A stretch of DNA of 35,713 nt from a virus. The stretch lies in the IMG/VR virus record IMGVR_UViG_3300020190_000187, positions 1-35,713 of that record. The stretch is one strand, 5' to 3'. The notes beneath the pieces were generated by a model. The model searched no databases, was not told where the DNA came from, and worked only from the letters and a program-made list of their open reading frames with translations. Below, in pieces: positions 1 through 35,713 of the stretch (position 1 is its first letter; the number at the start of each line of letters is the position of its first letter). The position numbers were made by a program, and so were the translations under genes.

Positions 1-77
1 GGGGTGGACTTGGGGGAGGTGGTGGGCTTGGGGGAGGTGGTGGGCTTGGGGGTGGATTTGGGGGAGGACTTAGACTT
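1..77. repeat. 18-bp tandem repeat coding a Pro-Thr-Ser-Lys linker
   Basis: On the plus strand the unit GGGCTTGGGGGAGGTGGT is repeated exactly and then decays over the next 30 bases. Read on the minus strand it encodes SPKPTT units. The array is a low-complexity, slippage-prone stretch inside the partial minus-strand gene, and it continues past the left edge. Confidence 0.7.
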
Positions 78-524
78 GGCAGGGGGTGGTTCAACCCCAT
101 CTACTTCAGCATTGATATTGACCACAACATTTATGACGGCTCTCATGCCTAGCTCTTGGGGAATGGATAGTGCTTCAATATCAACCTTAACGCTAGCACT
201 TGAGAATGCCCCCTGTAGAGCAACCTTAACTTCGGCAGAGAACTGTCCTGTAGCCCCATAATCGGAATTATTTTTGGGTTTTTTCTTTTTTAAAGAAGAT
301 AGCTCCGATTGATAATCTTTTAGGGCTTTGGGGTGTTGTTTCTTAAATGCGGTACTGAAAGACACCTCTACTTTGGTTTTAGTGTCTTTGTAGGTGTTCT
401 CTTTTAGGTTTTCTTTTGCTTTTTCAGAAAGTGGTTGATCTTTTTTAGCTCCTGCTCGATGGGCGAGAGAAGCTATGCGATCATTCAGTTCAGCTATTTC
501 TTTAAGAATAGACAAGTAGCCCAT
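1..524 (-). CDS. Hypothetical protein with Pro/Thr/Ser/Lys-rich tail (C-terminus outside window)
   Basis: An open frame reads leftward from ATG at 524 and is still open at the window edge, so the C-terminus is missing. The start is preceded by an AAGGG-type ribosome binding site lying over the end of the preceding gene (stop at 534). The N-terminus (AELNDRIASLAHRAG, within residues 11-25) is a short amphipathic helix resembling the IARLE tags found on other proteins here. The middle is Lys-rich and then becomes a mixed domain (residues about 85-145). From about residue 148 it turns into a PPPAKSKSSPKSTPKPTTSPKPTT-like linker coded by 18-bp repeats. No family is recognised. Its position at the end of the head gene block suggests a structural or virion-associated role, which is inference. 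Confidence 0.75.
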   Translation of the reverse strand, partial: MGYLSILKEIAELNDRIASLAHRAGAKKDQPLSEKAKENLKENTYKDTKTKVEVSFSTAFKKQHPKALKDYQSELSSLKKKKPKNNSDYGATGQFSAEVKVALQGAFSSASVKVDIEALSIPQELGMRAVINVVVNINAEVDGVEPPPAKSKSSPKSTPKPTTSPKPTTSPKST

Positions 525-533
525 AATGAACCC

Positions 534-1142
534 TTACTCAGACAAGTAGCGAGCGACTATCCGATGTACGAGAGAGGCTTTTTTCAAGTCTTTATCTTGT
601 GTGGTGTCTTTGTCATTGTCGAGGTCTTTATCTTCGACTTTGAGCCTTCTTCTCATGCGGTCTTTTCTTGGCGGTTTTTTCTTGGGTTCCGTCTTGATGA
701 GAGAGGCGGCATCCCTTTCTTCCTTTTCTACCTGAGATAGAGTAGCCAATCGCACATGGGGGCAGGTGTGTGCCATCTTGCGTACATCAAAGGACAAGGG
801 GAGAAAGTCTTTCCTCAGCTTCCGTAAGACCTGTGCCAGCATCAAATAAGCCTGATTGGCACTATCCGTATCTTTGGTGTTTAGCCACAGACCCTGTAGA
901 TCACGGATAATCTGAGCCTTCCCATCAAGTAGTTTACTATATTTGAATTCTTTATCGAGTGAGATGGCTTCTTCAAAGAGGGCTTCGATAGTTAAAAAGT
1001 GTTTTGAGATGCAGTCGGGACACCTTTTACGGGCATTATTAAGGTGATCTTCTAAAAGGACAAACTGCTTACAAATTTCTCTAAGATTAAACAAAGGGTT
1101 CATTATGGGTAGTAGTCCCATAGACTTCTCATGGTTGCTCAT
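534..1142 (-). CDS. CxxC-containing conserved phage-type protein with basic C-terminal tail
   Basis: About 202 aa from ATG 1142, which has a good GAAAGGTGG binding site 7-8 nt upstream. A longer GTG start at 1175 exists but has no obvious binding site. The N-terminal half holds the pattern EDHLNNARKRCPDCISKHF, a Cys-x2-Cys-x3-His arrangement that could bind a metal, followed by an acidic helix (TIEALFEEAISLDKE). The C-terminal third is highly charged (KKKPPRKDRMRRR, then Asp/Lys repeats) and ends with KKASLVHRIVARYLSE, a short amphipathic helix resembling end-tags on other proteins in this window. The gene follows the portal gene on the same strand. Function is unknown; it is probably expressed with the head genes. 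Confidence 0.85.
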   Translation of the reverse strand: MSNHEKSMGLLPIMNPLFNLREICKQFVLLEDHLNNARKRCPDCISKHFLTIEALFEEAISLDKEFKYSKLLDGKAQIIRDLQGLWLNTKDTDSANQAYLMLAQVLRKLRKDFLPLSFDVRKMAHTCPHVRLATLSQVEKEERDAASLIKTEPKKKPPRKDRMRRRLKVEDKDLDNDKDTTQDKDLKKASLVHRIVARYLSE

Positions 1143-1171
1143 AACCGCACCACCTTTCAGTAGGTTATGAG
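1138..1171 (-). promoter_or_regulatory. Start-codon-sequestering RNA hairpin
   Basis: CTCATAACC (1138-1146) and GGTTATGAG (1163-1171) are perfect 9-bp inverted repeats with a 16-nt loop. In the minus-strand mRNA the loop carries the GAAAGGTGG binding site and the 3' arm contains the ATG at 1142-1140. If it folds, it would hide the start codon and could act as a translational switch. Confidence 0.6.
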
Positions 1172-1193
1172 ACACGACTAGATAAACGGATTA

Positions 1194-2882
1194 TTAGAAG
1201 CGACCCCCATCTTCATCGGCGGGAGGGTTGTATTTCAGACCCAAGTTTCGGGCAATACGCTCAATAGCATCAGAGTTCTCTGCTATCTTAGAGCCAGCAT
1301 CTCCATAAATCCCTCTCAGCACCTCATTGAACTGAGAGTCGTTCAAGGTGAACATATCTCTCTCAAGTTTGGCTTTGGTGGTTTGGGGATCAATATTTAG
1401 CAGCTCTAGGATAACATCTATATCAAGAGAACCCTTTTGATATAGATTGAACAGGGCATCGAAGGTGTCCTGATTGTCTCGTAATCCGAGGCGTGTAAAA
1501 CTCAAAGAGGGATGGATAACGACTTCTTCACCGCTATCATCTTCTTCAATGAACCCCATACGCTTGCACATGGGTTTGAGGATATTCTCCTCCACCATCT
1601 CTTGGAGCACCTCACGCATGAGCATATAGCGTGTGTTAATCACCTCAAGATTGATTCTGTCGCCTGAGTAGCTAGACTCGCCCGACAAGAGAGACTCTGT
1701 AACGCCCAAACCTGCGTACATCTGTCTATCCGTCATATCGTATTCCCCCGACAAGTCCAACAAACGAGAATCAGCACCCATTTCTTCCCAACTCACCTGA
1801 AAGTTAGCGATGATTGAGTAGTCAGGGTCTTGTAGAGCCAAATCCACTTGATCTCTTAGGGCTTCCACATCTGCTGCATCCATATCTTCTGCGTAGACCA
1901 AACGGATAGGTGTCATATGGCGAGAAGCGATAGATGTTTGTGCTTGTCTCAACTTATCGCGATACACCAAGATACGGAGACAGCGTTCAAGGATAGAGTG
2001 ACCTCTTGGCTCATACTGAGACTTCTTTCGAGCCATGAAATAAACAAAGCTGCCCGCATCAGGATCAGTATTTAGAGGAATGTTCCGACCATCTCGGATA
2101 GCTTCCACTACATCTGAGGGCATTGATTCCACTACCCTCATAGCTGAGGGGTCTTGCATGGTAGCTCGCTCCACTACAGCTTTTGTCTTGGAGTCGGGAA
2201 TAAGCTCCACTATCTTTTCCGTGGTGAAAGGAAAAGACTCCATGTGTACCTGTTCGGGAGGAAGAACACGGATACTTGTCCAACCCCTGTAGTTCTTCTT
2301 TAACCAAGCGTAGGCTCTCTCAAGTGAATCGGATAGTTCCTCCCACTTTTCCACCGCTTCCCCTTCAGGGGTTAACACATTCAACTTTTTATGTGTCACG
2401 CTTTTGGGCATATCGGGATTGTTATCTTCGCAGAAAACAAAGACCTCGCCTAATAGGTTGTACTCATGAAGTATCTCTATGAGCCTGTGCAGTAGACCCA
2501 CTCTCTTTGCCCACTTCTCACAAAACCTGAGGGATTCGTAAGCCATCTCCCTATTCTTCGCCTTGGGAAGACCTAAACGGATTTTGGATAGTGGCAACTC
2601 GGTGTGTAAGTCTACAGCCTGTCCGACAAACGGATCGGTTCGATAAAAGAACCTAAAGTAGTTCCGTTGTTCGTCCTGAGACTGAGGAAGCTCTAAGAAA
2701 TCTGTGGATAACTCAGGCGAGTAGAAGTTCCCGCCTCCGCCCATCATGGAGCCACCCGTTGTCATAGCTACCTTTACACGGGATTTCATCTCCGTTGGAG
2801 ACAACTTCCTTGTACTAGCCTTTGACTTGGGTTTTATTTCGGCTACAGGCGTGCCAAGAACACCATCATCATCTTCGCTCAT
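1194..2882 (-). CDS. Portal protein
   Basis: 562 aa; start at 2882 with AAGGAG spaced 6 nt. The portal forms the dodecameric ring at the capsid vertex through which DNA enters and to which the neck attaches. Recognisable portal-like segments are the disordered acidic/Gly-rich N-terminus (MMGGGGN), YRTDPFVGQAVDLHTELPLSKIRL near residue 80, and the LLHRLIEILHEYNLLGEVFVF segment near residue 130. A long central part follows with RILVYRDKLRQAQTSIASRHM, then a helical region with LLSGESSYSGDRINLEVINTRY that resembles portal stem/crown regions. It lies two genes downstream of TerL in the same operon, the usual packaging-gene order. The assignment rests on pattern and context, not a search. Confidence 0.82.
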   Translation of the reverse strand: MSEDDDGVLGTPVAEIKPKSKASTRKLSPTEMKSRVKVAMTTGGSMMGGGGNFYSPELSTDFLELPQSQDEQRNYFRFFYRTDPFVGQAVDLHTELPLSKIRLGLPKAKNREMAYESLRFCEKWAKRVGLLHRLIEILHEYNLLGEVFVFCEDNNPDMPKSVTHKKLNVLTPEGEAVEKWEELSDSLERAYAWLKKNYRGWTSIRVLPPEQVHMESFPFTTEKIVELIPDSKTKAVVERATMQDPSAMRVVESMPSDVVEAIRDGRNIPLNTDPDAGSFVYFMARKKSQYEPRGHSILERCLRILVYRDKLRQAQTSIASRHMTPIRLVYAEDMDAADVEALRDQVDLALQDPDYSIIANFQVSWEEMGADSRLLDLSGEYDMTDRQMYAGLGVTESLLSGESSYSGDRINLEVINTRYMLMREVLQEMVEENILKPMCKRMGFIEEDDSGEEVVIHPSLSFTRLGLRDNQDTFDALFNLYQKGSLDIDVILELLNIDPQTTKAKLERDMFTLNDSQFNEVLRGIYGDAGSKIAENSDAIERIARNLGLKYNPPADEDGGRF

Positions 2883-3117
2883 GTTGCTCCTTCTTGTGTT
2901 TCATCACAGCCGAAATGACCACCTTAAGCAGCTTATTATGGTCAGGGTTCCCGCCAAAAAACTCTACCCACCGACCGCCCTTATTCATGTAGATCGTGGA
3001 TATTTCGTCTAATAGACTATCACTAGGATGCTTTTGCCCATGACTTAACTCAAGTATCCTAGCAATCACCCTGTGATCCGCTTGCTTACGACTTTTAGGA
3101 TAAATAGGTTCACTCAT
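2869..3117 (-). CDS. Small hypothetical protein between TerL and portal
   Basis: 82 aa from ATG 3117 (MSEPIYP); an ATG at 3126 also exists but lies only 1-2 nt from the AAGGAG site, so 3117 fits better. The gene overlaps the portal start by 14 nt, implying coupled translation. The sequence is mostly helical and basic (QADHRVIARILELSHGQKHP, and KLLKVVISAVMKHKKEQHERR at the end), with no recognised domain. TTATCC (3119-3124) and GGATAA (3139-3144) could pair in the mRNA with the binding site in the loop. A small head or packaging accessory role is a guess from position. Confidence 0.8.
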   Translation of the reverse strand: MSEPIYPKSRKQADHRVIARILELSHGQKHPSDSLLDEISTIYMNKGGRWVEFFGGNPDHNKLLKVVISAVMKHKKEQHERR

Positions 3118-3165
3118 TTTATCCATTCTCCTTGGTTAGGATAAGAGAGTGTGCCTATAGACGGA

Positions 3166-6100
3166 TTATGAGCTGCCCCCAAAGCGTTTGTTTATTGCGT
3201 CTCTTAGGGTTGGTCGAGTAGGTCTTGGTGCAATACGCCGTTCATCACTCCCACCCTTAAAATAAGAACCCTGAGCCAAGACCTTAGAACCTGCCATCAA
3301 AGGATGTCTAGACGATCCGCCAGATAAAGCAAAATGCTTTTGTGTGCCTATATGATTAGACGCTACCCATATCATACGCACTAAGGCATCCGACATATCG
3401 TCATGTTTACCTGCTACCTGTGGTGCCTCAACGGAAATGATGTTTTTAGAGTGTACCGTAGCCTGTAATTCTAGTAGTTCCAACAAATAAGGTTCATGCC
3501 CATTTATATCAGGGTCAGGCTTATTATAAAGCCTTAGGCGTTTATCCCACATCATATCCTTAAAGTTTTGAAACATTTGAGAAGTGAGTTGCTTGGTCAT
3601 GTTCACCGAGACCATTTGCTTCAAGCCTCGCTTCTCTAGAGCCTGTTGAAGGGGTATCCCTACCCATTGGTCAAAGATAGCCTCTGAAATGTAAAACCTC
3701 TTGCTCCACCCATGTATCCAATCTGCCACCTCATCAAAGTCCAGCCGTTCTTTATCCTTAAACTTACCCTCCCCTGCTTTTATTTGATCCACCAAATCTA
3801 AGATGATCTTGTCTCCCTCTAAATGACCAATCGCTATTGCACTTGCGTCTCCCACCAAACCCAAGTCTATGCCCATGTAGTGTGGCTTCCTCGCAGGGGC
3901 TGATGTGACAGGTCTTAGCTTAGGATCGACACACTCATACAAGTCTTCCTCTTTCTCCAACCAACCTCGCGTTCTATCCGTAAACTCACCTCCATACTCA
4001 GTAAAGAATACGGTAGGGTTTTTCAGATAGTGTTTTTCAAACTCGCTAGCGGGAACCGTGGGATTAACTTCCCATGTTGGTGCCTGTACAGCTAAGATGT
4101 TATCCGATGCAGCACCTCCCTGCATACCTATTTGAAAGAGATTGTAGAAAAGACCCTGTTTGCCTAAGGGTGAAGAAATAAGGATAACCCGACCTTCCAC
4201 TTCCCCAATTGGTTTGGTGGGATTTATGGGGTCTTTTGGAGAATAAGCGGATGTTGAAGGAACAACTGCGTTGTAAACTTCTTCTGCCCCTGATTGCCCT
4301 TTATCCGTAAAGTGTGCCACCTCGTCCAAGATTACACAGATGTTACCTGCACCACGGAGCCCCTTAGCTACGCATGATCTAAAAGTCACTTTAAGTGTGG
4401 CTTTAGCCGATGGGTCATCTAGGTATCTTCCGTACTTATCCACATCCGCAGGTGTTTGGAAACGGGCATAACTTAAGGTGTTATTTGCCGTATAGGGGCC
4501 GAAGAAAGAACAATTGCGATAGTGTCCCGATACCTCCTGATACAATAAACCCGCCTGATCCTTATCCGTGGCTACGGAAATAATCTGTATGTTATTCGAG
4601 GCAGGTAGCCCATAGTATTTCTGAGGGTCGCCTTTTTTGATGAGCTTGTATGTTTCATAAGCTGCAATACAAGCTGAGATGGTCGTATTGTGGTTTGTAA
4701 AACCATTTCCGATAAACATCGAACCTTCAGGAACATTTAGGTCATATACCTCACATTCACCCTCTGTAACGGATTGAACAGGATCAAAAAAGTAATCTAA
4801 ATCCAAAAGGCTGTTGATCTTGGCTCGCACATAGCTCGGAGTATCCTTTTCCTCTAGTATCCGACCTAGCTCTAATTGGCTGACCTTTTTATTCCCATTA
4901 CAAAAAATCTTCCTTATTGAAAGATGCTGTTTTAGAAAGGGGAGCAAATAAGGAACTCCGTCTATGGGATGTGGTGACCGATAAGACAGATTCTCAAATT
5001 GTTTATCCATCATGGATTTTTTACGCTGAGTTAGGAATCCTATCTCGTTCTTGAACTTGAGCTTAGAGGCTGTTCCCTTTACTCTAACAACCCACTCAGT
5101 CTCTCTAGATACTGATGTGTTGGTCACTATCCCAAAATTTAAGAGCAATGCTTGTACATCATACGCTAGTTGCTTTGAGCTAGTGGAAAAGCATACGCTG
5201 TTCCCTGTGGCAGAACCATCAGTTTCAAAAAGACCCCTCAGATATGCCGCGACTACGCTCTTTGGAGAACGCATAATAGTAAATGGAACCCTCTTATCAT
5301 AGGGGGTCGCTTTAATACTCCACCCTATTTTATCCATGAAAGAGCGGATCACCTTCCCATAAACATAGACATCACCTACATCTATGCCTCTCTTGTCCAC
5401 AACATAAGATGCTTTTCCGAAAATAGCTTTCGCTTTATCCAAAAAGATATCTTTAAACTCAGGGTCAGCGGTAGTTACTCTTAGGGCTCTCTTGTTTGTC
5501 CAATTCCCATCCCCTGAAACTACCCCAAGTAGCTCGCCCCACTCCTCGGTTAAGAAGTCGGGCATCCCCACAAAAGGGGAACTTTGGTAGGGTCTAAGGT
5601 CTACATACTCTTTCGCCCACAAGTTACTGCTTCGGTTAATACAAGCCAAGTCCCCCGCTTTGACATCCCCTAAGTACTTCCAAACAACTTCACAATCAGG
5701 TGTAAGAACTTTGATCCTGTGGTTATCCGTCCCTTCGATGAAGTATCCGCTTTCTGTCATAACGGCTTTGGTGGGTTTAACTCCACCTTTGTAAAAGAAG
5801 GCTGTTCTCCGAACATCTCCCCTCTCTTGTGCCACCCGTACAGATAATGGCTGATACTCCAGCCCATTATCCGTGATGTCCCCAAGAGAAGATATGGGGA
5901 CGATACCCATATCTGTGGGGATGAGGGTATCTCCCCTAACGCATTTGCCTGATCTACGCCCAATGGATAAGATCATTTCTCGTCTTTGTTTGCCAGGGAT
6001 CACTTCACCGATATTGCATCGTCCCTCTTCAAATAGGATTTTCAGATATTCTTTTTCCGTCACATGGCGAGCATTTTGCCTTCTCCAATCCGTGATCGTA

Positions 6101-6279
6101 AACCTCTCCGTATCATCTAGCTCAAGCCCATAGTGAGCCTTTAGGATAACCTTCTGAACAGGGAACAGGGTCATTTTCAGACCCCAAGGAGCTTCTACAA
6201 ACTCAATGATATCTGCGTTGTGTTCTGATTGCTTCCCTGCTTTTGCACTTGCCGCTATAGCGACCGAGGATAAACTCAT
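3166..6279 (-). CDS. Terminase large subunit (TerL) precursor with intein
   Basis: 1037 aa precursor; removing a 419-aa intein leaves a 618-aa terminase. TerL is the ATP-driven motor that packages DNA through the portal and cuts it with an RNase H-fold nuclease. The ATPase Walker A is GRRSGK-TT, split after the Lys by the intein (Lys112/Cys113). Walker B is VILDEVAHF near residue 646. The nuclease domain begins with YMGIDLGLVGDAS near residue 800 and ends with KHDDMSDALVRM near 958, supplying the expected acidic residues. The start overlaps the upstream gene as ATGA (6276-6279). Both exteins are intact and in frame, so splicing should restore a functional enzyme. An active motor requires splicing, because the P-loop is interrupted. 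Confidence 0.97.
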   Translation of the reverse strand: MSLSSVAIAASAKAGKQSEHNADIIEFVEAPWGLKMTLFPVQKVILKAHYGLELDDTERFTITDWRRQNARHVTEKEYLKILFEEGRCNIGEVIPGKQRREMILSIGRRSGKCVRGDTLIPTDMGIVPISSLGDITDNGLEYQPLSVRVAQERGDVRRTAFFYKGGVKPTKAVMTESGYFIEGTDNHRIKVLTPDCEVVWKYLGDVKAGDLACINRSSNLWAKEYVDLRPYQSSPFVGMPDFLTEEWGELLGVVSGDGNWTNKRALRVTTADPEFKDIFLDKAKAIFGKASYVVDKRGIDVGDVYVYGKVIRSFMDKIGWSIKATPYDKRVPFTIMRSPKSVVAAYLRGLFETDGSATGNSVCFSTSSKQLAYDVQALLLNFGIVTNTSVSRETEWVVRVKGTASKLKFKNEIGFLTQRKKSMMDKQFENLSYRSPHPIDGVPYLLPFLKQHLSIRKIFCNGNKKVSQLELGRILEEKDTPSYVRAKINSLLDLDYFFDPVQSVTEGECEVYDLNVPEGSMFIGNGFTNHNTTISACIAAYETYKLIKKGDPQKYYGLPASNNIQIISVATDKDQAGLLYQEVSGHYRNCSFFGPYTANNTLSYARFQTPADVDKYGRYLDDPSAKATLKVTFRSCVAKGLRGAGNICVILDEVAHFTDKGQSGAEEVYNAVVPSTSAYSPKDPINPTKPIGEVEGRVILISSPLGKQGLFYNLFQIGMQGGAASDNILAVQAPTWEVNPTVPASEFEKHYLKNPTVFFTEYGGEFTDRTRGWLEKEEDLYECVDPKLRPVTSAPARKPHYMGIDLGLVGDASAIAIGHLEGDKIILDLVDQIKAGEGKFKDKERLDFDEVADWIHGWSKRFYISEAIFDQWVGIPLQQALEKRGLKQMVSVNMTKQLTSQMFQNFKDMMWDKRLRLYNKPDPDINGHEPYLLELLELQATVHSKNIISVEAPQVAGKHDDMSDALVRMIWVASNHIGTQKHFALSGGSSRHPLMAGSKVLAQGSYFKGGSDERRIAPRPTRPTLRDAINKRFGGSS
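4687..5943 (-). mobile_element. Intein with LAGLIDADG homing endonuclease, inserted in the TerL P-loop
   Basis: The element covers precursor residues 113-531 (419 aa). It starts with Cys (CVRGDTLIPTDMG, block A) and has a block B pattern ending GTDNHRIKV. Two LAGLIDADG-type helices follow (WGELLGVVSGDGNW and AAYLRGLFETDGSA). It ends with VYDLNVPEGSMFIGNGFTNHN-type block F/G residues, terminating in His-Asn followed by Thr as the first C-extein residue. All residues needed for class 1 splicing (Cys1, block-B His, terminal HN, Thr+1) are visible. The homing site would be the conserved ATP-binding codons of terL. The endonuclease looks full length with both Gly-Asp-Gly and Thr-Asp-Gly motifs, so it may still be mobile. 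Confidence 0.95.
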
Positions 6280-6968
6280 TTCTCGTCTTCCATCGCCTTC
6301 TTAGCATCCGCTATCCATTCCTGCTCATCAACCAACTTTCCAAATGTTGCGAAGATGCTTTCCGCAAGTTCAGGGCGACAACCTGATTCATCACACGCCC
6401 TTCTGAAGGTCTCTGCTATGTGTCCAAATAGCTTCCTAAATGCCTTGGACTCTAGGTCGATGGATTTAGAAGATAAAAGTTCTCTCTTTTTTATCCATGT
6501 GTCACCCACAGCCCTTAACGCATTCACCCTTCTCAGAGAAATCTGAGAAGTAGGTTCGCCCTTTCTCTCGGCTTCTTCTCTCTCAAAAGCAAGACTTGCC
6601 GCCTCTTCGGATAATCCCTCAATCACTCTCGTCAATACATCTGAAGATTCAGGATTCTGTCTCACCTGACCATAAACGATATCAGTATCCAATTTGGAAA
6701 ACTTGCGTTGATTGAGATTATTAATTGCCGCCTGAGGCGTATGGTACATCGGTGGCTGAGAAGCTGTCTGAGGAACAGGGGCAGATGGATTAGAAGCAGG
6801 AGAGCCACGACCAGGATTGCTGTACATGACAAATGGCTCACCCGTTTTGGGATTTAGAGATATTGTATCCGTAGGCAAGACCTCCGCTGGCTTACGCCAT
6901 ATGGTTTTCCCCAACTCATCCTCTACCTTAACCCTAGAGGCACCTACAGGAATTGGGATACTTGTCAT
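6276..6968 (-). CDS. Hypothetical protein directly upstream of TerL; possible small terminase subunit
   Basis: 230 aa; start at 6968 with AGGAG 9 nt upstream. Residues 1-100 are Pro/Ser-rich and probably disordered (NPGRGSPASNPSAPVPQTA). The C-terminal 120 residues are predicted helical, with SEEAASLAFEREEAERKGE, SLRRVNALRAVGDTWIKKREL and a final acidic helix. The stop overlaps the TerL start in an ATGA, so the two are translationally coupled. A small terminase subunit is usually encoded just before TerL and is helical, which makes that role plausible, but no helix-turn-helix is clear to me. The identity is therefore inferred from position only. Confidence 0.82.
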   Translation of the reverse strand: MTSIPIPVGASRVKVEDELGKTIWRKPAEVLPTDTISLNPKTGEPFVMYSNPGRGSPASNPSAPVPQTASQPPMYHTPQAAINNLNQRKFSKLDTDIVYGQVRQNPESSDVLTRVIEGLSEEAASLAFEREEAERKGEPTSQISLRRVNALRAVGDTWIKKRELLSSKSIDLESKAFRKLFGHIAETFRRACDESGCRPELAESIFATFGKLVDEQEWIADAKKAMEDEK

Positions 6969-6983
6969 GGATATGTGCTCCTA

Positions 6984-7649
6984 TCAGCTAGAAATCATAG
7001 GGGAAGTGTTTTTTGGACTGATTACGAGTGCTACAGCACCTGTATTAGTAGCTGTAGCGGGATCGTAAAGAACATTACCATCTAAGTCTTGGATAATAAA
7101 AGGAGGGTTCCCCGCTAGTAAGTCCCAACTAAAGGATAAAACTTTAACGAAGATGGAATCCGTTGTCCCTAAGGCTGTGCAGATGACCTCGTTTAAGTTA
7201 AGAGGGTCCACAGAGGCTTTTAACCCCATGCCAGACTCATTAAGTACAAGGGCTAGTTCTGAAGCTACATCGTTTACATTTCCCGCACCCCCACCAATCA
7301 AGCGAGCTAAATGATTTCCCACTTGGAGGGCAGGAACTCGATCCTGATCAAACATCCCCGCAGCTTGAACTTGTATCTCGTCATAATCATATTTAGTCGC
7401 TCCACCTAAATTCACATTCCCGAAGTCCACGGACGAAACCACTATCCTAATTCCCGTTTGATTAGGTGTGGCGATGCCCAACACGGCATTACCCAAGTGT
7501 GTGGTGATGACTTGCGTCTCAAATGCCTGTCGGATAGGTATGGGGTTTCCCGCTTCACCTTTAGAAGGATCAGAAGGTCTAAGGTTATGACCAACCAACA
7601 TCTTGAAGCGAGGGGATGTAGCCATGCGGTTTACATATGAGGGAAGCAT
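6984..7649 (-). CDS. Hypothetical structural-type protein
   Basis: 221 aa; ATG 7649 has AAGGAG with 8-nt spacing, and TCTA/TAGA flank the binding site as a small inverted repeat. The composition is beta-rich with many Gly, Val, Asn and Asp residues (VLGIATPNQTGIRIVVSSVDFGNVNL; LLAGNPPFIIQDLDGNVLYDP), typical of virion beta-sandwich proteins. It contains no Cys-rich or catalytic motif. It sits between the 976-aa repeat protein and the pre-terminase gene with gaps of about 15 nt, so it is clearly in the head operon. It could be a head-decoration or connector protein, but this cannot be told from sequence alone. Confidence 0.82.
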   Translation of the reverse strand: MLPSYVNRMATSPRFKMLVGHNLRPSDPSKGEAGNPIPIRQAFETQVITTHLGNAVLGIATPNQTGIRIVVSSVDFGNVNLGGATKYDYDEIQVQAAGMFDQDRVPALQVGNHLARLIGGGAGNVNDVASELALVLNESGMGLKASVDPLNLNEVICTALGTTDSIFVKVLSFSWDLLAGNPPFIIQDLDGNVLYDPATATNTGAVALVISPKNTSPMISS

Positions 7650-7661
7650 ATCTAGGACTCC

Positions 7662-10592
7662 TTAGACTTCAAAGCCGCCAAATAACACATCCCCCAATGA
7701 CTTATTGGATACTTCCTCGCCTATTTCAACATGGTCGGAAGGCAAGAGTCCAAACTCATCGGGATCATAATCGTTCACGAATAGAGAGGCTGTTCTATCC
7801 GCATCAGTACCATTAGCTAGACGGATATTTTCCTGCTGAAGTGCAGACAAACTATCCGTTATTTCGGATGGGGAATCTATGAGTACCTTGTTGTACTTTT
7901 GGCAAGTGCCTTCGACATTAAAGACGCAGGTGGAACACTTACCCACTCCTAAAAGAGTTGGGATTTGGTTCGACCTGTGTAACAATGCCCCCTTGTCACA
8001 GCCCTCAACACCTTCCGTCACATATGCTCCTGCATCCACATAAGCATGACCCGATAAGCCTTCATGTTCTGTTCGTAGAGAAGCTATGCGTGTGGTGTAG
8101 GTATCCAATACCTTTTGAGAGAAGCGGCTAGAGAGAAGGACATCTAGTTCCTGCCCTGCTCCACCCTCGCTCATCTTTTGACGAAGCCAAGTCGCCACTT
8201 TCATTTCAGAGTCGGATAACCTTTCCGACTTCTTAGGCGTGATGATGTGTGCCGTTTCTGAGCCCTCATAAAACGCCCTTTCTACCTTCTCCGAGGCTAC
8301 CCTAAATAAAGCCTTGAGTTGGAGTTCAGGCTCTCCCACATGAGAAGCCACTACCCTTCTTACATCATCCGCAGAAACCAAACCACTATCCAATAGCTTG
8401 GACATCTTCAGTCTTACGGATTCTTCTCGTTGTTCAAAAGTAAGCTCGGTTCGGGTTTTAAACTCGGTGGCGATTTTCTTGGTGCGTTTGACCATTCGAT
8501 GTTCTTTGAGGTCATACTCGTGGTACTGAGAAGCTACTTTTGGTCTCGCTACAAAATCAAAGACCCTACGAACTCGATCCTCAGGGGTCTTTGACCCTTT
8601 TATGGCGACCGCCACCTCATCATGAGTAATCAAACCCGCTTTGATCAAAAGACCGACTTTCTCTAAACTTCTTTGTTCTCTGCCACGCTCTGTCCTACTT
8701 GCGGCTTCTTTTAAGCCCAAAAGATCAGAGTCCTTCTTCTTAGAGGCTTCCTTTAAACCCAAAAGGTCAGAGTCGTTTAAAAGAGCAACTCTCGTGTCTA
8801 GAGTGTGGGCATTTTTGCCAATGCCCACATAGGTAGATGCCTGATCTTCCGTAAAGTTATCCGCTGCTCTCTTAAAAGCAACCTTTACAGCATCCTCAGG
8901 GTTAGACCTGTGTATTGTGGCTATTCGCTCTATGTCCTGCGAAGACAACAAACCTGTGGAAGCCAACCCCTTTAACTTTTCGCTGGCTGTCTTTACTCGT
9001 TGTTCAAAAGTAAGCTCGGTTCGAGTTTTAAACTCGGTAGCGATTTTGGATTTGGTGGTCGTATGTAAAGATGCTTCCTTGCCTGAACCTTCATAGGTGG
9101 AAGCCTTGAGGGGCTTAGACGCTAGTTCAAACGCTTTCTTCACATAAGCACCTGCTTCTGTAATGGATTGGATAGACGAATACACTTCTTTGGTAATCAA
9201 ACCAAACTTAAGAAGTTTATCCACCTTGTCGTGAGCATCTTTCCACAACAAAGCGGACGCTCTCTTTTTCATATCAGGCAGTTTATCCAATTTGGATTTT
9301 GTGGGTGTATGCGTCTTTACCCCTATGCCCGTTCCGTCATATGTAGATGCTTGAGTGGGTGTGGTAGCCAAATGGAACAAGCGGTCTATTTTTTCTTGTG
9401 CCGTCTTGGATGTTGTCTCTGTGACGGCAGTAATTACTTCTTCATCTAGGAAGCCCTGTTTAGCTAACTGAGAAGCAATACGGGCTAGTTTCTTTTCCGT
9501 CTTAGTTTCATGTCTATCTTCGTGTGTTGCAATAAAGATGTGTTCTTGCTGAGAGGCTTCGAGTTGTCTTCTTGCGTGATCAAGAGAGATGAAGTCGCTC
9601 TCATTTCTCTGAGTGGGGAACCATGTTTGGTTCGCCTCATGCCTTGTCACCCTGCCCTCTATCAGATCAATAAAGGCAGTTCTCACTTGCTCCTTATGAG
9701 AGAGAGAGGATGCAGTCTTGACCCCATAGGATTCTAGTCTAGGCATGAGAGTGCGGGCGACTTTTGACCAAGGGATATCGTTTACAGATGCAACTATCTC
9801 CATACCTAGAAACCTATCGAAAGCACAATCCTTATTGACGGGAATGATGTACATAGCGGTTTTGCACCGATTGTGAATCACCTCGTCCCAACGACCATTA
9901 AATAACCCTGGGAAATGTGCTTCTTTAATGTAAACACGACCATGCAGTCCATATTCATCCTCTATCTTTAGCTTAAGTGCCAAAGGATTTGAGGCATCCT
10001 TTAACACCGAGGATAAAGACTCGCCATATGCCAACTTCCGATGAAGTTTCTCTGCCTGATGACGGATATCATCTCCAGGGAGATTGGATACTTCCTTGTA
10101 TGTGTTTTTGTACTTCTCATGGTGGCGTTGATTGTTAGGGATAATATCCAAACCTGTAGTGCTTTCAGTACCCCAAGCCTCTTGCAGGTTTTTGAACTGA
10201 TTGACTTCAGGGTTTTCAAACCTCCCCTGAGACAAGTGTTCTAGGATATCCTCCATGGAACGCTGTCCTGATAAGTCAGGCTTAGATTGGGTAGCGAGCC
10301 ATGAGTGATCCACAAGAGCAATACTTTGGCTCGCGTCTTTTGTGAAATCCTCTAGGTCTAGGGGCATATCCACCTCTACCCCATCAGGCAAAGAGGACTC
10401 ACCATTCCCACCCATAGGGATCATCCCACTTGGTAAAGAGGATAGCCCCTTGGCTTCAGGAAGCCTTGCCTTCTCATAAGGTCCAGCACCATACTCGGTG
10501 TCGAACTGAAACCCATCCAACATATAGTTAGAGCCATGCTCAAGAGAGTACCCCCCGTTCGGAAGATAACTTGATGCAGTTTTCTTAGCCAT
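7662..10592 (-). CDS. Large repeat-containing putative virion protein (976 aa)
   Basis: The N-terminal 100 residues are low-complexity with Gly/Pro/Leu/Ser. Residues about 190-340 form a globular segment (EYGLHGRVYIKEAHFPGLFNG; CAFDRFLGMEIVASVNDIPW). From about 360 to 795 there are five degenerate units of 80-95 residues. Each has a helix pair of the form LxxxGLLxxxDVxxV, a PExxVxxxFxxAS stretch and an ASTYxGxG/TxxK linker. The segment IATEFKTRTELTFEQR occurs identically near residues 515 and 705. Near residue 884 a cluster CSTCVFNVEGTC may bind zinc. The start overlaps the end of the upstream gene by 8 nt. Its size, repeats and place in the head block suggest an internal or structural virion component; the exact role is unknown. 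Confidence 0.9.
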   Translation of the reverse strand: MAKKTASSYLPNGGYSLEHGSNYMLDGFQFDTEYGAGPYEKARLPEAKGLSSLPSGMIPMGGNGESSLPDGVEVDMPLDLEDFTKDASQSIALVDHSWLATQSKPDLSGQRSMEDILEHLSQGRFENPEVNQFKNLQEAWGTESTTGLDIIPNNQRHHEKYKNTYKEVSNLPGDDIRHQAEKLHRKLAYGESLSSVLKDASNPLALKLKIEDEYGLHGRVYIKEAHFPGLFNGRWDEVIHNRCKTAMYIIPVNKDCAFDRFLGMEIVASVNDIPWSKVARTLMPRLESYGVKTASSLSHKEQVRTAFIDLIEGRVTRHEANQTWFPTQRNESDFISLDHARRQLEASQQEHIFIATHEDRHETKTEKKLARIASQLAKQGFLDEEVITAVTETTSKTAQEKIDRLFHLATTPTQASTYDGTGIGVKTHTPTKSKLDKLPDMKKRASALLWKDAHDKVDKLLKFGLITKEVYSSIQSITEAGAYVKKAFELASKPLKASTYEGSGKEASLHTTTKSKIATEFKTRTELTFEQRVKTASEKLKGLASTGLLSSQDIERIATIHRSNPEDAVKVAFKRAADNFTEDQASTYVGIGKNAHTLDTRVALLNDSDLLGLKEASKKKDSDLLGLKEAASRTERGREQRSLEKVGLLIKAGLITHDEVAVAIKGSKTPEDRVRRVFDFVARPKVASQYHEYDLKEHRMVKRTKKIATEFKTRTELTFEQREESVRLKMSKLLDSGLVSADDVRRVVASHVGEPELQLKALFRVASEKVERAFYEGSETAHIITPKKSERLSDSEMKVATWLRQKMSEGGAGQELDVLLSSRFSQKVLDTYTTRIASLRTEHEGLSGHAYVDAGAYVTEGVEGCDKGALLHRSNQIPTLLGVGKCSTCVFNVEGTCQKYNKVLIDSPSEITDSLSALQQENIRLANGTDADRTASLFVNDYDPDEFGLLPSDHVEIGEEVSNKSLGDVLFGGFEV
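8426..8477 (-). repeat. 52-bp direct repeat, copy 1 (within the 976-aa protein gene)
   Basis: This stretch matches 8996-9047 at 50 of 52 positions, 570 bp (190 codons) apart. It encodes the IATEFKTRTELTFEQR segment. Conservation at DNA level, while the surrounding repeats have diverged, suggests a recent duplication or gene conversion. Confidence 0.9.
8996..9047 (-). repeat. 52-bp direct repeat, copy 2 (within the 976-aa protein gene)
   Basis: Partner of 8426-8477, differing at two bases by eye. The spacing of two repeat units means recombination between the copies would delete two protein modules in frame. Confidence 0.9.
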
Positions 10593-11181
10593 TTGAGGTC
10601 TCCTTATTTCTAGGGGAAGTGAAGTCCCTGCTTAGTCCCTCTTCATCGGATTCTTCTTCTTCTTGTTTTGCCCATGCCTCAGGGTCATCTTTAATATCTT
10701 CAATATCCTCCATCACCTTCTCCACCATAGCCTCCTGCAAGGCTTTCCAATGGTCTGCCTTTATCTCGTCATAAAGCGTATCGGATAACGCGGATAAAGC
10801 CTCGACAATATTCATGTATTGCCTCCTCATACCTTTTATTTCCATGATATACCCCCTGCCACCAAGGTTCCCATCAGGGCTTATATCTCGGCTCTTAATC
10901 TTAGCAAATACGCTGTATGCACTCATAGCATGACCAAGTGCCGATAATGTTGCCCTAAGTACCCTCGCAAGGTCTTTACTGCACCTTTTATTGAACACAT
11001 GGTTTTTATCCATTACACGCTGACTCGGAGGATGTTGTCCCCATGCCCACGCAGATGAATCATCTCCATGATCTTTGATGAACCTTACTTCACCTGCGGT
11101 CTTTTTAAGACCTTTGGGTTCCGATGCGGTCTTAGACATAAACCGATCAGCTACCCTCTTAGGGTCGGCAGAGTTAGACAT
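10585..11181 (-). CDS. Hypothetical protein, first gene of the minus-strand head block
   Basis: 198 aa; ATG 11181 with AGGAG 8 nt upstream. The N-terminus PKRVADRFMSKTASEPKGLKKTAGEV resembles the RxAxRxxxxTAS-type tags on other proteins here. The middle is helical (CSKDLARVLRATLSALGHAMSAY; IVEALSALSDTLYDEIKADHW), and the C-terminus is strongly acidic (EDIEDIKDDPEAW, EEEESDEE) before a short polar tail. Acidic-helical proteins in head operons include scaffolds, but no homology is recognised. The 3' end overlaps the start of the 976-aa protein gene. It is the first gene after the divergent gap with phoH, so its promoter probably lies in 11182-11309. Confidence 0.82.
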   Translation of the reverse strand: MSNSADPKRVADRFMSKTASEPKGLKKTAGEVRFIKDHGDDSSAWAWGQHPPSQRVMDKNHVFNKRCSKDLARVLRATLSALGHAMSAYSVFAKIKSRDISPDGNLGGRGYIMEIKGMRRQYMNIVEALSALSDTLYDEIKADHWKALQEAMVEKVMEDIEDIKDDPEAWAKQEEEESDEEGLSRDFTSPRNKETSNG

Positions 11182-11309
11182 AATTCAGACTCCTAGTTGT
11201 ATAGCACTACCCCAAATATAAACGCTCTAAAAACTATCCAACACAACTCAATCCCTAAAGGTTTAATACTCATGCACTAACGAAACCAGAGTCCGAAAGG
11301 ATAACGATA

Positions 11310-12629
11310 ATGTCGGAAGTATCCCTCAAAACATCTCCCAAAGCGGTTATCCTAGACACTTCGGTTTTAATCTATGACCCCCAATCAATGGTCGCTTTCC
11401 CTGAAGACACTCAAGTTCTTATCCCAATCTTTGTCATCATGGAACTAGATGTTCTCAAGGACACCACCAAACAAGATAAGTCCCATGTAGCACATCTCGC
11501 TCGACAGGCATCTAAACTTATCCTTGAACTTCAGCCCATCGGAAAAGTCAAGGTTATCGCCAACGCAGGAGAACTAGACCTCAAAGCCCTCGATCAAGCC
11601 TCTAAAATCAGATATCTTGATTTACTTATCCTTCAAACTGCTATGCACCATAGCAACAACTATCAAGTCACTCTAGTATCCAAAGATGTAAACTTACGCA
11701 TCCTCGCAGGATGTGTTGGGCTTAAAAGCGATGATTTCACCTCCGACACAAGATCGGATAACACATTAGCTTCCATCGCCATAAAAGAGTTTCACCCCGA
11801 TCTCAATCTTGAAGCTGACCTGATCGGCTCATATTGGAAAGGGGCTACAAGACTCCCCGAAGATTTCTCTTACGAGAACTTCCACGAAAACCAATATGTT
11901 TGGTTCAACGACTTCAACAACAAACAACATCTCTTTCAGCACAAAGATGGGGCTCTCTATCCAATAGACAAGGATAAAACCCGCACCAAAGATGCCAAAC
12001 CCCGAAACATGGAACAAAGGGCAGCTCTTGATCTACTCTTGGATAAAGATGTTCTCCTTGTCGCTCTAGTCGGTAAGGCAGGTACAGGAAAGACATATCT
12101 TGCCCTCGCCGCAGCTATCCATCAGTCCAACATCTATCAAAGGGTCGTCCTCTCAAAACCTGTCGTTGATGTCGGCAACGGAATAGGATTCCTACCAGGG
12201 TCACTATCCGAAAAGATGGAGCCTTGGATGCAGAGCTTCTTCGACAACCTTGATCAAATCAATCCCATGTGGGACACCAACACCTTCGGCGGAGAAAATA
12301 AAGAATCCTTCCTTGAGAAAAATCACATCGAGATACAACCCATCAACTCTATCCGTGGTCGTTCTCTCAAAAATGCCTTCATGATTATTGATGAAGCCCA
12401 AAACCTCACCAAACATGAAATAAAAAGCATCATCACTAGAGCGGCTGAAGGCACCAAAGTTATCCTCTTGGGAGACCCAAGCCAAATAGATCACCCTTAT
12501 CTCACCGAACGCTCTAATGGTCTAACCTATGTCATCGAGAAAATGAAGGGACACCCTATCTTTGGTTGTGTCTCTCTTAAGAAGTCAGAACGCTCTACTT
12601 TATCCGATATTGTGGCGGATATGCTTTAA
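11310..12629 (+). CDS. phoH: PhoH-family ATPase with N-terminal PIN domain
   Basis: 439 aa; ATG 11310 preceded by GAAAGGA. The N-terminal PIN-type nuclease domain shows VILDTSVLIYDP (residues 13-24) and an acidic residue pattern through IPIFVIMELDVLKD and ILQTAMHH. The C-terminal PhoH domain has Walker A LVGKAGTGKT near residue 253, GFLPGSLSEKMEPW near 293, Walker B FMIIDEAQN near 358 and LLGDPSQIDHPY near 388. PIN-PhoH proteins are predicted RNA-directed helicase/nucleases, and phoH genes are very common in large phages. The gene lies alone on the plus strand. Its stop overlaps the stop of the convergent gene in TTAA (12626-12629). Confidence 0.95.
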   Translation: MSEVSLKTSPKAVILDTSVLIYDPQSMVAFPEDTQVLIPIFVIMELDVLKDTTKQDKSHVAHLARQASKLILELQPIGKVKVIANAGELDLKALDQASKIRYLDLLILQTAMHHSNNYQVTLVSKDVNLRILAGCVGLKSDDFTSDTRSDNTLASIAIKEFHPDLNLEADLIGSYWKGATRLPEDFSYENFHENQYVWFNDFNNKQHLFQHKDGALYPIDKDKTRTKDAKPRNMEQRAALDLLLDKDVLLVALVGKAGTGKTYLALAAAIHQSNIYQRVVLSKPVVDVGNGIGFLPGSLSEKMEPWMQSFFDNLDQINPMWDTNTFGGENKESFLEKNHIEIQPINSIRGRSLKNAFMIIDEAQNLTKHEIKSIITRAAEGTKVILLGDPSQIDHPYLTERSNGLTYVIEKMKGHPIFGCVSLKKSERSTLSDIVADML

Positions 12630-13582
12630 CCCCTACGCCTTCTTGATCTTTGCCTCAAGTAGGAGGGTTTGGCAGGTTCAGGTTCAGGTTCAGGGGCAGA
12701 TGATTCCTCCGTCTCCTCGACCTCCCCTAATAACTTACAACTCGGCTTAGGATCATCTTTACCCTTGGGATACATGGTCTTAACGCTTACCTGCTCTAAG
12801 GTTAAACCAAAGGTATCTATAAGCTGAGGAAAAAGATACAAACGCACAATCTGTGCAGCCTCAAACTTTTGACCATCTGTTTTTAAGTATTCCTCAATCG
12901 TCAACGCCTTTGAGATGGAAACTTTCACCACCTCCCCATGCTCCTTCTTCTCTATGTGGAAGGGCTCATAAAGCCATTCCTCATACGCTGATTTGCTGAT
13001 TTCGTTACATCTCGGAATAACCGACAAAATATGCCCTTTATGTTCCCCCGTTACCTTGTACCTCGCATCCCCATCAGCAGACCCCATAGGTCCAAGTCTC
13101 TCATACAAAGCTGCTATATGTGCGTAAATCCACTTAAAGGCTAACACTTGACGGATACCCTCTAATAAGAAGTCCATCTTGATCTCACGAGAATCCAATC
13201 GGGCTTGGGTGTGAGGACTCAACTCAACCTTAACTGTTGATTTCATCACGCTGATGGTCTCAAATATCGTACTCGGATAAGCAGCTCTCTCTAACTTCTT
13301 GTCTAGGTTTAAGGACTTAACGGGTGGAGTACCCTTCGATATCATGGGGGTACTATTAATCTCGGATAAGAGCTTATTATATTCCTCTTTCACGCGAGGG
13401 TCTAGATTCGCTAAATTCTTGGGATCAGTCCCTAAAATGCGATCTGCAATACCACAGGGTCCTAGACCTAGAGGAGGGTCTAAGTCCGCTTCTTTCTCTA
13501 GGCGAGCTATACGAGAAATAAGCAACCCTATCTGCCGATTCTCATACGCCACACGCACCATTGCTCTCTTTATGTTATCCAT
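12626..13582 (-). CDS. Hypothetical protein with IARLE-type N-terminus and Arg-rich C-terminus
   Basis: 318 aa; ATG 13582 with AAAGGAG about 8-9 nt upstream. The N-terminal helix contains LLISRIARLEKEA (residues about 20-32), matching the end of the tag shared by three other proteins. The body is helical and mixed (LLEGIRQVLAFKWIYAHIAALYERLG), with a region KVTGEHKGHILSVIPRCNEISKSAYEEWLYEPFHIE. The C-terminus is EPEPEPAKPSYLRQRSRRRRG, an acidic-proline spacer followed by a basic end. No family is recognised. The tag and basic end suggest a DNA- or virion-associated protein; this is inference. Confidence 0.85.
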   Translation of the reverse strand: MDNIKRAMVRVAYENRQIGLLISRIARLEKEADLDPPLGLGPCGIADRILGTDPKNLANLDPRVKEEYNKLLSEINSTPMISKGTPPVKSLNLDKKLERAAYPSTIFETISVMKSTVKVELSPHTQARLDSREIKMDFLLEGIRQVLAFKWIYAHIAALYERLGPMGSADGDARYKVTGEHKGHILSVIPRCNEISKSAYEEWLYEPFHIEKKEHGEVVKVSISKALTIEEYLKTDGQKFEAAQIVRLYLFPQLIDTFGLTLEQVSVKTMYPKGKDDPKPSCKLLGEVEETEESSAPEPEPEPAKPSYLRQRSRRRRG

Positions 13583-13626
13583 TGCCTCACTCCTTTGATT
13601 GACGAGACAACGGATGAATAAAGGAA

Positions 13627-14613
13627 CTATAAGTCTTCTTTATCCACCTGCTCAAGATAAGCCAAAGCACACTCCTTAGCCCCATTTGAAGCCTTTACAC
13701 TCCGCACTCTATCCTTTAGAGATAAATGAGACCAACCCGTAGTGGCGACTTGTTTCATCTTCTCGACTATCTGTTCCATTCTCTCTTTTGAATCCTTTTC
13801 CCTTATCGCCTCCTCCACCTTGAAAGCCTCACTCGCAGGTCTAATAGGTACATCATGGCGGATAACGGATAAGCCAGCTACGCTGACGCTCACCTCCACT
13901 ACACAAGGGGATCGGTCTAAATCATCAAGGTGCAAGGCACCTCGCGTCAAACTACCCACATTCACCACATAGCCACCATTCGATAACCTCGTTATCCCTT
14001 GATCCTTATGCCAATGACCAAAAAACCAACAATCCACATCAGGGATACTATCCAATAAATCATAACCGACAATATCTTCGTTTTCAAACATACTGCCACC
14101 TGCACCTGAGCGGGCTAATAAGTGACAAGCCACAAACAAGTAATCCTCAGGTCCCTTTTTAATATTCCTCAACCGATCTAAATCGTACTCTGTTCCGTGA
14201 TAAGGGACACCCACTATCCGTAAAGAAATGCCCTCTTCATCCGTTACGAAAATCTCTTCAGAGTCACCGAACTGCCTAAAAACCGATGCTGAAAACAAAA
14301 CGCTCAAGGGCTGTTCAGGTAGATATTCGATATTTCCATACTTCACATCATGATTACCCACAAGGGCATATACAGGACAAGGGTAATCTTTGTGTGCTTC
14401 ACAAGCTGAACGAACCAAAGCATGGGAGTTCCGAGTGGGGGACTTCACATCAAAAAAATCCCCGCCGTCTAACACCAAATCTACTGATAAATCCTTTGCC
14501 TTTCGACCTATCCATTTCAGCTTATCTACAACATCCATAGACCAATCTCCCGTCCTCCGTTTTGGGGTTCGGTCGGCTAAGTGAACATCAGTCCTCCACA
14601 GCACTTTAATCAT
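13627..14613 (-). CDS. Calcineurin-like metallophosphoesterase (SbcD/Mre11-like)
   Basis: 328 aa; ATG 14613 with AGGGAG upstream. The complete dinuclear metal-binding set is visible: TDVHLAD (D9, H11), LDGGDFFD (D52), GNHD (86-89), VACHLL (H164) and FFGHWHKD (H200, H202), followed by NVGSLTRG. This order and spacing are those of SbcD/Mre11-type nucleases and related phosphoesterases. The C-terminal 70 residues form a charged helical extension (AIREKDSKERMEQIVEKMKQ), which in SbcD relatives contacts an SbcC/Rad50 partner. No such ATPase is in this window. The likely role is DNA end processing or recombination, but the substrate is not determined by the motifs. Confidence 0.93.
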   Translation of the reverse strand: MIKVLWRTDVHLADRTPKRRTGDWSMDVVDKLKWIGRKAKDLSVDLVLDGGDFFDVKSPTRNSHALVRSACEAHKDYPCPVYALVGNHDVKYGNIEYLPEQPLSVLFSASVFRQFGDSEEIFVTDEEGISLRIVGVPYHGTEYDLDRLRNIKKGPEDYLFVACHLLARSGAGGSMFENEDIVGYDLLDSIPDVDCWFFGHWHKDQGITRLSNGGYVVNVGSLTRGALHLDDLDRSPCVVEVSVSVAGLSVIRHDVPIRPASEAFKVEEAIREKDSKERMEQIVEKMKQVATTGWSHLSLKDRVRSVKASNGAKECALAYLEQVDKEDL

Positions 14614-14638
14614 GTCTCACACTCCCTAGGATTACTTC

Positions 14639-14932
14639 ATGAAGTTCATCGCATATACGAGTATATATGGACACATCGCAAGAACCGAAAATAAGTTCTT
14701 GGTCGCTGTTATGCCTTTTGAAGATCAACCCCCCTGCATCTCCTCCGTGACACATAAAATCCGTAAACACGCCACACTATCCGAAGATGCTTTGTTGACG
14801 GGTGGTGTTCTTCTCTTTGAGAGCCAAGAACAGGCAACACAAGTCGCCCTCGCGTTCGAGGGAGTATCCACTTCTGAATTCTATGTGAAGTTGTACAACG
14901 ACAAAGGCGAAACCATTTGGACAAACATCTAG
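14639..14932 (+). CDS. Small hypothetical protein
   Basis: 97 aa beginning MKFIAYTSIYGHIARTENKFLV. The binding site is weak (TAGGAT about 7 nt upstream). It is a compact alpha/beta sequence with no Cys motif. It sits on the plus strand between two minus-strand genes: its start is 25 nt from the divergent phosphoesterase start, and its stop overlaps the convergent gene's stop in CTAG (14929-14932). The tight fit at both ends supports its being real, although its promoter would have to overlap the phosphoesterase gene. Confidence 0.7.
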   Translation: MKFIAYTSIYGHIARTENKFLVAVMPFEDQPPCISSVTHKIRKHATLSEDALLTGGVLLFESQEQATQVALAFEGVSTSEFYVKLYNDKGETIWTNI

Positions 14933-15840
14933 AGTGGCTCCCCCTTTTCGTTTAAAAGTCCCTTCGTGTAAAGAGCATAAAGCTGAATCCCTATTGCGGG
15001 GGCAAGTAGTGCGTTCCAACCTATGGATAAAGATTTAAATATCCAACCTCCAGGTATACCAGGGAAGAGCAAGGATATCAAAAATCCAATTCCGCTCTCG
15101 GGGAGTCCCGATAATAAGTCTGACCAAGAAATGAGACCTAAAAATCCTTTTAATAACTCGGAAATCTTCCAACTCACCTCCGTCACATTTATCCAAATCA
15201 CCCAATAAAGGTACGACTTAGCAGGGATAGTTAAAACCTTAAGTAGTGGATGCCTCTCTAAGAAATGGTCTAGCCAATCAGCTAAATTCTTAGCTGTACC
15301 AAGAACGGGCTTTACTACCTTGCCTAGCCATCTAGAAAGCTCTCCCCCAGCTCCTCCATTCTTTTTAAGGATAGACTGCACGATAGATGTTAGTGTGGGA
15401 GCATCAGACGCATACAGAAATAGAAAGTGTAAAATCTTGCTGTCTTTCTTCAGCTTGCTCTTAGCTCCTTCCCACCACTTAGCTCCTTCGTCCAATAATG
15501 CCTGAAACTTTTTGGATAACTCCGTGTACAGCTTGATCGGATTGGTTGTAGTTATCCCCAACATATCCTTAAACTTTTCCCATAAATCAGGTGCCTTCTG
15601 AAATGCCTGATAAATCTCTTTTAGCTTCTTCCCCAATCCCTTGATGATCGCTTCCTTATCTAATCCTGCACATCGGATAATCCCTTCCCCAAAGACGCTC
15701 AAGACATTCTCATCTATCTCTCTCACCTTGATGTGTGCAGTCCTCCCTGTAGAGCTTGTCATGATAGCCCATCGAGAAGACTCTAAAACATACGCTTTTC
15801 TAGCTAGGTACACCCTAGCTAGTTTTTTTGGGTTTGTCAT
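14929..15840 (-). CDS. Hypothetical protein with hydrophobic C-terminal half
   Basis: 303 aa; ATG 15840 with AGGAG and 7-nt spacing. The N-terminus KKLARVYLARKAYVLE is a basic amphipathic helix similar to other tags here. Residues 60-190 are helical and Trp/Lys-rich (LWEKFKDMLG; AKWWEGAKSKLKK). The last 110 residues contain several hydrophobic stretches (YLYWVIWINV; LLKGFLGLISWSDLLSGL; GIGFLISLLFPGIPGGWIF; LLAPAIGIQLYALY), which could be membrane-associating or buried amphipathic helices. It might be a membrane-active virion protein or an internal head protein. No recognised family. Confidence 0.82.
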   Translation of the reverse strand: MTNPKKLARVYLARKAYVLESSRWAIMTSSTGRTAHIKVREIDENVLSVFGEGIIRCAGLDKEAIIKGLGKKLKEIYQAFQKAPDLWEKFKDMLGITTTNPIKLYTELSKKFQALLDEGAKWWEGAKSKLKKDSKILHFLFLYASDAPTLTSIVQSILKKNGGAGGELSRWLGKVVKPVLGTAKNLADWLDHFLERHPLLKVLTIPAKSYLYWVIWINVTEVSWKISELLKGFLGLISWSDLLSGLPESGIGFLISLLFPGIPGGWIFKSLSIGWNALLAPAIGIQLYALYTKGLLNEKGEPL

Positions 15841-15877
15841 TCCCTTACTCCTGATTGTTGTGGTCTAGCCTGATTGT

Positions 15878-15892
15878 TTAATAAATTATTAA
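15878..15892. promoter_or_regulatory. AT-rich palindrome in divergent gap
   Basis: TTAATAAATTATTAA is a near-perfect palindrome in the 88-bp gap between the divergent hydrophobic-protein gene and the tagged ParB-like gene. It may be a protein-binding site or part of a promoter; TTGTTT at 15874 and TAGATT at 15897 form a weak sigma70-like pair with 17-nt spacing around it. Confidence 0.35.
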
Positions 15893-15928
15893 TGGATAGA
15901 TTTGAACGACCAAGAAGGAGAGCCTAAA

Positions 15929-16807
15929 ATGATGAGAACCGCAAGTGATGTCTTAAGAAGTCTCGAAGCCCGTATCGCTCGCCTTGAAAGAAGAGCAGCA
16001 GAAGTGGTACTCACGCCAGAGGTCATCGAGAACGAGTACGAAAACGCAAAGAAGTTGAGCCAAGTAGACCCACAGATTGCTGCCGCTCTCATTCACGCAG
16101 GTGACAGAAGCGGGGACAAGATTAAGTCTCAGAATCGCACTATCGCTGCCGCTGCCCTTAAACCTTCACAAACCACCATGCTACCTGGAAACTCTTTGTG
16201 CATGATTGTTTGGATGATCAACAACAATAAGATTGACCCAAATCTTGGTGCTATCATCTCTAACGACAATTTCATCATGGACGGACATCACCGTTGGGCA
16301 GCAATGATTCTTCTTTTCGGTAAGGCTGCAAAGGTTGGAGGCATTCAAGTTGACCTACCTGGAAGTCAACTAGTTAGAGTTCTGAATGTTGTCACAAAAG
16401 GACTTTATTCGGGAAGAAATGGAAATGCAGGGTCGGGTGATATTGGAAACTTCAATCCTGCATATGTTGCAAAGATGTGCAGAGAGGCAGTTGAAAATGG
16501 ACTCCCCGCAGGCATTGGTGGTAAGTTTGGGTGTAAGGCTGAAGATGTCAAGTCTGCCTTCATAAAGCAGTTTGGTGATGTTGAAGTTGCTATCCGCACT
16601 TTATCCGAAAACGCCAAGTACATTACAACAACAGTCCCATCTTGGGCTCCTGATCGTAAAGATATGCCTGTCCTTGACGCAGACAAGGGTGAGGTGGACT
16701 TAGCCGCAGGTATGCTCTCCCGTGGTGAGGTAGAGGTGTTCCCTCCCTTTCCTGAGGAGCAAACCGTGAAAATTGGCAGCCGTAGGAATTTCCGTAGAAG
16801 CTACTGA
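15929..16807 (+). CDS. Tagged protein with ParB/sulfiredoxin-like domain
   Basis: About 292 aa from ATG 15929, which has AAGGAG with 9-nt spacing; a TTG at 15902 in frame is less likely. Residues 2-20 are RTASDVLRSLEARIARLE-like, the same N-terminal tag as in the genes at 19632 and 31883. The core holds IISNDNFIMDGHHRWAAM (near residues 110-125), followed by QLVRVLNVVTKG. The DGHHRW pattern is characteristic of ParB-nuclease/sulfiredoxin-fold domains, where the His-Arg pair sits at the nucleotide-binding site. The C-terminus ends IGSRRNFRRSY. The tag plus an enzyme-like domain suggests a protein delivered to a specific place such as the virion; this is inference. Its end overlaps the convergent gene by 7 nt. 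Confidence 0.88.
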   Translation: MMRTASDVLRSLEARIARLERRAAEVVLTPEVIENEYENAKKLSQVDPQIAAALIHAGDRSGDKIKSQNRTIAAAALKPSQTTMLPGNSLCMIVWMINNNKIDPNLGAIISNDNFIMDGHHRWAAMILLFGKAAKVGGIQVDLPGSQLVRVLNVVTKGLYSGRNGNAGSGDIGNFNPAYVAKMCREAVENGLPAGIGGKFGCKAEDVKSAFIKQFGDVEVAIRTLSENAKYITTTVPSWAPDRKDMPVLDADKGEVDLAAGMLSRGEVEVFPPFPEEQTVKIGSRRNFRRSY

Positions 16808-17274
16808 AAACGCTTGGTGTACTTATCCGCCACGCAGGACGCACACCACGCATTAGGTTTTGTTTCTACTCGGTCAAATCCATACCCCTTTACAATGCTC
16901 ACTAAACCGCTCGACCACCTGTAGGTGTACCCCCTCGGATGTGAGTTCACATCTAAATGGATAGTTATGGGGCAGGATGGGTAAAGCCTCATGAGGGATT
17001 GTCCCACCGAGATAGAAGCCTCCATCTCGGCATATACCCTAGAGTACAAATCCATAAAAGGTCGTAACATTGGTAGCTTCTTGTGAAAACACCTGCCGTG
17101 ATATCTCTTATCGGGGGACAAAAAACATACAGCTACGACAATAAGCGTCCCATTAGCAAATGGTTGACTATCAGCACCAACCACCACATCTAACTTGGAA
17201 GTGTCGCGTAGTCCGTTCCCGATCTCAGTTAAGAAATCTTCTTCGGAATATGTCTCACTCCCTCTTATCCACAT
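16801..17274 (-). CDS. YkuK/DUF458-like RNase H-fold protein
   Basis: About 157 aa from ATG 17274 (MWIRGSE); an in-frame TTG lies at 17280. Conserved segments are LDVVVGADSQPFANGTLIVVAV (acidic D of strand 1), CFLSPDKRYHGRCFHKK, a helix with YAEMEAS, TIHLDVNSHPRG (second acidic position), and the C-terminal VETKPNAWCASCVADKYTK. This order matches the DUF458/YkuK group, which has a predicted RNase H-like fold with unknown substrate. A GAGAG binding site precedes the start. The gene runs convergent to the tagged ParB-like gene, with overlapping ends, and follows a small hypothetical gene on the same strand. Confidence 0.85.
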   Translation of the reverse strand: MWIRGSETYSEEDFLTEIGNGLRDTSKLDVVVGADSQPFANGTLIVVAVCFLSPDKRYHGRCFHKKLPMLRPFMDLYSRVYAEMEASISVGQSLMRLYPSCPITIHLDVNSHPRGYTYRWSSGLVSIVKGYGFDRVETKPNAWCASCVADKYTKRFQ

Positions 17275-17316
17275 AATCAATGCACTCTCAGGTTAATAAA
17301 TCACCGAGCTTTATAC

Positions 17317-17742
17317 CTATCTCGTGCGTTTAAATAGATCACTCATGGCAACCACCTGCCCAAGTCCTCCTACCACTTCATCCCTCAAGGAGGTCGAGGG
17401 AGTCACCCTCAAAACGGATACATCCTGCGTCCTCTTATTCTTTTCAACCAAGTCGGTAGGCATCACGCCGCTCTCGATGGCGGAAGCGAGCTTCTCTCGA
17501 TTCACGGAAATCACCACTTCCCCAATCAAAGAAGGATCAATACCACGCTCCTGCATATCCTTCAAAAGGGTTGCCTCGTCATATGTAGAACGAATCTGAT
17601 TAAACATCGCTACTCGCCCACTCGGCAAGACAATCAAGTCATCCACTTCAAGAAGTGTCCGCAACCCTGCTACCTCTTCCTCAAGATTGTCCTGAAGTAC
17701 CTTTATCCGTAACAGACGCTCTGAAATCTGTGTCTTATCCAT
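17317..17742 (-). CDS. Small hypothetical protein with coiled-coil N-terminus
   Basis: 141 aa; ATG 17742 with GAGGTG upstream and a GAGGG/CCCTC inverted repeat (17761-17776) just before it. Residues 1-35 form a heptad-like helix (ISERLLRIKVLQDNLEEEVAGLRTLLEV). The rest is mixed alpha/beta, including LPSGRVAMFNQIRSTYDEATLLKDMQERGIDPSLIGEVVISVNREKL, read as separate short elements. No motif identifies a function. It is the first gene of a two-gene minus-strand unit with the YkuK-like gene. Confidence 0.8.
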   Translation of the reverse strand: MDKTQISERLLRIKVLQDNLEEEVAGLRTLLEVDDLIVLPSGRVAMFNQIRSTYDEATLLKDMQERGIDPSLIGEVVISVNREKLASAIESGVMPTDLVEKNKRTQDVSVLRVTPSTSLRDEVVGGLGQVVAMSDLFKRTR

Positions 17743-17782
17743 TTTTACACCTCAATCACCGAGGGGGGATTCCCTCTTCAGG

Positions 17783-17824
17783 TAACAACTTATACAATAG
17801 TTGTTATATCACAAATGCTATAAT
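17783..17824 (+). promoter_or_regulatory. Extended -10 promoter with upstream inverted repeat (operator-like)
   Basis: TGCTATAAT at 17816-17824 is an exact extended -10 element. There is no good -35 at standard spacing. Just upstream, TAACAACT (17783-17790) and AGTTGTTA (17799-17806) are a perfect 8-bp inverted repeat with an 8-nt spacer, placed where a repressor or activator would contact the polymerase. It probably drives the plus-strand block starting with the methyltransferase. Confidence 0.55.
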
Positions 17825-17963
17825 GCACACCAACCGCCTCCCTATGCCACTTGGTCTTATTCCGAAGAAGAAGGGTGTCAGGGACTAAGCGGTGTAGGAA
17901 GCCTTTGACGATATGGGTTTTCACCCTTTCCCCATGTAACAGGTCACAGGGCTGTTGGTGTGC
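17825..17963 (+). ncRNA. Candidate structured RNA or 5' leader closed by a 10-bp inverted repeat
   Basis: GCACACCAAC (17825-17834) and GTTGGTGTGC (17954-17963) are perfect complements enclosing about 119 nt. Inside, AAGGGTG (17871-17877) can pair with CACCCTT (17922-17928), and GGGTTTTCACCC forms a local hairpin, so alternative folds exist. Transcription from the adjacent TATAAT would start within the left arm, so the outer helix might be truncated to about 6 bp in RNA. No known RNA family (tmRNA, RNase P, 6S) is recognised. No protein-coding frame with a binding site covers the region. Confidence 0.35.
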
Positions 17964-18016
17964 CTATTCGTTTTGTATATGTGACGGACAGAGACATAAC
18001 AAGGGGAATGACTTTG

Positions 18017-19213
18017 ATGTTCGAGTACGAAAAGAAACCTCAGCGAAGGCTTGAGGAATACTCTCTCACCAAGATGAATGAAATTTGCATACCCGCACAC
18101 ATATGGACAGAGCTAACGGATAACTATACACAAGAAGAATTGACCGACCACTTATCCAATATCATCAGTACACTTCCTTTTCCCTACGCTAAATACACTC
18201 CCCAAGATGTGAAAAGGGATTGGCTAGATATTAAACATGATGTTCTAAATCCCATAGAGAGTGAGTGGGGACTACCTAGAGTCTCTGTTAAAAGCACCAC
18301 TTATCAAGGGAGACACCTTTACTTCGCCCCCAATAATAAGGGACTTAAAGTATCCAATCAGTTTGTTGAACCGACTCGTTGTGAAGCTGGACATATCCAA
18401 TACCCTAGCCCCATAAGACAATGGACTAGGGAAGGCATGAGCAGTAAAAGGTCTTTTCTTCGTCCCCTGTGGACTTTAATGAAGCCAACCCAAGGTGTGG
18501 ATAGTAGAGTCTTGCTCTCTTGCATCGCTTTGTCAGGCTATGTGGCGAGTCAGTTCAAGCCCGCACTTGCCAAAGGCTTATATGACTTTTTTGGGGCTAA
18601 GAGGGTCTTAGATTTCTCCGCAGGGTGGGGGGATAGATTGGTTGGATTTTTAGCTAGCGGAGCGGAGAGTTATGTGGGAATAGACCCGAACACCAAACTC
18701 CATGAACCATATCAACGGATAGTTGACTACTGCGAAACGGATAAATCAACCCGATTTATCCGTTCTCCTGCTGAAGATGCCGATCTCTCAGGTCTAAAGG
18801 TAGACTTTGTATTTACAAGCCCTCCGTACTTCGACACGGAACGATATTCAGAAGAGCCGACACAAAGTTGGAAAAGATACAAAAGACTAGACGATTGGTT
18901 AAATATATTTCTTTTCCCTGTTCTTAGGAAGAGTTGGGATTGCCTAGAAGATGGAGGCAGGATCGCTATAAACATATCCGACAAGGTTAAGGGAGATGTA
19001 AAGATTTGTCAGCCCATGCTCGATTACATGGAGAGCCTAGGTGCAACCTATGAAGGCGTAATTGGATACCGAATGAGTAAAAGACCCGGTAGCAACTTCT
19101 CCACATTAGATGAACTATCCAATATGGAGATATTTTGTGAGCCAATCTTTATTTGGAGTAAGGGAGTAGCTCCTGAACCTAAATGGATGCCCGATAACTT
19201 TTTCGGCGTTTAA
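18017..19213 (+). CDS. SPPY-motif DNA methyltransferase
   Basis: About 398 aa from ATG 18017, with AAGGGGA 10 nt upstream; ATG 18008 and GTG 17960 are alternative in-frame starts with poorer spacing. The SAM-binding motif is VLDFSAGWGDRLVGF near residue 196, and the catalytic motif is FTSPPYFDTERYS near residue 268, followed by GGRIAINISDK. The (S)PPY motif belongs to amino-methyltransferases that modify adenine N6 or cytosine N4. The N-terminal 190 residues could hold target recognition. No restriction endonuclease gene is beside it, so it looks like a solitary phage methylase, used for self-protection or regulation. The recognition site cannot be read from the sequence. Confidence 0.88.
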   Translation: MFEYEKKPQRRLEEYSLTKMNEICIPAHIWTELTDNYTQEELTDHLSNIISTLPFPYAKYTPQDVKRDWLDIKHDVLNPIESEWGLPRVSVKSTTYQGRHLYFAPNNKGLKVSNQFVEPTRCEAGHIQYPSPIRQWTREGMSSKRSFLRPLWTLMKPTQGVDSRVLLSCIALSGYVASQFKPALAKGLYDFFGAKRVLDFSAGWGDRLVGFLASGAESYVGIDPNTKLHEPYQRIVDYCETDKSTRFIRSPAEDADLSGLKVDFVFTSPPYFDTERYSEEPTQSWKRYKRLDDWLNIFLFPVLRKSWDCLEDGGRIAINISDKVKGDVKICQPMLDYMESLGATYEGVIGYRMSKRPGSNFSTLDELSNMEIFCEPIFIWSKGVAPEPKWMPDNFFGV

Positions 19214-19239
19214 AGTATCCCAAGTGCTGTAGTTTTTTT

Positions 19240-19273
19240 ATTAGATGGGTGTAAGAGATACTCCCCATCTAAT
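19240..19273 (+). promoter_or_regulatory. Hairpin abutting the ribosome binding site
   Basis: ATTAGATGGG (19240-19249) pairs with CCCATCTAAT (19264-19273), 10 bp with a 14-nt loop. The stem ends directly at GGAG (19274-19277) of the next gene. A run of seven T lies upstream of the stem rather than after it, so it is not a classical terminator for the methyltransferase gene. Confidence 0.6.
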
Positions 19274-19284
19274 GGAGAACCTAA

Positions 19285-19557
19285 ATGAAGTCAGGACTTT
19301 TGCTTAACAAGAGGAACGCTCACCTCGACCGCTACCTCGACCACAAGGGAACGATTGAGATCACCATCAGCAAGATGGAGTTTAAAAACCTACAGACCCA
19401 CTTCACCCGCTACTTCCGTCTCCCGCTCAACTCTCACAGGTATGCCATTATGGGGGAGACCCTCGTTTTCACGATGAATCTCCCTAGTTACGCGGGAGAG
19501 AATGTGGTAGGGTTTTTGGATAGCCTCTCCATCTCTTTTGATGTTGTTGAGGCTTGA
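19285..19557 (+). CDS. Small hypothetical protein
   Basis: 90 aa; ATG 19285 with the leader GGAGAACCTAA, a spacing and wording shared with the genes at 15929, 19632 and 20466. The sequence is basic at the start (LLLNKRNAHLDRYLDHKG), then forms alternating strands and a helix (TIEITISKMEFKNLQTHFTRYFRL) and ends with FLDSLSISFDVVEA. No motif is recognised. It is flanked by hairpin-type leaders on both sides and lies between the methyltransferase and a tagged protein. Confidence 0.75.
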   Translation: MKSGLLLNKRNAHLDRYLDHKGTIEITISKMEFKNLQTHFTRYFRLPLNSHRYAIMGETLVFTMNLPSYAGENVVGFLDSLSISFDVVEA

Positions 19558-19572
19558 TATTTCATTTATCAC

Positions 19573-19625
19573 GGCTCCATAGGTTGGATAATCCCTAACC
19601 CAAACCCATCCGGTCATATGGAGCC
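19573..19625 (+). promoter_or_regulatory. Hairpin containing the ribosome binding site
   Basis: GGCTCCATA (19573-19581) and TATGGAGCC (19617-19625) are a perfect 9-bp inverted repeat. The GGAG at 19620-19623 that serves the gene at 19632 is fully inside the 3' arm. The 35-nt loop contains a second potential stem (GGTT/AACC). If the hairpin forms, translation of the downstream tagged protein would be blocked until it is opened. Confidence 0.6.
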
Positions 19626-19631
19626 ACCTAA

Positions 19632-20252
19632 ATGATCAGAAGAACTGCAAGTGAAGTTTTACACGACCTTGAGGTGAGAATCGCCCGCCTTGAGGATTCT
19701 AGCTCAAGCCGCACAGCCTCTGTGCTAGACATTCTGAGAAGCCTCCCAAGGGCAAAAGAGATGCAAGAGGAGTTCAGGGACACCCTCTATCCTAATTTTC
19801 GTAACGGACTTGCCAAAGTGATTGAGAAAAAGTCTGTAAACCCCATCAGAATCCCCGAAGTATCTGGGGAAGATAGACCCACAGTTAGCATAGTGGTAGA
19901 GGGGACTAGATTCTCATGGCAAGATGTTTCTGAAACTGACCTGGCTGCGGGAAAGCTCTTAGTTCCATACACTATAGGTGTTAGGATGTTTTTCAGAGCA
20001 CCAAAACCGGTTAGTGAGATCGTAAAAGTAAAAAGGGGTTTAACGGGTATCAAACAGTTTTGGGGATATACCGTCACACCTGACGACATTAAAGAAAGAA
20101 CAGAGGTTATTACTGCTGTGCAGTCTTTCTGCAAGAAATTTGGGGTGACCTACTCAAATATAAGTTTCCCTGCTGCGGATAAGAAGAGCGGTGTTTACCC
20201 CTCGATGTACGGAACCCTGACGGTCATGTTCGACCTAAGTCACTACCTGTGA
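19632..20252 (+). CDS. Tagged hypothetical protein (RTAS...IARLE N-terminus)
   Basis: 206 aa; ATG 19632 with GGAG 8 nt upstream. Residues 3-21 (RRTASEVLHDLEVRIARLE) are the shared tag. A second partial copy, RTASVLDILRSL, follows after a Ser-rich spacer (residues about 27-38). The remainder is a beta-rich domain (TVSIVVEGTRFSWQDVSE; LVPYTIGVRMFFRAP; FWGYTVTPDDIKERTEV) ending in MYGTLTVMFDLSHYL. No family is recognised. The tag followed by a spacer and an unrelated domain parallels the genes at 15929 and 31883. Confidence 0.85.
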   Translation: MIRRTASEVLHDLEVRIARLEDSSSSRTASVLDILRSLPRAKEMQEEFRDTLYPNFRNGLAKVIEKKSVNPIRIPEVSGEDRPTVSIVVEGTRFSWQDVSETDLAAGKLLVPYTIGVRMFFRAPKPVSEIVKVKRGLTGIKQFWGYTVTPDDIKERTEVITAVQSFCKKFGVTYSNISFPAADKKSGVYPSMYGTLTVMFDLSHYL

Positions 20253-20465
20253 GATAAATGTCGGTTGTTCTACAGGGGTTGAGTGTGGGTGGCGGTCAGA
20301 CTAGGTGACGACCGCACGACACAAGGGGAGATGACCTTGAGAGGGCATATGGGGTTCTTGCTTTTTATCCGTAGTATTAATTAATAAAACGAGCCAAGAC
20401 GAGTTACTGACTCAAGGATTAATCCTTTTATAGCCCCCCGTTGATATAACCAACGGAGAGCCTAA
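20253..20465 (+). promoter_or_regulatory. 213-bp gap with several inverted repeats; probable structured leader
   Basis: There is no plausible gene beyond a 17-codon frame. It contains GCGGTC/GACCGC (20292-20297 and 20310-20315, extended by GTG/CAC around a bulge). It also contains the palindrome AAGGATTAATCCTT (20414-20427) followed by TTA, which could be a weak terminator, and CCGTTG/CAACGG (20438-20443, 20451-20456). The last stem overlaps the GGAG site (20455-20458) of the next gene. An AT-rich stretch TATTAATTAATAAAA (20375-20389) could be a promoter -10 region, but no convincing -35 was found. Confidence 0.45.
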
Positions 20466-22031
20466 ATGGATAACAAGTTTGGTAGTAAGAATGTCCCTGT
20501 GGATGAGAAGCTGTGGGCTGAACTTCAAGCTCTAGCTAAAGGGGAACGGAACAAGCCTGTTGTCCGTGGTGGGGAGTCTGTCAATCCTGTTAACGATGGA
20601 GCAGGGTTCCGCACCTTTCCTTCCGCTTACGCGAATGGTTGGGCTTTGGCTCAGTATAAGCGTCTAGGCGGCAAGTGGAAAAAAGAAGGTTCTGAGTTCA
20701 AGATGCCTCGTAAATGGGATTTATCCCATTGTGAGGATAAACCCTGCGAGGATATGGGGTTTTCTGAAAAGGCTTCTTGTCGCCCCTATAAGAACTGTTA
20801 TGGGAAAACATCTGCCGAAAGAGTGGCGGAACGCTATGGAGCGAAGCGTGACGACCCTAAACTCAAGAACACGGGTAAGGGGGGTTTAGGTACTTGGTTC
20901 GCAGGACATGGCGGAGGAGACCCTGAAGACAGAGCTACTTGGGGGGATTGGGTCGCGATTACGCCTGTAAAGCACACGATCAAGAAAGAGGAAGGTGAGG
21001 ATAAGACTTATGAACCCGGAGATATTGTTGGCCCATGTGCCGTCTCTAGTGAGAAAGAGTGGGCTTCTGTCACAGGAAACGGAAGTAAGCCCCTCAAGTG
21101 TATGCCCCGAGAGAAGGCTTGGGGGATGCCCAAAGAAGACAGAGCTGCCCTCGCTCGCAAAAAGAAGACGGAAGAAGCGAAACATAAAGGAAAAAAGCCT
21201 GTTAACACTCCGACTTTTAGTGAGGATGCTGAGAAGGTAAAGAAAGGCTCGGATAGAGTATCCGATTTCCATCGGGAGGTGATACCTCCCGACTCTCTGT
21301 CTAGTTTATCGAATGGGTCGGTAACAAATAAGGATACTAATCCTGATGGGAGTGGGTCACATAGTGCATTACCGAATGGAGACTCCGCTAGAAACATCGG
21401 TCGTCCATCGCCTGACTCACCTAATCTCAAATATCGGAATTTGGATAAATCAGAGGCGAATGGGAGAACCCCTGCCAACAAATTGGATATGGGTTATGTG
21501 AATGATAGCGGCAGCGGTTCAGCTAGGGTTATCCCTTATGACAGCGGCTTCGCCAATAACTCCTCTTCAATCAGAAACGCAGGGTTAAAAGCGTTAGCGA
21601 GTAAGATAGCCGCTCGCTATATCCAATCTGCGGCACAACCTGCACAAGACCTAGGTGGTGTGCAGACTTGGGTAAACAAGACACGCCAAGATCAAATAGA
21701 GAATGACACATCTGCCCCTGAGAAGGGTCGAGGAGATTCGGAAGACGGCAAACCTCAAAGGGATAGAGTTTTGCCGTTACCTGATGGACACCCTAAAGGG
21801 AGAGATGAACAAAGGGCAGGTCCTCCTGTGATGAACACGCCTTCGGATAGTTCAGGTGCGTCTACATCTTATGGGAAACAGCCAAATCCAAACGCGATAC
21901 CGAATCAACCTGATGGGAAACCCCTACACCAACGCCCGAGGTCTAGTGGATTACCTGGAGATCAGTACGGACATCCGTACATAAACCAACAGAACACCAC
22001 AGGTATGAAGAGGCGTACCGATGATATCTAA
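20466..22031 (+). CDS. DUF5872-like protein with long disordered C-terminus
   Basis: 521 aa; ATG 20466 with leader GGAGAGCCTAA. Residues 1-250 resemble a family seen in large viruses and phages: FRTFPSAYANGWALAQYKRLGGKW, then GLGTWFAGHGGG, WGDWVAITPVK, GPCAVSSEKEW, KPLKCMPREKAWGMPKEDRAALARKKK. It has paired Cys residues (CEDKPCEDMGF; CRPYKNCYG). Residues 250-370 are Ser/Asn/Gly-rich and probably unstructured. Around residue 375 is LKALASKIAARYIQSA, a tag-like helix. The C-terminal 130 residues are polar, Pro/Gly-rich and end in MKRRTDDI. The stop overlaps the start of the basic/Dps fusion gene, so the two products are made together. Function unknown, probably virion- or DNA-associated. Confidence 0.85.
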   Translation: MDNKFGSKNVPVDEKLWAELQALAKGERNKPVVRGGESVNPVNDGAGFRTFPSAYANGWALAQYKRLGGKWKKEGSEFKMPRKWDLSHCEDKPCEDMGFSEKASCRPYKNCYGKTSAERVAERYGAKRDDPKLKNTGKGGLGTWFAGHGGGDPEDRATWGDWVAITPVKHTIKKEEGEDKTYEPGDIVGPCAVSSEKEWASVTGNGSKPLKCMPREKAWGMPKEDRAALARKKKTEEAKHKGKKPVNTPTFSEDAEKVKKGSDRVSDFHREVIPPDSLSSLSNGSVTNKDTNPDGSGSHSALPNGDSARNIGRPSPDSPNLKYRNLDKSEANGRTPANKLDMGYVNDSGSGSARVIPYDSGFANNSSSIRNAGLKALASKIAARYIQSAAQPAQDLGGVQTWVNKTRQDQIENDTSAPEKGRGDSEDGKPQRDRVLPLPDGHPKGRDEQRAGPPVMNTPSDSSGASTSYGKQPNPNAIPNQPDGKPLHQRPRSSGLPGDQYGHPYINQQNTTGMKRRTDDI

Positions 22032-23067
22032 TGGATTTTGGGATACGGATAGTTATGGGAACCTGATTAAGGTAGCCATAATCAGCGTATTGCCTCCTAG
22101 CAACAGGCAAAGAAAACAAAAGGGACAAGTTAAGAGGGACTATCTTAAGCGTAAGCGTAAGAACAGAAAGAACAAGACAAAGATTAAGCTGCGTAGAAAG
22201 CGTTATTACAGGCTGAACAAGAGACGGATACTTCGTTATCAGAAGCAGTATCGGGATACTCCGCACTTGTTCAAAAGATATGAAGGGGGAGGGGTTTCAA
22301 CAAGAGGACAAAAGAACGAAAGGGATAAAAAAGCTATGAACATGGAGTCTCAATATAGGGAGGCTATCCGTAATGTGATGGCGAGTGAGATGGAACTAGA
22401 GGGGGGATTAGCAAGAGCCCCTCGTCATCAAATGAAGCGTATGCTTCAGAAAACTAGAACTCTCCGTAAGCGTCCTGATAGTCAAAGACGCAGACAGATG
22501 AGAAAGACTTATCGTAAAAGGGTAAAGTCGGATGCGAGCTTCAGGAGATATCGTAAAGACTATGCTAAGAAGTATTACAAGAAAAACAAGTCAAAAATCC
22601 AACAACGCAGGAAGAGAGCTAGTGAGATGAGCAACAAGTTATCCATAATGCAGGCATTACTTGCGGTTCTGAGAGCGGCACATTGGTCGCATTGGACTTC
22701 CCATTGGCAGGTAAAGGGTAGCACCTTTTATGGGGATCATTTATTGATGGAGAAGCTGTATGGGGGGCTTGTAGATGAGATAGATACGCTAGCAGAGAAG
22801 ATTATTGGGGAGTTTGGATCAGAAAGTTTAGATGCCGTGGATCAGGCACAGATGATGACATCTAATCTGATCACACAATCAAGGGGCGAGAAAGACCCAT
22901 TAAAGCGAGCATTACAAATAGAAGAGAATCTGCAAAAGACCTTAAAAGTATTTTACGAAATGTTAAAGCAACAGGATCAGATGAGTTTGGGTTTAGATGA
23001 TTATGTGATGAGTCTAGCTAATGCCCATGAGACGAACTTGTATTTACTCAGACAGAGACATCGCTAA
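22021..23067 (+). CDS. Protamine-like basic domain fused to a Dps/ferritin-like domain
   Basis: 348 aa; ATG 22021 with AGAGG upstream, overlapping the previous gene by 11 nt. Residues about 27-200 are extraordinarily rich in Arg, Lys and Tyr (KRKRKNRKNK; RRKRYYRLNKRR; YKKNKSKIQQRRKRA), separated by a short polar linker. Residues about 205-348 form a four-helix Dps domain. H228 and H240, E244, D255 and E259 occupy the Dps ferroxidase ligand positions (HW, GDHLLME, DEIDTLAE). Dps proteins form 12-mers that oxidise and store iron and protect DNA. The basic arm would bind DNA strongly. The predicted product could compact or protect phage DNA against iron and peroxide damage. The domain fusion is seen directly; the role is inference. 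Confidence 0.88.
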   Translation: MISNGFWDTDSYGNLIKVAIISVLPPSNRQRKQKGQVKRDYLKRKRKNRKNKTKIKLRRKRYYRLNKRRILRYQKQYRDTPHLFKRYEGGGVSTRGQKNERDKKAMNMESQYREAIRNVMASEMELEGGLARAPRHQMKRMLQKTRTLRKRPDSQRRRQMRKTYRKRVKSDASFRRYRKDYAKKYYKKNKSKIQQRRKRASEMSNKLSIMQALLAVLRAAHWSHWTSHWQVKGSTFYGDHLLMEKLYGGLVDEIDTLAEKIIGEFGSESLDAVDQAQMMTSNLITQSRGEKDPLKRALQIEENLQKTLKVFYEMLKQQDQMSLGLDDYVMSLANAHETNLYLLRQRHR

Positions 23068-24185
23068 TGTTTCACCATCTCACACTAGCGGTGCGTGACC
23101 GCATCATCAAAGAGTTCAGGGAGTATTGGGCAGATCACCCAAGGTATCCTGATCTTGCTCAAAATATACAGGGCAAGTTTTCTTTTGATGAACGCCCTCA
23201 GTTTGGGATGGTCATCAAAACAGGTGGGGCAAGCAATGTGGTTTTATCCAATGATAACTATATTGGAATAGTAGAGGGTTATGTATCTTTAGCTCAGATA
23301 CCCCCTTATCGAGGTAAGTCGATAGAGTGGGTCAGAGATGATATGTCAAAAGTCCCTGAAGAAGGGGTTTATGTAGTATCCATTATTGAGCCGACAGTAG
23401 AAGTAGAAGACCCATACATAAAATATGCAGTTATCCAAAAGTATCGTAGGGTGCATGAAACAAATTTGATGTACACATCGGATACGGAAATATCCTTATT
23501 GGGGGAGCCGATAGAGAACTCTTTGAGATTGATAGAGTATCCATCAGGCAGGTTATTGTCTCAGAGTGAGTACACGCTAGAAGGTTCTGTAGTAACTTTA
23601 GCTGAGGCTTTACCCTCTGCCAAGTTAAGACTAGAAGCGAGGTACACAGAACAGGATGCACAAACAGGTCCATATGCAATACAGCCAGCATTGGCATACA
23701 GAAACTTGATTAATGGGGTGGTTATTGCTTTTGGTAGGGAGCTAGAAGCAGGGGATAAAATGGCTGTGATGGTGGAGGGAAGTAGACAACAAGTAAGTAA
23801 GGAATATGGAGGCAGGTGGGATATCAGCGTGGATGTTGATTTGGTGACTAGGGATGTACATTCACAAGCCGACATAGCTGATAGGACGGTCGTTTGGTTA
23901 TGGTCAACACTCCGTCCCAAACTCTCTACTCTTGGATTAGAACTATCCGATGTGAGTCTTGGAGGTGAGGGGGAAGAAGCGTATGACGACAATGGGGATG
24001 ATTATTTCTACACGGCTTCCATCAGCTTCAGTATCCAAGCTGATTGGTTTATCCATTATCCATTAGTGATACCGATTTTATCCGTTTCGACAAACAATGT
24101 AGTGCCGATGCAGTTACTGCCTATGGGTGAGCCTATTGTGGGTATAGGTAATACGGATGGTTTCAGGCAGAGGATTATTGGGTAG
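23067..24185 (+). CDS. Putative neck/tail-completion structural protein
   Basis: 372 aa; ATG shares bases with the preceding stop (TAATG). The N-terminus reads REYWADHPRYPDLAQNIQGKFSFDERPQFGMVIKTGGASNVVLSNDNYIG in successive short elements, a pattern I associate with large contractile-tailed phages near the sheath gene. The central part has beta-strand repeats with Tyr/Glu/Val (YTLEGSVVTLAEALPSAKLRL), then GRWDISVDVDLVTRDVHSQADIADRTVVWLWSTLRPKL, and an acidic loop EEAYDDNGDDYFY. No enzyme motif is present. Its location two genes before the sheath supports a neck, tail-completion or sheath-adapter role; this is context-based. Confidence 0.82.
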   Translation: MFHHLTLAVRDRIIKEFREYWADHPRYPDLAQNIQGKFSFDERPQFGMVIKTGGASNVVLSNDNYIGIVEGYVSLAQIPPYRGKSIEWVRDDMSKVPEEGVYVVSIIEPTVEVEDPYIKYAVIQKYRRVHETNLMYTSDTEISLLGEPIENSLRLIEYPSGRLLSQSEYTLEGSVVTLAEALPSAKLRLEARYTEQDAQTGPYAIQPALAYRNLINGVVIAFGRELEAGDKMAVMVEGSRQQVSKEYGGRWDISVDVDLVTRDVHSQADIADRTVVWLWSTLRPKLSTLGLELSDVSLGGEGEEAYDDNGDDYFYTASISFSIQADWFIHYPLVIPILSVSTNNVVPMQLLPMGEPIVGIGNTDGFRQRIIG

Positions 24186-24197
24186 TCGGGTTTAATA

Positions 24198-24254
24198 ATC
24201 TATCTATCTACTAAGGCTTAAACAAAGAGCATAAGCCTAGATGAGGAGATAGAT
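24198..24254 (+). promoter_or_regulatory. Nested stems able to sequester the binding site and start codon
   Basis: AGGCTTA (24214-24220) pairs with TAAGCCT (24232-24238), a perfect 7-bp stem upstream of GAGGAG (24243-24248). ATCTATCT, present in two registers at 24198-24209, is complementary to AGATAGAT (24247-24254). The latter spans the end of the binding site and the first two bases of the ATG at 24253. The two helices can nest, giving an RNA that hides the translation start. Confidence 0.5.
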
Positions 24255-24690
24255 GCCAATCCTTTCGTATCAATGCCACTCTTGTGGATTATCTCAAAAG
24301 AAACGCACACCTAAGGCACTAGAGAGTGTTACCTGTGTGTGTGGTTCTCTTGCTCTTCCCGCAGAGGTAGGGGAAGTGAGCGTGGGATTCACGACAAGTG
24401 TGGTCAACAAGCAAGGATTGGTCAAAGCCCAAGATAGTGGGATGGAGTCATTCGATTTGAACTATGATCGAGTGATCGGTGAAGATGCGGCTGAGAAGTG
24501 GGATGTCATTTATCATCGTAAGAGGGACAAGATAGACCTATTGGAATCTTCCAAAGGCACCTCGATGAAAGATGTCATGAGACTTCCCGATGGGACTTAT
24601 GCTGTGAAACCTAATGATAGCGTAGCGTTCCGTGAAGAACGACTCCGCAGGATCAAACTATCCCAAACACCATACAAGTCACAGGAGTAA
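24253..24690 (+). CDS. Zinc-ribbon protein (FmdB-like N-terminus)
   Basis: 145 aa; ATG 24253 with GAGGAG. The N-terminus MPILSYQCHSCGLSQKK then CVCGSLALP has two Cys pairs (C8-x2-C11 and C-x-C about 19 residues later), the arrangement of a small FmdB-like zinc ribbon. After it comes a helical, charged region (DSGMESFDLNYDRVIGEDAAEKWDVIYHRKRDK) and a C-terminal LPDGTYAVKPNDSVAFREERLRRIKL. It lies directly before the sheath gene with only 5 nt between them, so it is probably co-translated with it. It could be a regulator or an assembly factor; the function is unknown. Confidence 0.85.
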   Translation: MPILSYQCHSCGLSQKKRTPKALESVTCVCGSLALPAEVGEVSVGFTTSVVNKQGLVKAQDSGMESFDLNYDRVIGEDAAEKWDVIYHRKRDKIDLLESSKGTSMKDVMRLPDGTYAVKPNDSVAFREERLRRIKLSQTPYKSQE

Positions 24691-24695
24691 AGAAG

Positions 24696-27600
24696 ATGGC
24701 TATTAGAGGCGGCTACGCTCCCCCAGGTGTATACACCGAAACCGTGTTTGAAACTCAGACACAACCGAATATAATTGTCACGGGTAAGGTTCCCTTACTC
24801 ATAGGGACAGGTAGAGAGACTATCATCTCCAAGGGCAATACCCTAGTGAGAGGTAGCTCGGCAACTATCGACCAACGCATTGTGGAAGAAGATGCCACAG
24901 GTCGTGCAATTGTTGCCGTCAACCCTGATGACTCTTTTGAGCTAGGTGAGTTTGACGGAGAAATCACTTCTTTTGTCGTTCGTAACTTACCCATCGTCAC
25001 GGGAGACGGTTCTGCCACAGTTGCCACTACCCCCACATCAGTTTCCGTACTGATCAATGGTGTCGCCACGGTGGTGTTATCCGTAGAGGGAACCACGGGT
25101 GTAGTCACCATCGCTGAAGCTCCAAGTGCTGAGGATGATGTGAGAGTCACCTACTTCTTTGATCGTAAAGATACACTCATCACGGAAGAAGATTTAAGTA
25201 CGCAAATCACATCTACCCAAACTGAACTATTGGGTTCCGCAGGGTCTTTTGCATTTAATGCTTCCACTAACACCTTCGTAGTCACTTGTGATGGAGTGTC
25301 GAGCGTTCTTACACTTCCCCTTGCTGACGGAACAGACCGTCTTGGAAGTCTTGATCGCGTTGTTGGTGTCATCAATGCGGCATCTGTAGGTTCTCTCTCG
25401 GCTACCACATACACCGATAACAATGGATCAGTAAATCTCAAGCTACTAGCCGATGGTTTTATCCGTATTGGTGCAGGGTCGGCAAATGGTGGGATGGGTC
25501 TTTATCCTAATCAGGTGGGGTCGGAGCGTTCGAGTGTGTTTTACACGCAATTCACTCCAATTGTGGATGGCTCTAATAGCGGCATCACCACCACAGATGT
25601 GACAGACATCATCGTCAAGGTGGATGGTGAAATCATCACACCCACATCTCTAGACGGACAAACAGGGGCGATTACCTTATCCAATCCCCCTAGCGTAGGT
25701 TCTACTATCCTAGTCACCTATTACTACAACACCTTCAGAGATCAGTTTGATTTTATCCCTGGTCGCGATATTGTGTCCGTAGACAGGGTTTCTTTGGTGG
25801 CGAGCGGTGGTGGACAAGCCGCTCAGTTTATCGAAGGTGTAGATTGGGTACTGCATGATGACAAAATCGTGTGGGGTACTGCCACCCTCGTATCTGAGGG
25901 TGCTATCCAAAACGGCACCACACCTTTCGGCACTATCCAAGTTCTATCCTCCCTCAAGGATGAACGAGCCTTTATGGTGGAGTGTTCACCCGTAGTGACC
26001 ACTTCTGTTGTACCTCCAAGAGTGTTGGCTAACACTTTCCAATTACCCCATCAGCCCACAGATGGTACAGGTACAGGTACACCAACATCGCGTACCGATC
26101 TGATTCAGGTTCGTTCAGGGGTATCCATTTCGGATGCCTTAGACAAAGACCCCTTAGATGTGGTGAGAGTGAACCCTGCCAACTCGCAGATCACTCTCTC
26201 CTCAAGCATCCCCGCTAGTCATAAAGTCTATGCAACCTTCTACTACAATAATATCCAAGACCAAATCGCCTCCGTGGGCGGTGGATATGTGATTAGAGTA
26301 GAGAGCGTCGGCACATCAGGCATTGGCACCTACTCCATGACCAAAGAAGGTGTATCCGTTTACGGTGTCACCTTTACAGGAAAAGGCTCCGATCTCGATG
26401 CCGTCACCTTGAACTTCCCTTCGGGGTCAGAAGTCTTATCCGATGCTAGGATAGAAAACGGAAAGCCCGTTTCAGAATTGGTCAGCGTAGAGCTAGCTGA
26501 TTATGATGAAACTTCGGCTATCTTTAACTTCACAGGGGCATCCCCCTACTTCCCCGTGCTCGGTTCTTCGGATACCCTTAACCTCGAAATAAACGGAACC
26601 TCACTCAGCGTGGAATTGGGGGACTCTACCTCCACAGGTATCCGTCATCCCCTGCCTCTGCATTTGGGCGAACCTTTACCTTACACGGAAGAATCCAATA
26701 AAGGCGATTTGGGGACAGGGATTGCCTCTAGCTTGAACTTGGTTGTAGACGGTGTATCCCTTACAGCCACACTAAGCGGAGATAACCTAGATATTGATGA
26801 TTGGGTCACGGCTATCAATACGGAAGCCGCTTCTGCTTCACCCATTTATGTGGGTATGGGTCGTATATCCACTCTAGATATTGCATTAGGTACATATCAG
26901 AACTTGAAATTCCATTACACGGGTAGCGTAAATGGAGCATCAGGGGACATTACTGCCGTTATCCCTGTTGCAGGCTACGCTAATGCTTCCGCCTTGGCTA
27001 CCGCCATAGACGCGGCTATTTCTAATGCCATAGCCACTTTTGTGTTTGGACAGCCCGATTTCACAGGCTTGTCCTTATCCGTAACAGCGGACGCGAGCGG
27101 TCGTCTTGTATTCACACTAGATGGACTTCCTAATGGCGTTGGCACTACGGACGAGTTTGGCTTCATTGAGTTTATCGCAGCTGACGACACTACCTTCTGT
27201 TCAATCGCGGGTCTTGATGCTGATACTGCAACAGGTGGAACCCAAACCAAATGGGGCGTTCTTCCCATAGCAGCTAAGTCATCTAAAACCACTTCTTCAG
27301 GTGAAAAGGTAGACCGTCTTATCCTTAAGGGCAGAATGCTTCGTGGTAACTACTACTACCCCCAAACAAACTTGGGGATAGCCATCAATGGCGGTACGGA
27401 TACTGAAAAGGCAGGTATGCCCTCTTCACTATCCATTTCCAATCCATTGTCGGTTGTGTCTTTGGCAAGTGTGTTGTTATCCGTAGGTTGGAGTGTACAG
27501 GTAGGATCATTACCTGCGGCTGTGTTTTATGACGGCTCCGATGTCAACAATCCCGTTAATGATCAGCTTGTGTTATCCATTAATGGGGTAAGTGTAGTAG

Positions 27601-29513
27601 TCAACTTTACAAGTTCGGGTGCAGGGGATACACTTGAGCTACAAGACATCAAGTCTGAGATAGAGGCAGCTATCACGGCAGCTTCCGCTGATGCTGAAGT
27701 CGTCATCGAAGGTGCGGGTCTCCGTGTGATCTCGACCTATGAAAACACTAATGCAAGTATTGTTGTTGGTGCTGGGTCGGCAAATGACACACTAGGCGTA
27801 AGTGAGGGAGACATCGGCTCTACAGGTGTAGTCACAGCAAGTGGCGTTTGTTCTGCTCTCATGTCTCACACTCGGGCAGGTGGAGACATTGCCGTAGTGT
27901 TGTTCTCCACAGAACCCAAGTTGGTATCCCTTGACACTCGCTTCACCTCTGAGGCTATCGCCTATCCATTTACGGATAGGGTAGGCAAGACTTCGGTGGT
28001 GATTGAGAGCCTTACATTTGGTGTATCTAGCTACATCACGATAGTGGGAGGAAACGCAGTATCCACAAAGGGGAATGGATTTAAGATTGTTGCGAATGAA
28101 GGTGCTGTGGGAGAAGATGCCTATCAGGGATTTGTCGTCACATCAAACAATCCAAAAGGCTCAGGTTCGGCTAATACATCAAGTCTTAACGATGGAGTTG
28201 GACAAGATGGTGTTGTTGGACAGACCTATGTGGACAGCGTAACAGGATTGACCTTTACCTTGCTCCCAAGAGACGGCGGTCTCATGTACCCCACAGGGGC
28301 TGATGCCACACTATCCTTCTCGGTGGGTAAGACAATCACCACTAACGCCAATATCCCCGTAAACATGATTTACGGAGTTAGTCTGATTGTATCCAATACC
28401 GTAGGGGCAGAGATTGGCGATACTGCGGTTGTGGAGACTTTCTTCAAGGGAGGCAAAGAACCTAATATCGGTCAGGTTTACTACCTCGATTTCACCCGTC
28501 TACGCACTCAGTTTGGCACTTCCGTATTCACAAACATGGCGGATGTGCTCGCTACTTATGGAGAAATCAGCCCACAAAACACACTCAGCCTCGGGGCGTA
28601 TTTGGCGTTCTCCAACGGAGCAAGAGCGATTGCCCTTCATCAGGTGCCATTGGAGGCAGGTAAAAACACCTTAACGGAACAACAAGTTTTAACCGCGTTG
28701 GATGCTATCGAGGGCGATATCTCTGATGGTTTGTCCCCGAATGTAATTGTCCCCTTGTTCCCCGCCACTTCCTCCATCCTCGCCTCTATTTCTAACCATG
28801 TGGATATACAGAGCAGTATCCGTTATCGTTCGGAACGGAGAGCGATTCTTGGATTTAGAGCTGGCACTCAGCCCCGTGAAGCACAGGCTCTTGCAACAGC
28901 TACTGCCAACACCCGCGTCTGCCTCGTTTATCCTGATATCGGTCGTGTAGCCTTCACCGATGCAAGTGGGGTGTCTCAAAACTTCCTTGTTGATGGTTCA
29001 TACTTTGCCGTAGCTCTCGCTTGTGCTACCACATCAAATGCCGTTGATCCCGCAACACCTTGGACTAATAGAGCTATCCGTGGCTTCACCGCTTTGGGGC
29101 GTTCTTTAGATGCGGTTGATGCAAATCAAACCGCTAATGCAGGTGTCACCGTACTGAAGTCTGAACGAGGTGTCATATCCGTAAGACACGGCTTGACCAC
29201 GAACATGACTTCTATCCTCACGAAAACCCCCACCGTTATCCAAATTGCGGATGAAGTTCATCTAAGAGCTAGGGATACCCTCAATCAGTACATCGGGGTT
29301 AAGTTCTTACCCAATGTGGTGCCTCAAATAGAGGGTAAGGTTAATGCCATGTTCAAACAACTTGTCAGCGAACAACTTATCTCAACTTACACAGGTCTTA
29401 GCGTTACACAAGACCCTAATGACCCAACCGCTCTTTTGGTCGAAGCCTTTTATAAGCCCGTATTCCCCTTGCTCTATATCCAATTCACCTTTAATGTCAG
29501 AAGCAGCCTCTAA
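24696..29513 (+). CDS. Tail sheath protein, greatly enlarged (1605 aa)
   Basis: ATG 24696 follows AGGAG in the end of the previous gene. Residues 1-60 (GYAPPGVYTETV; PLLIGTG) and about 1255-1605 (YYLDFTRLRTQFG; RAIALHQVP; ISVRHGLTTN; TLNQYIGVKFLPNVVPQIEG; FYKPVFPLLYIQFTFNVRSSL) match the conserved core of contractile tail sheath proteins. Hundreds of residues lie between them, where phage sheaths usually have one or two surface domains; common sheaths are about 450-700 aa. In the insertion, three units with the pattern V-nG...GxItLs.pP...VtYyYN..rDq occur near residues 95-160, 290-350 and 470-520. GAGSAN recurs near residues 259 and 1030. The reading frame is continuous with no frameshift. 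The added domains probably project from the tail surface and may bind the host. Confidence 0.95.
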   Translation: MAIRGGYAPPGVYTETVFETQTQPNIIVTGKVPLLIGTGRETIISKGNTLVRGSSATIDQRIVEEDATGRAIVAVNPDDSFELGEFDGEITSFVVRNLPIVTGDGSATVATTPTSVSVLINGVATVVLSVEGTTGVVTIAEAPSAEDDVRVTYFFDRKDTLITEEDLSTQITSTQTELLGSAGSFAFNASTNTFVVTCDGVSSVLTLPLADGTDRLGSLDRVVGVINAASVGSLSATTYTDNNGSVNLKLLADGFIRIGAGSANGGMGLYPNQVGSERSSVFYTQFTPIVDGSNSGITTTDVTDIIVKVDGEIITPTSLDGQTGAITLSNPPSVGSTILVTYYYNTFRDQFDFIPGRDIVSVDRVSLVASGGGQAAQFIEGVDWVLHDDKIVWGTATLVSEGAIQNGTTPFGTIQVLSSLKDERAFMVECSPVVTTSVVPPRVLANTFQLPHQPTDGTGTGTPTSRTDLIQVRSGVSISDALDKDPLDVVRVNPANSQITLSSSIPASHKVYATFYYNNIQDQIASVGGGYVIRVESVGTSGIGTYSMTKEGVSVYGVTFTGKGSDLDAVTLNFPSGSEVLSDARIENGKPVSELVSVELADYDETSAIFNFTGASPYFPVLGSSDTLNLEINGTSLSVELGDSTSTGIRHPLPLHLGEPLPYTEESNKGDLGTGIASSLNLVVDGVSLTATLSGDNLDIDDWVTAINTEAASASPIYVGMGRISTLDIALGTYQNLKFHYTGSVNGASGDITAVIPVAGYANASALATAIDAAISNAIATFVFGQPDFTGLSLSVTADASGRLVFTLDGLPNGVGTTDEFGFIEFIAADDTTFCSIAGLDADTATGGTQTKWGVLPIAAKSSKTTSSGEKVDRLILKGRMLRGNYYYPQTNLGIAINGGTDTEKAGMPSSLSISNPLSVVSLASVLLSVGWSVQVGSLPAAVFYDGSDVNNPVNDQLVLSINGVSVVVNFTSSGAGDTLELQDIKSEIEAAITAASADAEVVIEGAGLRVISTYENTNASIVVGAGSANDTLGVSEGDIGSTGVVTASGVCSALMSHTRAGGDIAVVLFSTEPKLVSLDTRFTSEAIAYPFTDRVGKTSVVIESLTFGVSSYITIVGGNAVSTKGNGFKIVANEGAVGEDAYQGFVVTSNNPKGSGSANTSSLNDGVGQDGVVGQTYVDSVTGLTFTLLPRDGGLMYPTGADATLSFSVGKTITTNANIPVNMIYGVSLIVSNTVGAEIGDTAVVETFFKGGKEPNIGQVYYLDFTRLRTQFGTSVFTNMADVLATYGEISPQNTLSLGAYLAFSNGARAIALHQVPLEAGKNTLTEQQVLTALDAIEGDISDGLSPNVIVPLFPATSSILASISNHVDIQSSIRYRSERRAILGFRAGTQPREAQALATATANTRVCLVYPDIGRVAFTDASGVSQNFLVDGSYFAVALACATTSNAVDPATPWTNRAIRGFTALGRSLDAVDANQTANAGVTVLKSERGVISVRHGLTTNMTSILTKTPTVIQIADEVHLRARDTLNQYIGVKFLPNVVPQIEGKVNAMFKQLVSEQLISTYTGLSVTQDPNDPTALLVEAFYKPVFPLLYIQFTFNVRSSL

Positions 29514-29735
29514 TTAGACACCTAGGGGAGAATCCCCCAATATGACGCGGAAGGCTTCCTCCTGTTTACTGCGGAGGTCTTCCGCTTCTCTTTTATTCAA
29601 ACCTATAAATTGGATAGCTCCCTTGTTTTGACACACCCTACAATCTATGGCTGAGACCACTTGGTATTGTAAGGGGTAATATAATCTACACTTATTACAT
29701 TTAAAGTATCCATATGGGGTGCTTGATGTTTGCAT
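29514..29735 (-). CDS. Small zinc-ribbon protein
   Basis: 73 aa from ATG 29735 (MQTSSTPYGYFKCNKC). An upstream ATG at 29831 would overlap the divergent plus-strand gene and has no good site, so the shorter form is chosen; AGGTG precedes it. Two Cys pairs (CNKC and CRVC, 16 residues apart) form a zinc ribbon, followed by a charged helix (NKREAEDLRSKQEEAFRVIL). Its stop directly abuts the sheath gene stop (TAATTA at 29511-29516). Possible roles are nucleic-acid binding or regulation; none can be assigned. Confidence 0.78.
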   Translation of the reverse strand: MQTSSTPYGYFKCNKCRLYYPLQYQVVSAIDCRVCQNKGAIQFIGLNKREAEDLRSKQEEAFRVILGDSPLGV

Positions 29736-29756
29736 ATTTTCACCTAAGGGGTAGTC

Positions 29757-30353
29757 ATGAGTAGGGATTGTAGAGTTCAATGGAGACTTGAAGAAGATGG
29801 CACTAACAAGTCTTGGAGATGTGTTGCCCATTTAACACCTACATCTTGGGTGTGTGAGGCGATACATAAATGCTATTACGCAAATTGTCCCGGCAGGAGC
29901 AATACAGGTAAACCCCTCACAAAAGAGGAAATGAATATCCATAAACTCCGCCGAGAACTCGAAGAAGATTTTATCCGTAAAGGCACACCCCCTCAACCAA
30001 CCCCCCCTAAACCAACCCCCCCTCAACCAACTACTCCAAAACCCAATCCCTCAGCACCCACAACTATCCATTACTGCTCCGTTGAGAAGTGTAAGAAACC
30101 GATCCCTCCAACAAGGAAGTCTGTGAAGTATTGCTCGGAAAACTGCCGAAAAAACGCTTTCCGTGGGAAGAAGAAAAAACAACCGCCCACTCCCCCCTCC
30201 CCACCCACGCCTATCCACATCCCACCAATACTTCAAACTTCAGTTTGTCAATGTGTCGGCTGCTCCAACACAGTAACCACTACAAAGTATTGTTCATCTT
30301 ATTGTCGTAAGAAGGCATTTAAACAACGGCTACGAGGCATTTTCCCCACTTAG
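29757..30353 (+). CDS. Multi-zinc-finger protein with Pro-rich linkers
   Basis: 198 aa; ATG 29757 with AAGGGG. Three Cys-rich modules are separated by proline-rich linkers. The first is an N-terminal one (SWRCVAHL; SWVCEAIHKCYYANC). A middle treble-clef-like one follows (YCSVEKCKKP, then KYCSENCRKNAFR). A C-terminal one closes the series (CQCVGCSNTV, then KYCSSYCRKKAFKQR). The last two share the YCSxxCRKxAF ending and look like duplicates. The linkers are PTPPKPTPP-type. Such modules bind zinc and often nucleic acid or proteins; a host-directed or transcription-related role is possible but unproven. It starts 21 nt from the divergent zinc-ribbon gene and overlaps the convergent gene's stop. 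Confidence 0.85.
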   Translation: MSRDCRVQWRLEEDGTNKSWRCVAHLTPTSWVCEAIHKCYYANCPGRSNTGKPLTKEEMNIHKLRRELEEDFIRKGTPPQPTPPKPTPPQPTTPKPNPSAPTTIHYCSVEKCKKPIPPTRKSVKYCSENCRKNAFRGKKKKQPPTPPSPPTPIHIPPILQTSVCQCVGCSNTVTTTKYCSSYCRKKAFKQRLRGIFPT

Positions 30354-31297
30354 GGTTTAAGGTGAACAAGCCCCAAACCCGTAAACGAACCCGTCTCAAA
30401 CTTAACACGATCTTTCAGCGTCATTAAGACCCTCTTGACATCTCGCTCTACCTGCTCATTCGTGAACTTATCCATTACGAATGAGACAACATCATCATCC
30501 AACTCAATGTCCTCAACACCCTGAATCTGAGCTAATGCTCTAATGACTTCTTTGGGGGATGTGGCACAAATAACGCGAGCCGCTACTTTCATGCTAGATG
30601 CACGCATATTGAAGGGGGACACGGTAGGAGTAAAGAAAAGAGACCCGCCTCTAACTTGCACTTCTAACCCAGGGATACGACTGACCCCCCTACGATTAAC
30701 TAAGTAGGTCTCCCACAGGTAATGTGCCTGATCATTAGCCGTGTATGTAATATACTCATGTTCCATTGCCCTAGGGGGAATGAACTCTACTTCGTTAAAT
30801 CTAATCTCAAGGTTTTTTGCCGATCTGATGATCCTGTAATCATAAAGCATTTGATCCGAAGAGTCGTTGATTGCTTCTTCTACCTCGTTCTCGGCTGTGA
30901 GGAAGAGTTCCTGTAGGTCTAGTGTGGCTGATCTTCTCATGGGGTTCTCCGATTCGTGGACTATGTGGGGTTCAGGTGTTGGATTGAACTTTGAAGCCTG
31001 ATCAACAAGCTCTCGGTCTTCGTGTGATAGTTGTTGCCTGTAAAACGCCTCTCCCATCGTTATAAGGGCATAGTTTGTTCGATCTAGCCCTCTTTCCAAT
31101 TTGGAAAGGTGCAAAGGGATAGCCGCAAAACTATCACCACAAAGGCGATACATCGCCTCTTTAACTTTGGGGTGATCTTCTAGTGCTGTGAGTATTTGGT
31201 TCAATGAAGAACGGACTAGATGAGCCTCCACTCTAGCACCGCTCACCCCCTCGGTGAGCAGAGACCAACTCGCTTGACTAGATGCCCGTTTATCCAT
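30350..31297 (-). CDS. Hypothetical protein
   Basis: 315 aa from ATG 31297 (MDKRASSQAS), preceded by AGGTG 6 nt upstream; an in-frame GTG at 31306 is possible. The sequence begins with a tag-like polar helix (DKRASSQASWSLLTEG). It has helical segments (AHLVRSSLNQILTALEDHPKVKEAMY) and SENPMRRSATLDLQELFLTAENEVEEAI, then a beta-rich part (YRIIRSAKNLEIRFNEVEFIPPRAM; GLEVQVRGGSLFFTP). It ends with MKVAARVICATSPKEVIRALAQIQGVEDIELDDD in short elements. No enzyme motif or known family is seen. A strong hairpin lies just upstream (31324-31368). Confidence 0.82.
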   Translation of the reverse strand: MDKRASSQASWSLLTEGVSGARVEAHLVRSSLNQILTALEDHPKVKEAMYRLCGDSFAAIPLHLSKLERGLDRTNYALITMGEAFYRQQLSHEDRELVDQASKFNPTPEPHIVHESENPMRRSATLDLQELFLTAENEVEEAINDSSDQMLYDYRIIRSAKNLEIRFNEVEFIPPRAMEHEYITYTANDQAHYLWETYLVNRRGVSRIPGLEVQVRGGSLFFTPTVSPFNMRASSMKVAARVICATSPKEVIRALAQIQGVEDIELDDDVVSFVMDKFTNEQVERDVKRVLMTLKDRVKFETGSFTGLGLVHLKP

Positions 31298-31323
31298 TTC
31301 GCTCACCTATACCTTGATCGTCA

Positions 31324-31368
31324 GCACAAAGGGAGATCGGAGTAAAACTATCCAATCTCCCTTTGTGC
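31324..31368 (-). promoter_or_regulatory. Long perfect hairpin upstream of a ribosome binding site
   Basis: GCACAAAGGGAGAT (31324-31337) and ATCTCCCTTTGTGC (31355-31368) form a 14-bp perfect stem, extendable inside by GGA/TCC after one mismatch. No T-run follows on either strand, so a simple intrinsic terminator is unlikely. On the minus strand it ends about 15 nt before the binding site of the gene starting at 31297. Confidence 0.65.
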
Positions 31369-31421
31369 CTTGCATAGATAATCTATAAAAGCTATGACTT
31401 AGCCTCCCCTAAACCCAAAAG

Positions 31422-31883
31422 TTACCAATCCCCCCCGTAGAGGGGGTTGGTATTAGGCATATATTCGGAGAATATGGGATTACCGCTCTTGTCAGTATGT
31501 AAGGAGATTTCGACATCTAGACGCTTACCCGTAAGAAGGTTAGTCAAAATGACATCCGCGAATACGGTGTACTTCAGATGTGAATACTGAGGCAGGGGTG
31601 ACTCCCCCGCATAATTGATATCAATACTTGAAGCCCTGATATTGATCACATCTCCTTGTGTCTCAAGGTCTAGTTCATCGCTAAAATGTGCTAGTAAGAA
31701 ATCAGCAAGGGCTTCGCTGACTTCTCTCCGAGAAATGTTCTGCCAACGGGCATACCGCTCAACCATAAAATCAGCTAGCTGAAAGACATTCATGGTCTTA
31801 GCTGCGATTTTACGACCGCCTTCGAGGCGAGCTACGCGAGCCTCAAGACTTCTTAAAACTTCACCGGCGGTTCTTCTTATCAT
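31422..31883 (-). CDS. Tagged hypothetical protein (RTAG...VARLE N-terminus)
   Basis: 153 aa; ATG 31883 with GAGGAG about 10 nt upstream. Residues 3-21 (RRTAGEVLRSLEARVARLE) are the shared tag, nearly identical to those at 15929 and 19632. After GGRKIAAKT comes a helical part (VFQLADFMVERYARWQNISRREVSEALADFLLAHF) and a beta-rich C-terminus (INIRASSIDINYAGE; LKYTVFADVILTNLLTGKRLDVEISLHTDKSGNP in pieces), ending PNTNPLYGGDW. No family is recognised. A 10-bp hairpin sits four bases upstream of its binding site. Confidence 0.85.
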   Translation of the reverse strand: MIRRTAGEVLRSLEARVARLEGGRKIAAKTMNVFQLADFMVERYARWQNISRREVSEALADFLLAHFSDELDLETQGDVINIRASSIDINYAGESPLPQYSHLKYTVFADVILTNLLTGKRLDVEISLHTDKSGNPIFSEYMPNTNPLYGGDW

Positions 31884-31903
31884 ATATATAGGGCTCCTCA
31901 GCA

Positions 31904-31954
31904 GGGTGTTCGGTTTAGACTAGACTATAAAAGAATAAAAGTATCCGAACACCT
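31904..31954. promoter_or_regulatory. Inverted repeat in divergent intergenic region
   Basis: GGTGTTCGG (31905-31913) and CCGAACACC (31945-31953) are perfect complements, with a further G-T pair outside. The roughly 31-nt loop is AT-rich (ACTATAAAAGAATAAAAG). For the minus-strand tagged gene the stem ends just before GAGGAG. It may instead be an operator for the divergent pair, and TAATAGCCTATTA at 31957-31969 is a second small palindrome. Confidence 0.5.
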
Positions 31955-32018
31955 ATAATAGCCTATTACCTAAGGTGAGAACCCCAACCAATCCTTCCAC
32001 AAACATCGGAGGTGTAAG

Positions 32019-32336
32019 GTGCTGACGAAGATTATGGCGACATACACACACACGCACTACAAGAGGCGTGATATGCAACAGATTATATTCCCTCTTAGTG
32101 GAGGGAATAAGTTATCCGTTATAATGGGGCGGTGGTGTTATTCATCACCGAGTGAAGATGGTTTCGCTAAGGCACAGTTAGACGACTATGTGGAGGTGGA
32201 GGTGTCTGCTCTCAATCAAGAAGGCATCCTTTTCAGGCACGAGGGCTTGAACTACGAGGAGAATACTCACCTACTGCCCTATTGCAGTTTGAACGACCTT
32301 GAGAAGATTCTAACGCAGTATGGAGAGAAGAAGTAA
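32019..32336 (+). CDS. Small phage protein, paralog of the gene at 33568
   Basis: GTG 32019 has GGAGG with 6-nt spacing; ATG 32034 (MATYTHTHY) is an alternative. The core IIFPLSGGNKLSVIMGRW, YVEVEVSALNQEGILFRHEG and SLNDLEKILTQYG align with the protein at 33568-33888 (YRFPLTNGNTLSVIFGNG, YEEVEIAILSPQGDFIRDG, TLSNFLAENG). It appears to be a small beta-sheet protein of about 85 residues with a final helix. The role is unknown. The two paralogs lie 1.2 kb apart on opposite strands. Confidence 0.8.
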   Translation: MLTKIMATYTHTHYKRRDMQQIIFPLSGGNKLSVIMGRWCYSSPSEDGFAKAQLDDYVEVEVSALNQEGILFRHEGLNYEENTHLLPYCSLNDLEKILTQYGEKK

Positions 32337-32386
32337 AAGGGCTAACTGAGGGGTGGGAGACTTTTGGATTAAGAGCGTATTAAACA

Positions 32387-32449
32387 CCACCCCAACCCAT
32401 CTGCTGTTATCCAACCCATCTGCTGTTATCCAACAAGGGGTTGGGGTGG
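32387..32449. repeat. 12-bp inverted repeat enclosing a 19-bp tandem duplication
   Basis: CCACCCCAACCC (32387-32398) and GGGTTGGGGTGG (32438-32449) are perfect complements. Between and overlapping them, the 19-bp unit CAACCCATCTGCTGTTATC occurs twice in tandem (32393-32411, 32412-32430) plus four bases of a third. The second CAACCC can also pair with GGGTTG, so two registers are possible. It occupies the 152-bp convergent gap 32337-32488 and may serve as a transcription end or a protein site. No T-run is present. Confidence 0.7.
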
Positions 32450-32488
32450 CATCTACTTCGATGAAGTTTTTGAGAGAAGCTAACGGGT

Positions 32489-33523
32489 TTAGGCGTAAAA
32501 AGACGCGATGTACTTCTGAAGGTTATCGTAAGACACAACCCAAGAGTTACCATAACCTAAACTCATTCCCTGACCAAATGATTTATTCGCATCCTCCACT
32601 AGTTCGACAAGATATCTCTCACCACCCATAAGATTGGTCAGTCCAGGGTATTTGGTGTCAAGAGACTTGACCAAAGTCTTCCCAAGAAGTGTCCTAAACT
32701 CAAGGCTCTCCTCCCCGCTAAGTTTAGTGCTTCTGTAAGAACCTCCCATACCCTGCCTCCATTCACCAAAATACTGCAACTCAAGACTCCGTGAGAGGAT
32801 GTTAATTACAGCGTTGTCTCCATCCTTTTTCCCCCATACAAACAACTCCGTCGAGGGGTTATACAACGGAATGGTTATCCCTTTGAACTTAAAGCTCGTT
32901 GAGAGTAGGGTCTTTTTGATACGATCAAAGAATAAATCAACGGAAGGTGTGGGGTCAAACTCGGGATTTAATAGCCCCTGACCCCTAAGCGAATCCAACA
33001 CCCACTCCTGTAGCTTCGCATAGTCCTTCCCAACTCCATGAACATTAATAGAGTTGGGCATCTTAATGGTCGTCTCATCAACGGGGGTCACACACAGAAC
33101 CCCATTAGGAAGCCCTGCCACATTAATGTAGGCAGTATAGTAAGGTGTCCCCTTCATGTTCCCCAAGTCTCTCCGTATTTCCGTTTTTTTGGGGTCAAAA
33201 GACACGGAAGCAGGGTCTTTGAAAAGACTTTGAAGGGACTTGACGACTTTACGAGCGAAAGTGCCTAGAGTGCGAGGGGCTTTCACAACTGCGGCTGTGT
33301 GACTTGAAGCCATACGCATCGCTTTTCTGATCTCATCATCTATTTCGTACTCATCAACCTCATAGCCCAACTCTTTGAAGAGTAAGGATAACTGCCTCAT
33401 CAAGAGAGTTTCCTTTTTGCGGGCGGCGGCAGGTGTGAGCATCCCATCCTCCCAAAGATTTTCGGGGGAGAGTTGCATATAGATGCTTCTGATGTCTTTG
33501 AGTATCTGTAGCTTGGTTCTCAT
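32489..33523 (-). CDS. Hypothetical protein
   Basis: 344 aa; ATG 33523 with AAAGGAT and 6-nt spacing. The N-terminal 55 residues contain IRSIYMQLSPENLWEDGMLTPAAARKKETLL then LSLLFKELGYEVDEYEI, a short helical module (SPENLxxDG) that I have the impression recurs at the N-termini of large-phage proteins. Then comes MRMASSHTAAVVKAPRTLGTFARKVVKSL, a basic linker, and a larger alpha/beta domain (YYTAYINVAGLPNGVLCVTPVDE; LFVWGKKDGDNAVINILSRSLELQYFG; GGERYLVELVEDANKSF). No catalytic motif is apparent. It ends convergent to the structured gap at 32387. Confidence 0.83.
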   Translation of the reverse strand: MRTKLQILKDIRSIYMQLSPENLWEDGMLTPAAARKKETLLMRQLSLLFKELGYEVDEYEIDDEIRKAMRMASSHTAAVVKAPRTLGTFARKVVKSLQSLFKDPASVSFDPKKTEIRRDLGNMKGTPYYTAYINVAGLPNGVLCVTPVDETTIKMPNSINVHGVGKDYAKLQEWVLDSLRGQGLLNPEFDPTPSVDLFFDRIKKTLLSTSFKFKGITIPLYNPSTELFVWGKKDGDNAVINILSRSLELQYFGEWRQGMGGSYRSTKLSGEESLEFRTLLGKTLVKSLDTKYPGLTNLMGGERYLVELVEDANKSFGQGMSLGYGNSWVVSYDNLQKYIASFYA

Positions 33524-33541
33524 TTATATATCCTTTGGATT

Positions 33542-33580
33542 GTCTACCGAGACCCACAATAAAAGGTCTACCGAGACCCA
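33542..33580 (-). repeat. Duplicated 15-bp hairpin element spanning a stop codon
   Basis: GTCTACCGAGACCCA occurs at 33542-33556 and 33566-33580. On the minus strand the right copy contains the final codons and TAG stop of the gene at 33568-33888 and folds as GGTCT-CGGT-AGACC followed by TTTTATT, resembling a small terminator. The left copy repeats the same sequence just before the next gene's binding site. Confidence 0.8.
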
Positions 33581-33888
33581 TTCTCCGCCAAGAAATTGGA
33601 AAGAGTGGCGATACCCACAACATTGACATCATCATAGTGATTCGTGGGGATGATAACCCCATCACGGATAAAATCGCCCTGAGGGCTGAGGATAGCGATC
33701 TCAACCTCCTCGTATCGAGACATCTCGATAGGGGAAAGATATTGCCGAGGGCGGCTGTAGGTGCCGTTACCAAAGATAACACTCAGGGTGTTCCCATTGG
33801 TCAGGGGAAAGCGATACCCATAAAACATCGTGTTGGGGTTGTCGTTGGAGGTGTTCTTGTAGGTGTTGATGATATCAATCATGTTCAT
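33568..33888 (-). CDS. Small phage protein, paralog of the gene at 32019
   Basis: 106 aa; ATG 33888 with a GAGAGAG-type site; ATG 33882 is also possible. The segments YRFPLTNGNTLSVIFGNGTYSRP, YEEVEIAILSPQGDFIRDG and VGIATLSNFLAENGSR align with the gene at 32019. It is likely a compact beta protein. The 3' end, including the stop, lies in a duplicated hairpin element. A 9-bp hairpin (33904-33945) precedes its binding site. Confidence 0.82.
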   Translation of the reverse strand: MNMIDIINTYKNTSNDNPNTMFYGYRFPLTNGNTLSVIFGNGTYSRPRQYLSPIEMSRYEEVEIAILSPQGDFIRDGVIIPTNHYDDVNVVGIATLSNFLAENGSR

Positions 33889-33903
33889 GGTGTCTCTCTC
33901 TTT

Positions 33904-33945
33904 ATCAGCTAGGGGTTGCTCCCAAATAATGCGGGGCTAGCTGAT
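33904..33945 (-). promoter_or_regulatory. Hairpin upstream of a ribosome binding site
   Basis: ATCAGCTAG (33904-33912) and CTAGCTGAT (33937-33945) are perfect 9-bp complements with a 24-nt loop. On the minus strand the stem is followed at once by AAAGAGAGAGA, the binding site of the gene starting at 33888. Confidence 0.6.
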
Positions 33946-33981
33946 TTGGGATAGAAAAAGTTTCAAACTTTTGTTCTGAGA

Positions 33982-33990
33982 TGGTATAAG
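33982..33990 (+). promoter_or_regulatory. Extended -10 element upstream of tRNA
   Basis: TGGTATAAG fits an extended -10 (TGnTATAAn) with the expected start about 7 nt before the tRNA at 34004. Upstream, AAAAGTTTCAAACTTTT (from about 33957) is a small palindrome. No clear -35 hexamer is present, so the call is tentative. Confidence 0.4.
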
Positions 33991-34003
33991 AGAAGTGTCA
34001 GAC

Positions 34004-34078
34004 GCTCCCATCGTCTAGTCTGGCCTAGGACACGGGACTTTCAATCCCGCGACACGGGTTCAAATCCCGTTGGGAGTA
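34004..34078 (+). tRNA. tRNA-Glu (anticodon TTC)
   Basis: The acceptor stem GCTCCCA (34004-34010) pairs with TGGGAGT (34071-34077), first pair G-U, with discriminator A at 34078. The anticodon stem CGGGA/TCCCG encloses the loop CTTTCAA with anticodon TTC at 34040-34042. The T arm is CGGGTTCAAATCCCG. CCA is not encoded. The sequence TCGTCTAG at the D arm is typical of tRNA-Glu. It is the only tRNA I could fold in the window, and a strong terminator follows it. Confidence 0.96.
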
Positions 34079-34080
34079 TT

Positions 34081-34123
34081 AAAAGACCCCCTCAGACACT
34101 TGATTGCCTGAGGGGGTCTTTTT
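34081..34123 (+). terminator. Strong intrinsic terminator after tRNA-Glu
   Basis: AAAAGACCCCCTCAG (34081-34095) pairs with CTGAGGGGGTCTTTT (34108-34122), a 15-bp perfect stem with a 12-nt loop, ending in a T-run. Because A-residues precede the stem, it would also terminate minus-strand transcription. Confidence 0.93.
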
Positions 34124-34127
34124 CATT

Positions 34128-34171
34128 TCAGTACCCGATACCTTCGGGGTCAGTACACGACACCTTCGGGC
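34128..34171 (-). repeat. 22-bp imperfect tandem repeat at the 3' end of a gene
   Basis: The 22-base unit at 34128-34149 is repeated at 34150-34171 with three mismatches. The right copy holds the last codons and TGA stop of the gene at 34150-34464. Each copy can form a small CGA...TCG stem. It parallels the stop-spanning duplication at 33542-33580. Confidence 0.75.
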
Positions 34172-34464
34172 TCATCATCCTCAGGCTCCCAAGCAGGTGG
34201 GTCTATGACTTCGCACTTGACGCGGGTTGTAGAACACAAGGCGTGGGCTGCCTCGGTGAACAAAAACGCATTGGATAGATTTCTTCGCCCAATAACATAG
34301 CCCGAACCTGTCTCGATCAGTTCAGCAATCTTCGCATCAAACTTATCCAATATGTATTGACTCCCCTGCTTGGTGACCTGAGTGATCATCGAGGGATCGT
34401 CATAGGTGAGAGTGACCTCAGCCGTAGCAGGGGTTAGCTCAAATAGGATAATCGTGGTAGCCAT
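34150..34464 (-). CDS. Small hypothetical protein
   Basis: 104 aa from ATG 34464 (MATTIILFELTPATAEV); an in-frame TTG at 34470 would overlap the upstream stop. The sequence starts with beta strands (TIILFELTPATAEVTLTYDD), then a helix (SQYILDKFDAKIAELIETG), then RRNLSNAFLFTEAAHALCS, and ends with an acidic tail (EPEDDEPEGVVY). No motif is recognised. It begins 2 nt after the stop of the metallopeptidase-like gene and is probably co-expressed with it. Confidence 0.78.
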   Translation of the reverse strand: MATTIILFELTPATAEVTLTYDDPSMITQVTKQGSQYILDKFDAKIAELIETGSGYVIGRRNLSNAFLFTEAAHALCSTTRVKCEVIDPPAWEPEDDEPEGVVY

Positions 34465-34466
34465 TT

Positions 34467-35687
34467 TCAACGCTCACTTTCGGGGATGTGGACAAGTCCT
34501 TTGACGATGTTGTATCCGAAAAGGAAGAACTTCGGATACGCCTCAGCATACTTTTTAAGAGACGAAGCGGTGGCGAACTCTTGAACACTCATGGTGACCA
34601 ACTCAGTAGCGGAGGTATGTGAATAAAACTTCCCCGCGTACTGAGCAGGAGCGTTCTCAAGCACAAAGTTCTGTTCCCCCTTATAAACGGCACTCGTTTT
34701 TGGAGGGTCTTTAAGGTGTTGCAGGAAGAACATAGTCACATAATCTTGCACACTCTTTGAGTAGTACTCAAGGCTGTGCATCATCTCATGCACAGCAATT
34801 TGAGGGGAGTCTTCTAGGCTGAGTCTAATCAAGCAACTCCTTCGCTCTGGAAGATTGATTGCGTGAGCCCTATAGTCCTCAAAACACAAATGGATAGTAT
34901 TGAGGTTAAAACTAGAGTACTGCTGACAAACCCCCAACGCCCAAAGCATAGCCCTTAAGTGTTTAATCACTTTTGGATTATTCCCAAGTTTACCCATAAA
35001 AGTCCGAGAACCCCTAGACGAGACATCCCCGTACAGATTAGCACGACTAACGGGGTTCTCAGTACCATAATGCCCTCTATAGTCTCGCTTTGACGAATAC
35101 AGTACGAGTGACACGCCTTTAGCATCAAAGGCTTTCAAAAGGGAATCAAGGGTCGGAGAAGAAGAAGTGTCATTTTCAGGTATTGCGGCTAAAACATCTA
35201 ATGTTTTAGAAACCTCTGCTGATAATGAAGAGGTGTTTTCAGTAAGGCTTTTTACTAACTGCGTAGTTTCCTGTTTGAGATGCATAACACCTTTCAAGTA
35301 GTACCCAACCTCAGAGGCATTTTGTGTCAACCTAGATAAACGCCTCAGTTCATCTGATAAGAACACACTAGAGAACAGCCCTCTAGGAGTCTGAACTAGA
35401 CGGTATCCAGCGAAACTTGAACTTCGACGGATATCTCCCAACACTCCATAACGGTCTGCCTCTGCATAAAAGAACTCTGCGTATTTATCCAATGCTAGTT
35501 TGAACGAGGGTTCATTGTGATAGAGATAGTAAAATGGACTCTCACCATTTATCGTAACGGACCCCTCAACAGACCCCACAAGGCTTTCCAATGGGAAAGC
35601 CTCAATAAACTTTGGCAGGCTTGTTTTACGATTATCTATCCCTGTGTATTTTATGAGATCAGTCTTTTCGACAATAGTTTTAATCAC
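34467..35687 (-). CDS. HExxH metallopeptidase-like (zincin) protein
   Basis: 406 aa from GTG 35687 with AGGA 5-6 nt upstream. The zinc motif AVHEMMHSLEYY (HExxH near residue 298) is followed about 75 residues later by SATELVTMSVQEFA, which supplies Glu residues as a possible third ligand. The end YPKFFLFGYNIVKGL resembles the close of zincin-like domains appended to phage proteins. The N-terminal 250 residues are helical (ELRRLSRLTQNASEVGYYLKG; TTQLVKSLTENTSSLSAEVSKTLDVL) with a Tyr/Arg-rich middle (RDYRGHYGTENPVSR). A proteolytic role such as host-protein or virion processing is suggested by the motif alone; activity is not shown. Confidence 0.82.
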   Translation of the reverse strand: MIKTIVEKTDLIKYTGIDNRKTSLPKFIEAFPLESLVGSVEGSVTINGESPFYYLYHNEPSFKLALDKYAEFFYAEADRYGVLGDIRRSSSFAGYRLVQTPRGLFSSVFLSDELRRLSRLTQNASEVGYYLKGVMHLKQETTQLVKSLTENTSSLSAEVSKTLDVLAAIPENDTSSSPTLDSLLKAFDAKGVSLVLYSSKRDYRGHYGTENPVSRANLYGDVSSRGSRTFMGKLGNNPKVIKHLRAMLWALGVCQQYSSFNLNTIHLCFEDYRAHAINLPERRSCLIRLSLEDSPQIAVHEMMHSLEYYSKSVQDYVTMFFLQHLKDPPKTSAVYKGEQNFVLENAPAQYAGKFYSHTSATELVTMSVQEFATASSLKKYAEAYPKFFLFGYNIVKGLVHIPESER

Positions 35688-35713
35688 TAAGTTCCTGTAA
35701 GTATTTTGGGTAT

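Follow-up and report, generated by a model that had tools for sequence, protein, structure and literature searches.

A short tag copied onto many giant-phage proteins is probably an address label for the virus particle

Three proteins of the window (the whole analysed stretch of 35,713 nt, IMGVR_UViG_3300020190_000187) open with the same 18-residue element, and in related giant-phage contigs it occurs as many as 31 times, mostly on unrelated bodies. This shared tag is probably an address label that loads proteins into the new virus particle. In its specific form, to which we assign a probability of about 0.55, the tag would be a late-expressed coiled-coil docking element that brings diverse cargo into the prohead, similar in its working to T4 capsid targeting; the virion location and function of the tagged proteins are predicted from sequence.

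The preliminary description of this DNA had reported one N-terminal element on three proteins with different bodies, which our analysis bears out. The proteins at 15929+, 19632+ and 31883- start with MM-RTASDVLRSLEARIARLE, MIR-RTASEVLHDLEVRIARLE and MIR-RTAGEVLRSLEARVARLE, respectively, each agreeing with the tag at 12 of 12 fixed positions, and the next best matches in a six-frame search of the window reach only 6 of the 12. The features are as follows.

15929 to 15988, plus strand: tag 1, MMRTASDVLRSLEARIARLE; pattern 12/12, HMM E 2.3e-14
15929 to 16807, plus strand: tagged protein 1; phrog_2859 match (E 2.2e-9) and a GHHRW motif, which we take to be ParB-like
19632 to 19694, plus strand: tag 2, MIRRTASEVLHDLEVRIARLE; pattern 12/12, HMM E 8.4e-15
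19632 to 20252, plus strand: tagged protein 2, orphan body
19710 to 19745, plus strand: doubtful second partial tag in protein 2, RTASVLDILRSL; 7.1 bits, E 0.33
31821 to 31883, minus strand: tag 3, MIRRTAGEVLRSLEARVARLE; pattern 12/12, HMM E 3.1e-14
31422 to 31883, minus strand: tagged protein 3, orphan body
13487 to 13513, minus strand: degraded tag-like RIARLEKEA inside a 318-aa ORF (12626-13582); 12.8 bits, E 0.006

Family scans found no family common to the three bodies, and those at 19632 and 31883 had matches only in one near-identical contig (in a search sensitive to close relatives only). Homologues of tagged protein 1 exist without the tag; a C-terminal extension is present on such untagged homologues. 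In a single-chain AlphaFold2 model of this protein (mean pLDDT 50, too low for a comparison of folds) the tag is drawn as a helix spanning residues 5-24, with pLDDT near 40 there. The second partial copy that had been noted in the 19632 protein gives a weak match and may be the recurrent linker RTAS.

The tags were multiplied by copying at the DNA level. Where tags on non-homologous bodies share an identical residue, the same codon is used at a frequency of 0.41-0.64, as compared with 0.27-0.38 expected from codon usage (10 genomes), which argues for spread by DNA copying and against convergence, in line with the duplication suggested earlier. Within the window, TTAAGAAGTCT is found at 15953-15963+ and 31846-31856- only.

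The absence of further tagged genes had been named as one finding that would refute the proposal; our search found tags genome-wide in relatives. They were present in all 20 records found by pattern (up to 17 each) and in 12 of 16 found by the major capsid protein (MCP; E up to 0.1, up to 31 each). Among 134 distinct matches, 120 lie no more than 12 residues from the protein start, three are C-terminal and 11 are located elsewhere; one of the three C-terminal copies may be a separate short ORF. In a set of 1121 called genes, near-duplicate records included, 54 had the tag within the first 45 residues, with three matches elsewhere and a mean of 0.0 in shuffled sequences. Unsupervised clustering of gene starts returned the tag as the largest cluster in all six tag-rich genomes (31 members in G027, 29 in G029, 15 in G002, 14 each in G001 and G036, and 10 in G030; 113 in total, including some that are spurious or belong to another class), the second-largest cluster having 2-8 members. 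Most tagged bodies are unrelated to one another, with 44 homologous pairs found among 113 tags. Each tag-rich genome has its own tag dialect: identity between tags is 0.753 within and 0.691 between genomes, and the within-genome value was not reached in any of 200 label shuffles. No tag cluster emerged de novo from Tunturi_5 (159/309 kb), G038 (whole), G026 (40/59 kb) or G039 (about 34/54 kb), a tblastn search of INPHARED with the 24-residue consensus of this tag (class 1) gave no match, and in four named relatives nothing of class 1 was found up to E 1.

The tag is best read as a capped amphipathic helix with a predicted heptad core A3-L7-L10-I14-L17 and a trimer-type motif R13-h-x-x-h-E18, which would pair with other helices. 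R-hxxhE is a motif of trimeric coiled coils, read Arg(g)-h(a)-x-x-h(d)-Glu(e) in the heptad frame (PMC3653964); for the tag, we assigned this frame from alignment columns. Of the 113 members clustered de novo, 99 have the motif in its strict form, as compared with 22 among 1741 other genes; in G036 it is retained by only 8 of 14. It is also present in 111 of 113 tags chosen by HMM, a choice that depended in part on these residues. The likeness to GCN4-type coiled coils with R-hxxhE consists in this motif and in a weak profile match (GCN4 peptides were the best matches in the PDB, E 0.006), whereas the phage tag spans only two to three heptads and is common to many proteins. Homotrimerisation, for its part, would suit decoration or fibre proteins equally.

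The 19-bp promoter that stands before tagged genes also precedes head, sheath and baseplate genes. When the test genome and near relatives of it were left out of training, the promoter was found at 25 of 27 tagged versus 65 of 433 other genes in G027, at 11/14 versus 31/314 in G001 and at 7/11 versus 26/264 in G002. It sits before the gene preceding the MCP and before sheath-side genes. In the window, the promoter-like 19-mers score as follows, with G011, a near-copy of the window, in the training set:

15876 to 15894, plus strand: before tagged protein 1, score 13.3
19552 to 19570, plus strand: before tagged protein 2, score 16.4
13617 to 13635, minus strand: before the ORF at 12626-13582, score 18.9
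1181 to 1199, minus strand: before the head-cluster gene at 534, score 15.1
24190 to 24208, plus strand: before 24253 and the sheath gene, score 15.5

The third window tag (31883-) has a promoter score of only 2.1 and no leader hairpin. For 53 untagged promoter carriers of G027, PHROGs names baseplate wedge, baseplate hub/tail lysozyme and endolysin, and scanning them returned no replication family; 53 operon leaders picked for lacking the promoter include DNA polymerase, helicase, clamp loader, ligase and UvsX. Recognised replication families thus lie mostly outside the promoter-bearing set, which in G027 also takes in an RNR small subunit, phosphoesterases and homing endonucleases and in G001 a helicase-like gene (121884). 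This distribution suggests that the tagged genes are expressed late, together with the virion genes.

Little function could be named for the cargo. Scans of 67 tagged proteins against Pfam, PHROGs, NCBIfam and PADLOC gave several PHROGs matches that are strong and unnamed, and no strong replication-family match among the best 25 of 32 Pfam and 25 of 36 PHROGs families (for NCBIfam likewise, the best 25 were considered). The few recognisable class-1 bodies are ParB-like or pentapeptide-repeat proteins; a WGR body and a RelA/SpoT match below cutoff stand behind the other tag class. These bodies look intracellular, which speaks against the tag being a trimeric coiled-coil anchor that fixes alternative small proteins outside the virion, as capsid decoration, whiskers or on the tail. 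Tail fibres have shared N-terminal anchors, and such a role would agree with the frequent R-hxxhE motif, the virion-gene promoter and the mostly N-terminal place of the tag; since some tags are C-terminal or internal as well, we regard an exterior anchor as unlikely.

Head assembly is suggested by gene context and by a candidate partner. In G001, the portal and protease genes have tagged genes between them, and tagged genes also follow directly on the MCP. A scaffold-like protein was found in 28 of 30 records; 16 of these bear the tag, and in 15 of the 16 the protein contains a short coil, which is absent in relatives that mostly use another tag. Counted the other way, class-1 matches occur in 15 of 18 records with the coil versus 1 of 10 without it (an 8-position match, E 0.057), an association inflated by near-copies (G033-G035 and G040-G041 share scaffolds; 12/15 after collapsing) and obtained with a coil HMM built from the same record set. 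Class-1 matches are absent from three coil-bearing records (G026, G037 and G038), and G039 has neither tag nor coil. Because coil and tag may go back to a common origin in the MCP tree, the association may reflect a single ancestral event. A Fisher test of coil versus tag was set aside, as the rows share ancestry and a partial match in G023 was scored as none. A near relative (MCP 90% identical) has no class-1 tag and 11 copies of the other tag, LRSKLIRLAHENPxLRPxLLPLLKEA. The class-3 tag is not exclusive, with matches in 8 of 18 coil-bearing records (six matches in G002), and its consensus matched LR745208.1 in INPHARED. Alternatively, the tag might be a self-associating helix that gathers late proteins at an assembly site or condensate and never enters the virion, as its resemblance to the terminal amphipathic helices of microcompartment peptides (see below) would allow. 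With some tagged genes among the head genes and most under the virion-gene promoter, particle assembly is the simpler fit, and we consider a condensate quite unlikely.

The copied unit probably extends upstream of the tag. Tag 2 is preceded by a leader hairpin:

19573 to 19625, plus strand: hairpin with GGAG in its 3' arm, -21.3 kcal/mol, z -3.9

Strong hairpins were predicted in five of eight chosen leaders, and stems cover the ribosome site in 33% of 63 tagged versus 17% of 1404 other genes. The leader word GGAGTAA precedes 11 of 14 tagged and 7 of 314 other genes in G001, and ATGGAGA 18 of 27 and 11 of 433 in G027; such sharing is weaker in G002 and G029. Near-confinement of these words to tagged genes in two genomes, together with the hairpins, would be expected if the shared start were a mobile expression cassette (promoter, leader hairpin and first codons) that promotes the expression of new genes, a matter of common descent without targeting. 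This is very improbable given that the core pattern of the protein is conserved while wording and leaders vary between genomes, and that tags are also found at C-termini and within proteins. Import into a phage nucleus or similar replication compartment, the alternative of the preliminary description, would suit a modular N-terminal tag and the promoter of the G001 helicase-like gene but is the least credible reading, with a best E of 0.08 for phiKZ shell (chimallin), PhuZ and RNAP beta queries in a phmmer search of low sensitivity (a phiKZ SbcD query reached only E 0.02) and with the lack of replication families noted above for tagged proteins and G027 promoter carriers.

According to the address-label proposal, the tag would be a modular docking element carried, ahead of a variable linker, by many proteins that are unrelated and mostly orphans. 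Promoter, leader and tag would be copied around the genome as a unit that acquires new bodies, and the tagged proteins would be produced together with the virion genes. They would enter the prohead by pairing as coiled coils, for which the scaffold-like protein with its coil is a possible partner; by analogy with T4 internal proteins, they may then travel inside the particle and act early after reaching the next cell. Relatives of the MCP occur in 517 IMG/VR stretches, and one may tentatively picture, at somewhat less than even odds, such a system throughout a widespread clade of uncultured giant phages: a late promoter-leader-tag cassette on about 10-30 proteins per genome, a head-scaffold coil as its reader, an own dialect for each phage, a wholly different tag in sister phages and, in each virion, a private evolvable set of effectors bound for the next host. 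If true, orphan genes could be read, from sequence alone, as a predicted set of virion cargo that includes candidate injected proteins for host takeover or counter-defence, and the short tag could serve to bring foreign proteins into phage heads of very large size. Partner recognition would become testable through the genome-specific dialects and the existence of two alternative tags.

Among known systems, the peptides that encapsulate the cargo of bacterial microcompartments are portrayed in PMC12339742 as terminal amphipathic helices, about 18 residues long, that associate as trimers and are followed by a linker of low conservation. Terminal place and heptad pattern are observed in the phage tag, which would resemble these peptides further in its helix (predicted at low confidence), variable linker, diverse cargo and possible trimer formation; the comparison is by description, and the peptides serve cellular organelles as opposed to a presumed phage prohead. 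Head-protein propeptides of SPN3US and phiKZ are likewise N-terminal elements on head cargo, and the N-termini of SPN3US gp53 and gp54 are identical; several of these propeptides are longer than 100 residues (PMC5694885). Cleavage occurs after AXE. A-x-E is present at tag positions 3-5 in 102 of 113 tags (the G029 and G036 wordings are without it), and a cut there may occur, but it would take off only about 7 residues.

The preliminary description had likened the tag to the capsid targeting peptides of T4, and this likeness stands in part. In T4, one short conserved element is found on a highly diverse set of proteins (internal proteins, Alt), as stated in PMC3012670, and the targeted proteins associate with the prohead core, according to PMC5694885. 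A short N-terminal element on diverse phage proteins is what we observed, and the promoter common to virion genes, the tagged genes near portal and MCP and the scaffold coil fit as well. On the other hand, the tag is heptad-patterned, each tag-rich genome has a cluster of 10-31 members, a few copies stand at the C-terminus or within the protein while the T4 sequences are described as N-terminal, and the comparison is by description and not by sequence. Only 8 of 113 tagged proteins have a T4-type site, [LI]xE[AGS], among residues 1-45; T4-type cleavage was thus rejected as a general feature, and the specificity of the clade's own protease may differ. If the address-label reading is correct, the principle of T4 internal proteins would extend to giant phages, and on a larger scale.

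The recognised portal, terminase and sheath genes identify a contractile-tailed phage as the source of the window, which is an IMG/VR virus record of 35,713 bases. As the preliminary description had claimed, three of its proteins open with the same element, RTAxxVLxxLExRxARLE (the class-1 tag): all 12 fixed positions are matched in each, and the next best six-frame matches reach 6 of 12. The second partial tag that this description placed in the 19632 protein does give a match there, but a weak one (7.1 bits, E 0.33 with the tag HMM). The features concerned are as follows.

15929-16807, plus strand: protein 1, with tag 1 and a ParB-like motif
19632, plus strand: tag 2
31883, minus strand: tag 3
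10585-11181 and 14929-15840, minus strand: RVAxRYM/KVAxxYL starts
3166-6279, minus strand: terminase gene (1037 aa; uninterrupted 618 aa in G001, similarly long at 1044 aa in G002, both related giant-phage contigs); we read its Walker A region as split by a putative intein-like insert (GRRSGK/C...HN/TT)
22021-23067: very basic N-terminal half; C-terminal part with a weak DUF5856 match (3.5e-6, under the cut-off)

Searched with a degenerate DNA version of the tag, IMG/VR gave 46 stretches, which reduce to 33 distinct proteins once repeats are taken out; in 32 of the 33 an ATG stands 1-3 codons upstream of the tag. With the HMM (E up to 1), all 20 records searched, the window included, contained matches: 17 in G001 (290 kb), 12 in G002 (275 kb) and 12 in G011 (61 kb), which nearly duplicates the window. 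A second route went through the major capsid protein (MCP; IMG/VR has 517 relatives, of which 80 were kept): among 16 records chosen this way, 12 contained class-1 matches with E no higher than 0.1. The search beyond the three genes that had been proposed earlier thus yielded further tagged genes, up to 31 per related record (G027, 375 kb). The tag pattern lies within the first 45 residues in 54 of 1121 called genes, a set that includes near-copy records; three matches fall outside this region, and shuffles gave none. Among 134 distinct HMM hits placed, 120 start in the first 12 residues and three end in the last 12, one of which might be a separate short ORF. Of the remaining 11, several directly follow a Met and are perhaps miscalled starts or fusions. 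Two alike proteins of ~575 aa (G027:C1:78106 and G030:C1:35469) carry a complete tag plus Met in mid-protein, which suggests a tagged gene fused to its upstream neighbour, or an internal start.

When gene starts were clustered without tag information, the tag formed the largest cluster in all six tag-rich genomes, the next-largest having 2-8 members. No tag cluster emerged in G038 or parts of G026 and G039 (tag-poor or short records), nor in the sampled half of Tunturi_5.

Tag clusters in six tag-rich genomes: members (some spurious; in G002 some of another tag class), members with strict R-hxxhE, and tag wording
G027: 31; 31/31; RRSASEIIRNLEMRIARLE
G029: 29; 25/29; KVSAQQIRSLEMRIARLE
G002: 15; 11/15
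G001: 14; 14/14; RTASEVLRSLEARIARLE
G036: 14; 8/14; SQKLASLEARIAKLE
G030: 10; 10/10

Residues A3, L10, R13 and E18 are invariant across 113 HMM-selected tags, which is due in part to the seed pattern, since some of these residues were required by it. The start [ST]2-A3-x-E5 is consistent with a helix capping box; hydrophobic residues follow at a spacing of positions 3, 7, 10, 14 and 17, for which the heptad register is our own tentative assignment. Strict R-hxxhE occurs in 99 of 113 de novo cluster members, a less biased count, versus 22 of 1741 other genes. Parallel trimers are the predominant setting of this motif, and some dimers contain it too (PMC3653964).

On non-homologous bodies, tags are more alike within a genome than between genomes (identity 0.753 vs 0.691; 0 of 200 shuffles as high), and where tag residues are identical, the codon is the same 1.5-2 times as often as expected. 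Both observations argue that the tag moves as DNA, and the codon sharing bears out the earlier proposal of duplication rather than convergence. The adjoining tagged genes G001:C1:149811 and 150466 agree in their tag and in the 60 bases of leader that were compared, yet their bodies are only 37% identical; we read the pair as a duplication followed by body divergence. Near tagged genes in G036, three proteins (G036:C1:150172, 150617 and 151892) start with a doubled mini-repeat, RLASLRxSRLASLR.

By their Pfam profiles, most bodies are orphans: 67 tagged proteins gave one strong match (pentapeptide repeat), the next best being 4.5e-5. Protein 1 matches phrog_2859, and three records that have no tag matches encode homologues of it without the tag (one of them truncated at its start), which is evidence for tag and body being separable. 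Untagged homologues of this body (L383, L384, L385) carry a different, helix-like extension at the C-terminus, LRPLVKEAIKKMINK, perhaps a terminal tag of another phage group.

Most tagged genes also share a 19-bp element near TTTTTATAGTTTATTTATA, which starts roughly 50-85 bases upstream. With the test genome and its near relatives withheld from training, the element precedes 25/27 tagged vs 65/433 other genes in G027, 11/14 vs 31/314 in G001 and 7/11 vs 26/264 in G002; base shuffles at the threshold of the carrier scan gave 2/460 (G027) and 0/328 (G001). Further carriers include the gene ahead of MCP, the head-cluster leader, sheath-adjoining genes and class-2-tagged genes. PHROGs names for untagged G027 carriers (53 of 59 scanned, those shorter than 2000 residues and lying inside a single sequence segment) comprise baseplate and endolysin families, RNR small subunit, phosphoesterases and homing endonucleases. 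Among operon leaders picked for absence of the element (53 of 66), the best 25 of 66 families include DNA polymerase, helicases, clamp loader, ligase, UvsX and RNR large subunit; an exception is the G001 helicase-like gene 121884, which has the element. We read it as a promoter of virion genes, its late timing being inferred. Window sites precede tags 1 and 2, head-cluster gene 534, sheath-side gene 24253 and three more genes at score 11 or above; the window scan found none before tag 3. Eight chosen leaders were folded: in five, that of tag 2 among them, the ribosome site lies within the stem of a strong hairpin (z below -2.9); no such hairpin was found for window tags 1 and 3.

Other start motifs occur in these phages. 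The class-2 motif RVAxRYM opens 15 of 1121 proteins, compared with 0.2 after shuffling, and matches 16 times in the remaining protein sequence. RVAxRYM/KVAxxYL starts, seen in the window and in G027 (15198, 261617, 262153), several of them on genes preceded by a late-type promoter, are possibly a further address tag. In the uncultured phage LR745208.1 (485 kb; MCP identity 89.7% with G001, portal identity 72.4% with the window), class 1 was not found at E up to 1, and the class-3 motif LRSKLIRLAHENPxLRPxLLPLLKEA has 11 matches. Other close-MCP records (G020, G022, G023, G024, G042, G043) contain 8-15 each. Class 1, sought in 11 class-3 records, gave one 8-position hit (G023, E 0.057); conversely, no class-3 match occurs in the class-1-rich G027, G028, G029, G030, G033 and G036. 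The separation is incomplete: class 3 accompanies class 1 in G001 (3 matches) and G002 (6), and outnumbers it in the shorter records G031, G040 and G041. Class-3 members L093 and L162-L193 come from LR745208.1, G020, G022, G023 and G024; C-terminal copies of the tag are found too (L174, L189, L093), and up to three copies occur in one protein (G002:174527). Among ten class-3 cargo proteins picked by length, the matches were to WGR (2e-10) and, below cut-off, to RelA/SpoT.

Along G001, the portal is followed by two tagged genes, two further genes, the head maturation protease, the scaffold-like protein, another gene, MCP and a second pair of tagged genes; in the first gene of this pair the tag sits at an internal Met within the ORF as called. 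Head-cluster genes 151036 and 151666 are apparently fused in G002 (188096). The acidic scaffold-like protein, a candidate by position and composition with no family match, was detected in 28 of 30 records, 18 with a conserved coil, AEEIAMLKAANARLARQVRKLAED, and 10 without. Class-1 matches (E up to 0.1) occur in 15/18 coil-bearing records vs 1/10 without coil, that one being the G023 hit; class-3 matches occur in 9/10 without coil vs 8/18 with it. Since the MCP tree, most forks of which are unresolved, would allow a single origin of the coil group, this association is a lead, not proof, that the coil may be the partner of the tag.

Taken at sequence level, the tag family and its common promoter are well supported. 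No description of the tag was found in the open-access literature searched. The most economical reading, to which we give somewhat better than even odds (roughly 0.55) on analogy, promoter and context, is that tagged proteins would be packaged into the head. T4 internal proteins are described as a highly diverse set sharing only one element (PMC3012670); likewise, the tagged proteins combine diverse bodies with one common element.
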